NCBI GenBank assembly: GCA_902705825.1
Contig: CACSIL010000006.1
Coordinates: 1 to 64,000, forward strand
Length of the DNA stretch: 64,000 nt
Source: Halioglobus japonicus
GTDB lineage: Bacteria; Pseudomonadota; Gammaproteobacteria; Pseudomonadales; Halieaceae
Direction: 5' to 3'
In this document: positions 1 through 64,000 of the stretch, one piece after another
Numbering within the stretch: position 1 is the stretch's first letter
Layout: each line of letters opens with the position of its first letter
Notes under the pieces: generated by a model
What the model was told of the DNA's origin: nothing
Databases searched by the model: none
The model's input: the letters and a program-made list of their open reading frames with translations, nothing else
Position numbers and translations under genes: made by a program

Positions 1-200
1 TTGCTGGTATAGCCGTTGCGGTTATTATCCCCGCTGGAAGGTGCGTGCTTGTCGAAGCCAAGATGATCATCCAGTTCTGCGTTCAAAGCCGTTTCGACGG
101 TGATCTTCGTTAGCATCTGGCGGAACTCATTGAGATCCGCTTCCGTCTTGATATTTTTGGCTGCTGCCTGAGCAATCGCCTGTAGTTCTTTCTTGTTCAT
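1..200 (-). CDS. IS256-family (mutator-type) transposase, N-terminal part
   Basis: The gene runs off the left edge, so only the first 66 residues are present. They read as a typical IS256-family start: MNKKELQAIAQ, then an acidic stretch, then LDDHLGFDKHAP and NNRNGYTSK. The last block matches the family pattern of E-L-x-x-H-L-G-Y-x-K-x followed by N-x-R-N-G. The DDE catalytic residues would lie outside the window. It would cut and rejoin the element's own ends in the cytoplasm. Whether the rest of the gene is intact cannot be judged here. Confidence 0.85.
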   Translation of the reverse strand, partial: MNKKELQAIAQAAAKNIKTEADLNEFRQMLTKITVETALNAELDDHLGFDKHAPSSGDNNRNGYTS

Positions 201-266
201 AGTGCCTATCCTCGCCCAATGGTTGGGTTAATAATAGGCAGTTACACAGATTTAGTTACAGTCTCG
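1..266 (-). mobile_element. IS256-family insertion sequence, one end only
   Basis: This is the transposase-start end of an insertion sequence whose remainder lies left of the window. The transposase start codon is at 198-200. Between it and about 266 is a non-coding end with the AT-rich stretch GTAACTAAATCTGTGTAACT (minus strand), of the kind found as the terminal inverted repeat of IS256-type elements. The outer border is inferred: peptidase-C13-like reading resumes at about 268 on the plus strand, so the element must end just before that. The other end and the target duplication cannot be seen. Confidence 0.75.
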
Positions 267-267
267 C

Positions 268-609
268 GGAATCCGCTGGCAGGTAATCTTTGTGTCCAGC
301 TGCTACTCCGGTGGCTTTATAGAACCACTGCAAAATCCGGGCAGACTCATTATGACTGCGTCCGCGTCTGACAAGACATCCTTTGGTTGTTCAGATGAGG
401 CCGAAATGACATATTTTGGCCAGGCACTACTGGAAAGTCTGAGCATGTCTCAAAGCTTTGGTGAGGCCTTTGATAAGCTTAAAATCAAAATATCAGCCAG
501 AGAAACAGCGGAAGATATCAGCACTTCCGACCCTCAATTGTTTGTAGGAGACGCCATTTCGAAGCGACTTCCGACAATTCTAGGCCTTTTCAAACGTCAA
601 CTGCCGTAG
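268..609 (+). pseudogene. C13-family (legumain-like) peptidase, 5' end removed by the insertion sequence
   Basis: From 268 the plus strand reads GIRWQVIFVSSCYSGGFI and continues open to a stop at 607-609. This matches the C-terminal part of bacterial peptidase C13 proteins: the S-x-C-Y-S-G-G block holding the catalytic cysteine, then ITASASDKTSFGCSDEAEMTYFG and a C-terminal DPQLFVGDAI segment. The upstream half, with the catalytic histidine and any signal peptide, is missing, and the homology begins right at the border of the insertion sequence. A GTG at 292 could start translation, but the product would lack the histidine. I call it a broken gene. Peptidase C13 proteins of this type are usually membrane-associated, of unknown substrate. 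Confidence 0.75.
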
Positions 610-635
610 TTATTGACTGGGCGCAGGTGAGTAGC

Positions 636-1220
636 TCACATCGAGCCGGTACTACTCAGGTTTTTTTCAACCTCCACCATAACCTCATTGCGCCGCCCCC
701 AAAGCGTCCAGGGCGGATTGTATTGATTCAGAAACGGTGAACTCACCACAACCCACCCATGAGACTCGATGGTATCCAGCAGTATCTGCGTTTGCTCCTC
801 TACCACACCATCGCGCGCCCAGCCTGAGAAGCTCACTACCGCCATCGTCCGTGCGGGCACCTCATGCAATGTCACCAGTTCTCCACTGGGGGCAGGAAGC
901 TCCTCTAAACTGTATTGCGAGGGCATCGTGAAGGCCATGTAAGCATCATCATCGCCAAGCCTCTCTTCGACAGGTGCGGTCATGGCGATTTCCTGTTCCT
1001 GCGCGTTGCCACCGAATATGTAGTTCGCCAGTGTGCGAAATCCGCCGGTGGCCTTGTCGCTTTCGCCAATCGGCGTTCTGGCTTGAATAACAGATTCGTA
1101 TTGACGTATTTCAACATTATCGAGTTCCGTCACCAACGTCCATGAAGGTTCTTCAATCGCGTGTGACATTGTCGAGCCCATCGCCAGAAGTGCACATATC
1201 GTCACTCTCCAATTCTTCAT
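636..1220 (-). CDS. SOUL-family haem-binding protein
   Basis: A 194-residue protein with an N-terminal signal peptide ending near residue 20 (MSHA-IEEPSW). It then shows the SOUL/HBP pattern: VEIRQYESVIQART early, GGFRTLANYIFGGN, the conserved IAMTAPVEER block, FTMPSQYSLEELPAP, and a C-terminal PPWTLWGRRNEVMVEV. Eukaryotic SOUL proteins bind haem or tetrapyrroles; the bacterial secreted forms have no proven role. It stands alone, with its stop facing the peptidase remnant and its start facing an upstream divergent lipoprotein gene. Length and motifs are complete, so the family call is firm and the function is open. Confidence 0.9.
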   Translation of the reverse strand: MKNWRVTICALLAMGSTMSHAIEEPSWTLVTELDNVEIRQYESVIQARTPIGESDKATGGFRTLANYIFGGNAQEQEIAMTAPVEERLGDDDAYMAFTMPSQYSLEELPAPSGELVTLHEVPARTMAVVSFSGWARDGVVEEQTQILLDTIESHGWVVVSSPFLNQYNPPWTLWGRRNEVMVEVEKNLSSTGSM

Positions 1221-1358
1221 TACTGTAGTCCCTATTGCCTGTTAACACTACATACGCACGAAGGCTCAATCTGGCTCACTTGCTGGACAGATCGTTTTGA
1301 GCAGACCTTAGCCGGCTCCGTTATACTGGCCCGCAACTCCCTGGGATAGGTCGCTACT

Positions 1359-2723
1359 ATGCATTGGATGCGAGCAACACTTCTGCTACTCGCCTCTGGC
1401 CTGTGCGCCACGCTGTGGTCCTGCTCCACGGTCCGTCCGGAACTTTCCACACTGTACCGAACCTCCGCCATTCCAGAGCAGCAGCAAACACCCGTTATCC
1501 TGATCCATGGCGCCTTTGGTGGCCGCCTGTGCGACGCTAGCGGCACCGAGTACTGGCCCGGCAGCCTCACTGACATCGCGCTGGGCGATTACCACTCACT
1601 GGCGCTTGCTCCACCCGGCTTTCCGGGACATGAATCACAAGTGAACCTGCAGCCCTGTGGCCTCACGGATACTGTCGCCGGACAGGATTTTTACGGTGCC
1701 ATTGAGGCCACGCTCACCGGCCCTGGCGGCTACGATTTCACCACGCCGGGCACTGCGGTGACTGGCCTGCAACGCCGTTATTACCGCTTCACCTATGACT
1801 GGCGGCAAGATAACAGCCGCAGCGCCGCCCGACTAAATCAGTTGGTCAATCAGATACGCCAGGATCACGGTGATGACACTCTGAAGGTGGATATCGTCGC
1901 GCACAGCATGGGTGGGCTGATTACCCGATACTGGCTGCGCTACGGTGCCACCGATGTATTAAACAGCAATGATTTTCCGCTCAATAACGAGGGCGCCAGC
2001 AAGGCCCGCAAGGTGATACTGGTCGGCACGCCCAACCTCGGTTCCACCAGCGCTCTGCAGCAAATACTCACCGGTGCGGATTTTGGCATCAACACGATTG
2101 CGCCAGAGGTACTGCTGAGCTTCCCCAGCGCCTACCAGCTTATGCCGCATCCTATCGTCGATCCGGTGCTGGGTATCAAGGGCACCCCTCTCAACCGCGA
2201 CATTTACGATGCATACATCTGGCGGGCACTGCAGTGGGGGCCTTTCGATCCCATCATAGAAAAGCGCCTGCAAGCGCAAGGTTGGTCGCAGCATCAGTTA
2301 GCGTTGTTGGCCGACTATACCGGAGTGCAACTGGAGCGTGCCCGCCGCTTCGTCTGGTCGCTCACGGTGAAAAACCCACAGGCGCCGTATGAACTGATCG
2401 TGTTCGGCGGCGATTGCATGCCCACGCCAGCGAGGATATTGATAGAGGACAACGATGGAGAATCCTATGTGCGGCTGTGGCCAGACGAAATCAAAAACCC
2501 GCGCAGCGGCATAGACTATCGTGCCCTGATGCTGGAGCCCGGCGATGGCGCGGTCACCAAGGCGTCACTCCTGGCCAGAACCGCGCTGGACCCCAGCATC
2601 CCCCGCCATCGCTACAGTGATTTCCCACTGGATTATGCGGTGATGTTCTGTGGTGACCACAGTGATCTGCCCGGCAATATCACCTTTCAGGATAATCTGT
2701 TGCATATTCTGCTGAGCCGTTAG
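1359..2723 (+). CDS. Lipoprotein alpha/beta hydrolase of the LCAT-like lipase/acyltransferase type
   Basis: A 454-residue protein. The start has a hydrophobic stretch followed by LWSC, a lipobox with Cys22 as the lipidated residue, so it is probably an outer-membrane-anchored lipoprotein. The hydrolase fold is shown by VILIHGAFGG (oxyanion-hole region, about residues 46-55), FTYDWRQD (an LCAT signature, about 144-151) and VDIVAHSMGGLITRYW with Ser183 as the likely nucleophile. Acid and histidine of the triad are probably in the C-terminal third (for example near PGDGAVT and CGDHSDL). Members hydrolyse lipid esters or transfer acyl groups. It may be followed by the methyltransferase 35 bases on, but no functional link is evident. 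Confidence 0.85.
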   Translation: MHWMRATLLLLASGLCATLWSCSTVRPELSTLYRTSAIPEQQQTPVILIHGAFGGRLCDASGTEYWPGSLTDIALGDYHSLALAPPGFPGHESQVNLQPCGLTDTVAGQDFYGAIEATLTGPGGYDFTTPGTAVTGLQRRYYRFTYDWRQDNSRSAARLNQLVNQIRQDHGDDTLKVDIVAHSMGGLITRYWLRYGATDVLNSNDFPLNNEGASKARKVILVGTPNLGSTSALQQILTGADFGINTIAPEVLLSFPSAYQLMPHPIVDPVLGIKGTPLNRDIYDAYIWRALQWGPFDPIIEKRLQAQGWSQHQLALLADYTGVQLERARRFVWSLTVKNPQAPYELIVFGGDCMPTPARILIEDNDGESYVRLWPDEIKNPRSGIDYRALMLEPGDGAVTKASLLARTALDPSIPRHRYSDFPLDYAVMFCGDHSDLPGNITFQDNLLHILLSR

Positions 2724-2758
2724 ACTTGTTGTAGAAATGACTACCCACAGGCAATGTA

Positions 2759-3379
2759 ATGAAAACAAAGCTCAGCGCAGTCTACGATACCTTTGCAACA
2801 ACCTACGAAGAGAACCGTGGGCTATTCGATATGTCCGACATTCTGGAGAGCTTTTACGCGCAGTTATCTCCAGAACAGGGCCGTTTGTTGGATCTGGGGT
2901 GCGGAGCCGGAGAGCCGGTTGCACGGTATTTCACGGATCAGTCCTGGTCAGTCATTGGCGTGGATTTCTCAGAAAAGATGCTTGAGTTGGCCTCCCACTA
3001 TGTCCCACAAATGCAAACGATTCAGGCCGACATCAGCGAGGTCGAGTTCGAACCCGGTCTGTTTGATGCCATTACAGCAAGCTACAGCTTGTTTCACCTC
3101 CCTGCAGCGAAACACGCGGGCCTGTTTCGACGGATGCACAGCTGGCTTCGCCCCCAGGGGAAGGCGCTGTTTACCTATGCAACACAGGAGTACACCGGTG
3201 CCAAAGAGTTTGAGGGCTACAAGGAGTTTATGGGCCAGCAGTTGTACTACAGCCACAAGGAGCCCACTGCGTTGTATGCTGATCTTGAGCGTATTGGCTT
3301 CAGTATTGATGCCGCTGATTACCGCCGCATTGGTGGAGAAACATTTTTATGGGTTACCGTAGGCAAGCATCCGGTGTAG
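2759..3379 (+). CDS. Class I SAM-dependent methyltransferase
   Basis: A 206-residue cytoplasmic enzyme. Motif I is LLDLGCGAGEPVARYF (about residues 42-57), followed by VIGVDFSEKMLELA with the acidic residue that binds the SAM ribose, and an ADISEVEFEPGLFDAITASYSLFHL block for motifs II and III. This is the methyltransf_25/11 type, acting on a small molecule that cannot be named. The start lies 35 bases after the lipoprotein hydrolase stop in the same direction, with only a weak ribosome binding site (CAGGCAATGTA). It could be co-transcribed with that gene. Confidence 0.88.
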   Translation: MKTKLSAVYDTFATTYEENRGLFDMSDILESFYAQLSPEQGRLLDLGCGAGEPVARYFTDQSWSVIGVDFSEKMLELASHYVPQMQTIQADISEVEFEPGLFDAITASYSLFHLPAAKHAGLFRRMHSWLRPQGKALFTYATQEYTGAKEFEGYKEFMGQQLYYSHKEPTALYADLERIGFSIDAADYRRIGGETFLWVTVGKHPV

Positions 3380-3519
3380 CCAAACCCGTCACGCCTGAGT
3401 TGCGGGCGATATTTTCCTGCGTTTATATTTTTACAAATATACTTACATGGTTTTGCTGGAGCGCATACCATATTGAATCTGCAAAATAGCGATTCGCACA
3501 AGCGTACATAAGGCCCCAC

Positions 3520-4254
3520 ATGAACGACCCCACTGACTTGTCCCTACCCTTAAACGACGACGAATACGAAGAGCTTGATACGTTTCTGCTCTCCCTGGAA
3601 GGCGAGGACGGCATCTTCTGCGTCTCGGAGCTCGATGGATTTATCACCGCTGTGGTCAGCGGCCCGGAGGCAATTCCTCCCTCGCAGTGGCTGCCAGTGA
3701 TCTGGGGCGGCGAGGCGCAATCGCCAAACTGGGAAAGCGAGCAGGAATTCCAGCATATTTTCGCGCTGCTGATACGTCATCTGAACAGCACGGCAGCCAC
3801 GCTGATGGAAGCCTCAATGGAATTCACGCCCTGCTTTCTGGAACACGTTGAAGGAAGCGATCACTACCTTATTGTCGACGAGTGGTGCGAGGGCTATATG
3901 AAAGCTGTTGCGCTGCACCCTGAGCGCTGGGCGGAGATGCCACAGGCCTTTGAAGACTTCCTCGCACCGATGCTGATATTCACCACCGATGAAGGCATAG
4001 CGCAGCTTGAGGCGATGGAGCAGCAGGAGGTTGAGTTTTGGCAACACCAGATAGAGCCGGCTGCGCGACGTATTCACGCGTACTGGCTGGAACAGCGCTC
4101 TGGCGTTGCACCGCCGCAGTATCACCCTACCCTGCTACCTACCACTGCCGCCAATGATGAACCGTTTGTGCGCGGCGTTCCCAAAACAGGCCGCAATGAC
4201 CCCTGCCCCTGTGGCAGCGGTAAGAAATACAAGCTTTGCTGCGGATTACACTGA
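3520..4254 (+). CDS. YecA/UPF0149-family protein with C-terminal SEC-C zinc motif
   Basis: A 244-residue cytoplasmic protein. The N-terminal two thirds are a UPF0149/YecA helical domain ([47 protein letters not shown]). The C-terminus is the SEC-C motif, [16 protein letters not shown], with the C-x-C-x8-C-C zinc ligands also found in SecA. Such proteins are thought to bind zinc and perhaps ribosomes or SecA; the true role is not settled. An AAGG precedes the ATG. Its stop converges with the next gene on the other strand. Confidence 0.9.
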
Positions 4255-4348
4255 TCCTGCTGCTCCACCCTGCCACCGCTTAGCTCGTGGTCGCGGAGAT
4301 AATTCCACACAGGCTCGGTAGGATGAGGAGCCCCGAGACAGCTGTCGT

Positions 4349-5089
4349 TCAGCAATCGTCGGGGTTAGACAGCGCACAAACCACATTACGAGGATCACTG
4401 CGGGAGTTCGTCTTCGCCGAGAGGTATATATTGCTCAGGACCACCTGTGAGAGATCGCTGGCACCATCATCGAGAATCTTCACATCCACTTGCCATTGAT
4501 AAACATGCTCAAAGTCCCAGAAAGTGGTTAGATCCTTCACGAGGTGACTCGGCACAAAATTGCTGTGGTGATCGATGTTTTGCTTATGTTTATGGCTCAG
4601 GGATTTGGCCGCTGCAAACGCCCAGTCGTGCATGCCCTCCACGGCCAGAGAGTCTTTCTCAGTGTCTGAAGGGTGGTTTGATAAGACCGGTACGTCGCCC
4701 TTGTCCTGCAGGCCGCGCAGGAAATCGATACCCAGCATCTTCTCCTGGCCATCAGAAGCCGCCAATTCGTTACTATTGGAGTGTTTCCCCTGCGAGGCGT
4801 CCTGCGCATCTGCCGGATCGGCAGCAGTGGACCCGCCGTATTTCCCACGCTGGAACAGTGCGAACTCCACTGAATCACTGTAATAGTTGACCATCAGCGT
4901 ACTGCAGTCCCCTTTCAGATCAACGCAGCTGCTGAGGTTGCCAACCGGTCGCGTTATCTTGCCCAGACTGCCATCGCCCGCTGTGGTTGAGGCGTTTTCG
5001 TCTCCGGTACCGGTAGCTTTCGCAGCAACCGCCATCATAAGGCACATACCGGCCACAACTGTCAGTTCAAACTTCTGTCGCGCTATCAT
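4349..5089 (-). CDS. Unrecognised secreted protein
   Basis: A 246-residue protein with an N-terminal signal sequence (hydrophobic to about residue 24) preceded by a good ribosome binding site (AGAGGTAGG then ATG). I recognise no domain. The mature part is polar, rich in Asp and Ser, has several His (KHKQNIDHHSNF) and four cysteines in two close pairs (NLSSCVDLKGDC near residue 53 and VVCALSNPDDC at the very end), suggesting disulphides and a periplasmic or extracellular location. There is no PEP-CTERM or other sorting tail. Signal peptide, cysteines and reading-frame length support a real gene; the function is unknown. Confidence 0.7.
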   Translation of the reverse strand: MIARQKFELTVVAGMCLMMAVAAKATGTGDENASTTAGDGSLGKITRPVGNLSSCVDLKGDCSTLMVNYYSDSVEFALFQRGKYGGSTAADPADAQDASQGKHSNSNELAASDGQEKMLGIDFLRGLQDKGDVPVLSNHPSDTEKDSLAVEGMHDWAFAAAKSLSHKHKQNIDHHSNFVPSHLVKDLTTFWDFEHVYQWQVDVKILDDGASDLSQVVLSNIYLSAKTNSRSDPRNVVCALSNPDDC

Positions 5090-5667
5090 CGCCTACCTCT
5101 TGTCTGTCTACCACCGCCACCTCCGACTTTATCCTGGAGGCATACACGCCCTGTCTTGAACCAGGGGCTGTTTTACACTCAAGAGGGGGTCAACAGCGTC
5201 TGCACCACGGTGCACAGGCCGCTATCAACTGGCCCGAGCTAAGTACTTGCGAAGATGGACTTGCTACCGATAGGTTCTGCATCAGATGTACTCCCTAATC
5301 GAATTATTATTTTGTAGGCACACATTTTAATAGCTACAACTAAAATTACGCAACATTCATACCAAATCCTTTTTATGTATATGCATCAGTAGGCTATGAA
5401 TTCTAGCCAATTTCAAATTTCTTCGATTGTAAAAAAAGCTGACAGTTCTACAACCCCGGACGTAATCGTTACGGCAAACCAGAAAGCCTTCGAATTCCTT
5501 CAAGCAGCGGTAATCACGCTTTCACATGGATACAAAATGTACGCAGCGAGAGTCCCGCCTCTCCAGCTTAATTATTCTTGACACTGTTCTCTGTGCCCGA
5601 TTATGGTAGCCCATCATATGCCGCTTTCCACAAACTAAAAATAAGCGAGTTAAACCCGGAAAACGCT
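5090..5667. other. Intergenic region between the secreted protein and the first TPR gene
   Basis: This 578-base stretch separates two divergent genes and must hold both promoters. It becomes AT-rich from about 5290 to 5400. I see no convincing inverted repeat, RNA gene or terminator. A 61-codon open frame at 5396-5581 has no recognisable content and I do not call it. Confidence 0.5.
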
Positions 5668-8484
5668 ATGCATAAAGCAGGTTTTTTACCAGTTCACCTT
5701 CTACAGCGGCTTGCGCTTGTAAGCTGTGTTGTGGTGATGGCTGCGTGCGATAGCAACAGCGTCTCACAGCACATGAGCCAGGCGGAGCAGCACTTCGAAG
5801 CGCGGCAGTACGACGAGGCAATTGTCGAATTGAAGCTGGCTCTGGGTATTGCCAATGAACAGCAGGAGACGCTCCCCGAAGCGCGCTGGATGTTGGGGAT
5901 GTCCTATTTAAAAACAGGCGACATGATGGCTGCAGCCAAAGAGCTGACACGCGCCAAGGATCTGGGCTGGAATCGCGACGAGGTACTGCCGTCACTGGCC
6001 AAGGCGCTGCTACGCAATGGCGAATTAACTCAGGCGATGGAGCTCTCCACGGCCGGCCTGGATCCAAAGATCGCCGCCAGACTGCAAATACAACAAGCAC
6101 AGGCACTTCTTGAGCTGGGCGATGTCTGGACAGCCGATACCTATATCAACAAAGCAGCAGAACTGCTTCCCGGCAATATCGAGGTAGCATTGACCAGAGC
6201 ACAGATACTGGGAGCATCGGGCGATACCGATGGCGCTCTGGCAGCGATTAATCGCGCGCTGAAGGAGCGGCCAGAGAAACACCATGCCTGGAGCTACAAA
6301 GGTGACCTGCTGACGCTTAAACAGCAGCTGCCTGAAGCGCTTGAGGCGTATAATACTGCCATAAAGCTATCTCCCAGAAACAGGGAATACCGACTCAAAC
6401 GCGGATTGCTCAACCTTCATCAGCAACAGCTGCGTAGGGTTGCACCGGATCTCAAATTCTTGCTCGTCGCCGCACCCAAGTCTGCGATAACAAATTATCT
6501 GAAAGGCTCCGTGGATTTCCACAATGGCGCCTACGCAAACAGTATTGTCGCCCTGACACTGGCCAGGCCCGCCGCACAACAGCATCCGCTCATTCTGTTC
6601 TATCTGGCCGGAGCCTATCTGGCAGAGGGGTATGAGGAAGAGGCTTTGAGGCAGGCGGAGCGGCAGGTCAGCCTGAACCCCGACTTTGCACCGGGCCGCA
6701 TCCTGTTAGCGAGCCTCTATATCAAAAATTCCCAGGCGGCAGATGCACAACACATTCTGCGCCCTGTACTGTATGCCGATCCGACGGACACGCTGTCACT
6801 GAACCTTATGGCAAAAGCGTTACTGCTGGACGACAAACAGGAGCAGGCGCTGAAAATACTGGAAACAGTGCAGGAAATAGAGCCCGACTCGGCCAACGCC
6901 CACTTCGAACTGGGGGCAGGCCTGCTGTCAGCTGGCCAGGGTGAGGCAGCCAACCGGCAGTTTGAGGCGGCTCTGACGCTTGATCCCACGCTCGAACAGG
7001 CCGCCCTGCTGCGCATACAATATCTGCATCAAATAGAGGATTTCAGCAACGCTATTGTCGCCGCGCAGAACAATGCACATCATCATCCCGAGAGCGTACT
7101 GGCTCACAATCTGCTAGGCCAGAACTACCTGGCGAACGAGCAAGTCGAAGAGGCTGCAGCAGCGTTCGAAAAGGCACTATCCCTGGCTCCGGGTGACCCC
7201 GCCGCGAACCACGCGCTGGCACTGATTGAGCAGGGCCAGGGCAATACCGCGGCCAGCCGCGCTCGCTACCAGACGGTGCTGGCGGAGAAACCAGACCATC
7301 TGCCAACACTACTGCATCAGGCGGTACTGGCTGCGGAGCCTGGGAATGAGTCCGAAATGGCGGCTCAGCTGCAATACGCCATCGAAGTGCACCCGGGGGC
7401 ACTGGAGCCCAGGCTGATGCTGGCGCGATACTATCTATGGGAAAATAAACCGGGCAAAATTCCCGCACTGCTGGCTATGCTGCCGGAAGCAAAACGGCAG
7501 TCGCCGGAGGCTCTGCACCTCACGGCGGTATCGCAAATTTCTCAACAACTTTACAGCAAAGCGATGTACAACCTGGAAAAGCTGGTCAAATCCAGGCCCG
7601 GCAGTGCCCTGGTCCACCATTTACTGGGAACCGCCGCTGCTGGCACCGGTGACATGGAGTTGGCCAAAGCAGAACTCCAGCACGCTGCAGAACTTGATGA
7701 AAACTTTGCACCCACGATTGTGTCGCTGGCCAGGCTGGCGTGGTTCGAAGGCGATACCGATAGGTTCAACCGCTACCTGAAACGCCTGAGCAGACTTGCA
7801 CCCGACGCGCCGGACGTATTGCGCTTGCAGGCCATTGCGGCACAGCGCGATGGCAACCCTGAACAGGCTATCGCGCTATCCCGGCAGGCGCTGCAACGCT
7901 CACCGGGAACAAAGGTTATGCTGGAACTGGCCGGCTACCACCATGCCTCGGGCAACAGTGAGGGCGCGCAGCAAGTCGTGCAGGACTGGATATCAAACCA
8001 CCCGACCGATGCAGAAGCACGGCTAGTCCTGGCCACCCAACTTGCTGATGCGGGGCAAATAAAGGATGCGACACTCCACTTTCAGGAGGTGGTAAAACAA
8101 CAGCCGCAAAATACGCTTGCACTGAACTTTCTTGCTGAACACCTGTGGGCCGACAAACCACAGGAGGTATCAGAATTTGCGCAGCTTGATCGCATAGTGA
8201 AGCCCGGCAAGACAGAGGTGCTGGAGGCACTGGCACTGGTAGAGTCGAATGCTGGCAATCAACAGGAGGCACTGCAGCAAATTAGACGCGGCGCGCAGGC
8301 GGCAGAGAATCGCCGCAATTTGCCCTATCACCAGGCGATGATCCAGTCGATGTCAGGCAACAAAGCCACCGCAATTGAGATACTCAGAAGCGTACTTGAT
8401 GTCGACAGTGCAACCTTCGCTCCGAAAGATAATACCGAACAACTGCTGGCATCGCTGCAAAACGTGCTTGCGGAGAATCGCTGA
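5668..8484 (+). CDS. PrsT-like TPR lipoprotein, first of a tandem pair
   Basis: A 938-residue protein read from the ATG at 5668, which has GGAAAA a few bases upstream and gives a signal peptide ending in VMAAC (Cys27, a probable lipid anchor). The open frame extends back to a TTG at 5578, but that would bury the signal peptide. The rest is TPR repeats along the whole length, beginning with HMSQAEQHFEARQYDEAIVELKLAL. This start and the AARWMLGMSY-type second repeat resemble PrsT, the giant TPR lipoprotein of XrtA/PEP-CTERM polysaccharide systems. No exosortase or EPS genes are nearby. A role in cell-surface polymer or protein sorting is inference only. Confidence 0.8.
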   Translation: MHKAGFLPVHLLQRLALVSCVVVMAACDSNSVSQHMSQAEQHFEARQYDEAIVELKLALGIANEQQETLPEARWMLGMSYLKTGDMMAAAKELTRAKDLGWNRDEVLPSLAKALLRNGELTQAMELSTAGLDPKIAARLQIQQAQALLELGDVWTADTYINKAAELLPGNIEVALTRAQILGASGDTDGALAAINRALKERPEKHHAWSYKGDLLTLKQQLPEALEAYNTAIKLSPRNREYRLKRGLLNLHQQQLRRVAPDLKFLLVAAPKSAITNYLKGSVDFHNGAYANSIVALTLARPAAQQHPLILFYLAGAYLAEGYEEEALRQAERQVSLNPDFAPGRILLASLYIKNSQAADAQHILRPVLYADPTDTLSLNLMAKALLLDDKQEQALKILETVQEIEPDSANAHFELGAGLLSAGQGEAANRQFEAALTLDPTLEQAALLRIQYLHQIEDFSNAIVAAQNNAHHHPESVLAHNLLGQNYLANEQVEEAAAAFEKALSLAPGDPAANHALALIEQGQGNTAASRARYQTVLAEKPDHLPTLLHQAVLAAEPGNESEMAAQLQYAIEVHPGALEPRLMLARYYLWENKPGKIPALLAMLPEAKRQSPEALHLTAVSQISQQLYSKAMYNLEKLVKSRPGSALVHHLLGTAAAGTGDMELAKAELQHAAELDENFAPTIVSLARLAWFEGDTDRFNRYLKRLSRLAPDAPDVLRLQAIAAQRDGNPEQAIALSRQALQRSPGTKVMLELAGYHHASGNSEGAQQVVQDWISNHPTDAEARLVLATQLADAGQIKDATLHFQEVVKQQPQNTLALNFLAEHLWADKPQEVSEFAQLDRIVKPGKTEVLEALALVESNAGNQQEALQQIRRGAQAAENRRNLPYHQAMIQSMSGNKATAIEILRSVLDVDSATFAPKDNTEQLLASLQNVLAENR

Positions 8485-8585
8485 AAGCAACACCATGCGA
8501 AGGGCAACGCCACAGCTCCTGACACAACCTTCCCGCTGGTACATTGCCCTTGGCAAGACGGAATATTCTGGACTTCTCATTATTT

Positions 8586-11456
8586 ATGCGTAAAGAATTC
8601 AACGAAGTTAAACAAGATGAACGGGTGCCATATGACGGCGCCCAGGACTGGCCTGAACCACCGAATTACCAGGGCCTGAAACGGGGACTGCTGGTAATTC
8701 TGATAGCCGCTGTAGGCACCGCTGCGGTGATGGGCCTGAACCACGTGATACCGAAAGACCACCGCGCGAGGGCGGCACAATTTCTGGCTGAAAAGGACTA
8801 TGCCTCCGCGGTGACCGCGCTGAAGCATGTACTCCGGGACAGCCCCAGCGACGGCGAGGTGCGCTGGACTCTTGGCGAAACCTATCTGCAGATGGGACAG
8901 AAAGCGGACGCGCTGAACTACATGCAGGAGGCGTTCGACCTGAATTATCGCAGCCCAGACCTGGTGCTGGCACTGGCGCGCTCGAAGTTACTGGCACGCA
9001 ACTACCAGGGCGTGCTTGCACTCTACGAGGACTGGGGGCGCGTTGATACGGATACTGACGCCGCAACGTGGGAGGCCTTGCGCGGCCGGGCTCTCCTTGA
9101 TATGGGCCAGCGGGAGGACGCGGTGGAGGCCTTTCTACAGGCACTGCGGCGCAACCCGGGCAACAATGATGCCAAGCGGGGTCTGGTGGAATCAGAGCTG
9201 GGAGCGGATCTGGCCGGCCTCTCCGACAAGGATATCCAGCGCGTCTTAGCGGCCGGACTGGATCAACCCGAGACATGGGTACTACGCGGCGAACTGGCGC
9301 TGTCCAGAGGCAATCTGGAAGAGGCCCGCACCTCGTTCGAGAAAGCCGTAGCGCTCGGGCCCGACAACGTATTTGCGCTAGCCGGGCTGGTTCGTTCTCT
9401 CATTGCCAGCGATCAACTCGACGATGCCCGCGAACCAGTGATGTTACTGGCAAAGAAATTTCCCAACGACCCGATGAGCGCGTATGTGCGCGCCCTGTAT
9501 GCCAAACAATCAGAGCAATATGTACAGGCGTTGGATGCGCTGAAAGTTGTACTGGACTACGAACCGGACCATGCTATGAGCCTACTTCTGATGGGTGAGG
9601 TCTACTTCGAAATGGACAATCACACACAGGCTATGGAATACCTCAAACTGTTTCACCATCACAAACCGGACAGTGTGTTGGGGCGCAGGCAGTTGGCCGC
9701 AATATTGAATCAGCAAGGCTCACACAAGCAGGCGATCGAGCTACTGGAACCACTGCTTGAACAGTCCCGTCACGACCCGGAAATTGTCGCCATTCTGGCC
9801 AGCTCCTACACAGCAATGGGCGATGAGCAACGTGCGAAGGGTTACCAATCGCTGTTTTTCAAGCTCGGCTCAGTAAACTCTGCCGCGCGCGTTGCACTTG
9901 GGTACATCAACAGCGGTGACACAGAGGAGGGAATCTCAAAACTCGACCAGTTGGTGGAGGATGCTCCGGAAAAAGTAGAAACCCAGATCATGCTCACCGT
10001 CTCCCTGTTGCGCGCCGGAGAGTACGACAAGGCGCAGAGTATCAGCACCGCCCTTCTGGAGGAGCGGCCAAAGGACCCACAAGTGTTGTACCTGCATGGC
10101 TCGGTGCTGGAACTGTCGGGCGATCTGGTCGGTGCAGGGGAGTTGTATGAGCGCGCACTGACACTGGCGCCCAAATTCAGTATGGCCGAGCTCGCACTGG
10201 CCAGAATCGACATGAGCAATGACAAGCCCAAAGCTGCAAAGAAGCGTATCAACAAACTGCTGGAAAAGGATCCAGACAATACGACTGCCCAGCTATGGCT
10301 TGTACAGCTCGCATTGGGTGAAGGCAACTATGAGGATGCTATTGCGCGTCTGGAAGATATCTCTGCTGCCAACAAAAAAATACTGCAACCGCGCCTGATC
10401 CTCGCAGATCTTTACCTGCAGCAGGGAAAAGCAGACAGCGCCCTGCATGTCAGCCGGGAAATTGTAAAACTGGTTCCCGACCACCCAGTCGGGAACTACC
10501 TGCTGGCCAGCGCTCAGATATTGGGCGGGGAAATTGACGAGGGGCTGGCGATACTGGATGAATTGGAAACATCCAACCCCGACGACCTGCACACCAAGTG
10601 GCAAGTGGTCGATGCCCAGGAGGCCAAAGGTAATCAGGAGGCTGTATACGAAGCGCTCCAGCGGATCCTGGCAGTAGACCCGAACAGTCCGCGCGCGCTG
10701 CTGAAACTGGCTATGATGGAGCGCCTGCAGGGCGATGAAAATGCAGCCATTACGCTGGCAAATCAGTTTACCCTGAGCCATCCGGAATCCGGCATGGGCT
10801 ACATGGTAGAAGCTCAAATTCTGATGGACAACAAACAGTATCTCCCCGCAGCCGAATTACTGAGCAAGGCTTTTTCACTAAATAATGATTCGATTTCGCT
10901 GTCACGCTACTTCATAGCACTGACCAGAGCGGGTGAAGTCAACAAGGCGGAAAAGGCAATGTCTGACTGGCTGGCCGCCAACCCCGAGGACAGTATTGCG
11001 CGATTGGCATGGGCGGACGAGATCTCGCGCCGAGGTGATACCGCGCGCGCAGTAAAGCAATATGAACTGGTGGCTCGCCATGAACCGGAGAATCTAGCGG
11101 TATTGGTAAGGCTGGCAAGCGGCTATCACGAGTTGGGAGACAGGCGAGATCTGAAAACTGCGCAGGAGGCCTATGAATTGGATCCCGAAGACCTCTACGC
11201 CAAACATTTATACGGCTGGCTGCTGGCGGAAACCGGCCTGGGCGACCAGGGCACACAGATGTTACGCGAAGTCGTCGCACTAGCTCCGGATAATGTAACC
11301 TTCCGGGTTCATCTGGCCACGGCTCTCGCGGACAATGGCCTTGAGGATGATGCCAGAGCTGTACTGCATCCGCTGGTGTACAGCGACACCCCACTGGCCG
11401 AGCCTCCTCCCCCGGAGGTCACTGCCCTGATGGACCGATTAAACAAGGAACAGTAG
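8586..11456 (+). CDS. PrsT-like TPR protein with an N-terminal membrane anchor, second of a tandem pair
   Basis: A 956-residue protein from the ATG at 8586; the frame reaches a TTG at 8544, but ATG gives a sensible short cytoplasmic tail. Residues 1-33 are polar, followed by one transmembrane helix (GLLVILIAAVGTAAVMGL), then TPR repeats to the end, starting RARAAQFLAEKDYASAVTAL. The architecture parallels the upstream gene, with a membrane helix in place of the lipobox, so the two look like an old duplication that now sit in different membranes. The 101-base gap and shared direction suggest one transcript. TPR arrays act as scaffolds; partner and process are unknown. Confidence 0.8.
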   Translation: MRKEFNEVKQDERVPYDGAQDWPEPPNYQGLKRGLLVILIAAVGTAAVMGLNHVIPKDHRARAAQFLAEKDYASAVTALKHVLRDSPSDGEVRWTLGETYLQMGQKADALNYMQEAFDLNYRSPDLVLALARSKLLARNYQGVLALYEDWGRVDTDTDAATWEALRGRALLDMGQREDAVEAFLQALRRNPGNNDAKRGLVESELGADLAGLSDKDIQRVLAAGLDQPETWVLRGELALSRGNLEEARTSFEKAVALGPDNVFALAGLVRSLIASDQLDDAREPVMLLAKKFPNDPMSAYVRALYAKQSEQYVQALDALKVVLDYEPDHAMSLLLMGEVYFEMDNHTQAMEYLKLFHHHKPDSVLGRRQLAAILNQQGSHKQAIELLEPLLEQSRHDPEIVAILASSYTAMGDEQRAKGYQSLFFKLGSVNSAARVALGYINSGDTEEGISKLDQLVEDAPEKVETQIMLTVSLLRAGEYDKAQSISTALLEERPKDPQVLYLHGSVLELSGDLVGAGELYERALTLAPKFSMAELALARIDMSNDKPKAAKKRINKLLEKDPDNTTAQLWLVQLALGEGNYEDAIARLEDISAANKKILQPRLILADLYLQQGKADSALHVSREIVKLVPDHPVGNYLLASAQILGGEIDEGLAILDELETSNPDDLHTKWQVVDAQEAKGNQEAVYEALQRILAVDPNSPRALLKLAMMERLQGDENAAITLANQFTLSHPESGMGYMVEAQILMDNKQYLPAAELLSKAFSLNNDSISLSRYFIALTRAGEVNKAEKAMSDWLAANPEDSIARLAWADEISRRGDTARAVKQYELVARHEPENLAVLVRLASGYHELGDRRDLKTAQEAYELDPEDLYAKHLYGWLLAETGLGDQGTQMLREVVALAPDNVTFRVHLATALADNGLEDDARAVLHPLVYSDTPLAEPPPPEVTALMDRLNKEQ

Positions 11457-11503
11457 AGGCATCCTCCAACTGCGTTATGCCTGTGTCGGCGCAGCAGCAC
11501 CTG

Positions 11504-13453
11504 TTACGGTGCCGGGTCATACCAGATCGGTGAGGTGTAGGCGCGCTCCTGTATGGCCACTGGCGCACCCTCGGGGATTCCCTCAGAAAATCTGACCGCA
11601 TCGTATGTCGTCCAACGCGGTGTGGGTATTTCGATCACCCTGGCGTAGTAGAACGCTTTCGCAGTGGGATCAAAATCAGGGTCTTCCCATACAGCGATAA
11701 GCTCTCCATCGCCTATTGTGTTCATCCAGGTGGCTGTCCTGACATCAACGGTGTTGCCGACTGCCGGCAAATCGCCCAGAGCATCGGGCTTGCGCGTTGC
11801 GGGATCGCTCCAAACGGCATCGTACACTTTCTCTCGCGCCTGGCCCTCGGCATCCAGCCACCCCTTAACGATTTGAATCCTGTCGAGGTTACCACTCTGT
11901 GGATCTTTCATTGCCGCTACGAGAAAGGTAGGCGCTGTGTTTTCGGGCGCGGCGCCAATATCCCCACCCATCGGCACACCTTTGCTATAACCCAGCGTTG
12001 CGGGTACGAGACTGCGGGCATCCTCTTCCGTGAAATCAAAGCCGCCAAAGAAACGCACTCGAATATGTGGCCCGGTAGTGGCATACGTCTCTTTGCGTTG
12101 CATCGCATCAAATATCTCTGCGCGGGTGTTTTCCCGAGCCCAGACAGCGACGACGCCGGAGGCGGAGGTTTGCCAGTAAAAGCGCTTGATCCCTAGCTCC
12201 GGGTTAAATTTCTCCAGCCCGACGTCCCGGCCCGGCCTGGGCTCTCTATTCGCGTTCTTACCAAAAAAATTGTTCTCAGCTGACGTCGACAGCGCTGTGT
12301 GGGTATCAGTGGAACCGATCATCCCGAACTTGTAGGGATTGATACCTCTGGCCGCATCAAGCTCCAGCCCGCGTTTCAGTGCGGCGCGGGCGTACTCGCC
12401 GGGAAGCATTTCCGGCGTCTTGGCTTCGCTGACATCCAGGTTACCCATATCCCAGGTTTCAAAATCGGCGAATGCATCCTCGGGTGATAGCAGTGGGTGC
12501 GCCTCCCCATCACCTTTGGCCTGAGTAACCTCCACCAGCGGTTCCCAGCGCGCGCGGGAGGCCAGATACGTATCATCGAGGGGATTATCGTCATCGAAGT
12601 TATCCACCAATGGGAACATCCAGCCGTTGGACAGGTTGCCATTGTGGGGAATGGCAAGCATCTCCCCGCCCGTCTCTGCCTCCCAGTTTTCCATCCATTT
12701 CCACAGGTCCCGAGGGTTGGGGCTCCCCAGTGGCGGTGTCGTGGTGTAAGGTTCAACCATTATGGCTTTGTCGGCACCATCACGCATCAACACGACCCTG
12801 TGAAGGTTGTTGCCTTTCACCAGTGACGTCCACTCAAAGCCAATGAGGGCTGTAAATTCGCCCGGTTCGTTGTAATCCTCAGCCGCCTTAACGATGGTTT
12901 TCCAAGTTGACATATACGCCGGGTTGCCGGGTTGATAGTTCAGCGCCTCGTTGATTTCGCCCTGTGCAAACTTTGCGATCATATCGATGGTTGCCTTACG
13001 CGCTGCCTCACCACCCTGAATGAAGGCAGCATTGAGCTCACGGCCGTAGGGGTCGGCCATAATATTCGGCGCGCCGGACAGAATATCCCGAATAACGCCC
13101 ATACCGTCTGTGTGATCGGCAACCGCCAAAAAATCATAGGGCTGGCTAATACGCACCGGCTGTCCCGTATTCGAAACCAGTTGCTCGCCCCGCGCAAATC
13201 GGTAGGCATCACTGGGCATCAGGCGTGTACCACTCCCGCCGGCATCGCCGGAGAGCCCCGTGTGCACATGAACATCACCAAATAGAACCTCTGCCGGATA
13301 ATCGAGATTGACATAGGGCGAATAAGGCTGAGCGCGTGAATTAGCGGCAGGGTCTTTCGCGGCCGCACTGACACCTGTGCTGATAGCGCAAAGACACGTC
13401 GCAATCGCTATAGACTTGCCAACGCGGCATGCGGGAACAATAACTCGCTTCAT
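11504..13453 (-). CDS. DUF3604 protein (PHP-like metallohydrolase), exported, copy 1
   Basis: A 649-residue protein. I choose the second ATG (13451-13453) because GAGGAG lies 6 bases before it and directly abuts the first. A signal peptide ends near residue 30. The DUF3604 domain fills the rest: FGDVHVHTGLSGDAGG with His62 and His64 as likely metal ligands, DAYRFARGEQ, ADHTDGMG, the central IPHNGNLSNGWMF and HPLLSPEDAFADFE, GSTDTHTALSTS, and KETYATTGPHIRVRFFGG. These His/Asp motifs resemble PHP-domain phosphoesterases, but the reaction is unproven. It follows the sulfatase by 41 bases in the same direction, so both are probably one operon controlled by the AraC-linked element upstream of the sulfatase. 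Confidence 0.88.
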   Translation of the reverse strand: MKRVIVPACRVGKSIAIATCLCAISTGVSAAAKDPAANSRAQPYSPYVNLDYPAEVLFGDVHVHTGLSGDAGGSGTRLMPSDAYRFARGEQLVSNTGQPVRISQPYDFLAVADHTDGMGVIRDILSGAPNIMADPYGRELNAAFIQGGEAARKATIDMIAKFAQGEINEALNYQPGNPAYMSTWKTIVKAAEDYNEPGEFTALIGFEWTSLVKGNNLHRVVLMRDGADKAIMVEPYTTTPPLGSPNPRDLWKWMENWEAETGGEMLAIPHNGNLSNGWMFPLVDNFDDDNPLDDTYLASRARWEPLVEVTQAKGDGEAHPLLSPEDAFADFETWDMGNLDVSEAKTPEMLPGEYARAALKRGLELDAARGINPYKFGMIGSTDTHTALSTSAENNFFGKNANREPRPGRDVGLEKFNPELGIKRFYWQTSASGVVAVWARENTRAEIFDAMQRKETYATTGPHIRVRFFGGFDFTEEDARSLVPATLGYSKGVPMGGDIGAAPENTAPTFLVAAMKDPQSGNLDRIQIVKGWLDAEGQAREKVYDAVWSDPATRKPDALGDLPAVGNTVDVRTATWMNTIGDGELIAVWEDPDFDPTAKAFYYARVIEIPTPRWTTYDAVRFSEGIPEGAPVAIQERAYTSPIWYDPAP

Positions 13454-13494
13454 CGCCATCTCCTCAAGGGCATATCGCTTCTGTAAGTGGGTTT

Positions 13495-15024
13495 TTACTT
13501 TCTGTACAACGCTTCAGTGATCTGGTCCACCGTGAATGTTCCCGGACGCTGTCGCGGCGGAAACTGCTGGAACGTCGCGACAAACTGTGTGACGGCCCCC
13601 ATTCCAAGCATACCAACCGAGCCTATTTTCTTGTCCCACCACAAGTTATAACTATTGGAGTCGGTATCTGCTCGCTCAAATGGATCGCGACGCAGGTTAA
13701 ATACCTTGGGAATTCTCAGAGTCACGAAGGGATCGCGCCAAACATCAAACTTGTGTGCGCGTTGTTCAGCAAAGACAAACTTCCAGTCACCTACTCTAGT
13801 GGCCGTCAACAGGCCGTCGTCACTAAAATAGAAAAACTCACGCCGCGGCGACTCAGCCCGCTCGCCGACCAGAAAGGGCAGGAAATTGTAACCATCCAGA
13901 TGCACCTTGAATTCCCTGTCGCCGATTCGCTTGCCCTTTTTCAATTCCTCTTTTATCTCACTATCACCAACAGCAGCCATCAGCGTGGGCACCCAGTCGA
14001 GGTGTGACATGATCTGGTTGCTGATGCCGCCCGGTTTTATATGGCCGGGCCATCGCACCATCGCGGGCACACGGTAACCGCCTTCCCAGTTGGTGTTTTT
14101 CTCACCGCGATATGGCGTGATAGCTGCATCGGGCCACTGATTAAAGTGTGGGCCATTATCTGTGGAATAGAAAACGATGGTGTTATCCGCTATTCCCAGC
14201 TCGTCGAGTTTCGCCAGCAAGGTGCCCACATGGCCGTCGTGCTCAACCATGGCATCGTTGTAGAAGCCCTGCCCACTGGCACCTAACTGCTCCGGCTTAA
14301 CATGGGTGTAATAGTGCATCCGAGTCGAGTTAAACCAGACAAAAAAGGGTTTGCCCTGCTCGTGTGCCTTGTCAATAAATTTCAGTGATGCCGCCAGAAA
14401 CTCCTCATCTACTGTTTCCATACGCTTACGCGTCAGCGGCCCACTGTCCTCAATTTTGCCATCTGCATAACTGTGGATGACGCCGCGTGGACCAAATTTC
14501 TCGCGATAACCGGGAAACTTCGGGTAATCAGGATCTTCCGGCATTTCCTCGGCATTCAGGTGGTACAGGTTTCCAAAGAACTCATCGAACCCATGGTTGG
14601 TCGGCAGGAATTCATCGCGATCGCCCAGATGATTCTTGCCAAACTGGCCGCTGATATAGCCGTGCGGTTTCAACAATTCCGCCAGTGTCGGGTCTTCCGC
14701 CTGTAAGCCCAGGCTAGACCCCGGAATACCGACTTTCGTCAGCCCGGTACGCACCGGATGCTGACCCGTAATGAAGGCCGACCGACCAGCAGTACAACTT
14801 TGCTCGCCGTAATAGTCGGTAAACACCGTGCCCTCGTTGGCGATACGGTCAATGGCCGGGGTCTGATACCCCATTTGTGCCAAACTGTAGCGACTGATGT
14901 TCCAGATACCGATATCGTCGCCCCAGATCACCAGGATATTAGGTTTGTCCGCGGCCTGTGAGCCAGAAGAGAGAAACAAGACACCGATTGTCAGCGCAAG
15001 GCTTTGCAACAGATTTTTCATCAT
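13495..15024 (-). CDS. Periplasmic arylsulfatase, Cys-type
   Basis: A 509-residue enzyme. I start at the ATG at 15024, 9 bases after GGAG; an earlier ATG at 15039 contains that site. A signal peptide ends at SQA-ADKP. The sulfatase fold is shown by NILVIWGDDIG (metal-binding Asp pair), EQSCTAGRS with Cys77 in the C-x-A-x-R motif that becomes formylglycine, GKNHLGDRDEF, and STDNGPHFNQW. It removes sulfate esters from an unidentified organic sulfate in the periplasm. Maturation needs a formylglycine-generating enzyme, which is not in this window. The gene leads a two-gene operon with DUF3604 copy 1. Confidence 0.92.
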   Translation of the reverse strand: MMKNLLQSLALTIGVLFLSSGSQAADKPNILVIWGDDIGIWNISRYSLAQMGYQTPAIDRIANEGTVFTDYYGEQSCTAGRSAFITGQHPVRTGLTKVGIPGSSLGLQAEDPTLAELLKPHGYISGQFGKNHLGDRDEFLPTNHGFDEFFGNLYHLNAEEMPEDPDYPKFPGYREKFGPRGVIHSYADGKIEDSGPLTRKRMETVDEEFLAASLKFIDKAHEQGKPFFVWFNSTRMHYYTHVKPEQLGASGQGFYNDAMVEHDGHVGTLLAKLDELGIADNTIVFYSTDNGPHFNQWPDAAITPYRGEKNTNWEGGYRVPAMVRWPGHIKPGGISNQIMSHLDWVPTLMAAVGDSEIKEELKKGKRIGDREFKVHLDGYNFLPFLVGERAESPRREFFYFSDDGLLTATRVGDWKFVFAEQRAHKFDVWRDPFVTLRIPKVFNLRRDPFERADTDSNSYNLWWDKKIGSVGMLGMGAVTQFVATFQQFPPRQRPGTFTVDQITEALYRK

Positions 15025-15144
15025 GGGGGTAATCTCCACATTGCTTGAATAATTATTAGCGGCCTATCAACCACGTACGAGATGCCGTATTTACCTGCGT
15101 CTTTTTGCGCTATGCCAGCGATTATTCGAATACAGAATGCCCGG

Positions 15145-15189
15145 GAAATCTAACGTATCAAATCGCCAGAGTATTGATCTTTGGGGACA
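15145..15189 (-). promoter_or_regulatory. Promoter with AraC-linked element upstream of the sulfatase
   Basis: On the minus strand the element TGTCCCCAAAGATCAATA (15172-15189) is followed, 17 bases later, by GTTAGATTTC (15145-15154). The same element and the same spacing to a G-W-T-A-R-A-T-T-T-C block recur in both promoters of the 18.4-18.9 kb divergent region. I read it as the activator site and promoter core for the sulfatase-DUF3604 operon, 120-165 bases before its start codon. This is inference from repetition. Confidence 0.6.
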
Positions 15190-15225
15190 AAAATACCCCC
15201 CCCTTGAGCAAACCAATGCAGTCAA

Positions 15226-16233
15226 TCAATCTGAATGCGCGTTGCGAAACTCTCGCGGGGGCTGCCCAAACCAGCGCCGACAATTTCGAGAGAGCACCGC
15301 CTGTTCAGCGTAGCCGAGAATAGCCGCCACCTGCGCCAGCGGAGCACTCGTATTGCACAGGTAGTACTCCACCTTCTCTCGGCAAACCCCGTCTCGAATC
15401 TGATCGAAAGTGACGCCCTCTCGCGCCAACCTACGGTGTAGCGTTCGCGGGTGCAGCCCCATGGCCTGTGCAATATCCTTGCGATTGCAGCTGTCGGTAC
15501 CCAGCGTTCGTCGGACCGCTGTTGCGACACGTTCAGCCACACGGCCGTCGGGCGCGGGCTGCTGTACATTCAGGTAGTCTATTGCCGCCTGGTACAGCTG
15601 TGCGCTGCGCTCAAACATCTGGATGTCCAGTGTTTTGGAATCGATAAAAATCGCATTATCTGATTTCGAAAACGCCACCGGCGCACCAAAATATTGTTCG
15701 TAAACAGCCGGTGGGCAAAGGGGCTCATGAGGTAGTTCAACTTTCAGCAAGGTATAATCATCGCCGGCCGCCATATAGAGGACCTGGTGAATCAAGCCTA
15801 TCGCCAAATCCTCTACCTGCCGCATGCCCGCGTGCGTCATATTGTTTAGTTGTATCCGTATTGCGAGGCGGGTCTGGTTCCCCTGCTTGTCGAAATCCAG
15901 CCGTAACGCAGAGCTCTGAATAAAAATAAAATCCGCTGCACAGCGTATGGCACGCTCCACAGTAGGCGCGTTCTGTATCGCCACGGCCAGCGGGCCAAGT
16001 ATTCCAACATCCTGAACCGCCGCCAGGCGCAACCCCAGATCTGCTACCTTCAACTGGGTTGCGCTGTGCTCCATCAAGTGGATTATTTGTCGATAGGGAA
16101 CCAGAGCATCTTCGAAGCGAGTGACCTGTAAATCGATCCCGCAGTCTTGGCTCAATTGCTGGGGATCCCCGCCCAACGACTGTATCAGGCTGCTGTAACC
16201 ACTGAGGCCAGACACTCTCACCAAGGCTGTCAT
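15226..16233 (-). CDS. AraC-family transcriptional regulator with arabinose-binding-type N-terminal domain
   Basis: A 335-residue regulator. Residues about 20-205 form the N-terminal ligand domain seen in OruR/ArgR-like AraC regulators (GYSSLIQSLGGDPQQLSQDCGI, VADLGLRLAAVQDVGILGPLAVAIQNAPTV). The C-terminus has the two helix-turn-helix units: RKDIAQAMGLHPRTLHRRLAREG and PLAQVAAILGYAEQAVLSRNCRRWFGQPPREFR. It sits between the sulfatase-DUF3604 operon and DUF3604 copy 2. A reversed copy of the repeated element TGTCCCCAAACATCAAGG lies 45-62 bases before its start, consistent with autoregulation. It is the best candidate for binding the repeated element in this island; the inducer is unknown. Confidence 0.9.
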   Translation of the reverse strand: MTALVRVSGLSGYSSLIQSLGGDPQQLSQDCGIDLQVTRFEDALVPYRQIIHLMEHSATQLKVADLGLRLAAVQDVGILGPLAVAIQNAPTVERAIRCAADFIFIQSSALRLDFDKQGNQTRLAIRIQLNNMTHAGMRQVEDLAIGLIHQVLYMAAGDDYTLLKVELPHEPLCPPAVYEQYFGAPVAFSKSDNAIFIDSKTLDIQMFERSAQLYQAAIDYLNVQQPAPDGRVAERVATAVRRTLGTDSCNRKDIAQAMGLHPRTLHRRLAREGVTFDQIRDGVCREKVEYYLCNTSAPLAQVAAILGYAEQAVLSRNCRRWFGQPPREFRNAHSD

Positions 16234-16277
16234 GCGGAATGCCTCACCGTTTGATCAATTTTCAAGTATCAAATAGC

Positions 16278-16295
16278 TGTCCCCAAACATCAAGG
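16278..16295 (+). promoter_or_regulatory. AraC-linked element upstream of the AraC gene, reversed
   Basis: TGTCCCCAAACATCAAGG matches the island element TGTCCYYAAAGATCAATA at 15 of 18 positions. It lies 45-62 bases before the AraC start codon and points away from it, the opposite of the other copies, which fits a repressing autoregulatory site. The weaker match at the end makes this the least certain of the four. Confidence 0.5.
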
Positions 16296-16381
16296 GGCTG
16301 GCCAATTCCGTGCACACCACGCGAGTTTCGATGCGCCTTGGCAGGGCTGCATCTTCGGCAAATGGATAGGCACTAACCGAA

Positions 16382-18382
16382 CTAGGATCGATTTTTCACC
16401 CAGATCGGCGAACTCCAGGCCCGTTCCTGTATGGTCTTTTTCAAATCCGGGCGGGGCTCTACCCCCTCTCTGATAGCGTCCCATGTTGACCAGCGACAAG
16501 TGGGGTTTTCCATTACCCGCGCATAGTAAAAGGCTTCCACCTCGGGATCGTGATCCGGGTCTTTCCACATCGTCAGCATCTGTGAATCTCCGACGCCCTC
16601 TGTAATCGAGCAATCGGCCAAATTGACCTTCGCCCCATTGTCGGGGCAACGATGAGTATCGGGGTCAGGTGCAAGGCCATCGGAGCAGGCTACGTCATAT
16701 ATTTTCTCTACCGCTTCGCCATCTTTGACATAGCCCTTGATTACCTGCATCCGCTGCAGCGGCGTACCGCGTGGATCCCCAGATGCCAATACAATAAAAC
16801 CGGGGGTGGCTCCATGGGTTGACAGCTCACCACCCATTGGTACGCCCAGTGCATAGGCCCTGGAGATCATCTGTCCATCTTCCAAGATGCTGTCGTCGAA
16901 TGTCGTCCCAGCGAAAAAGCGCACTTTTATTCGCGGGCCGGTTGTGGCGAAGGTCTCCTTGCGACGAAACGCATCATAGATCGCCTCGCGGGTGTTCTCC
17001 TCAGCCCACACCCCAGCGACCCCCGAGGCGCTCCATGTTTCGAAGCCGCTGCCGTTCAGATAATCGCGACCATCGATCTCCTTAAGATTACCGGGTGACA
17101 TCACGCGCAGAATGGCCCCGTACAACAGTGATACCGGCACCGAACCACGGCCGTCAGGTTTACCGTCAAAAATGCCGGCCTTGGAAAAGTAGGTGGATTC
17201 ATCATCGGTGTTCGCCGCAACGTGGCTATCACTTCCTGCTACAAAACCGAATTGAAATGGGTTGGTGACACCCCGCGCATTTATCGCAAGGCCATTCTTA
17301 AGTGCCTGACGCACATAGCTGCCATCTGGCTGACTGGGTAAAGTGGTGCCCACACGCAAATCATATATCTCAAAATCAGCCCACTCATCGTTGGGGGAAA
17401 GCAAGGGATGCGTCTCCGATGTCCCCTTGACCTGGGTCATCTCTACCAGCGGTTCATTGCGCATACGCTGCTCTGCATAGGCGTCATCCAGGGGATTTCC
17501 TGCCCAGTCTTCTAACTTGAACATCTGTCCGTTGGAAGCATTCGAGTTATGCGGGATGGCCAGGCTTTCTATGCCTTGTGCCCGCATTATGTCCATCCAA
17601 TCCCACAGACCCTCCGGGTTCTGGGAATTGAACCTGGAAAACGGCACTGCCGGTAGTTTATCGCTATCTCGAAAAATAACATTGCGATGCAGGTTGCCGC
17701 GGTCATCGGAAGTGGAGGTATACTCGTATGCGACAAAGGTGGTGAATTTCCCGGGGGCATTGAACTGCTCAGCGGCATCGATAGTATCCAGCCATGCGCG
17801 GCGGGTAATGTCGGTTGCCATGGTCTCGTCAATAGTGCCGTCCTGTATTCCCGCCAACGTGTCCCGTATGAATTTTCCGAACCCTCCAACTCGCAGCGGG
17901 AAACTGAAAATGCCCATATTGTCCGGCGCATTCAAGTTATGCATGGGTTCTGCAACCGGGTATTTGGAAAATTCAGTGCTGGTGTCCGCCGCCTCCTTGA
18001 CCAACCCCAGAAACATAGCGTGATCCGTCACTGCGTAGAAATCCAGCGGCTCGCGCAACTGTATCTCAAAACCACTGGGATGCACGATGGGCTCGCCTCT
18101 GGCGTAACGGTATGCATCGTAGGGAGTAGCGGTGGTGCCGAAGGAATACGCGTCAAAGGAGTACTCTGTATGTACATGCAAGTCGCCAAAATAGGCATTG
18201 CGATCCGGGTTGGGTGCGGGGCTGGAAAGGTCCAGCAAATCCATTACTGGCTGCAATTGAGTGTTGGCTTTTTTCTCGTCTGCGCTACTCCAGCTATTGG
18301 CCTGCTCCGACAGGGAACTGTCCCCGCTGCAGCCGACTAGAAGCGTGGTAAGCATACTTGCAATGGTAGTAATACGGAGCAT
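16382..18382 (-). CDS. DUF3604 lipoprotein (PHP-like metallohydrolase), copy 2
   Basis: A 666-residue protein with AGAGGG before the ATG. The signal peptide ends in the lipobox LVGC (Cys18), so unlike copy 1 it is membrane-anchored. The domain shows FGDLHVHTEYSFDAYSFG with His69 and His71 as likely metal ligands, DAYRYARGEPI, TDHAMFLG, IPHNSNASNGQMF, HPLLSPNDEWADFE, GSDSHVAANTDDE and KETFATTGPRIKVRFFAG. The motifs line up one for one with copy 1, so they are paralogues with the same likely chemistry. It is transcribed divergently from the TonB-dependent receptor, and its promoter carries the AraC-linked element. Confidence 0.88.
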   Translation of the reverse strand: MLRITTIASMLTTLLVGCSGDSSLSEQANSWSSADEKKANTQLQPVMDLLDLSSPAPNPDRNAYFGDLHVHTEYSFDAYSFGTTATPYDAYRYARGEPIVHPSGFEIQLREPLDFYAVTDHAMFLGLVKEAADTSTEFSKYPVAEPMHNLNAPDNMGIFSFPLRVGGFGKFIRDTLAGIQDGTIDETMATDITRRAWLDTIDAAEQFNAPGKFTTFVAYEYTSTSDDRGNLHRNVIFRDSDKLPAVPFSRFNSQNPEGLWDWMDIMRAQGIESLAIPHNSNASNGQMFKLEDWAGNPLDDAYAEQRMRNEPLVEMTQVKGTSETHPLLSPNDEWADFEIYDLRVGTTLPSQPDGSYVRQALKNGLAINARGVTNPFQFGFVAGSDSHVAANTDDESTYFSKAGIFDGKPDGRGSVPVSLLYGAILRVMSPGNLKEIDGRDYLNGSGFETWSASGVAGVWAEENTREAIYDAFRRKETFATTGPRIKVRFFAGTTFDDSILEDGQMISRAYALGVPMGGELSTHGATPGFIVLASGDPRGTPLQRMQVIKGYVKDGEAVEKIYDVACSDGLAPDPDTHRCPDNGAKVNLADCSITEGVGDSQMLTMWKDPDHDPEVEAFYYARVMENPTCRWSTWDAIREGVEPRPDLKKTIQERAWSSPIWVKNRS

Positions 18383-18519
18383 AGAACCCTCTTATCGTAT
18401 TGAGTTGTGGTGCGATGAATACGCGTGGTAACTGCCCAACGCCGTCATGGCGAATGCTGCAGATTATCCGCCACTGCCGGATCACCTCTACAGGCAGGTC
18501 ACGAGCACTTAATCGAGGG

Positions 18520-18568
18520 GAAATTTATCTCACCCCGGGATACAAATATTGATCTTTGAGGACAGTTT
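18520..18568 (-). promoter_or_regulatory. Left arm of the 49-base inverted repeat: promoter for DUF3604 copy 2
   Basis: Read on the minus strand, the arm carries TGTCCTCAAAGATCAATA (18547-18564), then 17 bases, then GATAAATTTC (18520-18529). The arm matches the right arm at about 41 of 49 bases with no gap. Its orientation drives transcription towards DUF3604 copy 2, whose start codon is about 140 bases away. Confidence 0.65.
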
Positions 18569-18696
18569 CGCTTACTCACTACCTCGGGTCGGTGTTCGAA
18601 TACCGCATACCCAGCACCAAAGATAAGCCACTGTTGAAATAGACCGGCGCAGCCCTTTCGCCTGTTTTGCGGCGGTGGTTGCCTGCTGAACGGCAA

Positions 18697-18745
18697 AAAC
18701 TGTCCTTAAAGATCAATATTTGTTGACGACGGTGCGATAAATTTC
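18697..18745 (+). promoter_or_regulatory. Right arm of the 49-base inverted repeat: promoter for the TonB receptor operon
   Basis: On the plus strand the arm carries TGTCCTTAAAGATCAATA (18701-18718), then 17 bases, then GATAAATTTC (18736-18745). A 128-base spacer separates it from the left arm. The inner 26 bases of the arms differ at only one position. It faces the TonB-dependent receptor gene, whose start codon is 128 bases on. Conserved spacing to the AT-rich block suggests activator site plus promoter core. Confidence 0.65.
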
Positions 18746-18872
18746 TGTCTCACTATTGTCAGGTCATGCGTTGTATACAGCGCTCACTCTGTCCCCGAGG
18801 CAGATACACAGTAGTCGCACAACTGAGAGATTGAAAAGTACGATTTCCATAACAACACAAAGGAAACGGATT

Positions 18873-21278
18873 ATGAAAACAACAAAATCCCAGATACCAT
18901 TTTTTCAGACTACTGCCCTGGCTCTGGCTCTGGCACCTATCGTCTCAACTGCGCAACCGATGCTTGAAGAGGTGATGGTAACGGCGCAGAAACGCGTAGA
19001 GAGTCTCCAGGATGTGCCCATCTCCGTGTCGGCCATGAGCGGCGAAAAGGTGATGGACAACGGAATTACCAACCTGGAAGAACTTTCGCTCTATATCCCC
19101 AACGTCAATATCAATCAGGGACAGGCACAGCCCAACCTCTTTATCCGCGGCGTAGGCTCAGGTACCAACGCCGGTTTCGAACAATCGGTGGGGATGTACA
19201 TAGATGGCGTGTACTCGGGGCGCGGTGCGCTGGCGGCGGTACCGCTGACAATGGACCTGCAACGCGTAGAAGTTCTGAAGGGGCCGCAGGGCATCCTGTT
19301 CGGCAAGAACACAATCGGTGGCGCTATCAACATCACTACCAACAAGCCTACGTTTGACAATGAGGGGATGGTAGATGCGCTGTACTCCGATGACGCGAAT
19401 GAGCAAATCTACACCGTCGTGCTCAATGGAGAGATATCTGAAAAGGTTGCCGGACGACTCGCTGTGCGCTACGACGGCATGGATGGCTGGTGGGACAACC
19501 AGTACTTACAACAACAGGGCCCCAACAGTGACAACTGGTACGGCCGCGGGCAGCTCCTTTTTGATATCAACGACAACCTGGAAGTACTGGCAAAGTATGA
19601 GTACGGTGACTTTCAAAGCAACGACCTTCCCTCCGTTGTCTACCAATCGGATCAACCGTTAAACTTCCGGGGCGAAGATGTCTTTCCCGTTGTTGATGAT
19701 CAGGACAAAGCGGCCGCTGACCTCGCGGACAACAAGGATGTGCGCACCGATGTAGGTGCCATTACCGCCAATTGGGACATAGACTTCGCCACGTTAACAT
19801 CCATCTCAGCCTATTCCTCCTATGATCTCAAACGTCAGTTGAACGCCGACCGAAGTGCGACGGCTGCGATTCACAGAACCCAGCACGAGAAGTTTGATCA
19901 GTGGAGCCAGGAGCTACGCCTGGTCTCTCCCGGCGGTGAGACGCTGGACTGGGTAGCGGGCGTGTACTATGAACATTCCAATCTGGATATTTCCCGCACC
20001 AGCCCGGCAATCGATTTTGCACTGCAGGGCCCACTAGCCAGCGCTGCACTGATCACACTGCCGGAGGCCGGTATCATACCGACAGAATTCGATCAGGATA
20101 CAGACACTTACGCGGCCTTCGCCCAGTTAACATACAGCCTCACCGAGACGGTTAGAGTCACGGGCGGCCTGCGTTACAACTATGAGAAAAAAACACTCGA
20201 TAAAAGCGTCACCAGCCCGGTTGGCGCAAGGGGCACTTCACTGGGCGCACCGGATCTCATCGTCCGCGCAAACCCGGCGTCCGGTGCGATCATCAGTGAT
20301 TTGCGCAGTCACAACTGGCAGGGCCTTAGCCAGGATGCAGACAAATGGACCTGGTCGGCCAATACCCAGTGGGATGCAACCGAAAACGCTATGCTCTACG
20401 TTAGTGTGAGCACAGGTTTTAAAAGTGGCGGATACGATGAAGCCTATTCCAGCGAAGGTGATGTTGTCAGGTTGTCGGATGACATTCTTACCGGTGAACC
20501 CAACGGCCAAACCATCCCCGGTACAGACTCAAGTGTGCTCGAGTATGATCCGGAAACTGTGACCGCCTATGAGATCGGTGCAAAAATGACATTGCTCGAT
20601 GGCGCGGCGGAGTTGAATGCGGCGATCTTCCGCTCCGATTACGACGACCTGCAGACCAGTTCACTGGAAGGAGATGTGTTCGTGGTGGGCAATGCTGGCG
20701 AGGCCCGCATTCAGGGTGTGGAGTTAGACGGTCGCTGGGCACTCACCGAAAATCTAACGCTCAGTGGTGCGCTTGCCTATCTGGATGCACACTACGAAAA
20801 CTTCACCGGAGCGACCTGTACCATCCCGCAAGTCACGGACCCGGCAAACAACCCGGGTTGCCTGAACAGTGGCGGCGACAACATCGTGAACGCCAATGAT
20901 CCCGGCGGCCAGGACCTCGGCGGCGACGACCTTCTGTTCGCGCCAAAATGGAGCAGCAATCTCAGCCTTCAGTATGTCTACCCCTTAGCGAACGGTCTCC
21001 AGATCATGACCAGCGTCGACATGAACTACAGCGATGACTACTACTCCGCGTTGGATCTTGATCCAAACACACAACATGACAGCTATACCCGTTGGAATGC
21101 ACGCATTGCTCTGTCGGGTAATGACGATCAATGGAGTGTTGCACTGCTGGGCAAGAACCTCAGCGATGAGACCACACATATCTGGAAGAATGACGTGCCA
21201 GTCACAAACAGCAATTCCTATTTTGCCATACCGGAACGGCCGCGTTCAGTGGCGGTTCAGGTTCGCTATCGATTCTAG
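18873..21278 (+). CDS. TonB-dependent outer-membrane receptor, island 1
   Basis: An 801-residue receptor started at ATG 18873, which has AGGAA 7 bases before it and begins MKTTKSQ with a signal peptide ending at STAQP. The plug domain follows: EEVMVTAQKRVESLQDVPISVSAM, LYIPNVNINQG, LFIRGVGSGTNAGFEQSVGMY, VEVLKGPQGILFGKNTIGGAINI. The rest is the barrel, ending in the aromatic residue of VQVRYRF. It takes up a large or scarce ligand across the outer membrane using TonB energy. The family subtype (no TonB-siderophore signature) is common for carbohydrate, terpenoid or aromatic substrates. It leads a run of five same-direction genes. Confidence 0.93.
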   Translation: MKTTKSQIPFFQTTALALALAPIVSTAQPMLEEVMVTAQKRVESLQDVPISVSAMSGEKVMDNGITNLEELSLYIPNVNINQGQAQPNLFIRGVGSGTNAGFEQSVGMYIDGVYSGRGALAAVPLTMDLQRVEVLKGPQGILFGKNTIGGAINITTNKPTFDNEGMVDALYSDDANEQIYTVVLNGEISEKVAGRLAVRYDGMDGWWDNQYLQQQGPNSDNWYGRGQLLFDINDNLEVLAKYEYGDFQSNDLPSVVYQSDQPLNFRGEDVFPVVDDQDKAAADLADNKDVRTDVGAITANWDIDFATLTSISAYSSYDLKRQLNADRSATAAIHRTQHEKFDQWSQELRLVSPGGETLDWVAGVYYEHSNLDISRTSPAIDFALQGPLASAALITLPEAGIIPTEFDQDTDTYAAFAQLTYSLTETVRVTGGLRYNYEKKTLDKSVTSPVGARGTSLGAPDLIVRANPASGAIISDLRSHNWQGLSQDADKWTWSANTQWDATENAMLYVSVSTGFKSGGYDEAYSSEGDVVRLSDDILTGEPNGQTIPGTDSSVLEYDPETVTAYEIGAKMTLLDGAAELNAAIFRSDYDDLQTSSLEGDVFVVGNAGEARIQGVELDGRWALTENLTLSGALAYLDAHYENFTGATCTIPQVTDPANNPGCLNSGGDNIVNANDPGGQDLGGDDLLFAPKWSSNLSLQYVYPLANGLQIMTSVDMNYSDDYYSALDLDPNTQHDSYTRWNARIALSGNDDQWSVALLGKNLSDETTHIWKNDVPVTNSNSYFAIPERPRSVAVQVRYRF

Positions 21279-21358
21279 ATTTTTGCCTGTATCACTGGCC
21301 TTACACAATTAATTTTTGATGATTGAATATTACCCAGCACCATTTACAGGAGAGAACC

Positions 21359-21835
21359 ATGCACAGTGAATCCATGAGCATTATTCGTGATGCCAACCAG
21401 GAATGGTTGCGCATCCCATTACCGGGAGCAGAAGGCGTCAGTATCAAGGTACTCAAAGCGGACGAGGCGATGGACCGCGTTGTGGTAAAAATTCGTTTTG
21501 ACCCCGGTAGTCGTATGCCGAGACACGTTCACGACTGTCGCGCAGTTGCCTACACGATAAGTGGCAGCTGGGCTTATGATGAAGGCAGCTTCGTCACCGG
21601 TGAATGCGCGTGGGAGGAAGAGGGAAATGACCACACTCCCTGGAGCGACGAGGGTGCGGAACTATTCATCGTGTTCGATGGAAAGAACGGGCACTACCTT
21701 GATAACATCTTGCCCGATGGCACGATTATCAAACTCGGCATGCCGATACTCAAGGCATTTGAAGGTGTCACACAAGAGGAAGCCGATAGCATTGATATCG
21801 AACCACTGATCGAGATCATACCCGCGGCGGCCTGA
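21359..21835 (+). CDS. Cupin protein resembling ChrR/dihydroxyacetophenone dioxygenase type
   Basis: A 158-residue cytoplasmic protein begun at ATG 21359, 5 bases after GGAGAG. The cupin core shows SRMPRHVHDCRAVAYTISGSW, with the paired histidines of motif 1, then a late NDHTPW histidine. This arrangement is like the small cupins annotated as 2,4'-dihydroxyacetophenone dioxygenase family or anti-ECF ChrR cupins, which bind Fe or Zn. Gap to the receptor gene is 80 bases, so it is probably in the same operon. A C-C bond-cleaving dioxygenase or an isomerase is possible; the reaction is not determined. Confidence 0.8.
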   Translation: MHSESMSIIRDANQEWLRIPLPGAEGVSIKVLKADEAMDRVVVKIRFDPGSRMPRHVHDCRAVAYTISGSWAYDEGSFVTGECAWEEEGNDHTPWSDEGAELFIVFDGKNGHYLDNILPDGTIIKLGMPILKAFEGVTQEEADSIDIEPLIEIIPAAA

Positions 21836-21879
21836 CCAAGCCTCCCTTTACCTGACTGCAACTGTATCGAGGAGTACTT

Positions 21880-22728
21880 ATGTCAGCGCGGATTCAACCA
21901 ACCACAGTCTTTGTCACAGGCGGCATGAGTGGCATCGGCAAGGCTCTGGCAACCTCGTATATTCACCGCGGTGCGCACGTTGCGATCTTTGACCTGGCAG
22001 TCAATGATGCGGTGTTGGATGAGTTATCCAACGAAAGACTACATGCGGGACAGACGGTAGTCGCATATCAGGCGAGCGTCACCGATTTTGGTGCACTTGG
22101 GGAAGCTGTCACTAAGGCTGTTGCAACAATAGGCGCGCCACAACTTGCGCTCAATTGTGCGGGTATACAGCGGGCGCAGCCTTTCGATAGTTTGTCGGCC
22201 GAGCACTTTGAACAGGTGGTGCAGGTCAACTTGATCGGATCACGTAACTTTGCCGCAGCAGTGCTACCAACCATGGAGCCTGGTTCACGTTTGGCCCTGG
22301 TGTCTTCCATGGCGGGATTCGTCGCCAACTACTCCTATGCAGCCTACAGTGCCTCAAAGTTTGGCGTGATTGGCCTGGGCCGTGTGTTGCGGTTGGAGTA
22401 CAAGCCGCGAGGCATCGCTGTCTCACTGGTATGCCCTCCGGAGGTCGACACACCGATGGTGGTTGATGAGATGAAGAATATGCATCCAGCATCACGCCGG
22501 CTGAAGGAGTTTGGCGGCTCACTATCACTGCCAGCAGCCATCACGATGATTCTTGCCGGGCTAGATGCAGGTCGTGACGTGATCATTCCGGGTAGCAAAG
22601 CGAAGATGGCGTATTTTTGCAGCCGCTATCTACCGGACTTTGTTATGAACTTCATCGCAGACAGGATTGTGCTCTCTGTTCTTCGCAAAATGAAGCGCGA
22701 TAAGCCGACGCAGGTAGAATCGCAATGA
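21880..22728 (+). CDS. Short-chain dehydrogenase/reductase, island 1, first
   Basis: A 282-residue NAD(P)-dependent oxidoreductase with GGAG six bases before the ATG. It has the nucleotide motif TGGMSGIGKAL (about residues 11-21), NCAGIQ, the catalytic Ser in LVSSMAGF and the Tyr/Lys pair in YSASKFG. After the core, CPPEVDTPMVVDEMK and a hydrophobic C-terminal segment (PDFVMNFIADRIVLSVL) resemble 3-ketodihydrosphingosine-reductase-type SDRs, which sit on membranes. Its stop overlaps the next gene by 4 bases, giving translational coupling. It probably oxidises or reduces a hydrophobic alcohol or ketone of the island's substrate. Confidence 0.88.
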   Translation: MSARIQPTTVFVTGGMSGIGKALATSYIHRGAHVAIFDLAVNDAVLDELSNERLHAGQTVVAYQASVTDFGALGEAVTKAVATIGAPQLALNCAGIQRAQPFDSLSAEHFEQVVQVNLIGSRNFAAAVLPTMEPGSRLALVSSMAGFVANYSYAAYSASKFGVIGLGRVLRLEYKPRGIAVSLVCPPEVDTPMVVDEMKNMHPASRRLKEFGGSLSLPAAITMILAGLDAGRDVIIPGSKAKMAYFCSRYLPDFVMNFIADRIVLSVLRKMKRDKPTQVESQ

Positions 22729-23558
22729 AAAAACAACGCTGTGTTTACATTACCGGCGGCTCTAGCGGTATCGGCCATAGTCTGGCAAAGCAGTATGCAT
22801 ACGCTGGTGACAACGTTGTTCTAATCGCTCGCGATCAGGCGAAGCTGGATGCTGCCGTGCGTGACTGTAAAGCCTGCGCAAACAATGCGCTCCAGGGTAT
22901 TGCCGGTGTATCGATTGATGTATCTGACATAGACAACCTGCCGACACGCGTCACCGCTGTCATCGAGGAGCACGGTGAACCCGATATACTAATTTTGTGT
23001 GCGGGTATCGCCGGAAATAAAACCTTCCTGCAAATGAGTTCGAGTGAATTCGATACGCTGATAGCCGTCAACTTCACGGCGAGCCGTGAAATGGCGCGTT
23101 GCATTTTGCCCGCAATGCTGAAAAAGCGCCGCGGTAAAATTGTCTTTATGTCTTCCATGAGCGGCCTGATGGGCGTGTACGGGTATAGCGGCTACTGTGC
23201 CTCAAAGTACGCCATTACCGGGTTTGCACAGGCCTTGCAGCAGGAGTTATACGACACCGGTGTCAATGCAATTATTGTTTGCCCGACTGAAGTCGCAACT
23301 CCTATGATCGCCGCCGAAACGGACACAGTTCTGCCACAAACCCGGTTGCTGAAAGATCTGGCTGGCACGCTTCCACCCGATAGGGCGGCTGGGATCATCA
23401 TCAAAGGCATCGATAAAAACAGGGACATTGTACTCACCGGTTTCGTCCCCAGGTTGTTCGACTTCTCCCATCGGGTTTTCCCCGGATTATTTCGAACAAT
23501 CACCCGGTTAATCATTGGCTACGCCTCACGCAAACCTCAGGACATCAAACGTGTCTGA
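22725..23558 (+). CDS. Short-chain dehydrogenase/reductase, island 1, second
   Basis: A 277-residue NAD(P)-dependent oxidoreductase. Motifs: TGGSSGIGHSL (residues 10-20), LCAGIAGN, FMSSMSGLMG with the catalytic Ser, and YSGYCASKYA with Tyr and Lys. Like its neighbour it has a CPTEVATPMIAAE loop and a hydrophobic C-terminus (LFDFSHRVFPGLFRTITRL), so the two are of the same ketosphinganine-reductase-like subtype though well diverged. ATGA overlap with the gene before and an 8-base overlap with the gene after show a tightly coupled operon. Two such enzymes side by side suggest sequential or opposite redox steps. Confidence 0.88.
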   Translation: MKKQRCVYITGGSSGIGHSLAKQYAYAGDNVVLIARDQAKLDAAVRDCKACANNALQGIAGVSIDVSDIDNLPTRVTAVIEEHGEPDILILCAGIAGNKTFLQMSSSEFDTLIAVNFTASREMARCILPAMLKKRRGKIVFMSSMSGLMGVYGYSGYCASKYAITGFAQALQQELYDTGVNAIIVCPTEVATPMIAAETDTVLPQTRLLKDLAGTLPPDRAAGIIIKGIDKNRDIVLTGFVPRLFDFSHRVFPGLFRTITRLIIGYASRKPQDIKRV

Positions 23559-24942
23559 TAAACATATCGCCCAGGTCGCGCTCTGTGCGCTCAATGCCGA
23601 ACAACTGAGGCAGTGGTACGAAAGTGCATTTGGCCTGGTAAAAGCCGGGAAAATATTCACTACACCACCAATGAACACGGACAGGATTCAGGGCATAGCG
23701 CCCAATCCAACGGAAACCGTTTCCTGGCTTGTCGATCAGCAGGACTATTTCCAACTGGAGTTTTTCCAGTTCTATCGGCCAAAATCCCAACGCAAACCCA
23801 ACGACTGGCGCCCGTGTGATATCGGCTACAACATGGTGGGAATATATGTGGCTGACTTCGACAAGGCCGTGCACCGGATTGGCGCTGTATGCGACAGGCC
23901 TTTGCCTGCGATATCCGGTGCAGTCGGCGACCGGCGACTGTGCCTGCAGGACCCCGAGGGCAACTGGGTGGAGGTCATGGAGCGCGACCCCATCACACAA
24001 ATACCGGGAACCGATCCCGGTGTCGTTCGTCCAGAACTCCCCTCAGCCGTTCGCTTTATGCGCGCATCTGTTCCCGACCTCGATAAAACCCGCAACGCTT
24101 TCGTGAACGCGATGGGGCTCACTGTGGTTGACGATTTCCATTTACATAGCCCGGAACATGAGGCTCTCTGGGGGCTGGAGGGCGCGGTGGCAAAAACAGC
24201 GCTGTTGCGCAGCCGCAATTTTCTGGTGGAGTTGGTTGAATACCAGAGCCACCAGCCCAGAACAAGACCACACGGCTATCAAATATGCGACCAGGGTTTT
24301 ATGAATATCGCTCTAGGCTATCGCAAAACTGCCGAATTTGATCGCGCATTCCAACAGGCGACGAGCAATGGTATGAGGCCAAATGGCAAACCCGTCGATG
24401 TCGGTATTTTCCGTGTCATGTACGTTAACGACCCGCAGGGATTCAGCGTAGAAATGTTAAACGCAAGGCGATCGCTGTGGTCACTATCAGGATTTAACCC
24501 TGGCGGACCCTATGTCGAGAACGAGCTGGCGATCAACGCTTCCGCCAGCGAGGTATGGAGGAAACTCAGTGATCACTCAGCACTGGGAAACTGGGGGCTG
24601 TTTAAAGGAAAGGTACTCCAACCGGGAAACGAGTCCGAGAATGGCCTTGGCTGCATACGAGAACTATCAACCTTTGGCGTGCGCATCACCGAGGAGATAG
24701 TCCGGTGGACAGAAGGCAGTCACTACGCTTATAAACTGCGTACAGGCGCGCCTTTCAAATGGCATCAGGGTGATGTTTTTGTGCGTGAGGTCAACGGGGT
24801 GACAACCGTCCGCTGGGTCATTCGGTTTCAATCCCGTATTCCATTCACCGGTAAACTGTGCGCATTTTGCCTGCGAATCATTTTCAAACATACTTTAAGA
24901 AATTTCAAAACCGAGCTGGAAACCGGGCGATCACACGCCTAA
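23551..24942 (+). CDS. VOC-VOC-SRPBCC fusion protein
   Basis: A 463-residue protein started at GTG 23551, where AGGA lies 8 bases upstream; the frame reaches a TTG at 23515 inside the previous gene. It has three parts: a first glyoxalase/VOC domain to about residue 140 (QLRQWYESAFGLVKAGKIF, closing in DPEGNWVEVMERDP); a second at about 150-320 (RNAFVNAMGLTVVDD, FMNIALGYRKTAEF, closing in DPQGFSVEML); and a C-terminal START/SRPBCC (polyketide-cyclase-like) domain from about 330 (ASASEVWRKLSDHSALGNWG). VOC domains use a metal for dioxygenase, isomerase or epimerase chemistry, SRPBCC domains bind hydrophobic ligands. I know no characterised enzyme with this order. Confidence 0.82.
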   Translation: MSDKHIAQVALCALNAEQLRQWYESAFGLVKAGKIFTTPPMNTDRIQGIAPNPTETVSWLVDQQDYFQLEFFQFYRPKSQRKPNDWRPCDIGYNMVGIYVADFDKAVHRIGAVCDRPLPAISGAVGDRRLCLQDPEGNWVEVMERDPITQIPGTDPGVVRPELPSAVRFMRASVPDLDKTRNAFVNAMGLTVVDDFHLHSPEHEALWGLEGAVAKTALLRSRNFLVELVEYQSHQPRTRPHGYQICDQGFMNIALGYRKTAEFDRAFQQATSNGMRPNGKPVDVGIFRVMYVNDPQGFSVEMLNARRSLWSLSGFNPGGPYVENELAINASASEVWRKLSDHSALGNWGLFKGKVLQPGNESENGLGCIRELSTFGVRITEEIVRWTEGSHYAYKLRTGAPFKWHQGDVFVREVNGVTTVRWVIRFQSRIPFTGKLCAFCLRIIFKHTLRNFKTELETGRSHA

Positions 24943-25082
24943 GTCAGATGGGTATCGGCGCGAGATAGTCTATTCCGCGCGCTGATGATCGAGCAGATAA
25001 AGTATTCAATGCGCTTACGGTAAAAATCGCTTACGCTCTTAATTACGCAATAACCGATTCGACAACCCTACAACGACAACAG

Positions 25083-26102
25083 ATGGAGAAAGCAGTGCGC
25101 GCGATAAAATTGACCAACCCCGGTGGGCTCGACAACCTGAAATTGGCCGAGATTGAAGCGGTGGAGCCGCAATGCGGCGAGATCCGTATTCGCAATCATG
25201 CCAGCTCGCTCAATTTTCACGACTATGTCATCGCCCTTGGCCTGATAGCCACCGACGATGGCCGTATTCCGATGTCAGACGGCGCCGGTGTTGTAGAGGC
25301 CGTAGGCGCAGGGGTTACCGAGTTTCAGGTGGGCGATAAAGTGATGTCCTGTTTTTTCCCGCACTGGGCCGATGGCCGGGCCGACAGCCTGGCGAAAGTT
25401 GGCGGCGTTCCGGGCGATAATGTCGATGGTTTCGCCGCAGAGACGGTGACCATGTCCGCCTCGGCGTTTACCCACATGCCGGCTGACTATTCATTCGAGC
25501 AGGCTGCCACTCTCCCGTGTGCCGCACTGACCGCATGGCGCGCGCTGATGGTAGAGGCGAAGGTCAAGCCCGGCGATACCGTGCTGGTACAGGGCAGCGG
25601 TGGAGTATCGGTCTTTGCGCTGCAGTTCGCCAAGGCGGCGGGCTGCCATGTTATCGCCACCTCCTCCTCGGATGCCAAGCTGCAACGCCTGAAGGAACTG
25701 GGAGCGGACCAGCTCATCAATTATCGCGAGGTTGAAAACTGGGGTGACAAGGTACTGGAGATCACTGCCGGCGGCGGCGCGAATGTCATTGTCGAAGTGG
25801 GCGGTTCCGGCACGCTGCCACAATCTGTACGGGCGGTAGCTATGGGCGGCCATATCTCCATGATTGGCGTACTTACCGGGTTTCAGGGAGAGGTTCCAAC
25901 GGCTGAGCTATTCCAGAAAAATGCGGCGATCAGCGGCATCACGGTGGGCTCTCGTGCAAACCAGATCGACATGGTAAAAGCGATCAATACCAATGGAATA
26001 CAACCGGTGATAGACCGTAGTTTTGATCTGGAGAACCTCGCGGACGCATTTCGGTTGCAAGAGTCGCAACAGCACTTTGGCAAAATCTGCCTGAACTTCT
26101 AG
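25083..26102 (+). CDS. Medium-chain (zinc-type/quinone-reductase-like) NAD(P)-dependent alcohol dehydrogenase
   Basis: A 339-residue MDR-family enzyme. The N-terminal GroES-like part has IRNHASSLNFHDYVIALG and DGAGVVEAVGAGVTEFQVGDKV. The Rossmann part has VQGSGGVSVFALQFAKAAGCHVIATSSSDAKLQRLKELGAD. There is no four-Cys structural zinc loop, which is closer to the quinone oxidoreductase side of the family. It lies 140 bases after the VOC fusion in the same direction and may be the last island gene or be separately transcribed. The substrate is unknown. Confidence 0.88.
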   Translation: MEKAVRAIKLTNPGGLDNLKLAEIEAVEPQCGEIRIRNHASSLNFHDYVIALGLIATDDGRIPMSDGAGVVEAVGAGVTEFQVGDKVMSCFFPHWADGRADSLAKVGGVPGDNVDGFAAETVTMSASAFTHMPADYSFEQAATLPCAALTAWRALMVEAKVKPGDTVLVQGSGGVSVFALQFAKAAGCHVIATSSSDAKLQRLKELGADQLINYREVENWGDKVLEITAGGGANVIVEVGGSGTLPQSVRAVAMGGHISMIGVLTGFQGEVPTAELFQKNAAISGITVGSRANQIDMVKAINTNGIQPVIDRSFDLENLADAFRLQESQQHFGKICLNF

Positions 26103-26526
26103 CGCTGAGTGTGCCGTGGTCGCCTGCGGGCGGCGCACGGCATATACGTGCCCGGCTATGGATGTGATGGATTCGCAGAATCACCACTGGAATCTGAATG
26201 AACCCTTTAGAGAGAGTCCGGGTTCATCAAATTTTCGCAAAAACTCTGTTCTGAGCGGAAAATCTTGATTCTATCCAGAATGCAAATATTTATTAAATAC
26301 AGCAACTTAGGCCAATATAAACAGAGCCAGCAGCTCGCCTCCTCTTGACATTCAGACACCGGATGGTATTGTCTGCGCCCCGCTCAAAATGTGCATTAAT
26401 ACCGCTTTAGTTGGTAGCCGTCCGAGAAGCTCAGCCTTCCGGTGCAGCACTGCCCTGAGCGTTCGTTTATTGTCGGGCGATATACGCAGGTTTGTTTGAT
26501 ATCGCTCCACCAAATGAGTTGAAAGC
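26103..26526. other. Intergenic region before gltB
   Basis: This 424-base stretch begins with an imperfect hairpin (arms TGCCGTG at 26112-26118 and CACGGCA at 26136-26142) just after the dehydrogenase stop, possibly a weak terminator although no T-run follows. The rest presumably holds the gltB promoter; I see no recognisable operator or riboswitch. Confidence 0.4.
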
Positions 26527-29500
26527 ATGATGAACAAGAGAATCGACGGCAAAATCGGGTTTCCCGCCAAGCACGGTCTATATGACCCTGCCCTCGAAAA
26601 GGATTCCTGTGGCGTGGGCTTCGTCGCCCATGTAAAGGGTATCCCCAGCCATGAAATTCTGACGGACGCCTATCACATCAACTCCCGGATGGACCACCGT
26701 GGGGGTTGTGGCTTTGAGGAAAACACCGGTGACGGCGCCGGTATCATGACGTCCATCCCGCATAAATTCATGCAGAAGGTCGCCTCCGAACAGGGTTTTA
26801 CCCTACCTGAGGTGGGTGCCTATGCGGTGGGCAATGTCTTTTTACCTCACGATGCCGACAAACGCGCTGTACTGAAGGCCGCGTACGAAACCCAGGTGAA
26901 ATCAGAGGGGCTAACCCTGCTCGGTTTCCGGGAAGTGCCAATCCGCCCTGATGAGGCCAACATCGGCCCCGCTGCGCGCGAGGCCATGCCTTTTATCGAA
27001 CAAATCATTGTTGGTGGCGGCACACCGGATGATCACAGCTTCAATCACTCGCTGTATCTGATCCGTAAAAGGTTCGCAACCACAGCCAAAAAAGAGTACC
27101 CAGGCGAACTGATCTACACCTGCAGCCTGAACTCCAGAATCATCGTCTATAAAGGCATGCTGACACCAGCGCAGCTGTTCCCGTTCTATCCGGATCTTGA
27201 GGATGAAGACTACGAGAGCCATCTGGCGATGGTGCACTCGCGCTTCTCCACCAACACCTTCCCTTCGTGGGACAGGGCTCAGCCCAAGCGGTTTATGAGC
27301 CACAACGGCGAGATCAACACGCTGCGCGGCAACAAAAACTGGATGACTGCCCGCGAAGGTGCGGCAGTTAGTGATCGCTTTGGCGACAAGCTCAAGGATC
27401 TGTTCCCCATCGTGGAGCCGAACCACTCGGATTCCGGCAGCTTTGACAACGTGCTCGAATTCCTGCTGATGACAGGCCGCACACTGCAGGAAGCCATCAT
27501 GATGATGGTACCCGAAGCCTGGCAGTCCGATGTCAACATGCCCAAGGAAAAGCGCGACTTCTACGAGTACAACTCCGCGCTGATGGAGCCCTGGGATGGC
27601 CCCGCCTCTATCGTGTTTACCGACGGCCACTACATCGGCGCGGTACTGGATCGCAATGGCCTGCGCCCCTCACGCTATTACCTGACACACGACGATAAAG
27701 TGATCATGGCATCCGAGGTTGGCGTTCTGCCGGTAGACCCGGCGAATGTAAAAGAGAAAGGCCGCCTGCAACCGGGCAAAATGTTCCTGGTGGATTTCTT
27801 CGCCGGGCGCCTGGTGCCAGATGAAGAACTGAAAATGGAGTTCGCCAGCAAGCGGCCCTATGGCAAGTGGCTGGATGAGCAGAAACTGGAACTGTCGGAT
27901 CTGCCACCCGATCACGCCGAACTGGACTACGAGCCGGACACACTGCTGGAGCGTATGCAGGCTTTCGGTTACACCATTGAAACCATGCAATTCATGCTGC
28001 TGCCAATGGTGACAGAAGCGCGCGACCCGCTGGGTTCAATGGGCAACGACAGCGCACTGGCTTGTCTGTCCGATAAATCGCGCATGATCTACGACTACTT
28101 CAAGCAGTTGTTCGCCCAGATCACCAACCCGCCTATCGATTCGATTCGCGAAGAAGTGGTGATGTCCCTGACCTGTTTTATCGGGCCTGAGGCAAATTTG
28201 CTGGAAACTACCGAACAGCACGTCCACCGGCTCGAGCTGCAACACCCTGTTATCTCGAACGATGAACTGGCCAATATCAAAAACCTCAACCGCGATGGCT
28301 GGAAAACCAGGACCATCGACACGACATTTGAGAAAGCCAGCGGGCCTGAAGGTATGCTGGCCGCGCTGGACCGCGTGTGCAACGAGGCGTCCGAGGCTAT
28401 CAAGGAAGGCTATTCCTTTGTCATTCTGTCGGACAGAAATATCAGCGCATCGCGCATGGCGCTGAGCTCACTGGTGAGCTGTGGTGCAGTGCATCACCAC
28501 CTGGTGGCACGCCACGAGCGCACCCGTATCGGCATCATCCTGGAGACCGGTGAAGCACGCGAAGTGCACCACCACTGCCTGCTGGTGGGTTACGGCGCAG
28601 ACGCCATCAACCCCTACGTCGCTTTCGAGTCTATCTGGCAGGCGCTGCAGGACGGTTTGCTCGACAAAAATACCTTCCCCAACAGCACCTCCATTGTCGC
28701 TGCCTACAAGAAAGGCGTTGCCAAGGGTATGTTGAAGGTGATGGCCAAAATGGGCATCTCGACACTGCAATCCTATAAAGGCGCACAGATCTTCGAGGCT
28801 GTGGGCCTGGCTGATGAAATTATCGACCGCTGCTTTGTCGGCACGACCAGCCGCGTGCAGGGTGTAAATTTCGCAACCCTGTTTGAAGAGATGAAGCAGC
28901 GCCACGAAATCGGTTATCCGGTACGCGACCAGAATCAGGTTGCGGTATTGCCCAACCCGGGTGACTTCCACTGGCGTCGGGGCGGTGACGGCCATATGTG
29001 GGATCCGGAAACTATTTCCAACCTGCAGGTGGCAACTCGCACCAACAGTGAAGACGCCTACTGGAAATTCGCCAACCATGCGAACTCTGAATCCACCCGT
29101 CGCGCGACTTTCCGCGGGCTGATGGATTTTAAAGAAGTCAGTGAGCCGTGTGATATCGACGAAGTGGAAGCGGCCTCCGAAATCGTGAAGCGTTTTTGTA
29201 CCGGCGCAATGAGCTACGGCTCCATTTCAGCGGAAAGCCACGAAACACTGGCTGTCGCGATGAACCGCATCGGCGGTAAATCCAACACCGGCGAAGGCGG
29301 TGAAGATGTGCTGCGCTTTGAGCCTATGGCAAACGGCGATTCCAAGCGCTCGGCGATCAAACAGATTGCCTCGGGCCGTTTTGGCGTCACCATCTGGTAT
29401 CTGGCCAACGCCGACGAACTGCAGATTAAAATCGTGCAGGGCGCCAAGCCCGGTGAGGGCGGCGAGCTGCCCGGCGGCAAAGTCGACAATATTATTGCCT

Positions 29501-31092
29501 CTATCCGCCACTCTACCCCGGGTGTCGGCCTGATCAGCCCACCACCGCACCACGATATTTACTCTATCGAGGATATTGCACAGCTCATCCACGATTTGAA
29601 AAATGCCAACCCCGATGCGCGGGTCAGCGTCAAACTCGGCTCCGAGATAGGCGTAGGTACTATCGCAGCGGGTGTGACCAAGGCGAAAGCCGATCACCTG
29701 GTGATCGCCGGACACGATGGCGGTACTGGCGCATCGCCACTGACCTCTATCAAGCACGCCGGCCTGCCCTGGGAACTGGGCATCGCTGAAACACACCAAA
29801 CGCTGGTGAAAAACAACCTGCGTTCGCGTGTCGTGCTGCAAACAGACGGCCAGATCAAGACCGGCCGCGATGTCGCCATGGCGCTGCTGCTGGGTGCAGA
29901 AGAAATCGGCTTTGCCACCGCGCCGCTAGTTTCTCTGGGCTGCATCATGATGCGCAAGTGTCACCTCAATACCTGCCCCGTGGGTATCGCGACTCAAGAC
30001 CCCGAGCTGCGTAAGAAGTTTGCCGGCAAGCCAGAGCACGTCGTGAACTACTTCTTCATGGTGGCCGAGGAGCTGCGCCAGATTATGGCGAAGCTGGGCA
30101 TCCGCACCATCAACGAAATGGTCGGCCGTGTCGATCTACTGAAAACCCGCGACGCCATAGAGCACTGGAAAGCACGCGGCCTGGATTTCAGCAGCATGCT
30201 GACACCGGCAGAAATCGTCTATGAAGGCACCGAGGTGTACCAGACGATTGAACAGGATCACGCGTTGGATAAAGCGCTGGATAATGTGCTGATCGAACAG
30301 GCGCAACCGGCTCTGCTGCGCGGCGAGAAAGTGCATATCGAAAGCGACATTATCAACATCAACCGCGTGGTTGGCACCATGCTCTCGCACGAGGTGGCGA
30401 AAGCAACTAAAGGCCAGCTGCTGCCGGATGACACTATCAACATCAAGCTGAACGGCTCGGCCGGACAGAGTCTTGGCGCCTGGTTGGCCAAGGGCATCAC
30501 CCTGGAAGTGGAAGGTGACTGTAACGACTATGTCGGCAAAGGCTTGTCGGGCGGGCGCATCATTGTGTATCCACCCAAATCCAGCAGCTTTAAGCCTGAA
30601 GAAAACGTACTGATCGGCAACGTCGTGATGTATGGCGCCACCTCCGGTGAAGCCTATTTCAACGGTATCGCCGCAGAACGCTTCTGCGTGCGCAACAGTG
30701 GCGCCAGCGCTGTCGTCGAGGGCGTGGGCGACCACGGCTGTGAGTACATGACAGGTGGGCGCGTAGTGATTCTCGGCACAACCGGCCGCAACTTCGGTGC
30801 CGGCATGAGTGGCGGTATCGCTTATGTCTGGAACAAAAGTGGCGATTTCGAACGCATGTGCAATGCCGAGACTTTCGAGCTTGAAAACGTCGAGGTTGCC
30901 GCAGACATCAGCGAGTTGCGCACCTTGATTGAAAATCACCAGAAATACACGGGCTCCACAGTTGCCGAGCACATACTGGCCAACTGGGAAACAGAACTCG
31001 CAAACTTTGTAAAAGTCATGCCGACTGATTACAAACGGGTTCTGGAAGAAATGTCCGCCGCCGAAGTAATAACCGCAGCAGTCGGTTCGTAG
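26527..31092 (+). CDS. gltB: Glutamate synthase (NADPH) large subunit
   Basis: A 1521-residue protein, the full family length. It makes two glutamates from glutamine and 2-oxoglutarate with the small subunit. After a short propeptide, Cys28 ([14 protein letters not shown]) is the N-terminal nucleophile of the glutaminase domain, which extends to about 440. A central domain follows, then the FMN/2-oxoglutarate barrel from about 830 ([17 protein letters not shown] near 890, [11 protein letters not shown]). The 3Fe-4S cysteines are in [17 protein letters not shown] near 1139-1150. The C-terminal GXGXG beta-helix domain has [14 protein letters not shown] and [12 protein letters not shown]. Two ATGs lie in a row at 26527 and 26530. 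gltD follows 14 bases on. Confidence 0.97.
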
Positions 31093-31106
31093 GAAGATTA
31101 TTGATT

Positions 31107-32546
31107 ATGGGAAAACCTACCGGATTTAAAGAGTACGACCGTAAAACAGAGCCTTATCGCGACCCTGCGGTGCGTCTGGTCGATTTCGACGAGATCTACA
31201 CCGAGCACGACGAAAAACACCTGCAAACCCAGGGTGCGCGTTGTATGGATTGCGGTGTACCGTTCTGTCAGTCGAACAACGGCTGCCCTGTGTACAACCT
31301 CATCCCGGAGTGGAATGATCTGGTGTACAACGGGCGCTGGCGCGATGCGCTGGATCGCCTGCACACCACCAACAACTTTCCGGAGTTCACCGGCCGCGTT
31401 TGTCCCGCGCCCTGTGAAGGTGCCTGCGTGTTAGGTATCACCAATCCGGCGGTCACCATCAAGAATATCGAAGCGGCTATCATCGACCGCGGCTTTGAAG
31501 AGGGGTGGGTCACACCCAAGCCAACGGCAGACAGCACCGGTAAAAGCGTCGCTGTTATCGGCTCCGGCCCCTGTGGCCTGGCTGCCGCAGAGCAGTTGAA
31601 TACAGCTGGGCACAAAGTCACCGTCTATGAGCGTGCCGACAGACTGGGCGGGCTGCTGATGTACGGCATTCCCAACATGAAACTGGATAAAGGCATTGTT
31701 GAGCGCCGCATTCAGTTGATGCGCGATGCGGGCGTGGAGTTTATCGTCAACGCTGACGTCGGCAAGGATATCGATCCAGCCAAACTGATTGCCGATAACG
31801 ACGCCGTGCTGCTGGCCACCGGTGCCACAATGGCGCGCGATCTGCCCATTCCCGGCCGCGATGCCAAGGGCATTCACATGGCCATGGAATTCCTGACAGC
31901 CAACACCAAGAGTCTGCTGGACTCCGGTTTGGAGGACGGCGCGTACATCTCGGCCAAAGACAAAAATGTCATCGTTATCGGTGGTGGTGATACCGGGGCC
32001 GACTGTATCGGCACCTCGCTGCGCCACGGCTGTAAATCGCTGGTGAACTTTGAGTTGCTGCCCAAGCCGCCTGCTGAGCGCGCCGACAACAACCCCTGGC
32101 CGCTGTGGCCGCGCATTTACCGCGTCGACTATGCCCACGCTGAAGCTGCAGAAGTCTACGGCGACGATCCCCGCGTCTACTCCATTATGAGCAAAGAGTT
32201 CCTGAAGGATGCAGACGGCAACCTGACAGGCGTTGTTACCGTCAATGTGGATGAGAACATCAAGGAAATCCCCGGTACGGAAAAGACCTGGGAAGCAGAC
32301 TTGATCATGCTCTCTCTGGGCTTCCTGCAACCCGAGCACTACATCAATGAATCGCTGGGCATGGACATCGATGAGCGCGGCAACTTCCGCGCCACCAAGC
32401 AGGATTACCGCACCAGCGTACCCAAGGTTTACGCCGCTGCCGACTGCCGTCGCGGCCAGGATCTGGTGGTACGGGCGATTAACGAAGGGCGCGAAGCGGC
32501 CCGTGAAATCGATCGCGATCTGATGGGCAATACCGAACTGCCATAG
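31107..32546 (+). CDS. gltD: Glutamate synthase (NADPH) small subunit
   Basis: A 479-residue flavoprotein that passes electrons from NADPH to GltB. I start at ATG 31107, 10 bases after AGGAAG; a TTG two codons earlier is less likely. The N-terminus has two iron-sulfur cysteine groups (46, 49, 54, 60 in [15 protein letters not shown]; 99, 103, 107 in CPAPCEGAC). The FAD site is [15 protein letters not shown] with [10 protein letters not shown]; the NADPH site is [14 protein letters not shown]. The C-terminus [19 protein letters not shown] closes the FAD site. It is clearly an operon with gltB and ends at a strong terminator. Confidence 0.96.
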
Positions 32547-32560
32547 AGAGCGCTTCTGAT

Positions 32561-32603
32561 AACGCCGCGCGCAACCTTCAACAGGCTGCGCGCGGCGTTT
32601 TTC
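32561..32603. terminator. Terminator after gltBD, usable from both sides
   Basis: A perfect 13-base-pair stem (AACGCCGCGCGCA at 32561-32573 with its complement at 32587-32599) and a 13-base loop are followed by TTTTT. The stem starts with AA, so a short run of T also lies beyond it on the minus strand; it can end both gltD and the convergent amidohydrolase transcript, though the amidohydrolase stop is only 10 bases away. Confidence 0.9.
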
Positions 32604-32612
32604 GTTCCAGTA

Positions 32613-34331
32613 CTAAACCGGAGCCGGCTGACTCCCGCGCAGCAATTTACCGTTTAACTGGCCGGTCGATTCGCCGTTGCGAAAAGCCACCTTGCCAGCG
32701 ATAAGCGTCGCTTCATAGCCCACTGCCTTTTGCACCAGCCTTCTGCCATCGGCCGGCAGGTCATAGACAATTTCTGGTTCGCACAGGCGCAGTGCCTCGT
32801 AATCGATGATGTTGATATCGGCCTTGTACCCGGGTTTCAACACCCCCCTGTCCATCAGGCCCAATTGCTGCGCAGTTTCACTGGTCTGCATCTTGATCAA
32901 TTTTTGTAGCGGTATTTTTGGCCCGCGACTTCTGTCCCTGCCCCAGTGCTGGATAAGCGTCGTGGGGAAACTGGCATCACACAATGCACCACAATGCGCG
33001 CCGGCATCACCGAGGCCAGAAAACGTGTAGGGATGATCCAGCATGGTTTTCACATGGTCCAGATTGCCATTTTCATAATTGAACAACGGCAGGTACAGCA
33101 GCGCGCGGCCGTCTTTTTCCAGCAGCGCATCGTAGATCAATTCCTGCGGTGTCACCCCCTGGGCCGCCGCCTGTTGCGCGAAAGAGTCCTTTGGGGCTGG
33201 CTCATAGTTCACCGGCTCACGCAGCTGGAACAGCTTTTCATAGCTGTACAGAATCTCATTCAACAGCGGTTGATCTATTTCGATGACCTTGGAGTTCAGC
33301 AGTCGCTCACGGTATTCCGGTGTACGCATCACCGCCACCTGCTCGTCCAGCGGCAGCGCTGCTATCTCCTGATATACCTCGTACAGCAGGAAGGGGTTCA
33401 ACGTGGCGGTTAAGCCCTGCAACACACCGGTAGCGCGCGGCGGCACCTGCCCATACATTTTCACACCTTCTGCCTGCGCCGCAGTGACACCATCCAGTAA
33501 TTGCGTCCACCACTCGGGGCGGGCGTCCTGTTGCTCCACGGTCAGGGAAATGGGTCGGCCGGATTCCCGCGACATGCGCTTAAACAGCTCAAACTCCGCA
33601 TCAAAATTGTAGAAATCAGAAATACCCTGCAGTACTCCTGTGCCGGTGGCACCCACTGCCCTGGCGATTGCCAGCAGCTCATCCGCCTGTGCGGTTATGG
33701 TGGGCGTGAGGACGCCGCTGGAGTCCTTGTGCTTTTCGGTGCGCGAGGTACTGAAGCCCAATGCGCCCGAGCGAATAGCGGTGCCGACAATCTCGGCCAT
33801 GCTGTCGATTTCTTCCGGCGAGGCCTCGGCGTGCTCCACGCCGCGCTTTCCCATCACGTAAGCGCGCACTGCCCCGTGCGGAATTTGTGTGCCGACATCC
33901 AGCGCCAGCAGCTTCTTCTCCAGCACATCCAGGTACTCGGGAAACGTCTCCCAATCCCACTGTATGCCCTCGTGTAACGCGGTACCCGGGATATCTTCCA
34001 CGCCTTCCATCAGGCCGATCAACCAGTCGCGTTGCTGCGGTTTACAGGGCGCAAAGCCCACTCCACAGTTGCCGGTCACTATAGTTGTCACACCGTGGTA
34101 TGAGGATGGAGCCAACAACGGATCCCAGGTGACCTGGCCATCAAAATGCGTGTGTATATCGACAAAGCCGGGTGTGACGATTTTTCCCGTGGCGTCGATC
34201 TCCTCGCGACCACGCGCTTCAATATCGCCCACGGCGGATATTTTGTCGCCATCAATTGCGATATCGGCCATCACCGGCTCGGCCCCGGTACCGTCGTAAA
34301 CCTTACCGCCTCTTATCACTATGTCGTGCAT
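32613..34331 (-). CDS. N-acyl-D-amino-acid deacylase-type amidohydrolase
   Basis: A 572-residue amidohydrolase started at ATG 34331, 6 bases after AGAGGT. Motifs: [16 protein letters not shown], then [17 protein letters not shown] with His60 and His62 as metal ligands, [17 protein letters not shown] with a cysteine typical of the D-aminoacylase group, later [17 protein letters not shown] with an active-site Asp/His, and [20 protein letters not shown]. Family members deacylate N-acyl-D-amino acids or related amides in the cytoplasm. The gene lies 101 bases downstream of the nitronate-monooxygenase-like gene in the same direction and may belong to the same transcript. The precise substrate is not known. 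Confidence 0.87.
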
Positions 34332-34432
34332 ACTGCTTACCTCTATCGCCATTGATTATGCCCGCGGGTCACTAACTCCCCGCCTTGTACATCACTCCTG
34401 CCGCACTCGCAGCAAGCGCCCGCCACCCTCAC

Positions 34433-35380
34433 TCAGGACGCGTACTGCCGCGCCAGCGTGTGCATAATCTCATCAAACTCGGCCATCGTCTCTTCGATAA
34501 CCTCGCGGGCACTTTTCACGGAATCGATGCGCCCGGCCACCTGCCCCGACAAGGGAATAGCGGCCTCCATATCGCCGCCGAAATAGAGTTCCTGCAGATT
34601 AGCCATATTCTCCATTACATTGATTTTTCCCTGCAGCGCCAGCTCACCGGTACGTGCGGTACGTAGCGCACGCAATGCGGGGCGCGACTCCTGATTCAGG
34701 AAGACAGTGTCGGTTTCCTGCGCAGCGACCACAGCGGCTTTCCAGTTCGCGTGCACCGGCGAATCAGAACAGGACAGCATACGCGTACCCATCTGTATAC
34801 CCTCCGCCCCCATCGCGAACGCGCCCGCCATGGAGAGGCCATCGCACATCCCCCCAGCGGCGATAATGGGCACGTCTACCCGCGAGCGTATCAGCGGTAG
34901 CAACACCATGGTGGAGACCGGGCTGGGATTCTTGAAACCGCCACCTTCACCGCCCTCCACCACCAGACCATCGACACCACAATCAATCGCCTTCATCGCC
35001 ATCTCTAGCGTTGGCACAACGTGAAACACCTTGATACCGGCATCCTGAAAGGCCTGCGTACAGACTTTTGGGCTGCCCGATGAGGTGGTCACAAATTTGA
35101 TGCCCTGCTCGATAACAAAGTCGATCACATTGGTACCCTTCACATAGGACAGGGCCACATTCATGCCGAACGGCTTGTCGGTCAACTCGCGCATCTTGGC
35201 GACCTCGGCCTTGATATTGTCGAACTCGCCGGAGGAGGTTTCGATGATCCCCAGCCCGCCCGCATTGCTCACTGCAGACGCCAACTGGGCGCGGGCTATC
35301 CAACCCATGGGAGCCTGAATGATCGGGTAGGCAGTGCCTGTCATCTCGGTGATACGGTTATTGATCGGTTTGGTGCTCAA
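34433..35380 (-). CDS. Nitronate monooxygenase-like FMN protein, copy 1
   Basis: A 315-residue TIM-barrel flavoprotein. I choose a TTG start at 35380 because GAGGA lies 7 bases before it and the product then begins LSTKPINNRITEMTG, the usual family start; a start at 35437 would add 19 non-family residues. Motifs: PIIQAPMGWIARAQLASAVSNAGGLGII, GLVVEGGEGGGFKNP, VPIIAAGGMCDGLSMAGAFAMGAEGIQMGTRML. The family includes nitronate monooxygenases that oxidise alkyl nitronates such as propionate 3-nitronate, and enoyl-reductase-like relatives, so the substrate is uncertain. A 30-base-arm inverted repeat lies upstream. Confidence 0.85.
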   Translation of the reverse strand: MSTKPINNRITEMTGTAYPIIQAPMGWIARAQLASAVSNAGGLGIIETSSGEFDNIKAEVAKMRELTDKPFGMNVALSYVKGTNVIDFVIEQGIKFVTTSSGSPKVCTQAFQDAGIKVFHVVPTLEMAMKAIDCGVDGLVVEGGEGGGFKNPSPVSTMVLLPLIRSRVDVPIIAAGGMCDGLSMAGAFAMGAEGIQMGTRMLSCSDSPVHANWKAAVVAAQETDTVFLNQESRPALRALRTARTGELALQGKINVMENMANLQELYFGGDMEAAIPLSGQVAGRIDSVKSAREVIEETMAEFDEIMHTLARQYAS

Positions 35381-35456
35381 AATGCTTTCCTCGTCATAAG
35401 GTTTAAATTTCAGGTTGGTCCGAATGGTGTTTACCAAGACAACAATGTGACATCGA

Positions 35457-35569
35457 GGCAGAGAATTGAAGTCTATATGGTTGGGACTGTGCGAGGCAGG
35501 ACGCCGAGCTCAAGCCACCATGGATGGGTTCACGGCGTGTCCCAACCATATAGACTTCAATTTTCTGCC
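35457..35569. repeat. Long inverted repeat with REP-like core
   Basis: Two 30-base arms (35457-35486 and 35540-35569) are reverse complements with a single mismatch. They share AATTGAAGTCTATATGGTTG. The 53-base spacer contains GGACGCCGAGCTC, CCATGGATGGGTTC and ACGGCGTG, which can form an inner hairpin. The core resembles palindromic intergenic repeats I recall from other gammaproteobacteria (GGACGCCGTGAA...CATCCATGG...). It lies between the glutathione-transferase-like gene and the nitronate-monooxygenase gene, both on the minus strand. It could be a terminator-like or REP/MITE element. Confidence 0.75.
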
Positions 35570-35600
35570 GTCTCGAGGCTCCCCTACCTGCCACTGCGGG

Positions 35601-36638
35601 CTAAGCCAACATACTCTCTATTCCTGTACTGGAAATCAGTGCATCCACACGCGCGCGATCGGCTGCGCTGAGAGCCTGATAGCGCTCATTGGTCCACTTC
35701 AGGCACTTGGCCTGATAGGGAAAGGTCCGCTGTGTCCACAGCGCGCCATCGATCTGCGCTTCCCAGGTTTTTTCTCCCGCCTGCACCGCTTTCTGATTTG
35801 CCAGCTGCGCCGGTGCATAGACACGGCCGATCTCGGCCAGTAGCTCCCGCAGGCTATCGGGTTGATCTTCTGGCGCGAGCCAGTCACTGTCCTGCGGTTC
35901 GAGGCCGGTCTGGTCGCGCATATGGTCTACCCAGGCAACGGTACGCGGTGAGATCGCGTGGGTGATCTCACGCGGCGTTGGATCAAACCCCACCAACTGC
36001 GTAAGCTGGCCATAGAGGCCGAAATCACCTGCGGCGGGCCGTGCGCCCAGCATGAACTTCTGCTTGGCCAGGTGGTTCTCCATGGCTTTCAGGTAACGGC
36101 GATAACTTGCGTCGATCACCGGTGCTGTGGTGTCGTTGGAACCCACCACATAGAGACGGTCTATTTGCCGCTTGGAAAAAACCTCCTTGAAGGTGGCGTG
36201 CGCTTCAGCGGGCATACTCACATCCATGCCCAGCGGCAGCAATGTGCCGGCGTTGTCGGCATCCTGTGCGGGGTACCAACGGTAGTGGAACATGTACTTG
36301 GTACACCACTCGTCGGCAAAATCTTCTATCAGGTAATCGATGAATGCCAGCGCAGCGTCTGTCGGCAGGACGGAGCGACCGGCGTACAGGGACTCCAGCC
36401 GGCGTATGAGAGGCGTGGAATCACATACGCCTTCTATCCCTCCCTCGTCATTGTCGAACAAAAAGGTGGGCATAAAGATCGGCCTGGGCTTTTCTACGCC
36501 CAGGGCATCCAGAGTTGAGGCCGGATCTCCCCAGGTAATGCGGTAGGGAATGCGCCGGTAGCGCAACAGCGCGAGCATTTTTTGAGTGTAGGGTGAGCCG
36601 GGCGCACCAATCAGTCGCACAGTGTCTAATGAGGACAT
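35601..36638 (-). CDS. Glutathione S-transferase-like protein, long form
   Basis: A 345-residue cytoplasmic protein started at ATG 36638, 9 bases after GGAG. The N-terminal 90 residues are a thioredoxin-fold GST domain (VRLIGAPGSPYTQKMLALLRYRRIPYRITWGDP, then PTFLF and DSTPLIRRLES as the glutathione-binding cis-proline and Ser-containing loop). The rest is helical, longer than the usual 200-230 residues, with AAGDFGLYGQLTQLVGFDP in the middle. It may conjugate glutathione or act as a lyase or reductase. It lies upstream of the nitronate-monooxygenase gene. The upstream divergent promoter carries the second shared element. Confidence 0.82.
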   Translation of the reverse strand: MSSLDTVRLIGAPGSPYTQKMLALLRYRRIPYRITWGDPASTLDALGVEKPRPIFMPTFLFDNDEGGIEGVCDSTPLIRRLESLYAGRSVLPTDAALAFIDYLIEDFADEWCTKYMFHYRWYPAQDADNAGTLLPLGMDVSMPAEAHATFKEVFSKRQIDRLYVVGSNDTTAPVIDASYRRYLKAMENHLAKQKFMLGARPAAGDFGLYGQLTQLVGFDPTPREITHAISPRTVAWVDHMRDQTGLEPQDSDWLAPEDQPDSLRELLAEIGRVYAPAQLANQKAVQAGEKTWEAQIDGALWTQRTFPYQAKCLKWTNERYQALSAADRARVDALISSTGIESMLA

Positions 36639-36698
36639 TCCAGATACTCCATCGTTTATATCAGCGGGCAAACCCACCTGTCTCATCAAAGCACATAT

Positions 36699-36716
36699 TG
36701 ACACAATTCATGCCAT
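36699..36716. promoter_or_regulatory. Candidate operator of the second shared type, site 1
   Basis: On the minus strand it reads ATGGCATGAATTGTGTCA. It matches ATGGCATATAGTATGTCA at 38192-38209 at 14 of 18 positions, with both ends conserved. It sits 61 bases before the GST-like start codon and 65 before the divergent membrane-protein start codon. Confidence 0.45.
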
Positions 36717-36780
36717 ATTGTTAGCATTCGAGGCAGTTTGAATAGCCAAAACCAACCATAATATCGATACAGGTGGCAGT

Positions 36781-37371
36781 ATGAGCGCATGGATAATCTG
36801 GCTGACAGCCGCACTGGCTTACGCAATATTCTGGTACTGGTATGTGGGCTTTGCGAAGAAAATCACGCCGGAAGAAGCCGAGGCCACCATGCGTCTCTTT
36901 GAACGCGAAGGCAGTTGGAGCGTCGTCCAACAGGAACATTTGCGCAAGTTTTTACTGGAGGATGACGGCAAGGACTTTGTGATGGTCAACCTGATCCACC
37001 TCAAATCACCGAGAAGAGAATCGCGCGAGAAACTGGCACGCTATCAAAAGGTGTTTCTTGGGGCGCTGCTGCGCAAGGCCGGGCACCCGGTGATGATCGC
37101 TACTGCCGCCAGCGGCAATGTTGAAAATGTGGATTGCGAACACTGCGACGGCTGGGGCGCGGCGGGTATGATTCGTTATCGCAGCCGTCGCGACCTGATG
37201 GAAATATTGCCTTCGACCATCGGAAGTGCGCACCACAACCTCAAGCTGGAGTCACTGGAGAAAACCTTTGCCTTCCCGGCGTCACCCTGGTTTATGCTGG
37301 GCGGCCCGAGGATTGTGGTTGCACTGGCTATCGCGCTGATGGCCGCATTTGCGCAACTCGCCCTGAACTGA
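36781..37371 (+). CDS. Unrecognised membrane protein
   Basis: A 196-residue protein not matching any family I know. It begins with one hydrophobic helix (IIWLTAALAYAIFWYWYVGFA) and ends with another (IVVALAIALMAAFAQLALN), with a roughly 140-residue polar part between, rich in charged residues (TPEEAEATMRLFEREGSWSVVQQEHLRKFL) and with a short Cys pair (VDCEHCDGWG). It is divergent from the GST-like gene and followed by a convergent gene. Two transmembrane segments and good codon use support a real gene; no function can be assigned. Confidence 0.65.
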   Translation: MSAWIIWLTAALAYAIFWYWYVGFAKKITPEEAEATMRLFEREGSWSVVQQEHLRKFLLEDDGKDFVMVNLIHLKSPRRESREKLARYQKVFLGALLRKAGHPVMIATAASGNVENVDCEHCDGWGAAGMIRYRSRRDLMEILPSTIGSAHHNLKLESLEKTFAFPASPWFMLGGPRIVVALAIALMAAFAQLALN

Positions 37372-37391
37372 AAAATACCTGCTACTGCAGT

Positions 37392-38075
37392 TTAAAACAG
37401 TTTATAGCGCGGGCCGCGCGGCTTCGGAATTCTGTGCTCCTGCGGCAAGGTGCAAATGCGATCCATGCGGGTGGTACTGCCATCGACGTATTCCCACACC
37501 AACTGTTCGCCGCTCAGATATCTGCTGACTACCAGCGGCCCCCAGCCAAGGAGATGAAATTCCAGTATGCCTTCGTTCCAGGTCATGCTGGCGGAGGTTC
37601 GATTGCAGTAGGCGGTATCGCCAATCGTAAAGATCACCGAGCCTTCTGTATCATTGGAGTTTTCACCGGCGCTGCTGTTGGGACCGCCGTCGTGAATAAT
37701 GCCTGCGCTAGTGATCACGGTGCGACTACCACATTGCTCCACCCGCTCGACGTGACCAACCTTGCCGCTCACACCAAGCCACAACCCGCGAATATCTGCA
37801 GCACCTTCGGAGAGTGGTTCGACACACTCCGCCAGAATCGGCAGCGGGAAATGGTCATAGGCACAACCGGGCGTATTGGCCTTGGGAATGTCCTCGGCCA
37901 TTTTCCCGTTGCCTTGCAACACCGGGAGCTCACAGTAGTTAATCGCACCGCCATCCCCCGCCAGCGTCGCCGGGTCTGTCGTCACCGGCGGTCTGGCGGA
38001 GAAAAACAGCAGCCAACAAACGGCGGCAAACAGCAACACCACCGTGGCGACGATGCCAATCAACCACTTCTTCAT
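37392..38075 (-). CDS. Unrecognised membrane-anchored or secreted protein
   Basis: A 227-residue protein begun at ATG 38075, 6 bases after AAGGAG. Residues about 4-24 (WLIGIVATVVLLFAAVCWLLFF) form a single hydrophobic segment, uncleaved anchor or signal. The remaining 200 residues contain six cysteines, probably in disulphides, and end in a proline-rich basic tail (PKPRGPRYKLF). I recognise no domain. It is convergent with the preceding membrane-protein gene (20-base gap) and divergent from the second TonB-dependent receptor, with which it shares the promoter region holding the second shared element. Confidence 0.65.
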   Translation of the reverse strand: MKKWLIGIVATVVLLFAAVCWLLFFSARPPVTTDPATLAGDGGAINYCELPVLQGNGKMAEDIPKANTPGCAYDHFPLPILAECVEPLSEGAADIRGLWLGVSGKVGHVERVEQCGSRTVITSAGIIHDGGPNSSAGENSNDTEGSVIFTIGDTAYCNRTSASMTWNEGILEFHLLGWGPLVVSRYLSGEQLVWEYVDGSTTRMDRICTLPQEHRIPKPRGPRYKLF

Positions 38076-38179
38076 ATCTGCTCCTTCAACGGACTGGGCG
38101 ATCACTGCCGCCGCGAGTTCGTGCTTGCCATAGACTGACCAGACCTGGAATCACAGGCAATTTCTATTTACATAGTTTG

Positions 38180-38209
38180 TGCCATTTCATTATGGCATAT
38201 AGTATGTCA
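38180..38209. promoter_or_regulatory. Candidate operator of the second shared type, site 2
   Basis: A perfect palindrome, TGCCAT-TTCATT-ATGGCA (38180-38197), runs directly into ATGGCATATAGTATGTCA (38192-38209). The last 16 bases, GGCATATAGTATGTCA, recur exactly at 43291-43306. It lies 54 bases before the TonB-receptor start codon, a position suited to a repressor operator. Confidence 0.55.
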
Positions 38210-38262
38210 TTATAATTAGCGCGAAAACAATAATGATACTCGAATACACAGGAGAAGCCGGA

Positions 38263-40476
38263 ATGCGGATAATAAAACCCATCGCCGCGGCCATCACCCT
38301 CTCAAGCTCCAGCGCCTATATCCAGGGGGCCGCGCTAGAGGAAGTCATCGTTACCGCCACCAAGCGCGCAGAAAGCCTGCAGGATATACCGGTGACAGTG
38401 AATGCGCTGTCCGCGACAACCATACAGGAAGCGGGCATCTCGGATATCGAAGATGTTGCCGCGCTGGTGCCCGCGTTGACGGTAAGCTCGAACCTGAGTC
38501 CATTTGCCACCGCACTACGGATTCGTGGTTTTGGCACCTCGCAGAATGACCCGTCGCTGGAGGCCTCGGTGGCCTTCATTGTGGACGGTGTCTACATGGG
38601 CCAGTCCGGACTGGGCATGTCAGACCTCACCGATATGGAACGAATAGAGGTTCTGCAGGGGCCACAGGGCACGCTGTACGGAAAAAACAGCAACGCCGGC
38701 GTGGTCAGCGTGATTACCAAGTCTCCCAACCTCGAAGAGACCGAGGGCTTCGTTGAGGCCAGCCTGGGTGATTACTCCCTGCAAAAGTATGTCGGCTCGG
38801 TAAGCGGCCCCATCGGAGAATCACTGGGGTATCTTCTGTCGGGCAGTTGGCACGAGACCGACGGCTGGCTGGAGAGCGATACCGGTGACGATCTCAATGG
38901 CGTGAAAGACTGGAACGCACGCGGCAAGCTACTCTGGTTGCCGACAGATGCACTCAGCATTCAGTTGACGGCCAGCCATGTGGATCGCGACACCAGCTGT
39001 TGCGGGGCGGACGCTACGCAAACGGCTTCAATTACAGACCAGCTTGTGGCTCAGGGACTGTCGGTGCCGAAAAACGATGCCTTCGATTACAAGAACAACC
39101 AGGATATCAACTCCAGCTTCAATCTCCAGTCGGATGCCGTCAACATCAAACTGGATTACGAACTGGACATCGCCACCCTCACCTCCCTCACCGCCTGGAA
39201 TGACTACGATTACAAAACATCAACCGATGCGGATCGCTCGCAACTGGCCGTGCTGGGCATTGTGGATGACAAGTACACCGGGGAGTTGTGGTCGCAGGAG
39301 TTGCGCCTGAGCAGTGATATCGATGGGCCGCTGCAATACATGGCAGGTATGTTCTATGCGTATCAGAAGTTGACCCGCGGCGGCACCGGACAAGGCAATG
39401 TTGTGATCGGCGACGATATCATCGCTGTCGGCGGCGCTCAAACGGGACTGGGGCCACTGTTCGGCACCGTGGTACAGCCGGGTGACACAGTGTTTTTTGA
39501 CAGCAAGTGGGAGACTGAAACCATCGCAGTGTTCGGCCAATCCACGTACAACATCACCGAGGCCTGGGCTGCGACACTGGGGCTTCGTTACACCTCGGAA
39601 AATAAGGATGCGGACCTGTACACAGAGCCCTTTTCTACCGCTGCCACATTCGCCACAGGTGGGTCATTGGTACAGCGAGCCTTCGAAGCCGTTGATGACG
39701 ATTTTCACCGCGACAACGATGGGTTCACCTGGCTTGCCAACCTCACCTGGTTCGCCACAGAGGACATCATGCTGTTTGGCTCTGTCTCAACCGGCAGCAA
39801 ATCAGGCGGCTTCAATGGGGTTGCTGGAGAGGGCGCGCAGCGCGAGTTTGACGATGAGGACACCACCAACTATGAGTTGGGGATCAAATCTGAACTGTTC
39901 GACAACCGGCTACAATTGAATGCCACAGCCTTCTATACCGAATTTGACGATTTGCAGTTCCTCGCGCAACAGCCCACTGGTGTGGGCACGTTTGTCAGCA
40001 ACGCAGCAGCCGCCACCAGCTCTGGTGTCGACTTAAGTTTTTCCGCCGCACCCTGGGATTTCCTGATGTTAAGCGGCGGCTTGCAGTATCTGGATGCAGA
40101 ATACACCGACGGAGACCTCGATGACCTGAACCTGAATGTACCCTACGCGCCGGATTGGAGCGGCAATGTTTCTGCAACTTTTTTGCTACCCGTCGCCGGT
40201 GGCGTCACCTATCTGCGCAGCGATTACAGCTTTATGGGCGATCACTACACCAGCCCTACTTATCAGCCGTCCAGCGCAGAGCAGAACAAGACGCTGCTGA
40301 ATGTGAGACTCGGTTGGCGCAACGAGAATTGGGATGCCGCAGTCTGGGTGAAAAACGCCACCGACGAGGCATACTCGAATCTGTCGTTGGCGCCCGTCGC
40401 GTATTCAGGTACTGCTGGAGAATACCTTGAGGCACCGCGCACCTGGGGTGTTACCGTGCGCTTCGCCTTCTTCTGA
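38263..40476 (+). CDS. TonB-dependent outer-membrane receptor, island 2
   Basis: A 737-residue receptor started at ATG 38263, 9 bases after AGGAGAA (an ATG at 38233 lies before that site). Signal peptide to about residue 24 (SSAYIQGAA). Plug: EEVIVTATKRAESLQDIPVTVNAL, VPALTVSSNLSPFATALRIRGFG, SVAFIVDGVYMGQSG, IEVLQGPQGTLYGKNSNAGVVSV. The barrel ends in VTVRFAFF. Same broad subfamily as the island 1 receptor but clearly distinct. Its stop converges with the second sulfatase gene. The ligand is unknown; an aromatic, terpenoid or sulfated compound would fit the neighbours. Confidence 0.93.
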   Translation: MRIIKPIAAAITLSSSSAYIQGAALEEVIVTATKRAESLQDIPVTVNALSATTIQEAGISDIEDVAALVPALTVSSNLSPFATALRIRGFGTSQNDPSLEASVAFIVDGVYMGQSGLGMSDLTDMERIEVLQGPQGTLYGKNSNAGVVSVITKSPNLEETEGFVEASLGDYSLQKYVGSVSGPIGESLGYLLSGSWHETDGWLESDTGDDLNGVKDWNARGKLLWLPTDALSIQLTASHVDRDTSCCGADATQTASITDQLVAQGLSVPKNDAFDYKNNQDINSSFNLQSDAVNIKLDYELDIATLTSLTAWNDYDYKTSTDADRSQLAVLGIVDDKYTGELWSQELRLSSDIDGPLQYMAGMFYAYQKLTRGGTGQGNVVIGDDIIAVGGAQTGLGPLFGTVVQPGDTVFFDSKWETETIAVFGQSTYNITEAWAATLGLRYTSENKDADLYTEPFSTAATFATGGSLVQRAFEAVDDDFHRDNDGFTWLANLTWFATEDIMLFGSVSTGSKSGGFNGVAGEGAQREFDDEDTTNYELGIKSELFDNRLQLNATAFYTEFDDLQFLAQQPTGVGTFVSNAAAATSSGVDLSFSAAPWDFLMLSGGLQYLDAEYTDGDLDDLNLNVPYAPDWSGNVSATFLLPVAGGVTYLRSDYSFMGDHYTSPTYQPSSAEQNKTLLNVRLGWRNENWDAAVWVKNATDEAYSNLSLAPVAYSGTAGEYLEAPRTWGVTVRFAFF

Positions 40477-40486
40477 TAAGCAAACT

Positions 40487-40527
40487 AAACGCCATTCACT
40501 CAGCAAGTCTGACCGGGGCCGGCGTTT
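40487..40527. terminator. Possible terminator between the convergent receptor and sulfatase genes
   Basis: AAACGCC (40487-40493) pairs with GGCGTTT (40521-40527), followed by TCC. The loop of about 27 bases is long and no T-run follows beyond the stem, so this is a modest candidate. Confidence 0.35.
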
Positions 40528-40535
40528 TCCAGAAC

Positions 40536-42203
40536 TCAGTTCGGCCAGTAAATGTATTCGTCGCCGGACTCAAAATGCTCGGCCAGCGTTTTATCGATTG
40601 CGACCGGCATCTCCACAATATAGGGATACAGGGGTTTGCGGCCTGACGCGCGATGCGCATCCAGCAGGGCCATTAGTTCATCCCGCTTATCCGTGCGCGA
40701 CTGCGCCAGATTGCGTTGTTCTGTGGGGTCTTCGGCCAGGTTGTACAACCAGGCCTTGGCCGGATTATCCGAGACTTGCAACTTCCAGTCGCCATGGCGC
40801 ACCGCACGATAGTAACCGCTCTGCCAGAACAGTGTATCCCGGTCCCAGGGCTGCGTGGCATCACCGGTGGCAAGCGGTAGTAAATCACGCCCATCGATGG
40901 TCACATTTTTCGGCTGCTGCGCGCCGGCGGCTGCGGTTATTGTCGGCATTAGATCGATATGGGCGACAGGGGTATCAATAAGCGTCTCGGGCGCAATACG
41001 CTGCGGCCATTTCATAAACAGGGGCACCCGCAGACCGCCCTCAAAGTTGCTCAGCTTCCAACCTCGAAACGGTGCGTTGATATCGGGCAGACCGATATAG
41101 CCCGGGCCACCATTGTCACTGGAGAAAATCACCAGCGTATTGTCAGCCAGCCCCTCTTCTTCAAGTGCCTGATTAATACGGCCTATGCTGCGATCCAGTG
41201 CACGGACCATCGCTGCGTACACACGCAGGTGATGGGGCTGGATATCACCGACAGCCTCGTAATCCTCGCGGGTCGCCTGCAGCGGCGTATGTGTTCCCCA
41301 GTGGGCAAGGTAGAGGAAAAAGGGCCGGTTGCGATTGGCACGGATCACCGCAATGGCCTCGTCGGTCCAATAATCGGTGAGATAACCACCTGGCTTAAAC
41401 CGCTCTTCGCCACGATTATTGAACGATGCAGCGTAATCCATTCGAGCCCAGAGAAACTTGTCGATCGGATCAAAATCCAGCTTCGCATTCACCACATCGG
41501 GATCGTCTTCAGGCAGATAAAGACCGCTGGCCATCAACAGGCTTTCATCGAAACCCTGGTCAATAGGCGCAAAGCCCTCACTCCGCCCCAGATGCCATTT
41601 TCCGATATGCGCGGTGTAGTACCCCTTGTCACGCAACACCTCTGCAACAGTAACTTCAGATGTGGGGAGACCCTGCTGTTCATAGGGGGGGGCCTCTGCG
41701 GCACCAGCTTCATTGAACAGGCCCGGCGGCAAACCGGTGTCCATGCTGTCAATTACAGCACCGACCATCGGCCCCATACCCGAGGGTGTCGGCGTAAATT
41801 CAAAGCCGGTGCGTGTGGGGTAGCGCCCGGTCATGATCATCGCTCTGGAAGGCGCACAGGTGGCATTACCGGCATAGGATTGCGCGAACACTGCACCGGC
41901 TTCAGCGAGCTGATCAATATTGGGGGTTTGCACGCGTCCGCCGGCTACACCGCCGCCAAACGTGGAGAGATCGTTATATCCAAGATCGTCTGCGAGAATA
42001 AGAATAATATTGGGAGGCTGATCAACACCCGCTTCGCGCGCAGTGGGCCCCTCCTCCCAGTCAATCGCGCGATTCGGCGCGACGACATATTCCCGTTCAG
42101 ACTTGAACTTCACCATCGCCAGCATCAGGTCGATGCGATTGAACCAGGCGACTGCGCCCAAAGCCACTATCACCAGCAGCGAAGTAATAAGGGTTTTCTT
42201 CAC
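40536..42203 (-). CDS. Membrane-anchored or secreted sulfatase, Cys-type
   Basis: A 555-residue enzyme with an N-terminal hydrophobic segment (TLITSLLVIVALGAVAWF) that is probably an uncleaved anchor or signal. Sulfatase motifs: NIILILADDLGYNDL with the metal-binding Asp pair, ATCAPSRAMIMTGRYPTRTG with Cys116 as the formylglycine precursor in C-x-P-x-R, GKWHLGRSEGFAP, SSDNGGPGYIG. This is the common arylsulfatase form, with the more usual C-A-P-S-R motif compared with C-T-A-G-R in the first sulfatase. It lies 53 bases downstream of the nitronate-monooxygenase-like gene in the same direction. Substrate unknown; no maturase in view. Confidence 0.92.
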   Translation of the reverse strand: MKKTLITSLLVIVALGAVAWFNRIDLMLAMVKFKSEREYVVAPNRAIDWEEGPTAREAGVDQPPNIILILADDLGYNDLSTFGGGVAGGRVQTPNIDQLAEAGAVFAQSYAGNATCAPSRAMIMTGRYPTRTGFEFTPTPSGMGPMVGAVIDSMDTGLPPGLFNEAGAAEAPPYEQQGLPTSEVTVAEVLRDKGYYTAHIGKWHLGRSEGFAPIDQGFDESLLMASGLYLPEDDPDVVNAKLDFDPIDKFLWARMDYAASFNNRGEERFKPGGYLTDYWTDEAIAVIRANRNRPFFLYLAHWGTHTPLQATREDYEAVGDIQPHHLRVYAAMVRALDRSIGRINQALEEEGLADNTLVIFSSDNGGPGYIGLPDINAPFRGWKLSNFEGGLRVPLFMKWPQRIAPETLIDTPVAHIDLMPTITAAAGAQQPKNVTIDGRDLLPLATGDATQPWDRDTLFWQSGYYRAVRHGDWKLQVSDNPAKAWLYNLAEDPTEQRNLAQSRTDKRDELMALLDAHRASGRKPLYPYIVEMPVAIDKTLAEHFESGDEYIYWPN

Positions 42204-42256
42204 AGTGCACCTCTGGCGATAGTTTGCGGTTGAGCTATGGGGCTAGCAGGAAAGGA

Positions 42257-43231
42257 TCACGCTGTACCTATCATACCGGCCAAACGCTCGCTGATGATTG
42301 AGCGGGCATCGGAAACTATGGTTTTAACCAGGTCTTCACAGCTGGGGATATCGTTAATCAAACCGCCGCACATACCCACGGTTACCATTCCCGCTTCAAT
42401 ATCACCGGTAGACCAGGCCTTTTCCTGGTTTGCCCCAGACACGAGGTGATGCACCATACCGAAGTCGCCGCCTTCCGCTTCGATTTCAGCCACCTTATCG
42501 GCCACGCTATTGCGGTAGACGCGCGCAGTGTTTTTGTAGGTGCGGAAAATGAGACGCGTCTGGTTCTCGTCCATCTCAACAATTTTCTGTTTGATTCCCT
42601 CGTGTATCGGCGCCTCTTTCGTGACCATAAAGCGCGAGCCCATATTGATGCCCTCACAACCGAGCGCCAGTGCAGCGGCGAGACCGCGTCCATCGGCGAT
42701 ACCACCGGAGGCCAAGACCGGAATTTTCAACGCCTGGGCTGCAGCCGGGAACAGTACCAGGCCGCCAACATCCTGCTCACCCGGGTGACCCGCACATTCG
42801 AAGCCGTCGATACTGACAATATCAACCCCGATACGCTCGGCTTTCAGCGCGTGCCGAACTGCGACACACTTGTGGATAACCTTCACGCCGTTGGCCTTGA
42901 GACGCTCCATAAACGGCTCTGGGCTGCGCCCGGCGGTTTCTACAATCTTTACACCACTGTCGATAATCACATCCAGAATATCGTCGTAGTTGATCTCTGT
43001 CGTGACGACGCCAACCGTCAGATTCACCGCAAATGGCTTATCGGTAAGTGAACGGCATTTTTCGATTTCTGCACGCAAACCCTCCAGTGTTGGCTGGGTC
43101 AGCGCGGTCATCACCCCGAGCGCGCCCGCATTGGACGCCGCAGCCGCCAGTTCAGCGGTTCCCACTCGCATCATGCCGCCGCACACGATCGGCGTTTCAA
43201 TACCCAACAATTCTGTCACTCTGGTTTTCAT
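42257..43231 (-). CDS. Nitronate monooxygenase-like FMN protein, copy 2
   Basis: A 324-residue TIM-barrel flavoprotein. Motifs: MKTRVTELLGIETPIVCGGM, ELAAAASNAGALGVMTA, DIVSIDGFECAGHPGEQDVGG, the phosphate-binding PVLASGGIADGRGLAAALALGCEGINMGSRFM. The DGFECAGHPGE loop with an active-site His region is characteristic of the nitronate monooxygenase/2-nitropropane dioxygenase group and is closer to it than copy 1, which has VEGGEGGGF. It probably heads the operon with the sulfatase and is divergent from the transporter. Its promoter holds the second shared element. Confidence 0.87.
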   Translation of the reverse strand: MKTRVTELLGIETPIVCGGMMRVGTAELAAAASNAGALGVMTALTQPTLEGLRAEIEKCRSLTDKPFAVNLTVGVVTTEINYDDILDVIIDSGVKIVETAGRSPEPFMERLKANGVKVIHKCVAVRHALKAERIGVDIVSIDGFECAGHPGEQDVGGLVLFPAAAQALKIPVLASGGIADGRGLAAALALGCEGINMGSRFMVTKEAPIHEGIKQKIVEMDENQTRLIFRTYKNTARVYRNSVADKVAEIEAEGGDFGMVHHLVSGANQEKAWSTGDIEAGMVTVGMCGGLINDIPSCEDLVKTIVSDARSIISERLAGMIGTA

Positions 43232-43288
43232 AGTCTTGGCTCCCTGAGCTTGATCTGTATACTAAAATTTGTGCAGAGACTTTATATA

Positions 43289-43306
43289 TCGGCATATAGT
43301 ATGTCA
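43289..43306. promoter_or_regulatory. Candidate operator of the second shared type, site 3
   Basis: TCGGCATATAGTATGTCA: its last 16 bases are identical to those at 38194-38209. The core is an imperfect palindrome, GGCATA-TAG-TATGTC. It is 58 bases before the nitronate-monooxygenase copy 2 start codon and lies in the divergent region shared with the transporter. Confidence 0.55.
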
Positions 43307-43356
43307 AATAATTCCCGGCCGCTCTGAAACGCGATAAATCGATTTCAGTACCCTGT

Positions 43357-44886
43357 TTGCGCCAGTCAGGGTATCTTGATGCAGATAAATACAAAACGTC
43401 ACTCCCCAAAGAGGGGGCTGCCGTCAATAAGCACTGGCTCAAGGTGACTGACATCCACAGCAACATCCATACTTCAACGAAGATTTACTATGGTATTGGT
43501 GGCGGCGTTTATGCCATCAAGGAATCGGCGTACGCGATATTTATCCTGTTGTTCTATACACAGGTACTGGGTTTATCCGGCGCGGTGACCGGCGCGATCG
43601 TTGCGATCAGCCTGATTTGGGATGGCATCTCCGACCCGCTGATCGGCAGCTGGTCGGACCGACTGCGCAGCCGTTATGGCCGCCGACACCCCTTCATGGT
43701 TTACAGCACACTGCCCATTGCGATTGGTTTTGTCGGTTTGTTTGCACCGCCGGACAGCGTGGTCGATTCATCGACATTGCTCGCGTGCTGGCTGCTGTTC
43801 TGGTCCCTATGGGTGCGAACGTTTATCACCGCTTTTACCATTCCGCATCTTGCCCTGAGCGCAGAGTTAACCAGCGATTATCACGGGCGCAGCCAGCTGA
43901 TGGCGATGCGCCTGGGCTCGATGTTTTTGGTCGGCCTGCTGTTACCGGCTGTCGCGCTCACCATGATTTTTGATTCAGCAGGAGGCATTGATGGTCGCTT
44001 TGTGCCGGGGAATTACCCTGTATACGGCGTGCTGTGTGCCGGCCTTGCTGTCGGCCTCAGCTTTATCAGTGTGATGGGCACACGTCATCACACCAGCTGT
44101 CCGGACATGAGTGGCGAGCACTACAACCTGCCCCGTTTTCGCGATTTCATCGATGACATACGCCAGACGTTTCGCAACAGGATGTTCCGTACAATGCTCG
44201 GCTTTGAAGTGGCCTCGGCGATAGGATGGGGCTGTTATTCAACGCTTAACATCCTCGTGGCGACCTATGTATTTGAATTCAGCTCAGATGAAGTCGCTCT
44301 GATACTGGCCGTTCCGGGACTACTGGGCGTCGTGCTGGTCGGGATGACACTCAAACCGCTCAACAAGCGATGGCAGAAGCCACAACTGCTTCGTCTGGCC
44401 GTCTGGGGTATGCTGTTCAACTCGCTGTGGCTGCTGCCTCTCAAGCTCGCCGATATGCTGCCAGCCAACGGTAGCCCATTGCTGTTGCCGCTGGTTTTGC
44501 TCAGCAGTACGGTATTTATGTTTTGCTTTTTCTTACGCGCGATTAATGCGATGTCACTGGTGGCGGACATCACCGACCAGCACGAAATTGAAGCCGGCGA
44601 ACGCAAGGAAGGCGGGTTCTTCGCTGTGATGACGTTCATCGTCAAAATAGCCAGCCTGGTTGGGCCGCTCTATGGCGGCATCGTTCTGGATTTGGTCGGC
44701 ATGACAAACAAGGACCTTCCGGGCGAGGTGGCTGAATCCGCATTAACCGGATTGATCTGGGCCTCTCTGTCGATCGCGATACTCACGCTGGTGATAGCCC
44801 TGATCTATGCCTACAAATTCAAGTTCAGCAAAGAGCAGATGGAGGAGATACAAACCACGCTGCGCGCACAACGCGCAGCGAACTGA
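43357..44886 (+). CDS. GPH-type (glycoside-pentoside-hexuronide) MFS transporter
   Basis: A 12-helix inner-membrane secondary transporter. The open frame gives 509 residues from a TTG at 43357; no ATG fits, and a GTG at 43444 is a plausible alternative start giving 480 residues. The MelB/GPH signature is clear: ESAYAIFILLFYTQVLGLSG, WDGISDPLIGSWSDRLRSRYGRRHPFM. The central loop (RDFIDDIRQTFRNRMFRTMLGF) and late ADITDQHEIEAGERKEGGFF are also typical. It would import a substrate with a cation. Its divergent partner is the nitronate-monooxygenase copy 2. Many GPH-like proteins in catabolic clusters carry non-sugar substrates. Confidence 0.85.
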   Translation: MRQSGYLDADKYKTSLPKEGAAVNKHWLKVTDIHSNIHTSTKIYYGIGGGVYAIKESAYAIFILLFYTQVLGLSGAVTGAIVAISLIWDGISDPLIGSWSDRLRSRYGRRHPFMVYSTLPIAIGFVGLFAPPDSVVDSSTLLACWLLFWSLWVRTFITAFTIPHLALSAELTSDYHGRSQLMAMRLGSMFLVGLLLPAVALTMIFDSAGGIDGRFVPGNYPVYGVLCAGLAVGLSFISVMGTRHHTSCPDMSGEHYNLPRFRDFIDDIRQTFRNRMFRTMLGFEVASAIGWGCYSTLNILVATYVFEFSSDEVALILAVPGLLGVVLVGMTLKPLNKRWQKPQLLRLAVWGMLFNSLWLLPLKLADMLPANGSPLLLPLVLLSSTVFMFCFFLRAINAMSLVADITDQHEIEAGERKEGGFFAVMTFIVKIASLVGPLYGGIVLDLVGMTNKDLPGEVAESALTGLIWASLSIAILTLVIALIYAYKFKFSKEQMEEIQTTLRAQRAAN

Positions 44887-44896
44887 AAATACAGTA

Positions 44897-46423
44897 TCAG
44901 TGCGCGCCGCTGAAGCGCTCACGCAGCAGATTTTTTTGCACTTTACCCATCGCATTGCGCGGCAAAGTATCGACCAACTCTACCCGCTTGGGCACCTTGA
45001 AGTTGGCCAACTGGGTCTTGCAGTGAGCGATCACCGCGTCAGCACTGGGAACACCGGCCGCAGACGCCGCACGGTCGGCGACGATCACGGCGACCACGGC
45101 CTCACCAAAGTCAGCATGGGGAACACCGATAACGGCCGACTCACCGACCCCTGGCATATCATCGATCACCAGCTCTATTTCCTTGGGATATACATTGAGG
45201 CCACCACAGATCACCATATCCTTGGCGCGCCCGACGATGGATATATAACCGTCTGCGTCCACGCAAGCTTTGTCGCCCGTATTAAAAAAGCCATCGGCGG
45301 TAAAATCCTCGGCGGTTTTGTCCGGCATCCGCCAATAGCCACCGAACACATTGGGGCCTTTTACCTGCAGGTTGCCGATCTCGCCATCGGCCAATGGTGT
45401 TCCGCTGTCGTCGACAATTCGAACGGTTACATCGGGCAGTGCGGGCCCGACGGTACCCGCGCGGCGCTCACCGTGTAGCGGATTGGATGCGTTCATGCCG
45501 GTCTCGGACATACCGTACCGTTCGAGAATGGTATGCCCCGTGCGCGTTTGGAATTCCACAAACGTCTCAGCCAGCAGTGGCGCGGAACCCGATATAAACA
45601 AGCGCATGTTCGCGCAACACTCGGGACCAAAATCAGGGTTGCTCAGCAGGCGGGTGTAGTAAGTGGGCACGCCCATCATCACGGTGCAATCCGCCATGGC
45701 AACCACGGCCGCCTTGTCGCTGAAGCGACTGTGCCATGCCATGCTCGCGCCGCTCATCAACACGCAGTTCACCGCGACAAACAATCCGTGCACATGGTAG
45801 ATCGGCAACATATGCAGCAGCCGGTCCGAGGTGGAAAAACCCCATAACTCAACCAGCGTTTCAGCATTGGAGCGCAGATTATCGTGGCTCAGCATAATGC
45901 CTTTGGGCCGCCCGGTGGTGCCCGATGAATACAGTAGTGCCGCCATATCGGCACCGTCACATTGAGCGACCTCTGCCTCTGCGCTTGCCTTGACAGCTAG
46001 CGCCATCAGGCTGCCACTGCCATCGGCATCCAGAGTGAGTACGGCTTGCACGCCTTTCGCGGGCAGTACGGACTCAATAGTATCGACCGCATCGCCGGCA
46101 CAAATCACGATGCCAGGTTCTGCGTTACTCAGGAAATAGGCGAGCTCTGCCGCTGTATAGGCTGTATTCAGCGGATGATAGACCAGCCCTGCACGCAGAC
46201 AGGCCAGATAGAGGAATAAGTTCTCGACCGATTTTTCAACCTGCACAGTGACCCTGTCACCCGGCACCGCACCTGCCTGCAACAGACTGTTGGCGATGCG
46301 CGCAGAAGCCTCCTCTGCATCGGCGTAGGTCACACGGCGCTCCGCTGCGGTGAGCAACAGTGCATCGCGGTCTGCTGGAAATTTTTGTTGGTAGTGTGCG
46401 TAGAGGTTGGCGTTGTCGGTCAT
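44897..46423 (-). CDS. matB: Malonyl-CoA synthetase
   Basis: A 508-residue AMP-forming acyl-CoA synthetase. I start at ATG 46423 (MTDNANLYAHYQQKF), the usual MatB start; the frame extends to 46498. Whole-length resemblance to MatB is strong: VQVEKSVENLFLYLACLRAG, PLNTAYTAAELAYFL, the phosphate loop YSSGTTGRPKG (165-175), LPIYHVHGLFVA, MGVPTYYTRLL, RLFISGSAPLLAET, LERYGMSETGMNASNP, GRAKDMVICGGLNVYPKE, and the adenylation lysine Lys494 in NAMGKVQKN. It makes malonyl-CoA from malonate, CoA and ATP in the cytoplasm. The stop is 10 bases from the convergent transporter stop. Methylmalonate or another short diacid is an alternative substrate. Confidence 0.85.
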   Translation of the reverse strand: MTDNANLYAHYQQKFPADRDALLLTAAERRVTYADAEEASARIANSLLQAGAVPGDRVTVQVEKSVENLFLYLACLRAGLVYHPLNTAYTAAELAYFLSNAEPGIVICAGDAVDTIESVLPAKGVQAVLTLDADGSGSLMALAVKASAEAEVAQCDGADMAALLYSSGTTGRPKGIMLSHDNLRSNAETLVELWGFSTSDRLLHMLPIYHVHGLFVAVNCVLMSGASMAWHSRFSDKAAVVAMADCTVMMGVPTYYTRLLSNPDFGPECCANMRLFISGSAPLLAETFVEFQTRTGHTILERYGMSETGMNASNPLHGERRAGTVGPALPDVTVRIVDDSGTPLADGEIGNLQVKGPNVFGGYWRMPDKTAEDFTADGFFNTGDKACVDADGYISIVGRAKDMVICGGLNVYPKEIELVIDDMPGVGESAVIGVPHADFGEAVVAVIVADRAASAAGVPSADAVIAHCKTQLANFKVPKRVELVDTLPRNAMGKVQKNLLRERFSGAH

Positions 46424-46524
46424 GCTGGGCTTTCTCGGCTGCTTTATCGGGCTGCTTGCTGGGGCCATGAGACTATGCCAAGCTACTTTCAAATTCACAA
46501 GTTGATATCTCTGGAAGGTTAGTC

Positions 46525-47283
46525 ATGCAGTTGGAATCCAAAGTAGCGGTAATAACCGGTGCAGCACGAGGACTGGGCCGCGCCTACGCTGTCGCCATGG
46601 CCGCAGAAGGCGCTTCGATACTGGCGTGTGACATCAGTGACTGCAGTGAAACGGTGGCTGAGGTTAAAGCCGCGGGCGGGCGCATCGAATCGGTAGTCAC
46701 CGATATCACCGACATGGATAGCTGCCGCGCGATGGCCGATGCCGCTGTCTCCGCGTTCGGCAAAATCGATATCCTGGTCAACAACGCCGCGCTGTACGCA
46801 ACGCTGAAAGGTGCCCGTTTCGAAGACCTGGATGAAGCACAGTGGGACGCGGTAATGAACGTGAATATCAAAGGCGTTTGGCAGTGCTGTAAAGCCGTGG
46901 TGAAGCCGATGCGTGAAGCGGGCGGTGGATCGATAATCAATGTCTCGTCACTCGCTGCGGTGTACGGGTTACCCTATGGTCTGGATTACGTCGCCTCCAA
47001 AGCGGCCGTCATCGGCATGACACGAGGCATGGCGCGAGAGTTGGGTAAAGACCTTATCAGGGTGAATGCCATCGCGCCTTCAGCGGTAATGACCGAGGGC
47101 ACACAGGATTTCTTTGGCGAGAAATTTGAAAAAGCCAAGTCAGTCATCGCACAGGGGCAGATCATACAGCGCAACCTGGAACCGGCTGACCTGACCGGGA
47201 CGGTACTCTATCTCGCCTCGGACGCGAGCAGCCTGGTAACAGGGCAAACGCATATGGTGGATGGCGGCTCCTGGTTCCTGTAG
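46525..47283 (+). CDS. Short-chain dehydrogenase/reductase, island 2
   Basis: A 252-residue classical SDR. Motifs: VITGAARGLGRAYA, ILVNNAALYA, NVSSLAAVYG with the catalytic Ser, YVASKAAVIG with Tyr and Lys, and the end YLASDASSLVTGQTHMVDGGSW typical of 3-oxoacyl-ACP-reductase-like and alcohol-oxidising SDRs. It is divergent from matB; the start codons are about 100 bases apart. It differs from the two island 1 SDRs, having no membrane-associated C-terminus. Substrate unknown. Confidence 0.9.
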   Translation: MQLESKVAVITGAARGLGRAYAVAMAAEGASILACDISDCSETVAEVKAAGGRIESVVTDITDMDSCRAMADAAVSAFGKIDILVNNAALYATLKGARFEDLDEAQWDAVMNVNIKGVWQCCKAVVKPMREAGGGSIINVSSLAAVYGLPYGLDYVASKAAVIGMTRGMARELGKDLIRVNAIAPSAVMTEGTQDFFGEKFEKAKSVIAQGQIIQRNLEPADLTGTVLYLASDASSLVTGQTHMVDGGSWFL

Positions 47284-47370
47284 CGGCAGACGCAGTAACG
47301 TGCCTTCACTGAAGGCGCGAACTCTGCAAGCGAAGCGCCGGAAGTTTTCCAAGCATCCCCCTTCAAACAG

Positions 47371-49806
47371 CTACTCCTCGAGCAGCAATGTCTCACCGAT
47401 CTGGTTGGCGATAATATCCGCTTCGCAGAACGGCCAGCGTATCCACTCTTTGTTGGAATAGAGTTTCGTTTGGTCGGCAAAGTGGGCAGAGGCTGGATCG
47501 GTGGACTGTGACGGCACCTGTATCACATCGGCTATCGGACACTCGGAGTCATCCCAGGTGACGACCTGAATATAGGAGTTCCCTGAGCCCGGATTTTTGT
47601 AACCGCCCTCAGACAGACCGACACTGATTGCACCGTAGATTCCCGCCGGGCCATAGCCACCGTGGATAGGCACATTCTCGCCATTGCGCTCGAGGAACTG
47701 CACCTCTGCCCAGGGCGCATCCAATGCGACTCCCGCAGCCACCAAATTACTGCGGGCGGTTTCCAGCGCTGCAATGACGCGGGTATGATTTGCCGCCACC
47801 CCCAGATCAATGCCCGAGGGCGTATTCAACGGATCCTCAGCGTCAAAGTCGATTCGCCAGAATTCATCGCTTTGCACAATGTTTTGAAAGGGGTTTTCCA
47901 GTTCACTGCGAATCGCCTTCCAGAACTCGATAAAGACCTGAGCGCCACGGCTATCCAGATCGACCTTCCTGTCCCAACCGGCAAGTGCCGCGCAGGCGTC
48001 CGCAACACCACTGGCCGCCGGCAGCGCACAGACATCCAGCACATCATCAAGTACCGATTCAGCGCCGTAAACCCGGTTGCTATACATCAACGCCTTCACT
48101 TTCTCCACGTCGAATAGTGGGTCCATACTGTTCTGCTGCTCTGCCACCATAATGTGTCCGATGCGTGTACGCAGGAACTGTTGTGTACCTTCATGGCCCA
48201 ACGGCCCCATTACCGTGGGGTAGCCTTCCAGTGGATTATTCGCATCTGACAGCCAGTAGCTGTTATTGCTGTTGCCGACGTAGTCTGTTGTCATCAATTG
48301 CGGCAGTTTGCCGCTGCTGTACAAGTTGGTGCCCGCTGGCGCATCTGGGTCTGTACCCCATTCGCACCCCGGGTCAGAGCCATCCAGGGATACGATAACG
48401 TTGGTGGTCAGTTCTGCGAGCAGCGGACCAACAATGCCATTGATACAGGTATCCAGTTGCGCTTGAGTGATGAACGGAATGGCAGAGACTTCGCCATAGA
48501 ACGCATCGCCATGTCGGTCTGCGGCCAAATCGTGGAACACCGGATTACCAATCAGCTTGAGAGCGTCAACGTACTCCTGCATGTTCGTGGCCTTGGCTTT
48601 GTCTGCCCACTGCTGGACAAAGCGTGGACCGGTATCGAGGTTGGCGTCCCTGAATGCGAGGATCGAACCATTGAACATCGGCCAGCCGTCGAGCAGCGCC
48701 TCCTCGTTTTTCAGATTCAATATAGGACCGTAATGCGAGGTATAGAACGTGTAACTGCGCGTCTCCATTGAACCGTCGTCCTGCTTCGCGAGCACTTCGA
48801 CCTCTGTTTGCTCGATATCGCGCCACTGCCCGTCATATTCGTACTGCAGCGGGTTTTCAGGGTTCAATTTAAGTTCATAGAGACTGAAGCGGTTGGCGTA
48901 GGACACGGTGTGTGTCCAGGCCACGTCCTTATTAAAGCCAATACCGACAATCGGGGTGCCATGCAGAGCAGCACCAGCGGCATCATAGACACCGGGAATC
49001 GTTAGATGCACCTGGTACCAGGCGCCATCGCCAAACCATGGCTGGTGGGGATTGCCCAGTAAAATACCACTGCCATTGGTGGTGGCATCGCGGCCCAGCG
49101 CCAAAGCATTACTGCCCACATTCCGCATCTCCTGGGTGGCGTCTGCAAGCGAAGTCGCCGCGCCCTGCAGTGCCTCTACCGATGGCATTACCGCTGCCAG
49201 CGCAGGCGAAGGGCCTTCGACGGACAGCATGGCCTGCTTGAAGATACCCTGGTCAGAACTCCCCCGGAGCGAGACCTTGCGCAGAAACATCCAGTAATCG
49301 ATGCTATCGAAAGCGTAGACCCACTCGGCATTCCTACACCCCCACTCGCCTTCCGGAAGATTCTCCACACCGGTTTCTTCCAGATAGCGGTTCATGCCAC
49401 GGGTGAAACCCTCGGCCACGTCCTTGGCAAACTGTGGCAGCTGACTGACCAGCTCTCGTTCGAATGTCTCTTTGTCACCGTTAATGAAGCGCCAGAGTAG
49501 ATCGTCGTTTACATTGCCCTCGTCTTCGCCCATTAACTCAGCGGAACGGCCACTACTCTCAGCGACCAGGCGCATCGTCACGCAGTAATTATCCTGCGCA
49601 TACGCGTAGCCATAGCCGTAACCCAAACCCTTCCAGTCCTGCGCAGTGACATGGGGTATGCCGTATTCCGTGCGCCGCACCTCTGCGGCGAATACGTCAT
49701 CGGGGGCGGGCTCAGGCGAGTCATTCTGGCTATCGTTGGAGTCACTACAAGCGCCCACCAGCAGGGTCGAGGCCAGTACACAGCTATACCAAATCTTCAG
49801 AGACAT
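47371..49806 (-). CDS. Penicillin-acylase-family lipoprotein (Ntn amidohydrolase)
   Basis: An 811-residue protein started at ATG 49806, after AAAGGTAGCC. A lipobox-like LVGAC gives Cys20 as a lipid anchor. The family is shown by RRTEYGIPHVTAQDWKGLGYGYGYAYAQDN near the N-terminus, and by NVGSNALALGRDATTNGSGILLGNPHQPW, where Ser232 would become the N-terminal nucleophile of the beta chain after cleavage at Gly231. The beta chain continues with GTPIVGIGFNKDVAWTHTVS and NGSILAFRDAN. Relatives remove acyl chains from beta-lactams, acyl-homoserine lactones and cyclic lipopeptides. It stands alone on the minus strand; catabolic or quorum-quenching roles are both possible. Confidence 0.88.
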   Translation of the reverse strand: MSLKIWYSCVLASTLLVGACSDSNDSQNDSPEPAPDDVFAAEVRRTEYGIPHVTAQDWKGLGYGYGYAYAQDNYCVTMRLVAESSGRSAELMGEDEGNVNDDLLWRFINGDKETFERELVSQLPQFAKDVAEGFTRGMNRYLEETGVENLPEGEWGCRNAEWVYAFDSIDYWMFLRKVSLRGSSDQGIFKQAMLSVEGPSPALAAVMPSVEALQGAATSLADATQEMRNVGSNALALGRDATTNGSGILLGNPHQPWFGDGAWYQVHLTIPGVYDAAGAALHGTPIVGIGFNKDVAWTHTVSYANRFSLYELKLNPENPLQYEYDGQWRDIEQTEVEVLAKQDDGSMETRSYTFYTSHYGPILNLKNEEALLDGWPMFNGSILAFRDANLDTGPRFVQQWADKAKATNMQEYVDALKLIGNPVFHDLAADRHGDAFYGEVSAIPFITQAQLDTCINGIVGPLLAELTTNVIVSLDGSDPGCEWGTDPDAPAGTNLYSSGKLPQLMTTDYVGNSNNSYWLSDANNPLEGYPTVMGPLGHEGTQQFLRTRIGHIMVAEQQNSMDPLFDVEKVKALMYSNRVYGAESVLDDVLDVCALPAASGVADACAALAGWDRKVDLDSRGAQVFIEFWKAIRSELENPFQNIVQSDEFWRIDFDAEDPLNTPSGIDLGVAANHTRVIAALETARSNLVAAGVALDAPWAEVQFLERNGENVPIHGGYGPAGIYGAISVGLSEGGYKNPGSGNSYIQVVTWDDSECPIADVIQVPSQSTDPASAHFADQTKLYSNKEWIRWPFCEADIIANQIGETLLLEE

Positions 49807-49954
49807 GAGGCTACCTTTTATTGTTATTCGTACGCTCATCATTATGGTCTATCAGTTTTCAAGTGCAAGAGACACCCGGTTCAGCCTGTTGTACGCCACA
49901 CCTTATAAATAGGGGACAGCCGCTGCTTACAAACAGCGGCGAATCGACGCGCTA

Positions 49955-50578
49955 TCAAGCCACCAGCCCTACCGTCGTACTCTGCATTGGCACGAACCCG
50001 GGCAACGCTTCAACGCGATTTAGCCAAAGACGTATGTTGGGATAGGGGTGCAGTGAAACATCACCTTCGGGCGCGTGGGCGATATAGGCATAGTTAGAGA
50101 CATCGGCGATGCTCGGCGAGCTCCCCGCCAGCCACTCTCGCCCCTTGAGATGCGCGTCCAGCACACTCAGCACATTATTGGCCACTTCGATCGCACGCTG
50201 GTGATCCAGTGTCGCTGCGAACACGTTTACCAACCTAGCAGCAGCTGGCCCGAAGGCCACCGGGCCGGCAGCTATTGACAGGAAACGCTGCACCTCGGCG
50301 GCTGCCACCGGGTCCCTCGGCAGCCAGGTGTTGCCGGTATCGTAACGCGTAGCCAGATACACCAATATAGCGTTGGAATCTGCAATCACGGTATCGCCGT
50401 CCTGCAGCACAGGCACCTGTGCGAAACGATTCATCGCCAGAAAAGCGGCCTGTTTATGCTCGCCTGCGGCCAGATCCACATCGACCAGTTCCGCGTCGAT
50501 GCCCAGCAGCGACAAAAACAGCTGCGCACGATGGGCATGGCCAGACAGCGCGTGGCGGTAGAGTTTGATGTTGTTCAT
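49955..50578 (-). CDS. Glutathione S-transferase
   Basis: A 207-residue cytoplasmic enzyme with GGAGACAGGATC before the ATG. The N-terminal thioredoxin-like domain has NIKLYRHALSGHAHRAQLFLSLLGIDAELVDVDL, the cis-proline in FAQVPVLQDGDTVIADSNAILVYLATRY, and the C-terminal helical domain ends with GSSPSIADVSNYAYIAHAPEGDVSL, which carries the family's N-capping S-x-A-D. It is complete and of normal length. It may conjugate or isomerise an electrophile. It is followed by the penicillin-acylase gene in the same direction, 148 bases apart. Confidence 0.92.
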   Translation of the reverse strand: MNNIKLYRHALSGHAHRAQLFLSLLGIDAELVDVDLAAGEHKQAAFLAMNRFAQVPVLQDGDTVIADSNAILVYLATRYDTGNTWLPRDPVAAAEVQRFLSIAAGPVAFGPAAARLVNVFAATLDHQRAIEVANNVLSVLDAHLKGREWLAGSSPSIADVSNYAYIAHAPEGDVSLHPYPNIRLWLNRVEALPGFVPMQSTTVGLVA

Positions 50579-50689
50579 GATCCTGTCTCCTTGATTGATT
50601 TACGGGTAGGGGGTTTTTCATCGGGTTGTCTTTGCCGGTTAGAGCATTCGGCTCCAGCGAGCGGAATGCTTGTCTGATAGCAATCTCTG

Positions 50690-51319
50690 CTAGGGCGGAG
50701 CTATTCCCGGCGGGCTAATGTCAGCTCCTGCCAGCAGGTTTTTCAGGTGGGCGTTCTCCGCGCGCAATGCGCTCAGCTGCCCCTCAATATCGGCCTCGGT
50801 ATACCGCGGGGTAATATGCTGCGGACAGTTCCAGTCAAAGCCCTCCACCTCAATGAATAAGCCCCGCTCGATTTTTGCCGGGTAATTTTCATCTTTCAGG
50901 CGCGCCAGTTGTTCCGCCTCATCCGCGCCAACCGGTCGCACCCGGCCAAGCATTTTGAGCCTTTTGCGGTTGGGGTAATCCATAAAAAACAGCGCCACCC
51001 GGTTATCCGACGTTAAGTTACCGTTGCTGACATACTGGCGATTACCGGCGTAGTCGGCGAAACCGATGGTGCGTTCGTCCAGCACTTTCATAAAACCCAC
51101 AGGGCCGCCGCGGTGCTGAACGTAAGGCCAGCCGGTTTCGCTTACACTGGCCATGTAAAAACTGTCGCGAGCAGCGATGAATGCGGCTTCACGGTCACCG
51201 AGTTGGTGATGATGATCCTCGCCCTCATCCATCCGGGCATAAGCCGTGCGGCTGCCCTTTTCCAACTGGATGGCCCGGACAATCGGGGTAAAGGCAATCT
51301 GGGCAAACTTGTGAGCCAT
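50690..51319 (-). CDS. Pyridoxamine-5'-phosphate-oxidase-fold flavoprotein
   Basis: A 209-residue protein begun at ATG 51319, 7 bases after GGAGGA. The split-barrel FMN-binding fold is shown by REAAFIAARDSFYMASVSETGWPYVQHRGGPVGFMKVLDERTIGFADYAGNRQYVSNGN and DNRVALFFMDYPNRKRLKMLGRV. The C-terminal tail after about 190 is a short coiled segment and a proline-rich end. Members reduce or oxidise small molecules or bind FMN/haem; the reaction is unknown. It is divergent from the LysR gene, so it is the likely target of that regulator. Confidence 0.87.
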   Translation of the reverse strand: MAHKFAQIAFTPIVRAIQLEKGSRTAYARMDEGEDHHHQLGDREAAFIAARDSFYMASVSETGWPYVQHRGGPVGFMKVLDERTIGFADYAGNRQYVSNGNLTSDNRVALFFMDYPNRKRLKMLGRVRPVGADEAEQLARLKDENYPAKIERGLFIEVEGFDWNCPQHITPRYTEADIEGQLSALRAENAHLKNLLAGADISPPGIAPP

Positions 51320-51398
51320 ATTGAATCCTCCGGCCGTGCTGTGTGTGAACATCCCGTGACAGGGCCACCTTCTCAGATTCCTTTTAAGATAAGAATAT

Positions 51399-51440
51399 TC
51401 TATTATTGCAATTGTTTATTTCACTAAATGGAATAATAGA
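51399..51440. promoter_or_regulatory. Candidate LysR operator in the divergent promoter
   Basis: TCTATTATT (51399-51407) and AATAATAGA (51432-51440) are perfect inverted 9-base arms that end at the LysR start codon. A palindrome GAATATTC lies at 51393-51400. AT-rich interrupted dyads between a LysR gene and its divergent target are usual for LysR binding; that this is the site is inference. Confidence 0.45.
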
Positions 51441-52345
51441 TGGACCGCTTTCACCAGCTGAAGGTCTATATCGTGGTGGCAGAGGAAGAGAGCTTTGCTG
51501 CTGCGGCGCGGCGTCTACAGCTCTCCCCTCCGGCCGTGACGCGCGCAGTGGCCGCACTGGAGGACACGCTCGGCGTTAAGCTATTGGATCGCACGACGCG
51601 CTATGTCCGTGCGACAGAAGCTGGCCGGCGCTACCTCGAAGACGCGCGGCAGATTCTGGCAGGACTTGAAGCAGCGGATGACGCCGCCGTCGGCATCAAT
51701 GGCACGCCTCGCGGCCATCTTGCAGTGACAGCGCCGGTACTGTTCGGTCGTCTATTCGTAATGCCGGGCATCGTTGAGTATCTCCGGCGGTACCCGGACA
51801 TGGAAGTGGCCGCTATGTTTCTCGATCGCTCAGTCAATCTGCTGGAGGAAGGAGTGGATGTGGGCGTGCGAATCGGCGAGCTGCCCGACTCCTCCATGCG
51901 CGCTTTGCGAGTAGGCAATGTGCGTCATTTGTTGGTTGCTGCACCTACTTATCTGGAGAAACACCCTCCCCCGCAGGTGCCACAAGACCTGCACAAACAC
52001 ACCTTGATCGCGTCAACCGCTGGCGGGTTCGGCAGCAGTTGGGATTTCCTGGATACCTCCGGCAAACAGCAACTGAAAATACATGCGCGATTAGCCGTGT
52101 CATCAAATGATGCTGCCATCAGTGCCGCACTTGCGGGATTTGGTATCACCAGGTTGCTGTCTTACCAGGTCGCTGCGGCTGTCGAGGCCGGCTCACTGAA
52201 AGTGCTTATGCCGCAGTGTGAGCCACCTGCATACCCCGTGCATATTCTGCATCGGGAAGGGCGCTATGCATCGACCAAAGTAAGAGCCTTTATCGACCTG
52301 CTGGCAGAACGATTACGCGGTGACAAGGCGCTGAACCCAGACTGA
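51440..52345 (+). CDS. LysR-family transcriptional regulator
   Basis: A 301-residue regulator. The N-terminal winged helix-turn-helix is FHQLKVYIVVAEEESFAAAARRLQLSPPAVTRAVAALEDTLGVKLLDRTTRYV. The effector domain follows from about 90 (RGHLAVTAPVLFGRLFVMPGIVEYLRRYPDMEVAAMF), of the CrgA/GcvA-like group. It is divergent from the FMN-fold protein with 120 bases between start codons. It probably controls that gene and itself. The effector is unknown. Its stop faces the TetR gene on the other strand. Confidence 0.93.
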   Translation: MDRFHQLKVYIVVAEEESFAAAARRLQLSPPAVTRAVAALEDTLGVKLLDRTTRYVRATEAGRRYLEDARQILAGLEAADDAAVGINGTPRGHLAVTAPVLFGRLFVMPGIVEYLRRYPDMEVAAMFLDRSVNLLEEGVDVGVRIGELPDSSMRALRVGNVRHLLVAAPTYLEKHPPPQVPQDLHKHTLIASTAGGFGSSWDFLDTSGKQQLKIHARLAVSSNDAAISAALAGFGITRLLSYQVAAAVEAGSLKVLMPQCEPPAYPVHILHREGRYASTKVRAFIDLLAERLRGDKALNPD

Positions 52346-52370
52346 GGCGAGAACCGAACAAGTTTGCAAT

Positions 52371-52970
52371 TCAGCCAATATCCAGCAGGCCACACACTTG
52401 CTCAGTAAGCGCCGCGTTGTCGGGTAGCCCCAACTTCTCTGCTGTGACCCGACCATCATTGAGCAGTGATGACAGACCGTGCACCAGCGCCCACGCACCG
52501 GCGGTGGCCACCGGTGTTTGATCCGGGATACCCAATTCTTCCATCCGTCTGGCCACATCAGCTTCGAGGAGTCCGTAGGCACGGGCACCGGCTTTCTGCA
52601 GTTGCGGCGCGGCCAGTACTTCGCCGGGAGCTGGCCCAAACATCAGCTGAAACAACGCAGGGTTTTGCGTGGCGAACTGCACATAGCCGCGCGCCAGCGC
52701 AATCAAACCACCGGTAGACTCACCCCGTTCAGCGCAGGCCTGCTCGCGTTCCATCTCGACGGCCAACTCATCGAAACCCTGGGTGGCCAGCATCGTCAAC
52801 AGTTCCTGCTTGTCTTTGAAGTGGCTGTATAACGCCGTGGCGCTGACCCCGGTGCGCTTGGCAACGGTGCGCAGGCTCAACGCCTCGATACCTTCGCCGG
52901 CAAGTGTCTCTCGGGCTGATTGCAGCAGCGCTTCGCGAAGATTTCCGTGGTGATAAGCCTTTTTAGCCAT
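52371..52970 (-). CDS. TetR-family transcriptional regulator
   Basis: A 199-residue repressor-type regulator started at ATG 52970 (MAKKAYHHGNLREALLQSARETLAGEGIEALSLRTVAKRTGVSATALYSHFKDKQEL), with the helix-turn-helix at about 33-52. The C-terminal ligand domain (TetR_C_13/WHG type) has QNPALFQLMFGP. It is transcribed divergently from the FAD oxidoreductase. Two matching inverted sites between the genes are probably its operators. The ligand is likely a hydrophobic compound, given the family and neighbour. Confidence 0.92.
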   Translation of the reverse strand: MAKKAYHHGNLREALLQSARETLAGEGIEALSLRTVAKRTGVSATALYSHFKDKQELLTMLATQGFDELAVEMEREQACAERGESTGGLIALARGYVQFATQNPALFQLMFGPAPGEVLAAPQLQKAGARAYGLLEADVARRMEELGIPDQTPVATAGAWALVHGLSSLLNDGRVTAEKLGLPDNAALTEQVCGLLDIG

Positions 52971-53009
52971 GCGGTACCTGCCCTCCTGAAGGCGAATATT
53001 TTCACACAC

Positions 53010-53065
53010 AATCTTTACACCGTAAAGTTAACCGACTACACTCGCAACTTAACAGTGTAAAGATT
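53010..53065. promoter_or_regulatory. Paired TetR operators between the TetR and FAD-enzyme genes
   Basis: Site A (53010-53029) reads AATCTTTACACCGTAAAGTT and contains the palindrome CTTTAC-ACC-GTAAAG. Site B (53046-53065), read on the minus strand, is AATCTTTACACTGTTAAGTT. They agree at 18 of 20 positions and face each other. They cover the space where both promoters should lie, so the TetR protein probably represses both genes. Confidence 0.75.
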
Positions 53066-53087
53066 ATTACAGACAGGTACAGCTAAT

Positions 53088-54746
53088 ATGACGACACCAA
53101 GCACATTACGCATCGGGCGACGCTATCGCCCCAGCCGTCTCGACGGCCAGTACGACGCTATTATCATCGGTTCCGGTATCGGTGGGATGACCACTGCGGC
53201 ATGTCTGTCCAAGCAGGGCAAGAAAGTACTGGTGCTGGAGCAACACTACACCGCGGGTGGTTTCACCCATGCCTATGACCGCAACGGCTATGAGTGGGAC
53301 GTCGGCGTGCACTATATCGGCGATGTCGGCAGCCGTAAGTCGTCAATGCGGCAGATGTTCGATTTCATCACTGACGGACAACTGCAGTGGGCACCCATGG
53401 ACCAAAACTACGATCGCATCTTTATCGACGGCGAACGTTTCGATTTGATAGCGGGCCGGCGTGCATTTGTAGACAATCTCAAAGTGCGTTTCACACAGGA
53501 GCACGAGGCGATTGACGAGTACATGCGGCGCCTGGACGCCGTGGGCAAAGCCGTGCAGACGCTGGCTTTGGAAAAACTCTTCACCGGCATTCCGGGCAAA
53601 CTGACCGCCTGGGCCCGCAAGGCTTTTCTACCCGAGTATGTGAACCGCACCACCTACGATGTGCTGCGGGAACTGACTGACGATGAAACGCTGATTGCGG
53701 TGTTAACCGGACAGTGGGGTGACAGTGGTGTACCGCCGGAAAAATCAAGTTTCCTCATCCATGGCATGATTGCCAGCCACTACCTGCGCGGTGCCTACTA
53801 CCCCATTGGCGGCGCCTCGTGCATCGCAGAGACAATTATTCCTGTCATACACCAGGGCGGTGGCGAGCTATTCACTTACGCCAACGTGAAACAGATTCTC
53901 GTCGAGAATAATCGCGCAACGGGTGTGCAGATGGAGGATGGCACCGAAATCCGCGCACCTATCGTCATCAGTAACGCCGGCGTGTTCAACACCTTTGAGA
54001 AGCTGTTGCCCGTGCAGACCAGCCGTCAATACGGCTATACCCGCCTGCTGGAAGATGTAGAACCGTCTGTGGCGCACCTGTGTGTCTATATTGGCCTGAA
54101 AGAATCGGCCGCAGAACTGCAGTTGCCAAAAACGAATTTCTGGATCTACCCCAACACGGACCATACGCAGAACCTCGCGGCATTTCGCGATGACATGGCA
54201 GCGGAATTCCCCGCAGTGTACATCTCGTTTCCTTCTGCCAAGGACCCCAGTTGGGACAGCCGCTACCCGGGCACCGCCACTATCGAGATCGTGGCACCCG
54301 CCTTTTTCGAAACCTTCGAGGCGTGGAAAGACAAGCCCTGGGGAAAACGGGGCGCTGACTACGACGCCCTCAAGGAGCAACTGACTGACCGGCTCCTGGA
54401 ATTCCTCTACGACAAGTTACCGCAGCTGCGCGGCAAGATAGACTACTGCGAACTGTCTACTCCGCTGTCGACAGATTTCTTTTGTGCTTATGGCCGCGGC
54501 GAAATGTACGGTCTCACCCACGATCCCAAGCGTTTCGAGCAAGACTGGTTGCGCCCGAAAACACGGCTACCCGGGCTCTACCTCACAGGACAGGACGTCA
54601 TATCCTGCGGTGTGGGTGGCGCAATGTATGCAGGCTTTACAACCGCGCTCAGCGTACTGGGTCTGAAGCAGGGCTGGGGGCTGTTAAAGCAGTTCCGTCG
54701 CGGCACGCAGCAAGCGGGTGTGGAAAGCACGTTACAGCCCAATTGA
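53088..54746 (+). CDS. FAD-dependent oxidoreductase of the CrtI/CrtH/RetSat type
   Basis: A 552-residue flavoprotein. The FAD-binding Rossmann motif is AIIIGSGIGGMTTAACLSKQGKKVLVLEQH (glycines 28-33, Glu51), followed by GGFTHAYDRNGYEWDVGVHYIGDVG, which is characteristic of carotenoid isomerase and retinol saturase relatives. The C-terminal FAD site is GLYLTGQDVISCGVGGAMYAG. Relatives saturate, desaturate or isomerise polyenes. No carotenoid genes are adjacent, so the substrate may be another unsaturated lipid. It is controlled, most likely, by the divergent TetR. Confidence 0.85.
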   Translation: MTTPSTLRIGRRYRPSRLDGQYDAIIIGSGIGGMTTAACLSKQGKKVLVLEQHYTAGGFTHAYDRNGYEWDVGVHYIGDVGSRKSSMRQMFDFITDGQLQWAPMDQNYDRIFIDGERFDLIAGRRAFVDNLKVRFTQEHEAIDEYMRRLDAVGKAVQTLALEKLFTGIPGKLTAWARKAFLPEYVNRTTYDVLRELTDDETLIAVLTGQWGDSGVPPEKSSFLIHGMIASHYLRGAYYPIGGASCIAETIIPVIHQGGGELFTYANVKQILVENNRATGVQMEDGTEIRAPIVISNAGVFNTFEKLLPVQTSRQYGYTRLLEDVEPSVAHLCVYIGLKESAAELQLPKTNFWIYPNTDHTQNLAAFRDDMAAEFPAVYISFPSAKDPSWDSRYPGTATIEIVAPAFFETFEAWKDKPWGKRGADYDALKEQLTDRLLEFLYDKLPQLRGKIDYCELSTPLSTDFFCAYGRGEMYGLTHDPKRFEQDWLRPKTRLPGLYLTGQDVISCGVGGAMYAGFTTALSVLGLKQGWGLLKQFRRGTQQAGVESTLQPN

Positions 54747-54797
54747 GCTTGCTGTAAAAGGGAAGTCCACGCGAACCGCGTGATCGCGGACAGAAAA

Positions 54798-56033
54798 CTA
54801 AGCGCTACTGGTGGGCCGCTGTGTCGCGTTGGCGCATCGGGGGAGTGACAAAGAGATAACGGCGGACAGGGCGATAAATACGCTGGAAATCCACAGGCAA
54901 CTGACCATTCCCCATGTCTGGTACACCCAGCCCGACAGCACTGTCCCCAGCAATCGGCCCAGCGCATTCGCCATGTAGTAAAAGCCCACGTCCAGCGATA
55001 CCCCCTGGTCCCGTGCATAGCTGACGATAAGGTAACTGTGCAGCGCCGAGTTCACCGCGAACAACATACCAAACACCATCAACCCGACCAGCAAGCTGGT
55101 CTCTACTGCAGCGCCGCTTGCCATCGCGATCGCTATGGATACGGGGGCAATCGAGAGTGTCGCTGACCACCAGAAGACGGTGGTTCCGTCAGGCACACGC
55201 CCTTCTCGGCCCAGGGTGAATTTTGGCGCGACTGACTGAAAGATTCCGTACCCTATAACCCAGCTTGCCAGAAACGCACCTACGGCCCAGTGATCCCACC
55301 CGAGCGTTGACGTCAGATAGACCGGAAGCGCGACCACAAACCAGACATCGCGAGCGGCAAACAAAAACAATCTGGCGCCAGACAGGCAGTTCACTGCGCG
55401 GCTTTTGGAAAACAACTGGCTGAATCTGGGCTTGTTGACCGATTTTCCAAGGGACTTATTCAGATGCGTGATACTGAACAACCACACCACCGCGAGGGCC
55501 ACCGCCATCGCCATGATTGCCTCCTGAAACCCCCAGGCAGTCAGCAGTAAACCGCCGAGAAAAAAGCCCACACCCTTGAGGGCGTTTTTGGAACCCGTCA
55601 GCAGTGCAACCCACTTATAGAGTGCACCTTGTGCATGCGCTGGCACCAGAGTTTTGATCGCACTCTTGGCGCTCATCTTGTTCAGGTCCTTGGCGATACC
55701 GGACAGTGCCTGTGCCGCCATCACCCAAACCACGGTGAGTAGTTCCTGGGGCACAAGTAGCATGGACAGCGCCGCGACCTGCAGCAAGAGGCCCGCGTTC
55801 ATCGTTGCATTCAAACCGATGTGCGCTCCCAACCAACCGCCAATCAGATTGGTGATCACACCAAATATTTCATAGAACAAAAAAAGCATGGCGACTTCCA
55901 GTGGGCTGTAACCCAACTGGTGGAAGTGCAGTACAACCAACATGCGCAGAGCGCCATCCGTCAGTGTGAACGCCCAGTAGTTAAAGGTAATCAACAAATA
56001 CTGACGTACATCAGCAGACAGAGAAGACAACAT
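54798..56033 (-). CDS. arsJ: Organoarsenical efflux permease ArsJ
   Basis: A 411-residue, 12-helix MFS permease. The start MLSSLSADVRQYLLITFNYWAFTLTDGALRMLVVLHFHQLGYSPLEVAMLFLFYE and IGGWLGAHIGLN are diagnostic for ArsJ. The established role is export of 1-arseno-3-phosphoglycerate, the unstable product that the partner GAPDH makes from arsenate, giving arsenate resistance. It lies 9 bases after that GAPDH gene. The end is a basic-polar tail. Complete and well matched. Confidence 0.93.
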   Translation of the reverse strand: MLSSLSADVRQYLLITFNYWAFTLTDGALRMLVVLHFHQLGYSPLEVAMLFLFYEIFGVITNLIGGWLGAHIGLNATMNAGLLLQVAALSMLLVPQELLTVVWVMAAQALSGIAKDLNKMSAKSAIKTLVPAHAQGALYKWVALLTGSKNALKGVGFFLGGLLLTAWGFQEAIMAMAVALAVVWLFSITHLNKSLGKSVNKPRFSQLFSKSRAVNCLSGARLFLFAARDVWFVVALPVYLTSTLGWDHWAVGAFLASWVIGYGIFQSVAPKFTLGREGRVPDGTTVFWWSATLSIAPVSIAIAMASGAAVETSLLVGLMVFGMLFAVNSALHSYLIVSYARDQGVSLDVGFYYMANALGRLLGTVLSGWVYQTWGMVSCLWISSVFIALSAVISLSLPRCANATQRPTSSA

Positions 56034-56042
56034 ACCCAGGGC

Positions 56043-57053
56043 TTATACCTGATCCAGACGAGCGACCATCTGCATAATTTCGGCCGTGCGGTTAGCGTAG
56101 CCCCATTCATTGTCATACCAGAGATAGAGCTTAACCTGCGTGCCGTTGATCACCATGGTAGACAGTGCATCTACCACACAGGAGCGCGGATCCGTTTTGT
56201 AATCTATCGACACCAGCGGTTGCTCCTCATAGCCGAGAATACCGCTGAGACTGTTCCTGGATGCCGTTTTCAACAGGCCGTTGACTTCATCTATGGTAGT
56301 CTCGCGCGTCACTTCAAATACGGCGTCGGTCAAGGAGGCATTGGCCAGAGGCACACGAATAGCATGGCCATTCAACTTGCCGCGCAACTCGGGAAAAATG
56401 TGAGTGATTGCTGTTGCAGACCCGGTCGTCGTCGGTATCAGGCTCATCCCGCAGGCCCGGGCCCGGCGCAGATCCTTGTGCGGCGCATCCAGAATCGTTT
56501 GCGTGTTGGTAATATCGTGAATAGTGGTCATCGAACCGTGTTTTATACCCAGCCCTTCATGGATAACCTTTACCGCCGGTGCCAGGCAGTTAGTCGTACA
56601 TGAAGCCGCACTGACAATAGAGTGAAGTGAAGGCTGATAAAGATCATGATTCACCCCCATGACAATATCCAGCACACCCTCCTCCTTGACCGGTGCCGTC
56701 ACGACCACACGCCTTACACCCTGTTTCAGGTACTCATTAAGCACCGCTTGCTTCTTGAATTTACCAGACGCCTCGATGACTACATCACAGGCTGACCAAT
56801 CGGTATCCTCGATATGTGTATTTGCGGTGCAGGCAATACGCTGACCCGAAACCAGTAAATCGCCCCCTTCACTACTGGCAACCTGCCCCCACTTACCGTG
56901 CACCGAATCATAGTTGAGTAAATGCGCAAAGGTGTTGGCATCACCTGCAGGGTCGTTCATCTGAACAAACTTGACCCCTTCCATCCCCCAGGCCGCGCGC
57001 ATCGTCAGGCGACCCATTCGACCAAATCCGTTCACTCCGACTTTTACTTCCAT
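56043..57053 (-). CDS. ArsJ-associated glyceraldehyde-3-phosphate dehydrogenase
   Basis: A 336-residue GAPDH. The NAD-binding start is [19 protein letters not shown], the catalytic cysteine is in [16 protein letters not shown] near residue 150, and the end has [17 protein letters not shown]. Its place directly before arsJ marks it as the arsenate-resistance GAPDH, which forms 1-arseno-3-phosphoglycerate from arsenate and glyceraldehyde-3-phosphate, rather than the glycolytic enzyme. A 114-base gap follows the ArsR gene. Cytoplasmic. Confidence 0.93.
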
Positions 57054-57167
57054 GCAAAGACCCCATAGACATAATACTGGATTGAGCTATGCGTATACTT
57101 GCTCGACAACAAGTCGCACCAAGCAAGCAATACTGTTAAAACATGCGTTCCTGAAACAACACTGCGC

Positions 57168-57512
57168 TTAGCAGCAGGCCTGCATACGGGTAGGCCGATC
57201 ACCCATGCGCTGCAGGCATTTGAGATTCTGCGCCAGAAAATCCGGATTACCTGCCAGTGTGTCGCCTAACACCTGCTTCGCCCACTCAGGAAGATCCGGG
57301 TTGATCCGATAATATATCCATTGCCCCTGACGCCGATCCAACAGCAATTCACACTGGCGCAACTGACCGAGGTGCCGCGATATTTTCGGCTGAACTTCCT
57401 GCAGTGCTTCAGTCAATTCACAGACACACAACTCCTGCTCGTGCTGGATTAACATCAGGCACCGAAGCCGCGTTTCATCAGACAGACATTTATAGAACTG
57501 AACCGGATTCAT
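57168..57512 (-). CDS. arsR: ArsR-family metalloregulator
   Basis: A 114-residue repressor. I start at ATG 57512; the frame allows a GTG four codons earlier. The helix-turn-helix is KISRHLGQLRQCELLLDRRQGQWIYY. Arsenite ligands are the Cys29/Cys31 pair in ELCVCELTEAL, plus possibly Cys9 or Cys18 and the C-terminal CC. It should release DNA on binding As(III) and so induce itself, gapdh and arsJ. The upstream stretch 57525-57570 is very AT-rich with repeated ATAT blocks, fitting the operator/promoter. Confidence 0.92.
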   Translation of the reverse strand: MNPVQFYKCLSDETRLRCLMLIQHEQELCVCELTEALQEVQPKISRHLGQLRQCELLLDRRQGQWIYYRINPDLPEWAKQVLGDTLAGNPDFLAQNLKCLQRMGDRPTRMQACC

Positions 57513-57535
57513 ATTCCCACCCACTTATATCTGGA

Positions 57536-57570
57536 AAACAGTATATATGGATAATCGTATATGTAAAGTT
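57536..57570. promoter_or_regulatory. Likely arsR promoter/operator
   Basis: The AT-rich segment before arsR contains imperfect inverted blocks GTATATAT and ATATAC (minus strand CATATACGATTATCCATATA). ArsR operators are commonly AT-rich imperfect dyads close to the start codon; position fits, but the match is not exact. Confidence 0.45.
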
Positions 57571-57641
57571 TCTGGCGCCGTGGGATACTGTCGTCTCTGG
57601 CGGCAATCCAGCCAGTCTGTCAACTTCAGCCGGACACGTTA

Positions 57642-57857
57642 TTGAATACTCCAGATACAGACAAAGACCGAAAACCCCTCACCTTCAGGGAAACACTATC
57701 GATTGTCTTAGCCGGACACCTCGGTGTCCGTAAGCGCGAACAGCGCGTTGTAGACTTTCATCGCGCCAACGGGCTACACATATTTATCGCTGCGGCCACC
57801 TACTTTATTATCATCGTAACGGGCGTTATCTTTCTGGTGAGATATATCACTGCATGA
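57642..57857 (+). CDS. DUF2970 small membrane protein
   Basis: A 71-residue protein read from a TTG start. It has the DUF2970 layout: a short polar N-terminus, LTFRETLSIVLAGHLGVRKREQRVVDFHRAN, then one transmembrane helix (IFIAAATYFIIIVTGVIFLVRYI). Function unknown; the family is common in gammaproteobacteria. Its stop overlaps the next gene by 4 bases, implying coupled translation. No in-frame ATG exists, so the TTG (or an unseen start) is used. Confidence 0.8.
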   Translation: MNTPDTDKDRKPLTFRETLSIVLAGHLGVRKREQRVVDFHRANGLHIFIAAATYFIIIVTGVIFLVRYITA

Positions 57858-58471
57858 ACCTGGTAAAGCTGAAGGAAGCCGAGGCGGCATTTCTCGCCCG
57901 CTATCCCGATGGATTCGCCGACCCGGCCATCGCGCCCATTATGAAGAAACACAATGTCGGCAAGCTCAGTGAGTTTGCCCGGGCGAACCTGCGCAAAGCG
58001 GATTTCAACAGGCCAGAACATATCGCCGAGACATTGGTGCGGATTGTCAGTCGCTCCTCTATGGTTTCTATGTTCGAAAAGCCAAAGTTCCGCGATTTTG
58101 TCAGGGCACTGAACAGCCACGAAAAAGAGTACCTGGCATTTGCCTTTGAGAAGCGACTGCACGGTCGCAACAAGCGCGCAGGTTTTGAAGAGACTCTCGG
58201 CATAATGGCTCAGCACAAAATCGCCAAGTGGCCGATTGTATCCGCCGTGCCGTTCTACTATGCCCCCAGCAAAGAAGCCTTTGTTAAACCAACTACCGCC
58301 AAGCGCATCATTGCGTATCTGGAGGTAGAGGATATGCAGTACAAACCGGGGCCGAGCTGGGAATTCTACCGCGCCTATGTACGCCTGCTCGATCAGGTGA
58401 AGAAAGAAGTTCACCCCTCTATCGCGACGAACTATGCAGCGTTGTCGGGCTTTCTTATGAGTACCACTTAG
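57854..58471 (+). CDS. Unrecognised cytoplasmic protein coupled to DUF2970
   Basis: A 205-residue soluble protein, mostly helical. It shows MNLVKLKEAEAAFLARYPDGFADPAIAPIMKKHNVGKLSEFARANL near the start and FKKPKF-like, RDFVRALNSHEKEYLAFAFEKRLHGRNKRAGFEETLG in the middle. I recognise no named family with certainty, though the composition is typical of conserved gammaproteobacterial proteins. The 4-base overlap with the DUF2970 gene suggests they act together. Its stop is followed by a hairpin and then the convergent vWA gene. Confidence 0.75.
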   Translation: MNLVKLKEAEAAFLARYPDGFADPAIAPIMKKHNVGKLSEFARANLRKADFNRPEHIAETLVRIVSRSSMVSMFEKPKFRDFVRALNSHEKEYLAFAFEKRLHGRNKRAGFEETLGIMAQHKIAKWPIVSAVPFYYAPSKEAFVKPTTAKRIIAYLEVEDMQYKPGPSWEFYRAYVRLLDQVKKEVHPSIATNYAALSGFLMSTT

Positions 58472-58519
58472 GTTTCCTACCACCTCCGGGAAATGAAGAA
58501 TGGGTCATCGCGAAAGCGA

Positions 58520-58545
58520 GGCACCGCAGTGTCGACTGTGGTGCC
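58520..58545. terminator. Hairpin between convergent genes
   Basis: GGCACCGCAG (58520-58529) pairs with CTGTGGTGCC (58536-58545) around a 6-base loop, with one G-T pair. It sits between two convergent stops and may end both transcripts, although no T-run follows. Confidence 0.5.
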
Positions 58546-58557
58546 CCGGGACGTGAG

Positions 58558-60621
58558 TTACAGCGCGGCGGCAACTTCGGCCTTGCGTATGAGCTGGATG
58601 AATTCCGCGCGGTAGCCGTATAGATCATCACCACGATTGGCCTGCGCCATAGTTATAGCGTCGGTGTAGTCCCAATCTGCTGTATATTTCCCTCCCTGAA
58701 GCAACTGGGCGAAGCCGGCAACCGCAGTGGCGAAACGCGCTTCACGCATAACATCAGGGCTTGCCGTACTACTGGCCACAATGGGTTGGCTGAGCAGGCG
58801 CGACGTGTCCTCATCGGGTAACTTGTAGCGTAACTTGAGGTAACCGTACTCGTCTGACTTACCCTCACTCACCGGCGCTTCGCCGTAGCGGGATTGTGAG
58901 AATACGCCGCTATCGCTGGACACAGGCGTAATCTCGTAGATCGCGGTGACACTGTGTCCGGCGCCGATATCACCCGCATCCACCGCGTCGTTATTAAAAT
59001 CCTCCTCTGCCAGCATGCGCGTTTCATAGCCCAAAAGACGGTACTCGCTGACAGTAGCGGGGTTGAATTCAACCTGGATTTTCACATCCTTCGCAATTGG
59101 AAACAGTGCAGAGGTTGCCTCATCGACGAGCACCTTTTGTGCCTCACCAAGTGTGTCGATATAGGCCGCAATACCGTTGCCATTCTGTGCCAGCGCCTGC
59201 ATCAACGCGTCGTGGTAGTTGCCCGCACCAAACCCCAGCACAGACAGGAACACACCCGATGCGCGCTTGCGCTCGACGAAACCTTTCAGTTCCTCGCTGT
59301 TGTTGATACCGACATTGAAGTCACCGTCGGTGGCCAGAATGATGCGGTTGACGCCGTCCTCAATGAACTGCGACTCGGCCAACTGGTAAGCGAGCTGGAT
59401 ACCCTCAGCGCCAGCTGTGGAACCACCGGCCTGCAAGCGGTTCAGCGCAGCGAGAATTTTTTGCTTATCGCGCACCGGTGTCGGCTCCAGCACCGTGCCG
59501 GCGGCGCCTGCGTAGACCACGATGGAAACGGTGTCTTGCGGTTGCAGGCGACTCAGCAGCAACCCCATGGACTGCTTGACCAGGGGCAGCTTGTCGGGGC
59601 TGTTCATCGAACCGGACACATCGAGCAGAAACACCAGATTAGTGCGAGGCTGCGATTCCAGTATGTCATAGCCCTGGATGCCGATGTGCACCAGCTTATT
59701 GCCGGCCTTCCACGGTGAATCCAGTACCGTCACATTGGTGCTGAAGGGCTGGCTGCGATCCGTTGGCAGTGGGTAGTCGTAGGGGAAGTAATTGACCATC
59801 TCCTCCAATCGCACCGCAGCTTTTTGTGGTAGCACACCACTATTGAGCTGGCGGCGCACGAAGCTGTATGACGCGGTATCCACGTCTATAGAGAAGGTGG
59901 ACACCGGTTCGGCACTGGTGCGCTTGATGGGATTGGTTTCAACTGTTTCGAAGCGGTCGCGCCCGACCTGCTGGTAGCCTGCCACTACAGCGCCGTCAGC
60001 GTCAGCCAGGGCTAGAGATTGCACGCCGGTGAAGGATGCAATGGGACCCCCTAGAAGAAGCTGCTTGCTCGCTCTGCGCGCATCCGACTCGGCTTTCCGG
60101 GACGGAGCGGCAGCTGCGGATATCGCTGCCGGAGACATATCGGCACTGGTTCTGCGTTCAGGTTCAGCGCGCACTGCACTCTGCGGTGCGATAGCAGCGA
60201 CTTCAGCTGCCACGTCATCCCACGGATCGCTTAACGTAGTCAGTTGAGGGGGCGCGATGCCTTCACTCTCGCGGACATCTTGCGTCACCGCCGCAGGCCA
60301 TTCCATACCGCTATATTGCGGCAACTGAAGGGCGACAAACACACCCACTACAAGTACAGCGGCACTGGCCATACCGCTGTATAACCAGCGTTGAGTCGGA
60401 TTGTTGGATGATATGAATTGCATGATTCTTCTCCCGAATGATGGATGTTCGGAAGTAAGACGATCCCCGGCGGCAAATCCTTGGCTCGCAGAAGTATTTT
60501 TTTGCGTGGACTGTTCCTCGTCAAACACCTGCAATGCGGCATTGAGCGCACGGCTTTGGGCCCCGGCGTCGGGCTCGTCATCGACACCGGCAAACAGCTT
60601 CTCCAGTTCTTTCTCGTTCAT
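58558..60621 (-). CDS. Von Willebrand factor A domain membrane protein, YfbK-like
   Basis: A 687-residue protein. Residues 1-75 are a polar cytoplasmic part that starts MNEKELEKLFAGVDDEPD, then one transmembrane helix (GMASAAVLVVGVFVALQL), a periplasmic linker rich in Ala and Ser, a vWF_A N-terminal domain (STFSIDVDTASYSFVRRQLN), and the vWA domain with the MIDAS metal site DVSGSMN near 333. A DUF3520 C-terminus follows (DNDLYGYRAEFIQLIRKAE-type end). It overlaps the ECF sigma gene by 4 bases. The cytoplasmic N-terminus plus single helix is the layout of an anti-sigma factor, so it may control the sigma factor; this is inference. Confidence 0.88.
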   Translation of the reverse strand: MNEKELEKLFAGVDDEPDAGAQSRALNAALQVFDEEQSTQKNTSASQGFAAGDRLTSEHPSFGRRIMQFISSNNPTQRWLYSGMASAAVLVVGVFVALQLPQYSGMEWPAAVTQDVRESEGIAPPQLTTLSDPWDDVAAEVAAIAPQSAVRAEPERRTSADMSPAAISAAAAPSRKAESDARRASKQLLLGGPIASFTGVQSLALADADGAVVAGYQQVGRDRFETVETNPIKRTSAEPVSTFSIDVDTASYSFVRRQLNSGVLPQKAAVRLEEMVNYFPYDYPLPTDRSQPFSTNVTVLDSPWKAGNKLVHIGIQGYDILESQPRTNLVFLLDVSGSMNSPDKLPLVKQSMGLLLSRLQPQDTVSIVVYAGAAGTVLEPTPVRDKQKILAALNRLQAGGSTAGAEGIQLAYQLAESQFIEDGVNRIILATDGDFNVGINNSEELKGFVERKRASGVFLSVLGFGAGNYHDALMQALAQNGNGIAAYIDTLGEAQKVLVDEATSALFPIAKDVKIQVEFNPATVSEYRLLGYETRMLAEEDFNNDAVDAGDIGAGHSVTAIYEITPVSSDSGVFSQSRYGEAPVSEGKSDEYGYLKLRYKLPDEDTSRLLSQPIVASSTASPDVMREARFATAVAGFAQLLQGGKYTADWDYTDAITMAQANRGDDLYGYRAEFIQLIRKAEVAAAL

Positions 60622-61142
60622 CGTTCAACTCCCGGCTGAACCTGATCGTTCAACCGCTTGCGAATTTCATGCAGACGCCATGACACCGTGGACTCCTTCA
60701 CCTCCAGTATCGCCGCCGCTTCGGCATGTGTCATGCCCATACCCAGTACCAGCGCGACACTCTCGCGAAAGCCCTCGCCCATCCTGTCCACCAGAGCGAT
60801 CACCTGGTGCAGTAACACCGTTGATTCCTGTTTACCGGGAACCGGGATTTCGTCCAGTTCATCCGACTCACGTTTGCATTGCGATTTGAGCCAGTCCCGT
60901 GCGCAGTTAATTACCAGACGGTAAAGCCAGGTCGAAAAGGCTGACTCGAAGCGAAACTGCGCTAGTGATCGCGCCAGTTTTATACACGCCTGCTGGGTGA
61001 CATCCTCTGCGTCCTGTCGATTACCGCAGTAACGGCAGGCAAACCGGAATATGGTGGCATAGTGGTCCTCCACCAGGCGCGAAAATGCGTCCCGGTCTCC
61101 GCGCTGGGCGCGCCCGATGATCTCCTGCAGATCCTGTGTCAT
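60618..61142 (-). CDS. ECF-type RNA polymerase sigma factor
   Basis: A 174-residue sigma-70-family factor. Region 2 is AFSRLVEDHYATIFRFACRYCGNRQDAEDVTQQACIKLARSL and FSTWLYRLVINCARDWLKSQ; region 4 is GEGFRESVALVLGMGMTHAEAAAILEVKESTVSWRLHEIRKRL. It binds core RNA polymerase to transcribe a small regulon, probably a cell-envelope response. It is translationally coupled to the membrane vWA gene by an ATGA overlap. The target genes cannot be named. Confidence 0.92.
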   Translation of the reverse strand: MTQDLQEIIGRAQRGDRDAFSRLVEDHYATIFRFACRYCGNRQDAEDVTQQACIKLARSLAQFRFESAFSTWLYRLVINCARDWLKSQCKRESDELDEIPVPGKQESTVLLHQVIALVDRMGEGFRESVALVLGMGMTHAEAAAILEVKESTVSWRLHEIRKRLNDQVQPGVER

Positions 61143-61263
61143 GGTTGACCAATATTGGCTTGTTCAGTTATTGGACGACGTGCGCGCCATAATCCTTGGC
61201 GGCAGGTGCAAAAAAATGTGCATTGGGCTCAGCGTACCCCAGTATCCTCACCGCGCGCACCTA

Positions 61264-62166
61264 CTACCCGGCTGCAGTCGCTGGGTGTTTGGCACGATAC
61301 CGTGGCACCAGTATTGCTGCGATTATCAGTTGCAGCCCACCGTACAGCAACAAAGAGAACAATACGGCATCACCCAGATGACTCGTCGCTGCTGTCGCAG
61401 CGGGAAACAGCGAGGCTTTCAGCAACACACCCAGGTTAACATTGCGGATAATCACTTCAAATTCTATTGCGGTAGCGTCTGGTCTGGAGAGGCGGAACAA
61501 ATGGGAGGCCAGCCACGCCATCGCGGTCAGCACCATAGTGAAAGCGACCACAAGCAGCACATTTTCCAGACCAAACGCCTCTATGTTCAAGCGCCCCGCA
61601 CTGGTGGAGCCGATCACGATCAATACAATGCCCAGCAAAGATGCACGAATACACCACTTCGACACCACCACAGCCTTCTCTGGATACATGTAGAGGTAGG
61701 CCATGCCAAGCGCTAGCGGAAGCAGCAACGTAAAGGCTATTTCATTGACGATCTGACCCGTGGGCATGGCGAAGTTGTCCGGCAGGCTATCGCTGATCAA
61801 CGCCGCGAGTATCAGGGGCGTCGTCGCCAGACAGGCCAGCGTTGTGAGGCCGGTAATGCTGATTGAAAGTGCACTGTTACCGCGTGCGAAGAAGGTAAAA
61901 ATATTGGATGTGGTACCACCGGGGATTGCCGCAATCAGAGCAATACCAATGGCGACCCCACCGCTGACACCCAACACACGCAAAAAAGCAAACGCAGCCA
62001 GGGGTACCAGCACCAGCTGCACCACCAACCCGAAGGTGACCGACCTGGGTTCGCGCACCACATCGCGGAAGTCGCGACCGGTCAGTGTGGCTCCCATGCC
62101 CAGCATGGCCATCACCAGTTGAAAGGCGGCGAACCAGTATTCGTACTCAACATAGAAGGCTCCCAT
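61264..62166 (-). CDS. Bile acid:sodium symporter (BASS) family transporter
   Basis: A 300-residue inner-membrane protein with about nine or ten helices. Family motifs: WFAAFQLVMAMLGMGATLTGRDFRDVVREPRSV, VGVAIGIALIAAIPGGTTSNIFTFFARGNSALSISIT with the crossover region, and VIIRNVNLGVLLKASLFP near the end. Bacterial members move organic anions with sodium, not necessarily bile acids. It is read in the same direction as the sigma factor gene, 121 bases upstream of it. Substrate unknown. Confidence 0.9.
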   Translation of the reverse strand: MGAFYVEYEYWFAAFQLVMAMLGMGATLTGRDFRDVVREPRSVTFGLVVQLVLVPLAAFAFLRVLGVSGGVAIGIALIAAIPGGTTSNIFTFFARGNSALSISITGLTTLACLATTPLILAALISDSLPDNFAMPTGQIVNEIAFTLLLPLALGMAYLYMYPEKAVVVSKWCIRASLLGIVLIVIGSTSAGRLNIEAFGLENVLLVVAFTMVLTAMAWLASHLFRLSRPDATAIEFEVIIRNVNLGVLLKASLFPAATAATSHLGDAVLFSLLLYGGLQLIIAAILVPRYRAKHPATAAG

Positions 62167-62178
62167 ATTAGATATTCC

Positions 62179-62325
62179 CTATTCGTTTTTGCGGGTGAGG
62201 ACTGACACCGTAGACAACAATGCAATGGCGAGTCCTGCTATAACAGCCAAAGCCACTGGCGGGAACCACCCTAAGGGAGACGCCCCACCGGGTCCAGTGA
62301 TTCTGGTTGCGCCGCGATAATATCG
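62179..62325 (-). pseudogene. Possible remnant of a small membrane protein
   Basis: Between the FUSC gene and the symporter, one minus-strand frame reads 48 codons ending in a natural-looking membrane helix and tail: GWFPPVALAVIAGLAIALL then STVSVLTRKNE and a stop 12 bases before the symporter start. An in-frame TGA precedes it at about 62326, and no ATG is available within it. It may be a decayed gene or an unusual start. Low confidence. Confidence 0.3.
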
Positions 62326-62389
62326 TCATTTGGCCAGGCGCTTGCCGCAGACCTCTATTGCGAACAAGGCGAGCACCCACCTGCTTTGT

Positions 62390-64000
62390 TCAGCCAACAG
62401 CCTCTTGCGCGGACGCGGAGTGAACAGTCGTCGCAAGCTGATTGCGGTAGTCGCAGAGCCAGGCTAGCTCAGCTTCCACCTCAGCAAACAAATCAGCCAG
62501 TTGAGGGCTGTCGACCGCACTCTTCGCAATAGCATCTCCGTGCGGCCAGCGTTCCAACCACGCGATAGAAGCCAGCGCCTTGGCCCTACGCGCTTCATCC
62601 GGCGGGGGATCGCCCAGACGCCGCCCCTCCGCATAGGCGGTAATGCGATCACACAGCCGTTCGGCACTGGCAACAGCGGGGAACCAGGATGCCGCCTCCC
62701 GCCCAGCTGGCGGTGGCTCAGCAAGGAGACGCTGCAATTGGGTTCGCAAATCCGATAAACCCCGATAAGCGGTAAACTCGCTGTCGGCCAGAGATTGACG
62801 AAAGCTCACCAGGGCGGCTTCATCTTGCGGCACGGATTTGGTTGCGGCACGGAGAAAGCCGCCAACGGCTTCCATTACGCTGGAGAATTCAGCGTTGATC
62901 TGCACTCCCCGCGATTGAGGCCAGATCAGATAACCAAAGACAAGCGCAATAGCGGCACCCAATAAGGTATCAATGAGCCGCTGCAGGGCATAGTTTTCAG
63001 CCGACCCTGGAAAGACCAGAGAGATCATCAACAGGATTACCGGCGTGAGGAAAGCCACTGTGGCGGCGTAGCTGCGCAACCCCGCCCACGGTATAAACGC
63101 ACAGAGCACCGCGATAATGGCGACAATCCAGAGGCCATTGTGCACGAGCGCGGCGATAAGAGCAGCGACCCCTACACCGATCATCGTGCCAATACTGCGA
63201 TGAATACCGCGCATAAAAACTGAACCGAAGTCGGGCTTGAGCACAATCGCGACTGTCATCGGCAGCCAGTAAGCATGGTTAGCCGCGAGCAACTGGCTGA
63301 CCCAGACGGCAATACCCATGCAAAGAGACAATCTGAGTGCAGAGTTAATGACCTCCCGGCCAATGATGAGTTTTCTGGCCAGGCTAATCAGGGGGTTTCT
63401 TAGAAACACGGGCTTGGCTGTTACAGTAATCGCCCTGGTATTTTCCGCCGCCCTTTCCGATGGAGCCCATATCTCGTTCGCCAACCTGTCTACATTGCGC
63501 AGCAATTCGCTTTGCTGTTCATCGATGGCTAACGCCTTAGAGGGTGGGGCACCTCTCTGCCTGTAGGCGTTGGCTATTTCATCCAGGCGATTGGCCGAGA
63601 CCAGCAAGTTCGCGCTGCTGGCGCGGGCGGCAATGATCGACATGGTTAATTGATTGACCAGACTGAGAATGGCAGCTGCCTGTCTGGAGTGTCGCGTGGG
63701 GGCGCGACCGTGGGAGCGTTTCTCAATCAGCACGTCATACGCCGCCTTGCTCGAATCCATAACAATTCGGCGCCTGTCTTCCAGCGCAGCGCGATTCTCT
63801 GAACTGGGACTGGCGGGCACGGTGGCCGCAGCGCGGGCGAGCTCGGCCAGCGCACCGAATAGTCCGGCCAACATATAGCGCTCAGGACGATCGCGATCCA
63901 GCACCGCGGCAACCACCAGCATCAGCACGACAAAAAGCGCACCCAGCAGATACTGTAGCCCCAACCACCACGGCGACACAGCGTGCGACAGACTCGAGGT
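62390..64000 (-). CDS. FUSC-family (aromatic acid exporter/YccS-like) inner-membrane protein, 5' end outside the window
   Basis: The frame stays open to the right edge, so the true start lies beyond; 536 residues are seen. A first hydrophobic segment (GLQYLLGALFVVLMLVVAAVL) lies near the edge, then a long polar part to about 200, a second membrane bundle (LRLSLCMGIAVWVSQLLAANHAYWLPMTVAIVLKPDFGSVFMRGIHRSIGTMIGVGVAALIAALVHN, with the FUSC signature KPDFGSVFxRGIxR), and a cytoplasmic helical C-terminus. Family members are thought to export aromatic or fusaric acids. The gene is upstream of the symporter in the same direction. Confidence 0.88.
   Translation of the reverse strand, partial: TSSLSHAVSPWWLGLQYLLGALFVVLMLVVAAVLDRDRPERYMLAGLFGALAELARAAATVPASPSSENRAALEDRRRIVMDSSKAAYDVLIEKRSHGRAPTRHSRQAAAILSLVNQLTMSIIAARASSANLLVSANRLDEIANAYRQRGAPPSKALAIDEQQSELLRNVDRLANEIWAPSERAAENTRAITVTAKPVFLRNPLISLARKLIIGREVINSALRLSLCMGIAVWVSQLLAANHAYWLPMTVAIVLKPDFGSVFMRGIHRSIGTMIGVGVAALIAALVHNGLWIVAIIAVLCAFIPWAGLRSYAATVAFLTPVILLMISLVFPGSAENYALQRLIDTLLGAAIALVFGYLIWPQSRGVQINAEFSSVMEAVGGFLRAATKSVPQDEAALVSFRQSLADSEFTAYRGLSDLRTQLQRLLAEPPPAGREAASWFPAVASAERLCDRITAYAEGRRLGDPPPDEARRAKALASIAWLERWPHGDAIAKSAVDSPQLADLFAEVEAELAWLCDYRNQLATTVHSASAQEAVG

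Follow-up and report, generated by a model that had tools for sequence, protein, structure and literature searches.

The window analyzed here is a 64,000-nucleotide stretch of Halioglobus japonicus DNA. Nine genes between positions 11504 and 24942 form one group that encodes two DUF3604 proteins, a sulfatase, an AraC-family regulator, a TonB-dependent receptor (TBDR), a cupin, two SDR oxidoreductases, and a VOC-VOC-SRPBCC fusion. The features are as follows.

11504 to 13459, - strand: DUF3604 protein a, with a signal peptide recognized by eye; predicted metal-dependent hydrolase of the PHP fold that also has a C-terminal beta-sandwich
13495 to 15039, - strand: exported type I sulfatase (PF00884, 172.9 bits, Pfam) with a CTAGR formylglycine-type motif
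15173 to 15189, + strand: operator copy before sulfatase-DUF3604a, 134 nt from the start (PWM, 21.7 bits; outside the training set)
15226 to 16233, - strand: AraC-family regulator (PF12625 and HTH_18, Pfam)
16278 to 16294, - strand: operator copy 45 nt upstream of araC (PWM, 19.9 bits; outside the training set)
16382 to 18382, - strand: DUF3604 protein b (PF12228, 767 bits, Pfam), predicted lipoprotein; LVGC lipobox by eye
18542 to 18568, + strand: operator copy, left arm of an inverted pair of 27-bp copies, DUF3604b side
18697 to 18723, - strand: operator copy, right arm of the inverted pair (27 bp), TBDR side
18873 to 21278, + strand: TBDR (PF00593 and PF07715); likely ATG at 18873, listed ORF from 18756
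21323 to 21835, + strand: ChrR-type cupin (PF12973); likely ATG at 21359
21880 to 22728, + strand: SDR oxidoreductase 1 (SDR1; PF00106)
22725 to 23558, + strand: SDR oxidoreductase 2 (SDR2; PF00106)
23551 to 24942, + strand: VOC-VOC-SRPBCC fusion, with a glyoxalase-I-like fold and a TcmN/START-like domain; possible GTG start at 23551
25083 to 26102: MDR gene (Pfam), outside the cluster

An earlier note on this DNA had described these genes, together with the MDR gene, as a probable catabolic system. Its domain assignments all hold in Pfam, but its title left out the AraC-type regulator at 15226 to 16233 (-), which lies inside the cluster. The overlaps that it reported are also present in the sequence, SDR1 and SDR2 sharing 4 bases (22725 to 22728) and SDR2 and the VOC fusion sharing 8 (23551 to 23558), the latter provided that GTG 23551 is the start of the VOC gene. 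The gene cluster is genuine, but its right edge had been misplaced. The MDR gene is rejected as a member because it follows a 140-nt gap, has no operator match, and shows backbone synteny. Of 140 family genomes, 76 have an MDR homologue, and in a congener that lacks the VOC gene the order is TPR-TPR-(one ORF)-MDR-gltB-gltD. On these grounds the MDR gene is part of the chromosomal backbone, and the cluster looks like an insertion with a TPR gene pair on one side and the MDR-gltBD backbone on the other. An Rfam scan of positions 10500 to 26600 and a tRNA scan gave no matches, and scans for sigma-70 promoters and terminators gave sites no more frequently than in shuffled sequence.

Operator copies and the AraC regulator

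The earlier note had also reported a shared promoter element. The element is genuine, and a PWM scan finds four copies in the window rather than two, with a sequence of about TTGATATTTGACGACA, located before the TBDR, DUF3604b, AraC, and sulfatase-DUF3604a. There is one copy at each transcription-unit start, with units as read from the layout, and none before the MDR gene. The two inverted copies are identical at 26 of 27 positions. A 23-bp pattern of this inverted-pair element has 2 matches in the window versus 0 in 100 shuffles, and a 21-bp pattern, allowing up to 3 mismatches, found no further copy in the 5.05-Mb assembly.

When 75 loci (1.32 Mb) and the window were scanned with the PWM, matches of at least 17 bits were confined to cluster loci. 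There were 16 of these (4 in the window and 12 in relatives), 6 of which are training sites; the window copies at 15173 to 15189 and 16278 to 16294 are not among these. At this threshold, reversed sequence gave 0 matches and three single-base shuffles gave 2, 0, and 1; at 20 bits or more, the counts are 12 in the real sequence and 0 in the reversed sequence and in each shuffle; and at 13 bits or more, they are 49 in the real sequence, 25 in the reversed sequence, and 23, 25, and 18 in the shuffles. The sites in loci L029 and L035 (17.3 to 18.5 bits) fall in the range attained by shuffles (18.8). The exact IUPAC operator pattern has 15 matches in 11 of 15 genomes with a VOC match, and 12 of the 15 are in the clusters from which the pattern was derived. 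The other three (within an ORF at G033:C136, intergenic at G026:C20, and at an ORF start at G000:C51) are not near cluster homologues. Allowing one mismatch yields 104 matches in 11 genomes versus 39 for the reversed pattern, so such sites are mostly noise. Among six of these that we inspected, one, in G035 (L123), sits between SDR and DUF3604 genes and may be there by chance.

A same-strand operator site lies 30 to 56 nt upstream of the AraC gene in 7 of 7 such cluster loci, a count that leaves out loci with AraC homologues of another kind (22 to 29% identity; L039, L043, L072, L083, L085, L089, L092, and L093). Those of the latter that were scanned with the matrix have no site of 17 bits, and L083 and L093 have look-alikes of 13 to 15 bits. 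The window AraC is 25 to 29% identical to the AraC regulators of six relatives' clusters, which are 45 to 87% identical among themselves. The copy 45 nt upstream of araC suggests that the gene is autoregulated. At the level of sequence, the AraC-family gene and the repeated candidate operators at the promoters it would control are what is expected of an AraC regulon. The computed results concern which genes are present, how they share the operator, and how far they are conserved and co-occur; together they outline a predicted AraC-controlled regulon. The operator offers a simple handle for finding the inducer.

Related loci and co-occurrence of the genes

Clusters in other Halieaceae are shuffled but recurrent. 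Among 18 VOC loci that were fetched, an SDR gene is near the VOC gene in 13 (8 at ≥45% identity), DUF3604 in 9, a close TBDR in 4, a close sulfatase in 4, and the cupin in 3. The five loci without a nearby SDR are L029, L033, L034, L037, and L042, two of which are short contigs. Both Pseudohalioglobus sediminis and P. lutimaris have the order SDR1-VOC-DUF3604-sulfatase-DUF3604-TBDR in one direction, with AraC alongside. TBDR homologues of 59 to 76% identity are found in L031, L032, L036, L041, and L070, with a 46% fragment in L075. In an order-level search with the VOC alignment, 4 of 390 genomes had a match at E 1e-60. One fetched locus, L055, is from a Desulfuromonadales metagenome-assembled genome and has four sulfatases together with DUF1302, DUF1329, BNR, and MMPL genes; it may be a binning error, and we give it little weight.

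Co-occurrence was scored across 140 family genomes, 15 of which have a VOC match at E 1e-20 (4 of them at paralogue level only). A VOC match accompanies SDR1 (E 1e-58) in 10 of 11 genomes (P = 5.6e-11), the cupin (E 1e-30) in 5 of 6 (P = 4e-5), the TBDR in 7 of 17, and the sulfatase in 8 of 22 (both P = 3 to 4e-4), where P values are from Fisher tests that ignore phylogeny. With only the 11 close VOC genomes, the counts are 8 of 11 for SDR1, 4 of 6 for the cupin, 6 of 17 for the TBDR, and 7 of 22 for the sulfatase. The relatives' assemblies are fragmented and do not give contig-to-contig distances; in G045, for example, VOC, SDR1, and TBDR plus sulfatase are on three contigs. Close homologues are present without a VOC gene in 14 of 22 genomes for the sulfatase and in 10 of 17 for the TBDR, so those parts serve other systems also. 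Conservation of the genes without each other, which the earlier note had named as evidence against its proposal, was found for the MDR gene and, to some extent, for the genes of the sulfatase and the receptor. Based on the shared operator, the recurring shuffled clusters, and the co-occurrence of parts on different contigs, we retain the idea of a linked uptake and catabolic system, without the ring cleavage that had been proposed for it (see below).

Enzymes of the cluster and the candidate substrate

PHP proteins are often phosphoesterases. Both DUF3604 copies have the matching metal motifs described previously (H-x-H, D-H, N-L-H-R, P-H-N, and D-x-H), which we take to be PHP metal sites, and signal peptides and the LVGC lipobox, judged by eye from the translations, agree that one is exported and the other is a lipoprotein. 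Residues H64, H66, D115, H116, H220, H272, D385, and H387 are invariant in 9 of 9 sequences. Among ten DUF3604 copies in the source genome, eight show the full set of five motif patterns, one is missing P-H-N, and one is unmatched. No match to PDB sequences was found at E 1, but the predicted structure, of modest confidence (pLDDT 69), has the distorted TIM barrel of the PHP fold. This narrows the chemistry, which the earlier note had called unknown, to that of a predicted PHP-fold metallo-hydrolase. The fold resembles that of PHP metallo-phosphoesterases (PDB 3e38, 2anu/TM0559, and 7rty PsfC), from which these proteins differ in being exported or lipid anchored and in having an extra C-terminal beta-sandwich. 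The regulon places this ten-copy family in the context of a substrate and gives it partners and a predicted fold.

Phosphoesterase names among the PHP structure matches would fit nutrient scavenging, in which the sulfatase and PHP hydrolases free sulfate or phosphate and the cytoplasmic genes are chance neighbors. DUF3604 also has matches in 79 rhizobial plasmid records, and in two records that we inspected its neighbors are of another kind, without window-type partners; its reaction therefore need not involve sulfated substrates. The shared operators and the gene order in the two Pseudohalioglobus species, however, link these hydrolases to the cytoplasmic genes, and seawater is rich in sulfate. 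We consider scavenging improbable.

The formylglycine motif of type I (S1) sulfatases is C-x-A/P-x-R, and the window sulfatase has both this motif, as CTAGR, and the PF00884 domain; all 20 of the relatives' loci that were checked have CTAGR as well. A TBDR with a sulfatase is commonly read as a polysaccharide utilization locus, and sulfatases of Halieaceae, a bloom-responsive family, have been read as potential for sulfated polysaccharide degradation, as described in PMC10100682. Here, however, the neighbors are DUF1302/DUF1329, SDR, VOC, and alkyl sulfatase genes. The cluster has no glycoside hydrolase or lyase genes with its TBDR, and no glycoside hydrolase, polysaccharide lyase, or SusD was seen by Pfam among 96 distinct ORFs from the window and a subset of the neighbor ORFs. 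A polysaccharide is thus an unlikely substrate, and a utilization locus for sulfated glycan is the reading to which we give the least credence.

In four loci from relatives (L029, L032, L047, and L055), paired DUF1302 and DUF1329 genes lie close to the VOC gene or the cupin gene, and they are absent from the window's own cluster; such proteins belong to the Ame DUF1302-DUF1329-RND cassette of Castellaniella monoterpene metabolism described in PMC6394551. A hydrophobic substrate is suggested by these pairs, by the Phenol_MetA_deg protein that L032 encodes, and by an alkyl sulfatase of L072, which is a locus with sulfatase and DUF3604 genes but no VOC gene.

Glyoxalase I binds its metal through Gln/His, Glu, His, and Glu, and the iron site of extradiol dioxygenases is a 2-His-1-carboxylate set. 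The VOC half of the fusion has the paired beta-alpha-beta-beta-beta modules of the VOC superfamily and resembles glyoxalase I, including the fused type from maize (PDB 6bnx/5d7z). Its expected metal-ligand positions are occupied by Gln8, Glu70, Asn252, and Glu301 in 14 of 14 sequences, with Asn252 in place of the usual His, so metal binding is only predicted and glyoxalase I activity itself is doubtful (NCBIfam glyox_I, 22.7 bits; cutoff, 120). The fusion further differs from the maize enzyme in its added SRPBCC domain and catabolic regulon setting. Based on sequence and strand positions, no conserved His lies at the beta1/beta5 ligand positions, and the family's one invariant His noted, H199, is off the ligand strands. 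This argues against an extradiol dioxygenase and hence against the ring cleavage by this fusion that had been suggested. A sulfated or conjugated aromatic substrate (phenolic or flavonoid), with the VOC protein or cupin as the ring-cleaving dioxygenase, is accordingly doubtful: none of the 14 sequences has the 2-His-1-carboxylate set, and glyoxalase I scores are equal or higher.

A 24% identical VOC homologue adjoins a P450 gene on the thiomarinol plasmid pTML1 and retains Gln, Glu, Asn, and Glu; it is probably TmlP, the counterpart of the MupP-type dehydratase. MupP is described in PMC8159325 as a dehydratase acting after C6 oxidation, which suggests an oxidize-then-eliminate sequence for the window genes as well. 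The mupirocin/thiomarinol step is biosynthetic and lacks the SRPBCC domain, unlike the window fusion, and the likeness to MupP depends on the pTML1 gene being TmlP. The fusion offers a way to ask whether dehydration by a glyoxalase-fold protein after an oxidation, as in antibiotic biosynthesis, is also used in catabolism.

Taken together, we lean toward a Halieaceae regulon, controlled by AraC, for TonB-dependent uptake and catabolism of a sulfated alicyclic lipid, which is the most likely substrate class; a sterol, a terpenoid, or something similar is possible. A hydrophobic sulfated small molecule would enter via the TBDR, and in the periplasm the formylglycine sulfatase would strip its sulfate while the two PHP-fold DUF3604 hydrolases, one soluble and one lipid anchored, would cleave a second conjugate, of ester type. 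The next steps would be cytoplasmic: SDR1 and SDR2 would convert the freed hydroxyls to ketones, and the VOC fusion would bind the ketone at a single glyoxalase-type metal site formed by the four residues above and catalyze elimination or isomerization adjacent to the carbonyl. The START-like domain may hold the hydrophobic substrate or product, and the cupin may perform an accessory step. Should a sulfated sterol or terpenoid prove to be the substrate, this would tie bloom-responsive Halieaceae to organosulfate lipids. Among the papers listed for this gene set, or for the use of steroid or sterol sulfates in connection with TonB or sulfatases, no title or opening of an abstract describes such a system.

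A more specific and tentative possibility is that the substrate is a steroid sulfate, which after desulfation, 3-hydroxyl oxidation, and isomerization would feed the 9,10-seco steroid pathway. In congener G123, a GMC enzyme of the cholesterol oxidase class is encoded 51 nt (longest-ORF start) behind the cluster DUF3604a on the same strand; each of the 12 PDB entries that it matches at E 1e-5 or better carries the name cholesterol oxidase, and His and Asn are conserved in its HPLGG and GVNP stretches. Furthermore, 3beta-HSD/Epimerase-type proteins are encoded in L047 and L028, KshA_C proteins are found in 95 of 140 genomes (5 in the source genome), cholesterol is reported to support growth of a sponge-derived Halieaceae isolate (PMC5790920), and diatoms are reported to make sterol sulfates (PMC6356472). 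The GMC linkage is a single case, however. Of 11 other GMC loci, 9 were fetched, and none has close cluster genes (just a 28% TBDR in L098 and enoyl-CoA-hydratase-type matches); the source genome's own copy is among transporter, peptidase, and aminotransferase genes, so we reject cholesterol oxidase as a general cluster member. The best PDB matches of the L047 Epimerase protein are sugar epimerases and dehydratases, which leaves a steroid-specific reading of it unsupported. The sulfatase scores higher as arylsulfatase A (172 bits) than as steryl-sulfatase (134 bits), and neither KshA nor HsaC is among the cluster's Pfam matches. The top-scoring KshA class (>215 bits), found in 25 genomes, is a weak correlate (6 of 15 VOC genomes; P = 0.029) and is absent from the source genome, which is 93% complete. 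It is unlikely that the full scheme applies, namely a sterol-sulfate regulon in which uptake, desulfation, and DUF3604 deconjugation are followed by a START-fused glyoxalase-fold dehydratase or ketosteroid isomerase. If it does, the regulon would serve to consume self-inhibiting signals of bloom-forming diatoms.

In the literature searched, as far as titles and abstracts convey, no DUF3604 function is described; the word occurs in a single paper, on Chlamydia mutants. A locus on Rhodococcus ruber plasmid pmega_1 (VOC, VOC, SDR, VOC2, hydrolases, SDRs, and cupin) encodes a 32% identical VOC2 homologue and, like the window, has SDR and cupin genes in its vicinity; unlike those of the window, its SDRs are mycofactocin coupled, and its listed genes include neither sulfatase nor DUF3604.

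Gene content and right boundary of the cluster

The nine-gene cluster (positions 11504 to 24942), whose limits are newly defined here, is a conserved regulon marked by a regulatory signature. It lies on contig C6 of a 5.05-Mb assembly from the family Halieaceae and consists of two arms, which read outward from a divergent promoter:

Left arm, minus strand: DUF3604b, AraC, sulfatase, DUF3604a
Right arm, plus strand: TBDR, cupin, SDR1, SDR2, VOC-VOC-SRPBCC fusion (VOC gene)

Pfam confirms the domain names in the earlier note, which was made from the sequence alone, and additionally finds the AraC regulator inside the cluster; the 4-base and 8-base gene overlaps described there are present. The GC content of the cluster is 53.8%, compared with 56 to 58% for the flanks. 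The family search finds no VOC match in the congener G121, where the gene order is TPR1 (60%)-TPR2 (64%)-(285-aa ORF)-MDR (89%)-gltB (93%)-gltD (96%). These flanks match those of the window, so that, compared with G121, the window carries the nine genes as an insertion. The earlier note had also counted the MDR as a cluster member. We exclude it, based on homologues in 76 of 140 family genomes (E 1e-80 or better), flanking synteny, and a matrix scan that finds no operator match before it. At the same cut-off, there is no MDR homologue in G116 or G123, which are both same-genus cluster owners.

The operator and its putative regulator

The shared promoter element that had been proposed consists of two 27-bp sites in inverted orientation, alike at 26 of 27 positions, in the gap between DUF3604b and TBDR. 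The genome has no further copies at ≤3 mismatches of a 21-bp pattern. In G123, the gap between TBDR and DUF3604a contains an independent inverted pair that matches at 19 of 23 positions, compared with 16 in the best of 15 shuffles, and whose core resembles that of the window element; five other gaps give nothing above shuffles. Beyond its training sites, a 17-column operator matrix built from six sites gives ten matches of ≥17 bits. Every one falls in a cluster locus, eight of them in relatives and two in the window, where they precede the sulfatase gene and araC. At 17 bits the reversed sequence gives 0 matches and three shuffles give 2, 0, and 1, while raising the cut-off to 20 bits leaves 12 real matches and 0 in the reversed and shuffled controls. 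The sites of loci L029 and L035 are weaker (17.3 to 18.5 bits), inside the range reached by shuffles. An IUPAC pattern has 15 exact matches in 11 of the 15 VOC genomes, 12 of them inside clusters; because it was drawn from the same clusters, this count shows specificity rather than independent discovery.

Upstream of each of the 7 cluster AraC genes, at 30 to 56 nt, lies a site on the same strand. Structural genes (SDR1, TBDR, VOC, DUF1302, sulfatase, DUF3604, and cupin, whose site scores 16.4) have an opposite-strand site, mostly 82 to 223 nt upstream as measured to aligned starts. The exceptions are the L036 site, which overlaps the first aligned TBDR codons, and the L076 site, which is 302 nt from DUF3604. 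The window AraC (15226 to 16233) has only 25 to 29% identity to six regulators of relatives, which form a coherent group (45 to 87%), although the operator is nearly the same. The operator was thus retained as the regulator either diverged or was exchanged, and a replacement is possible. Operator look-alikes of 13 to 15 bits (CTTGATATWTTACGCAA) occur at L083:10644 and L093:5908, near AraC and TBDR genes that are related to those of the cluster but differ in kind, perhaps a sister regulon.

Conservation and probable substrate

At E 1e-20, 15 of the 140 genomes from the family contain the VOC gene if paralogues as low as 29% are included; an order-level search at E 1e-60 finds it in 4 of 390 genomes. 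The family search gave 18 other VOC loci, and the same gene families recur among the neighbors at every one of them, in differing orders: SDR at 13 (8 at ≥45% identity; 5 lack it), DUF3604 at 9, a close TBDR at 4, a close sulfatase at 4, and cupin at 3. By co-occurrence (Fisher test, which ignores phylogeny), the VOC gene is present in 10/11 genomes with SDR1, 5/6 with cupin, 7/17 with TBDR, and 8/22 with the sulfatase (≥77%); for the 11 close VOC genomes only, the values are 8/11, 4/6, 6/17, and 7/22. The parts are on different contigs in some genomes (e.g., G044, G045, and G053). Sulfatase and TBDR homologues also occur in genomes without the VOC gene, indicating that they are common to other systems.

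The regulon is ordinary in kind, combining TonB uptake with catabolism, and unusual in composition, and it allows the chemistry of two little-known enzyme families to be predicted. Protein folds were predicted computationally, just as gene set, insertion, operator, and conservation were computed. We infer the class of substrate, and also that its TonB uptake would be followed by deconjugation and then oxidation-elimination. Four loci with DUF1302/DUF1329 close to VOC or cupin genes, Phenol_MetA_deg and alkyl-sulfatase neighbors, and a START-like domain point to a hydrophobic molecule. This could be a sterol: a cholesterol-oxidase-class enzyme lies within the G123 cluster, a Halieaceae isolate grows on cholesterol (PMC5790920), and diatoms make sterol sulfates (PMC6356472). 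Arguing against a steroid pathway, the oxidase linkage is a single case, the KshA correlation is weak, and the top-scoring KshA class is absent from the window genome; we consider the steroid-sulfate version rather unlikely. A polysaccharide substrate is highly improbable, given that no CAZyme was found among 96 scanned ORFs, a subset of all neighbor ORFs.

Related loci and modules

The G123 cholesterol-oxidase-class GMC enzyme (L036:11726-13300) is 51 nt behind the cluster's DUF3604a; of the 140 family genomes, 12 encode an enzyme of this class, and 11 of these 12 belong to the window's genus. A second catabolic-looking cluster is located ~7.7 kb beyond the first:

32613 to 47283: amidohydrolase, two NMO-type flavoproteins, large GST, TBDR, sulfatase, MFS transporter, AMP-binding ligase, SDR
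40536 to 42203, minus strand: its sulfatase

Homologues of its GST (72%) and NMO (85%) adjoin the cupin/AraC/DUF3604 locus L076 of G044, which suggests a possible functional link between the two clusters. Pseudohalioglobus lutimaris (L072, G026:C27) has a second close sulfatase (80%) with DUF3604, SdsA-type alkyl sulfatase, TBDR, and AraC genes. L030, L039, L044, and L045 carry a parallel module of alpha/beta hydrolase, second VOC protein, VOC-VOC-SRPBCC paralogue (33 to 35%), and SDR, with a zinc-type MDR and enoyl-CoA hydratase in part of the loci and DUF3604 in L030 and L044. On Rhodococcus ruber plasmid pmega_1 (L107), a 32% VOC2 homologue lies amid mycofactocin-coupled SDRs, two further VOC proteins, hydrolases, and a cupin, which is an actinobacterial version of the oxidize-and-VOC module. 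Short VOC2 homologues without SRPBCC are found in the Streptomyces loci L106 (near NRPS, acyl-CoA dehydrogenase, and LLM flavoprotein genes) and L058/L059, and in L110, on the thiomarinol plasmid pTML1 of Pseudoalteromonas, next to a P450.
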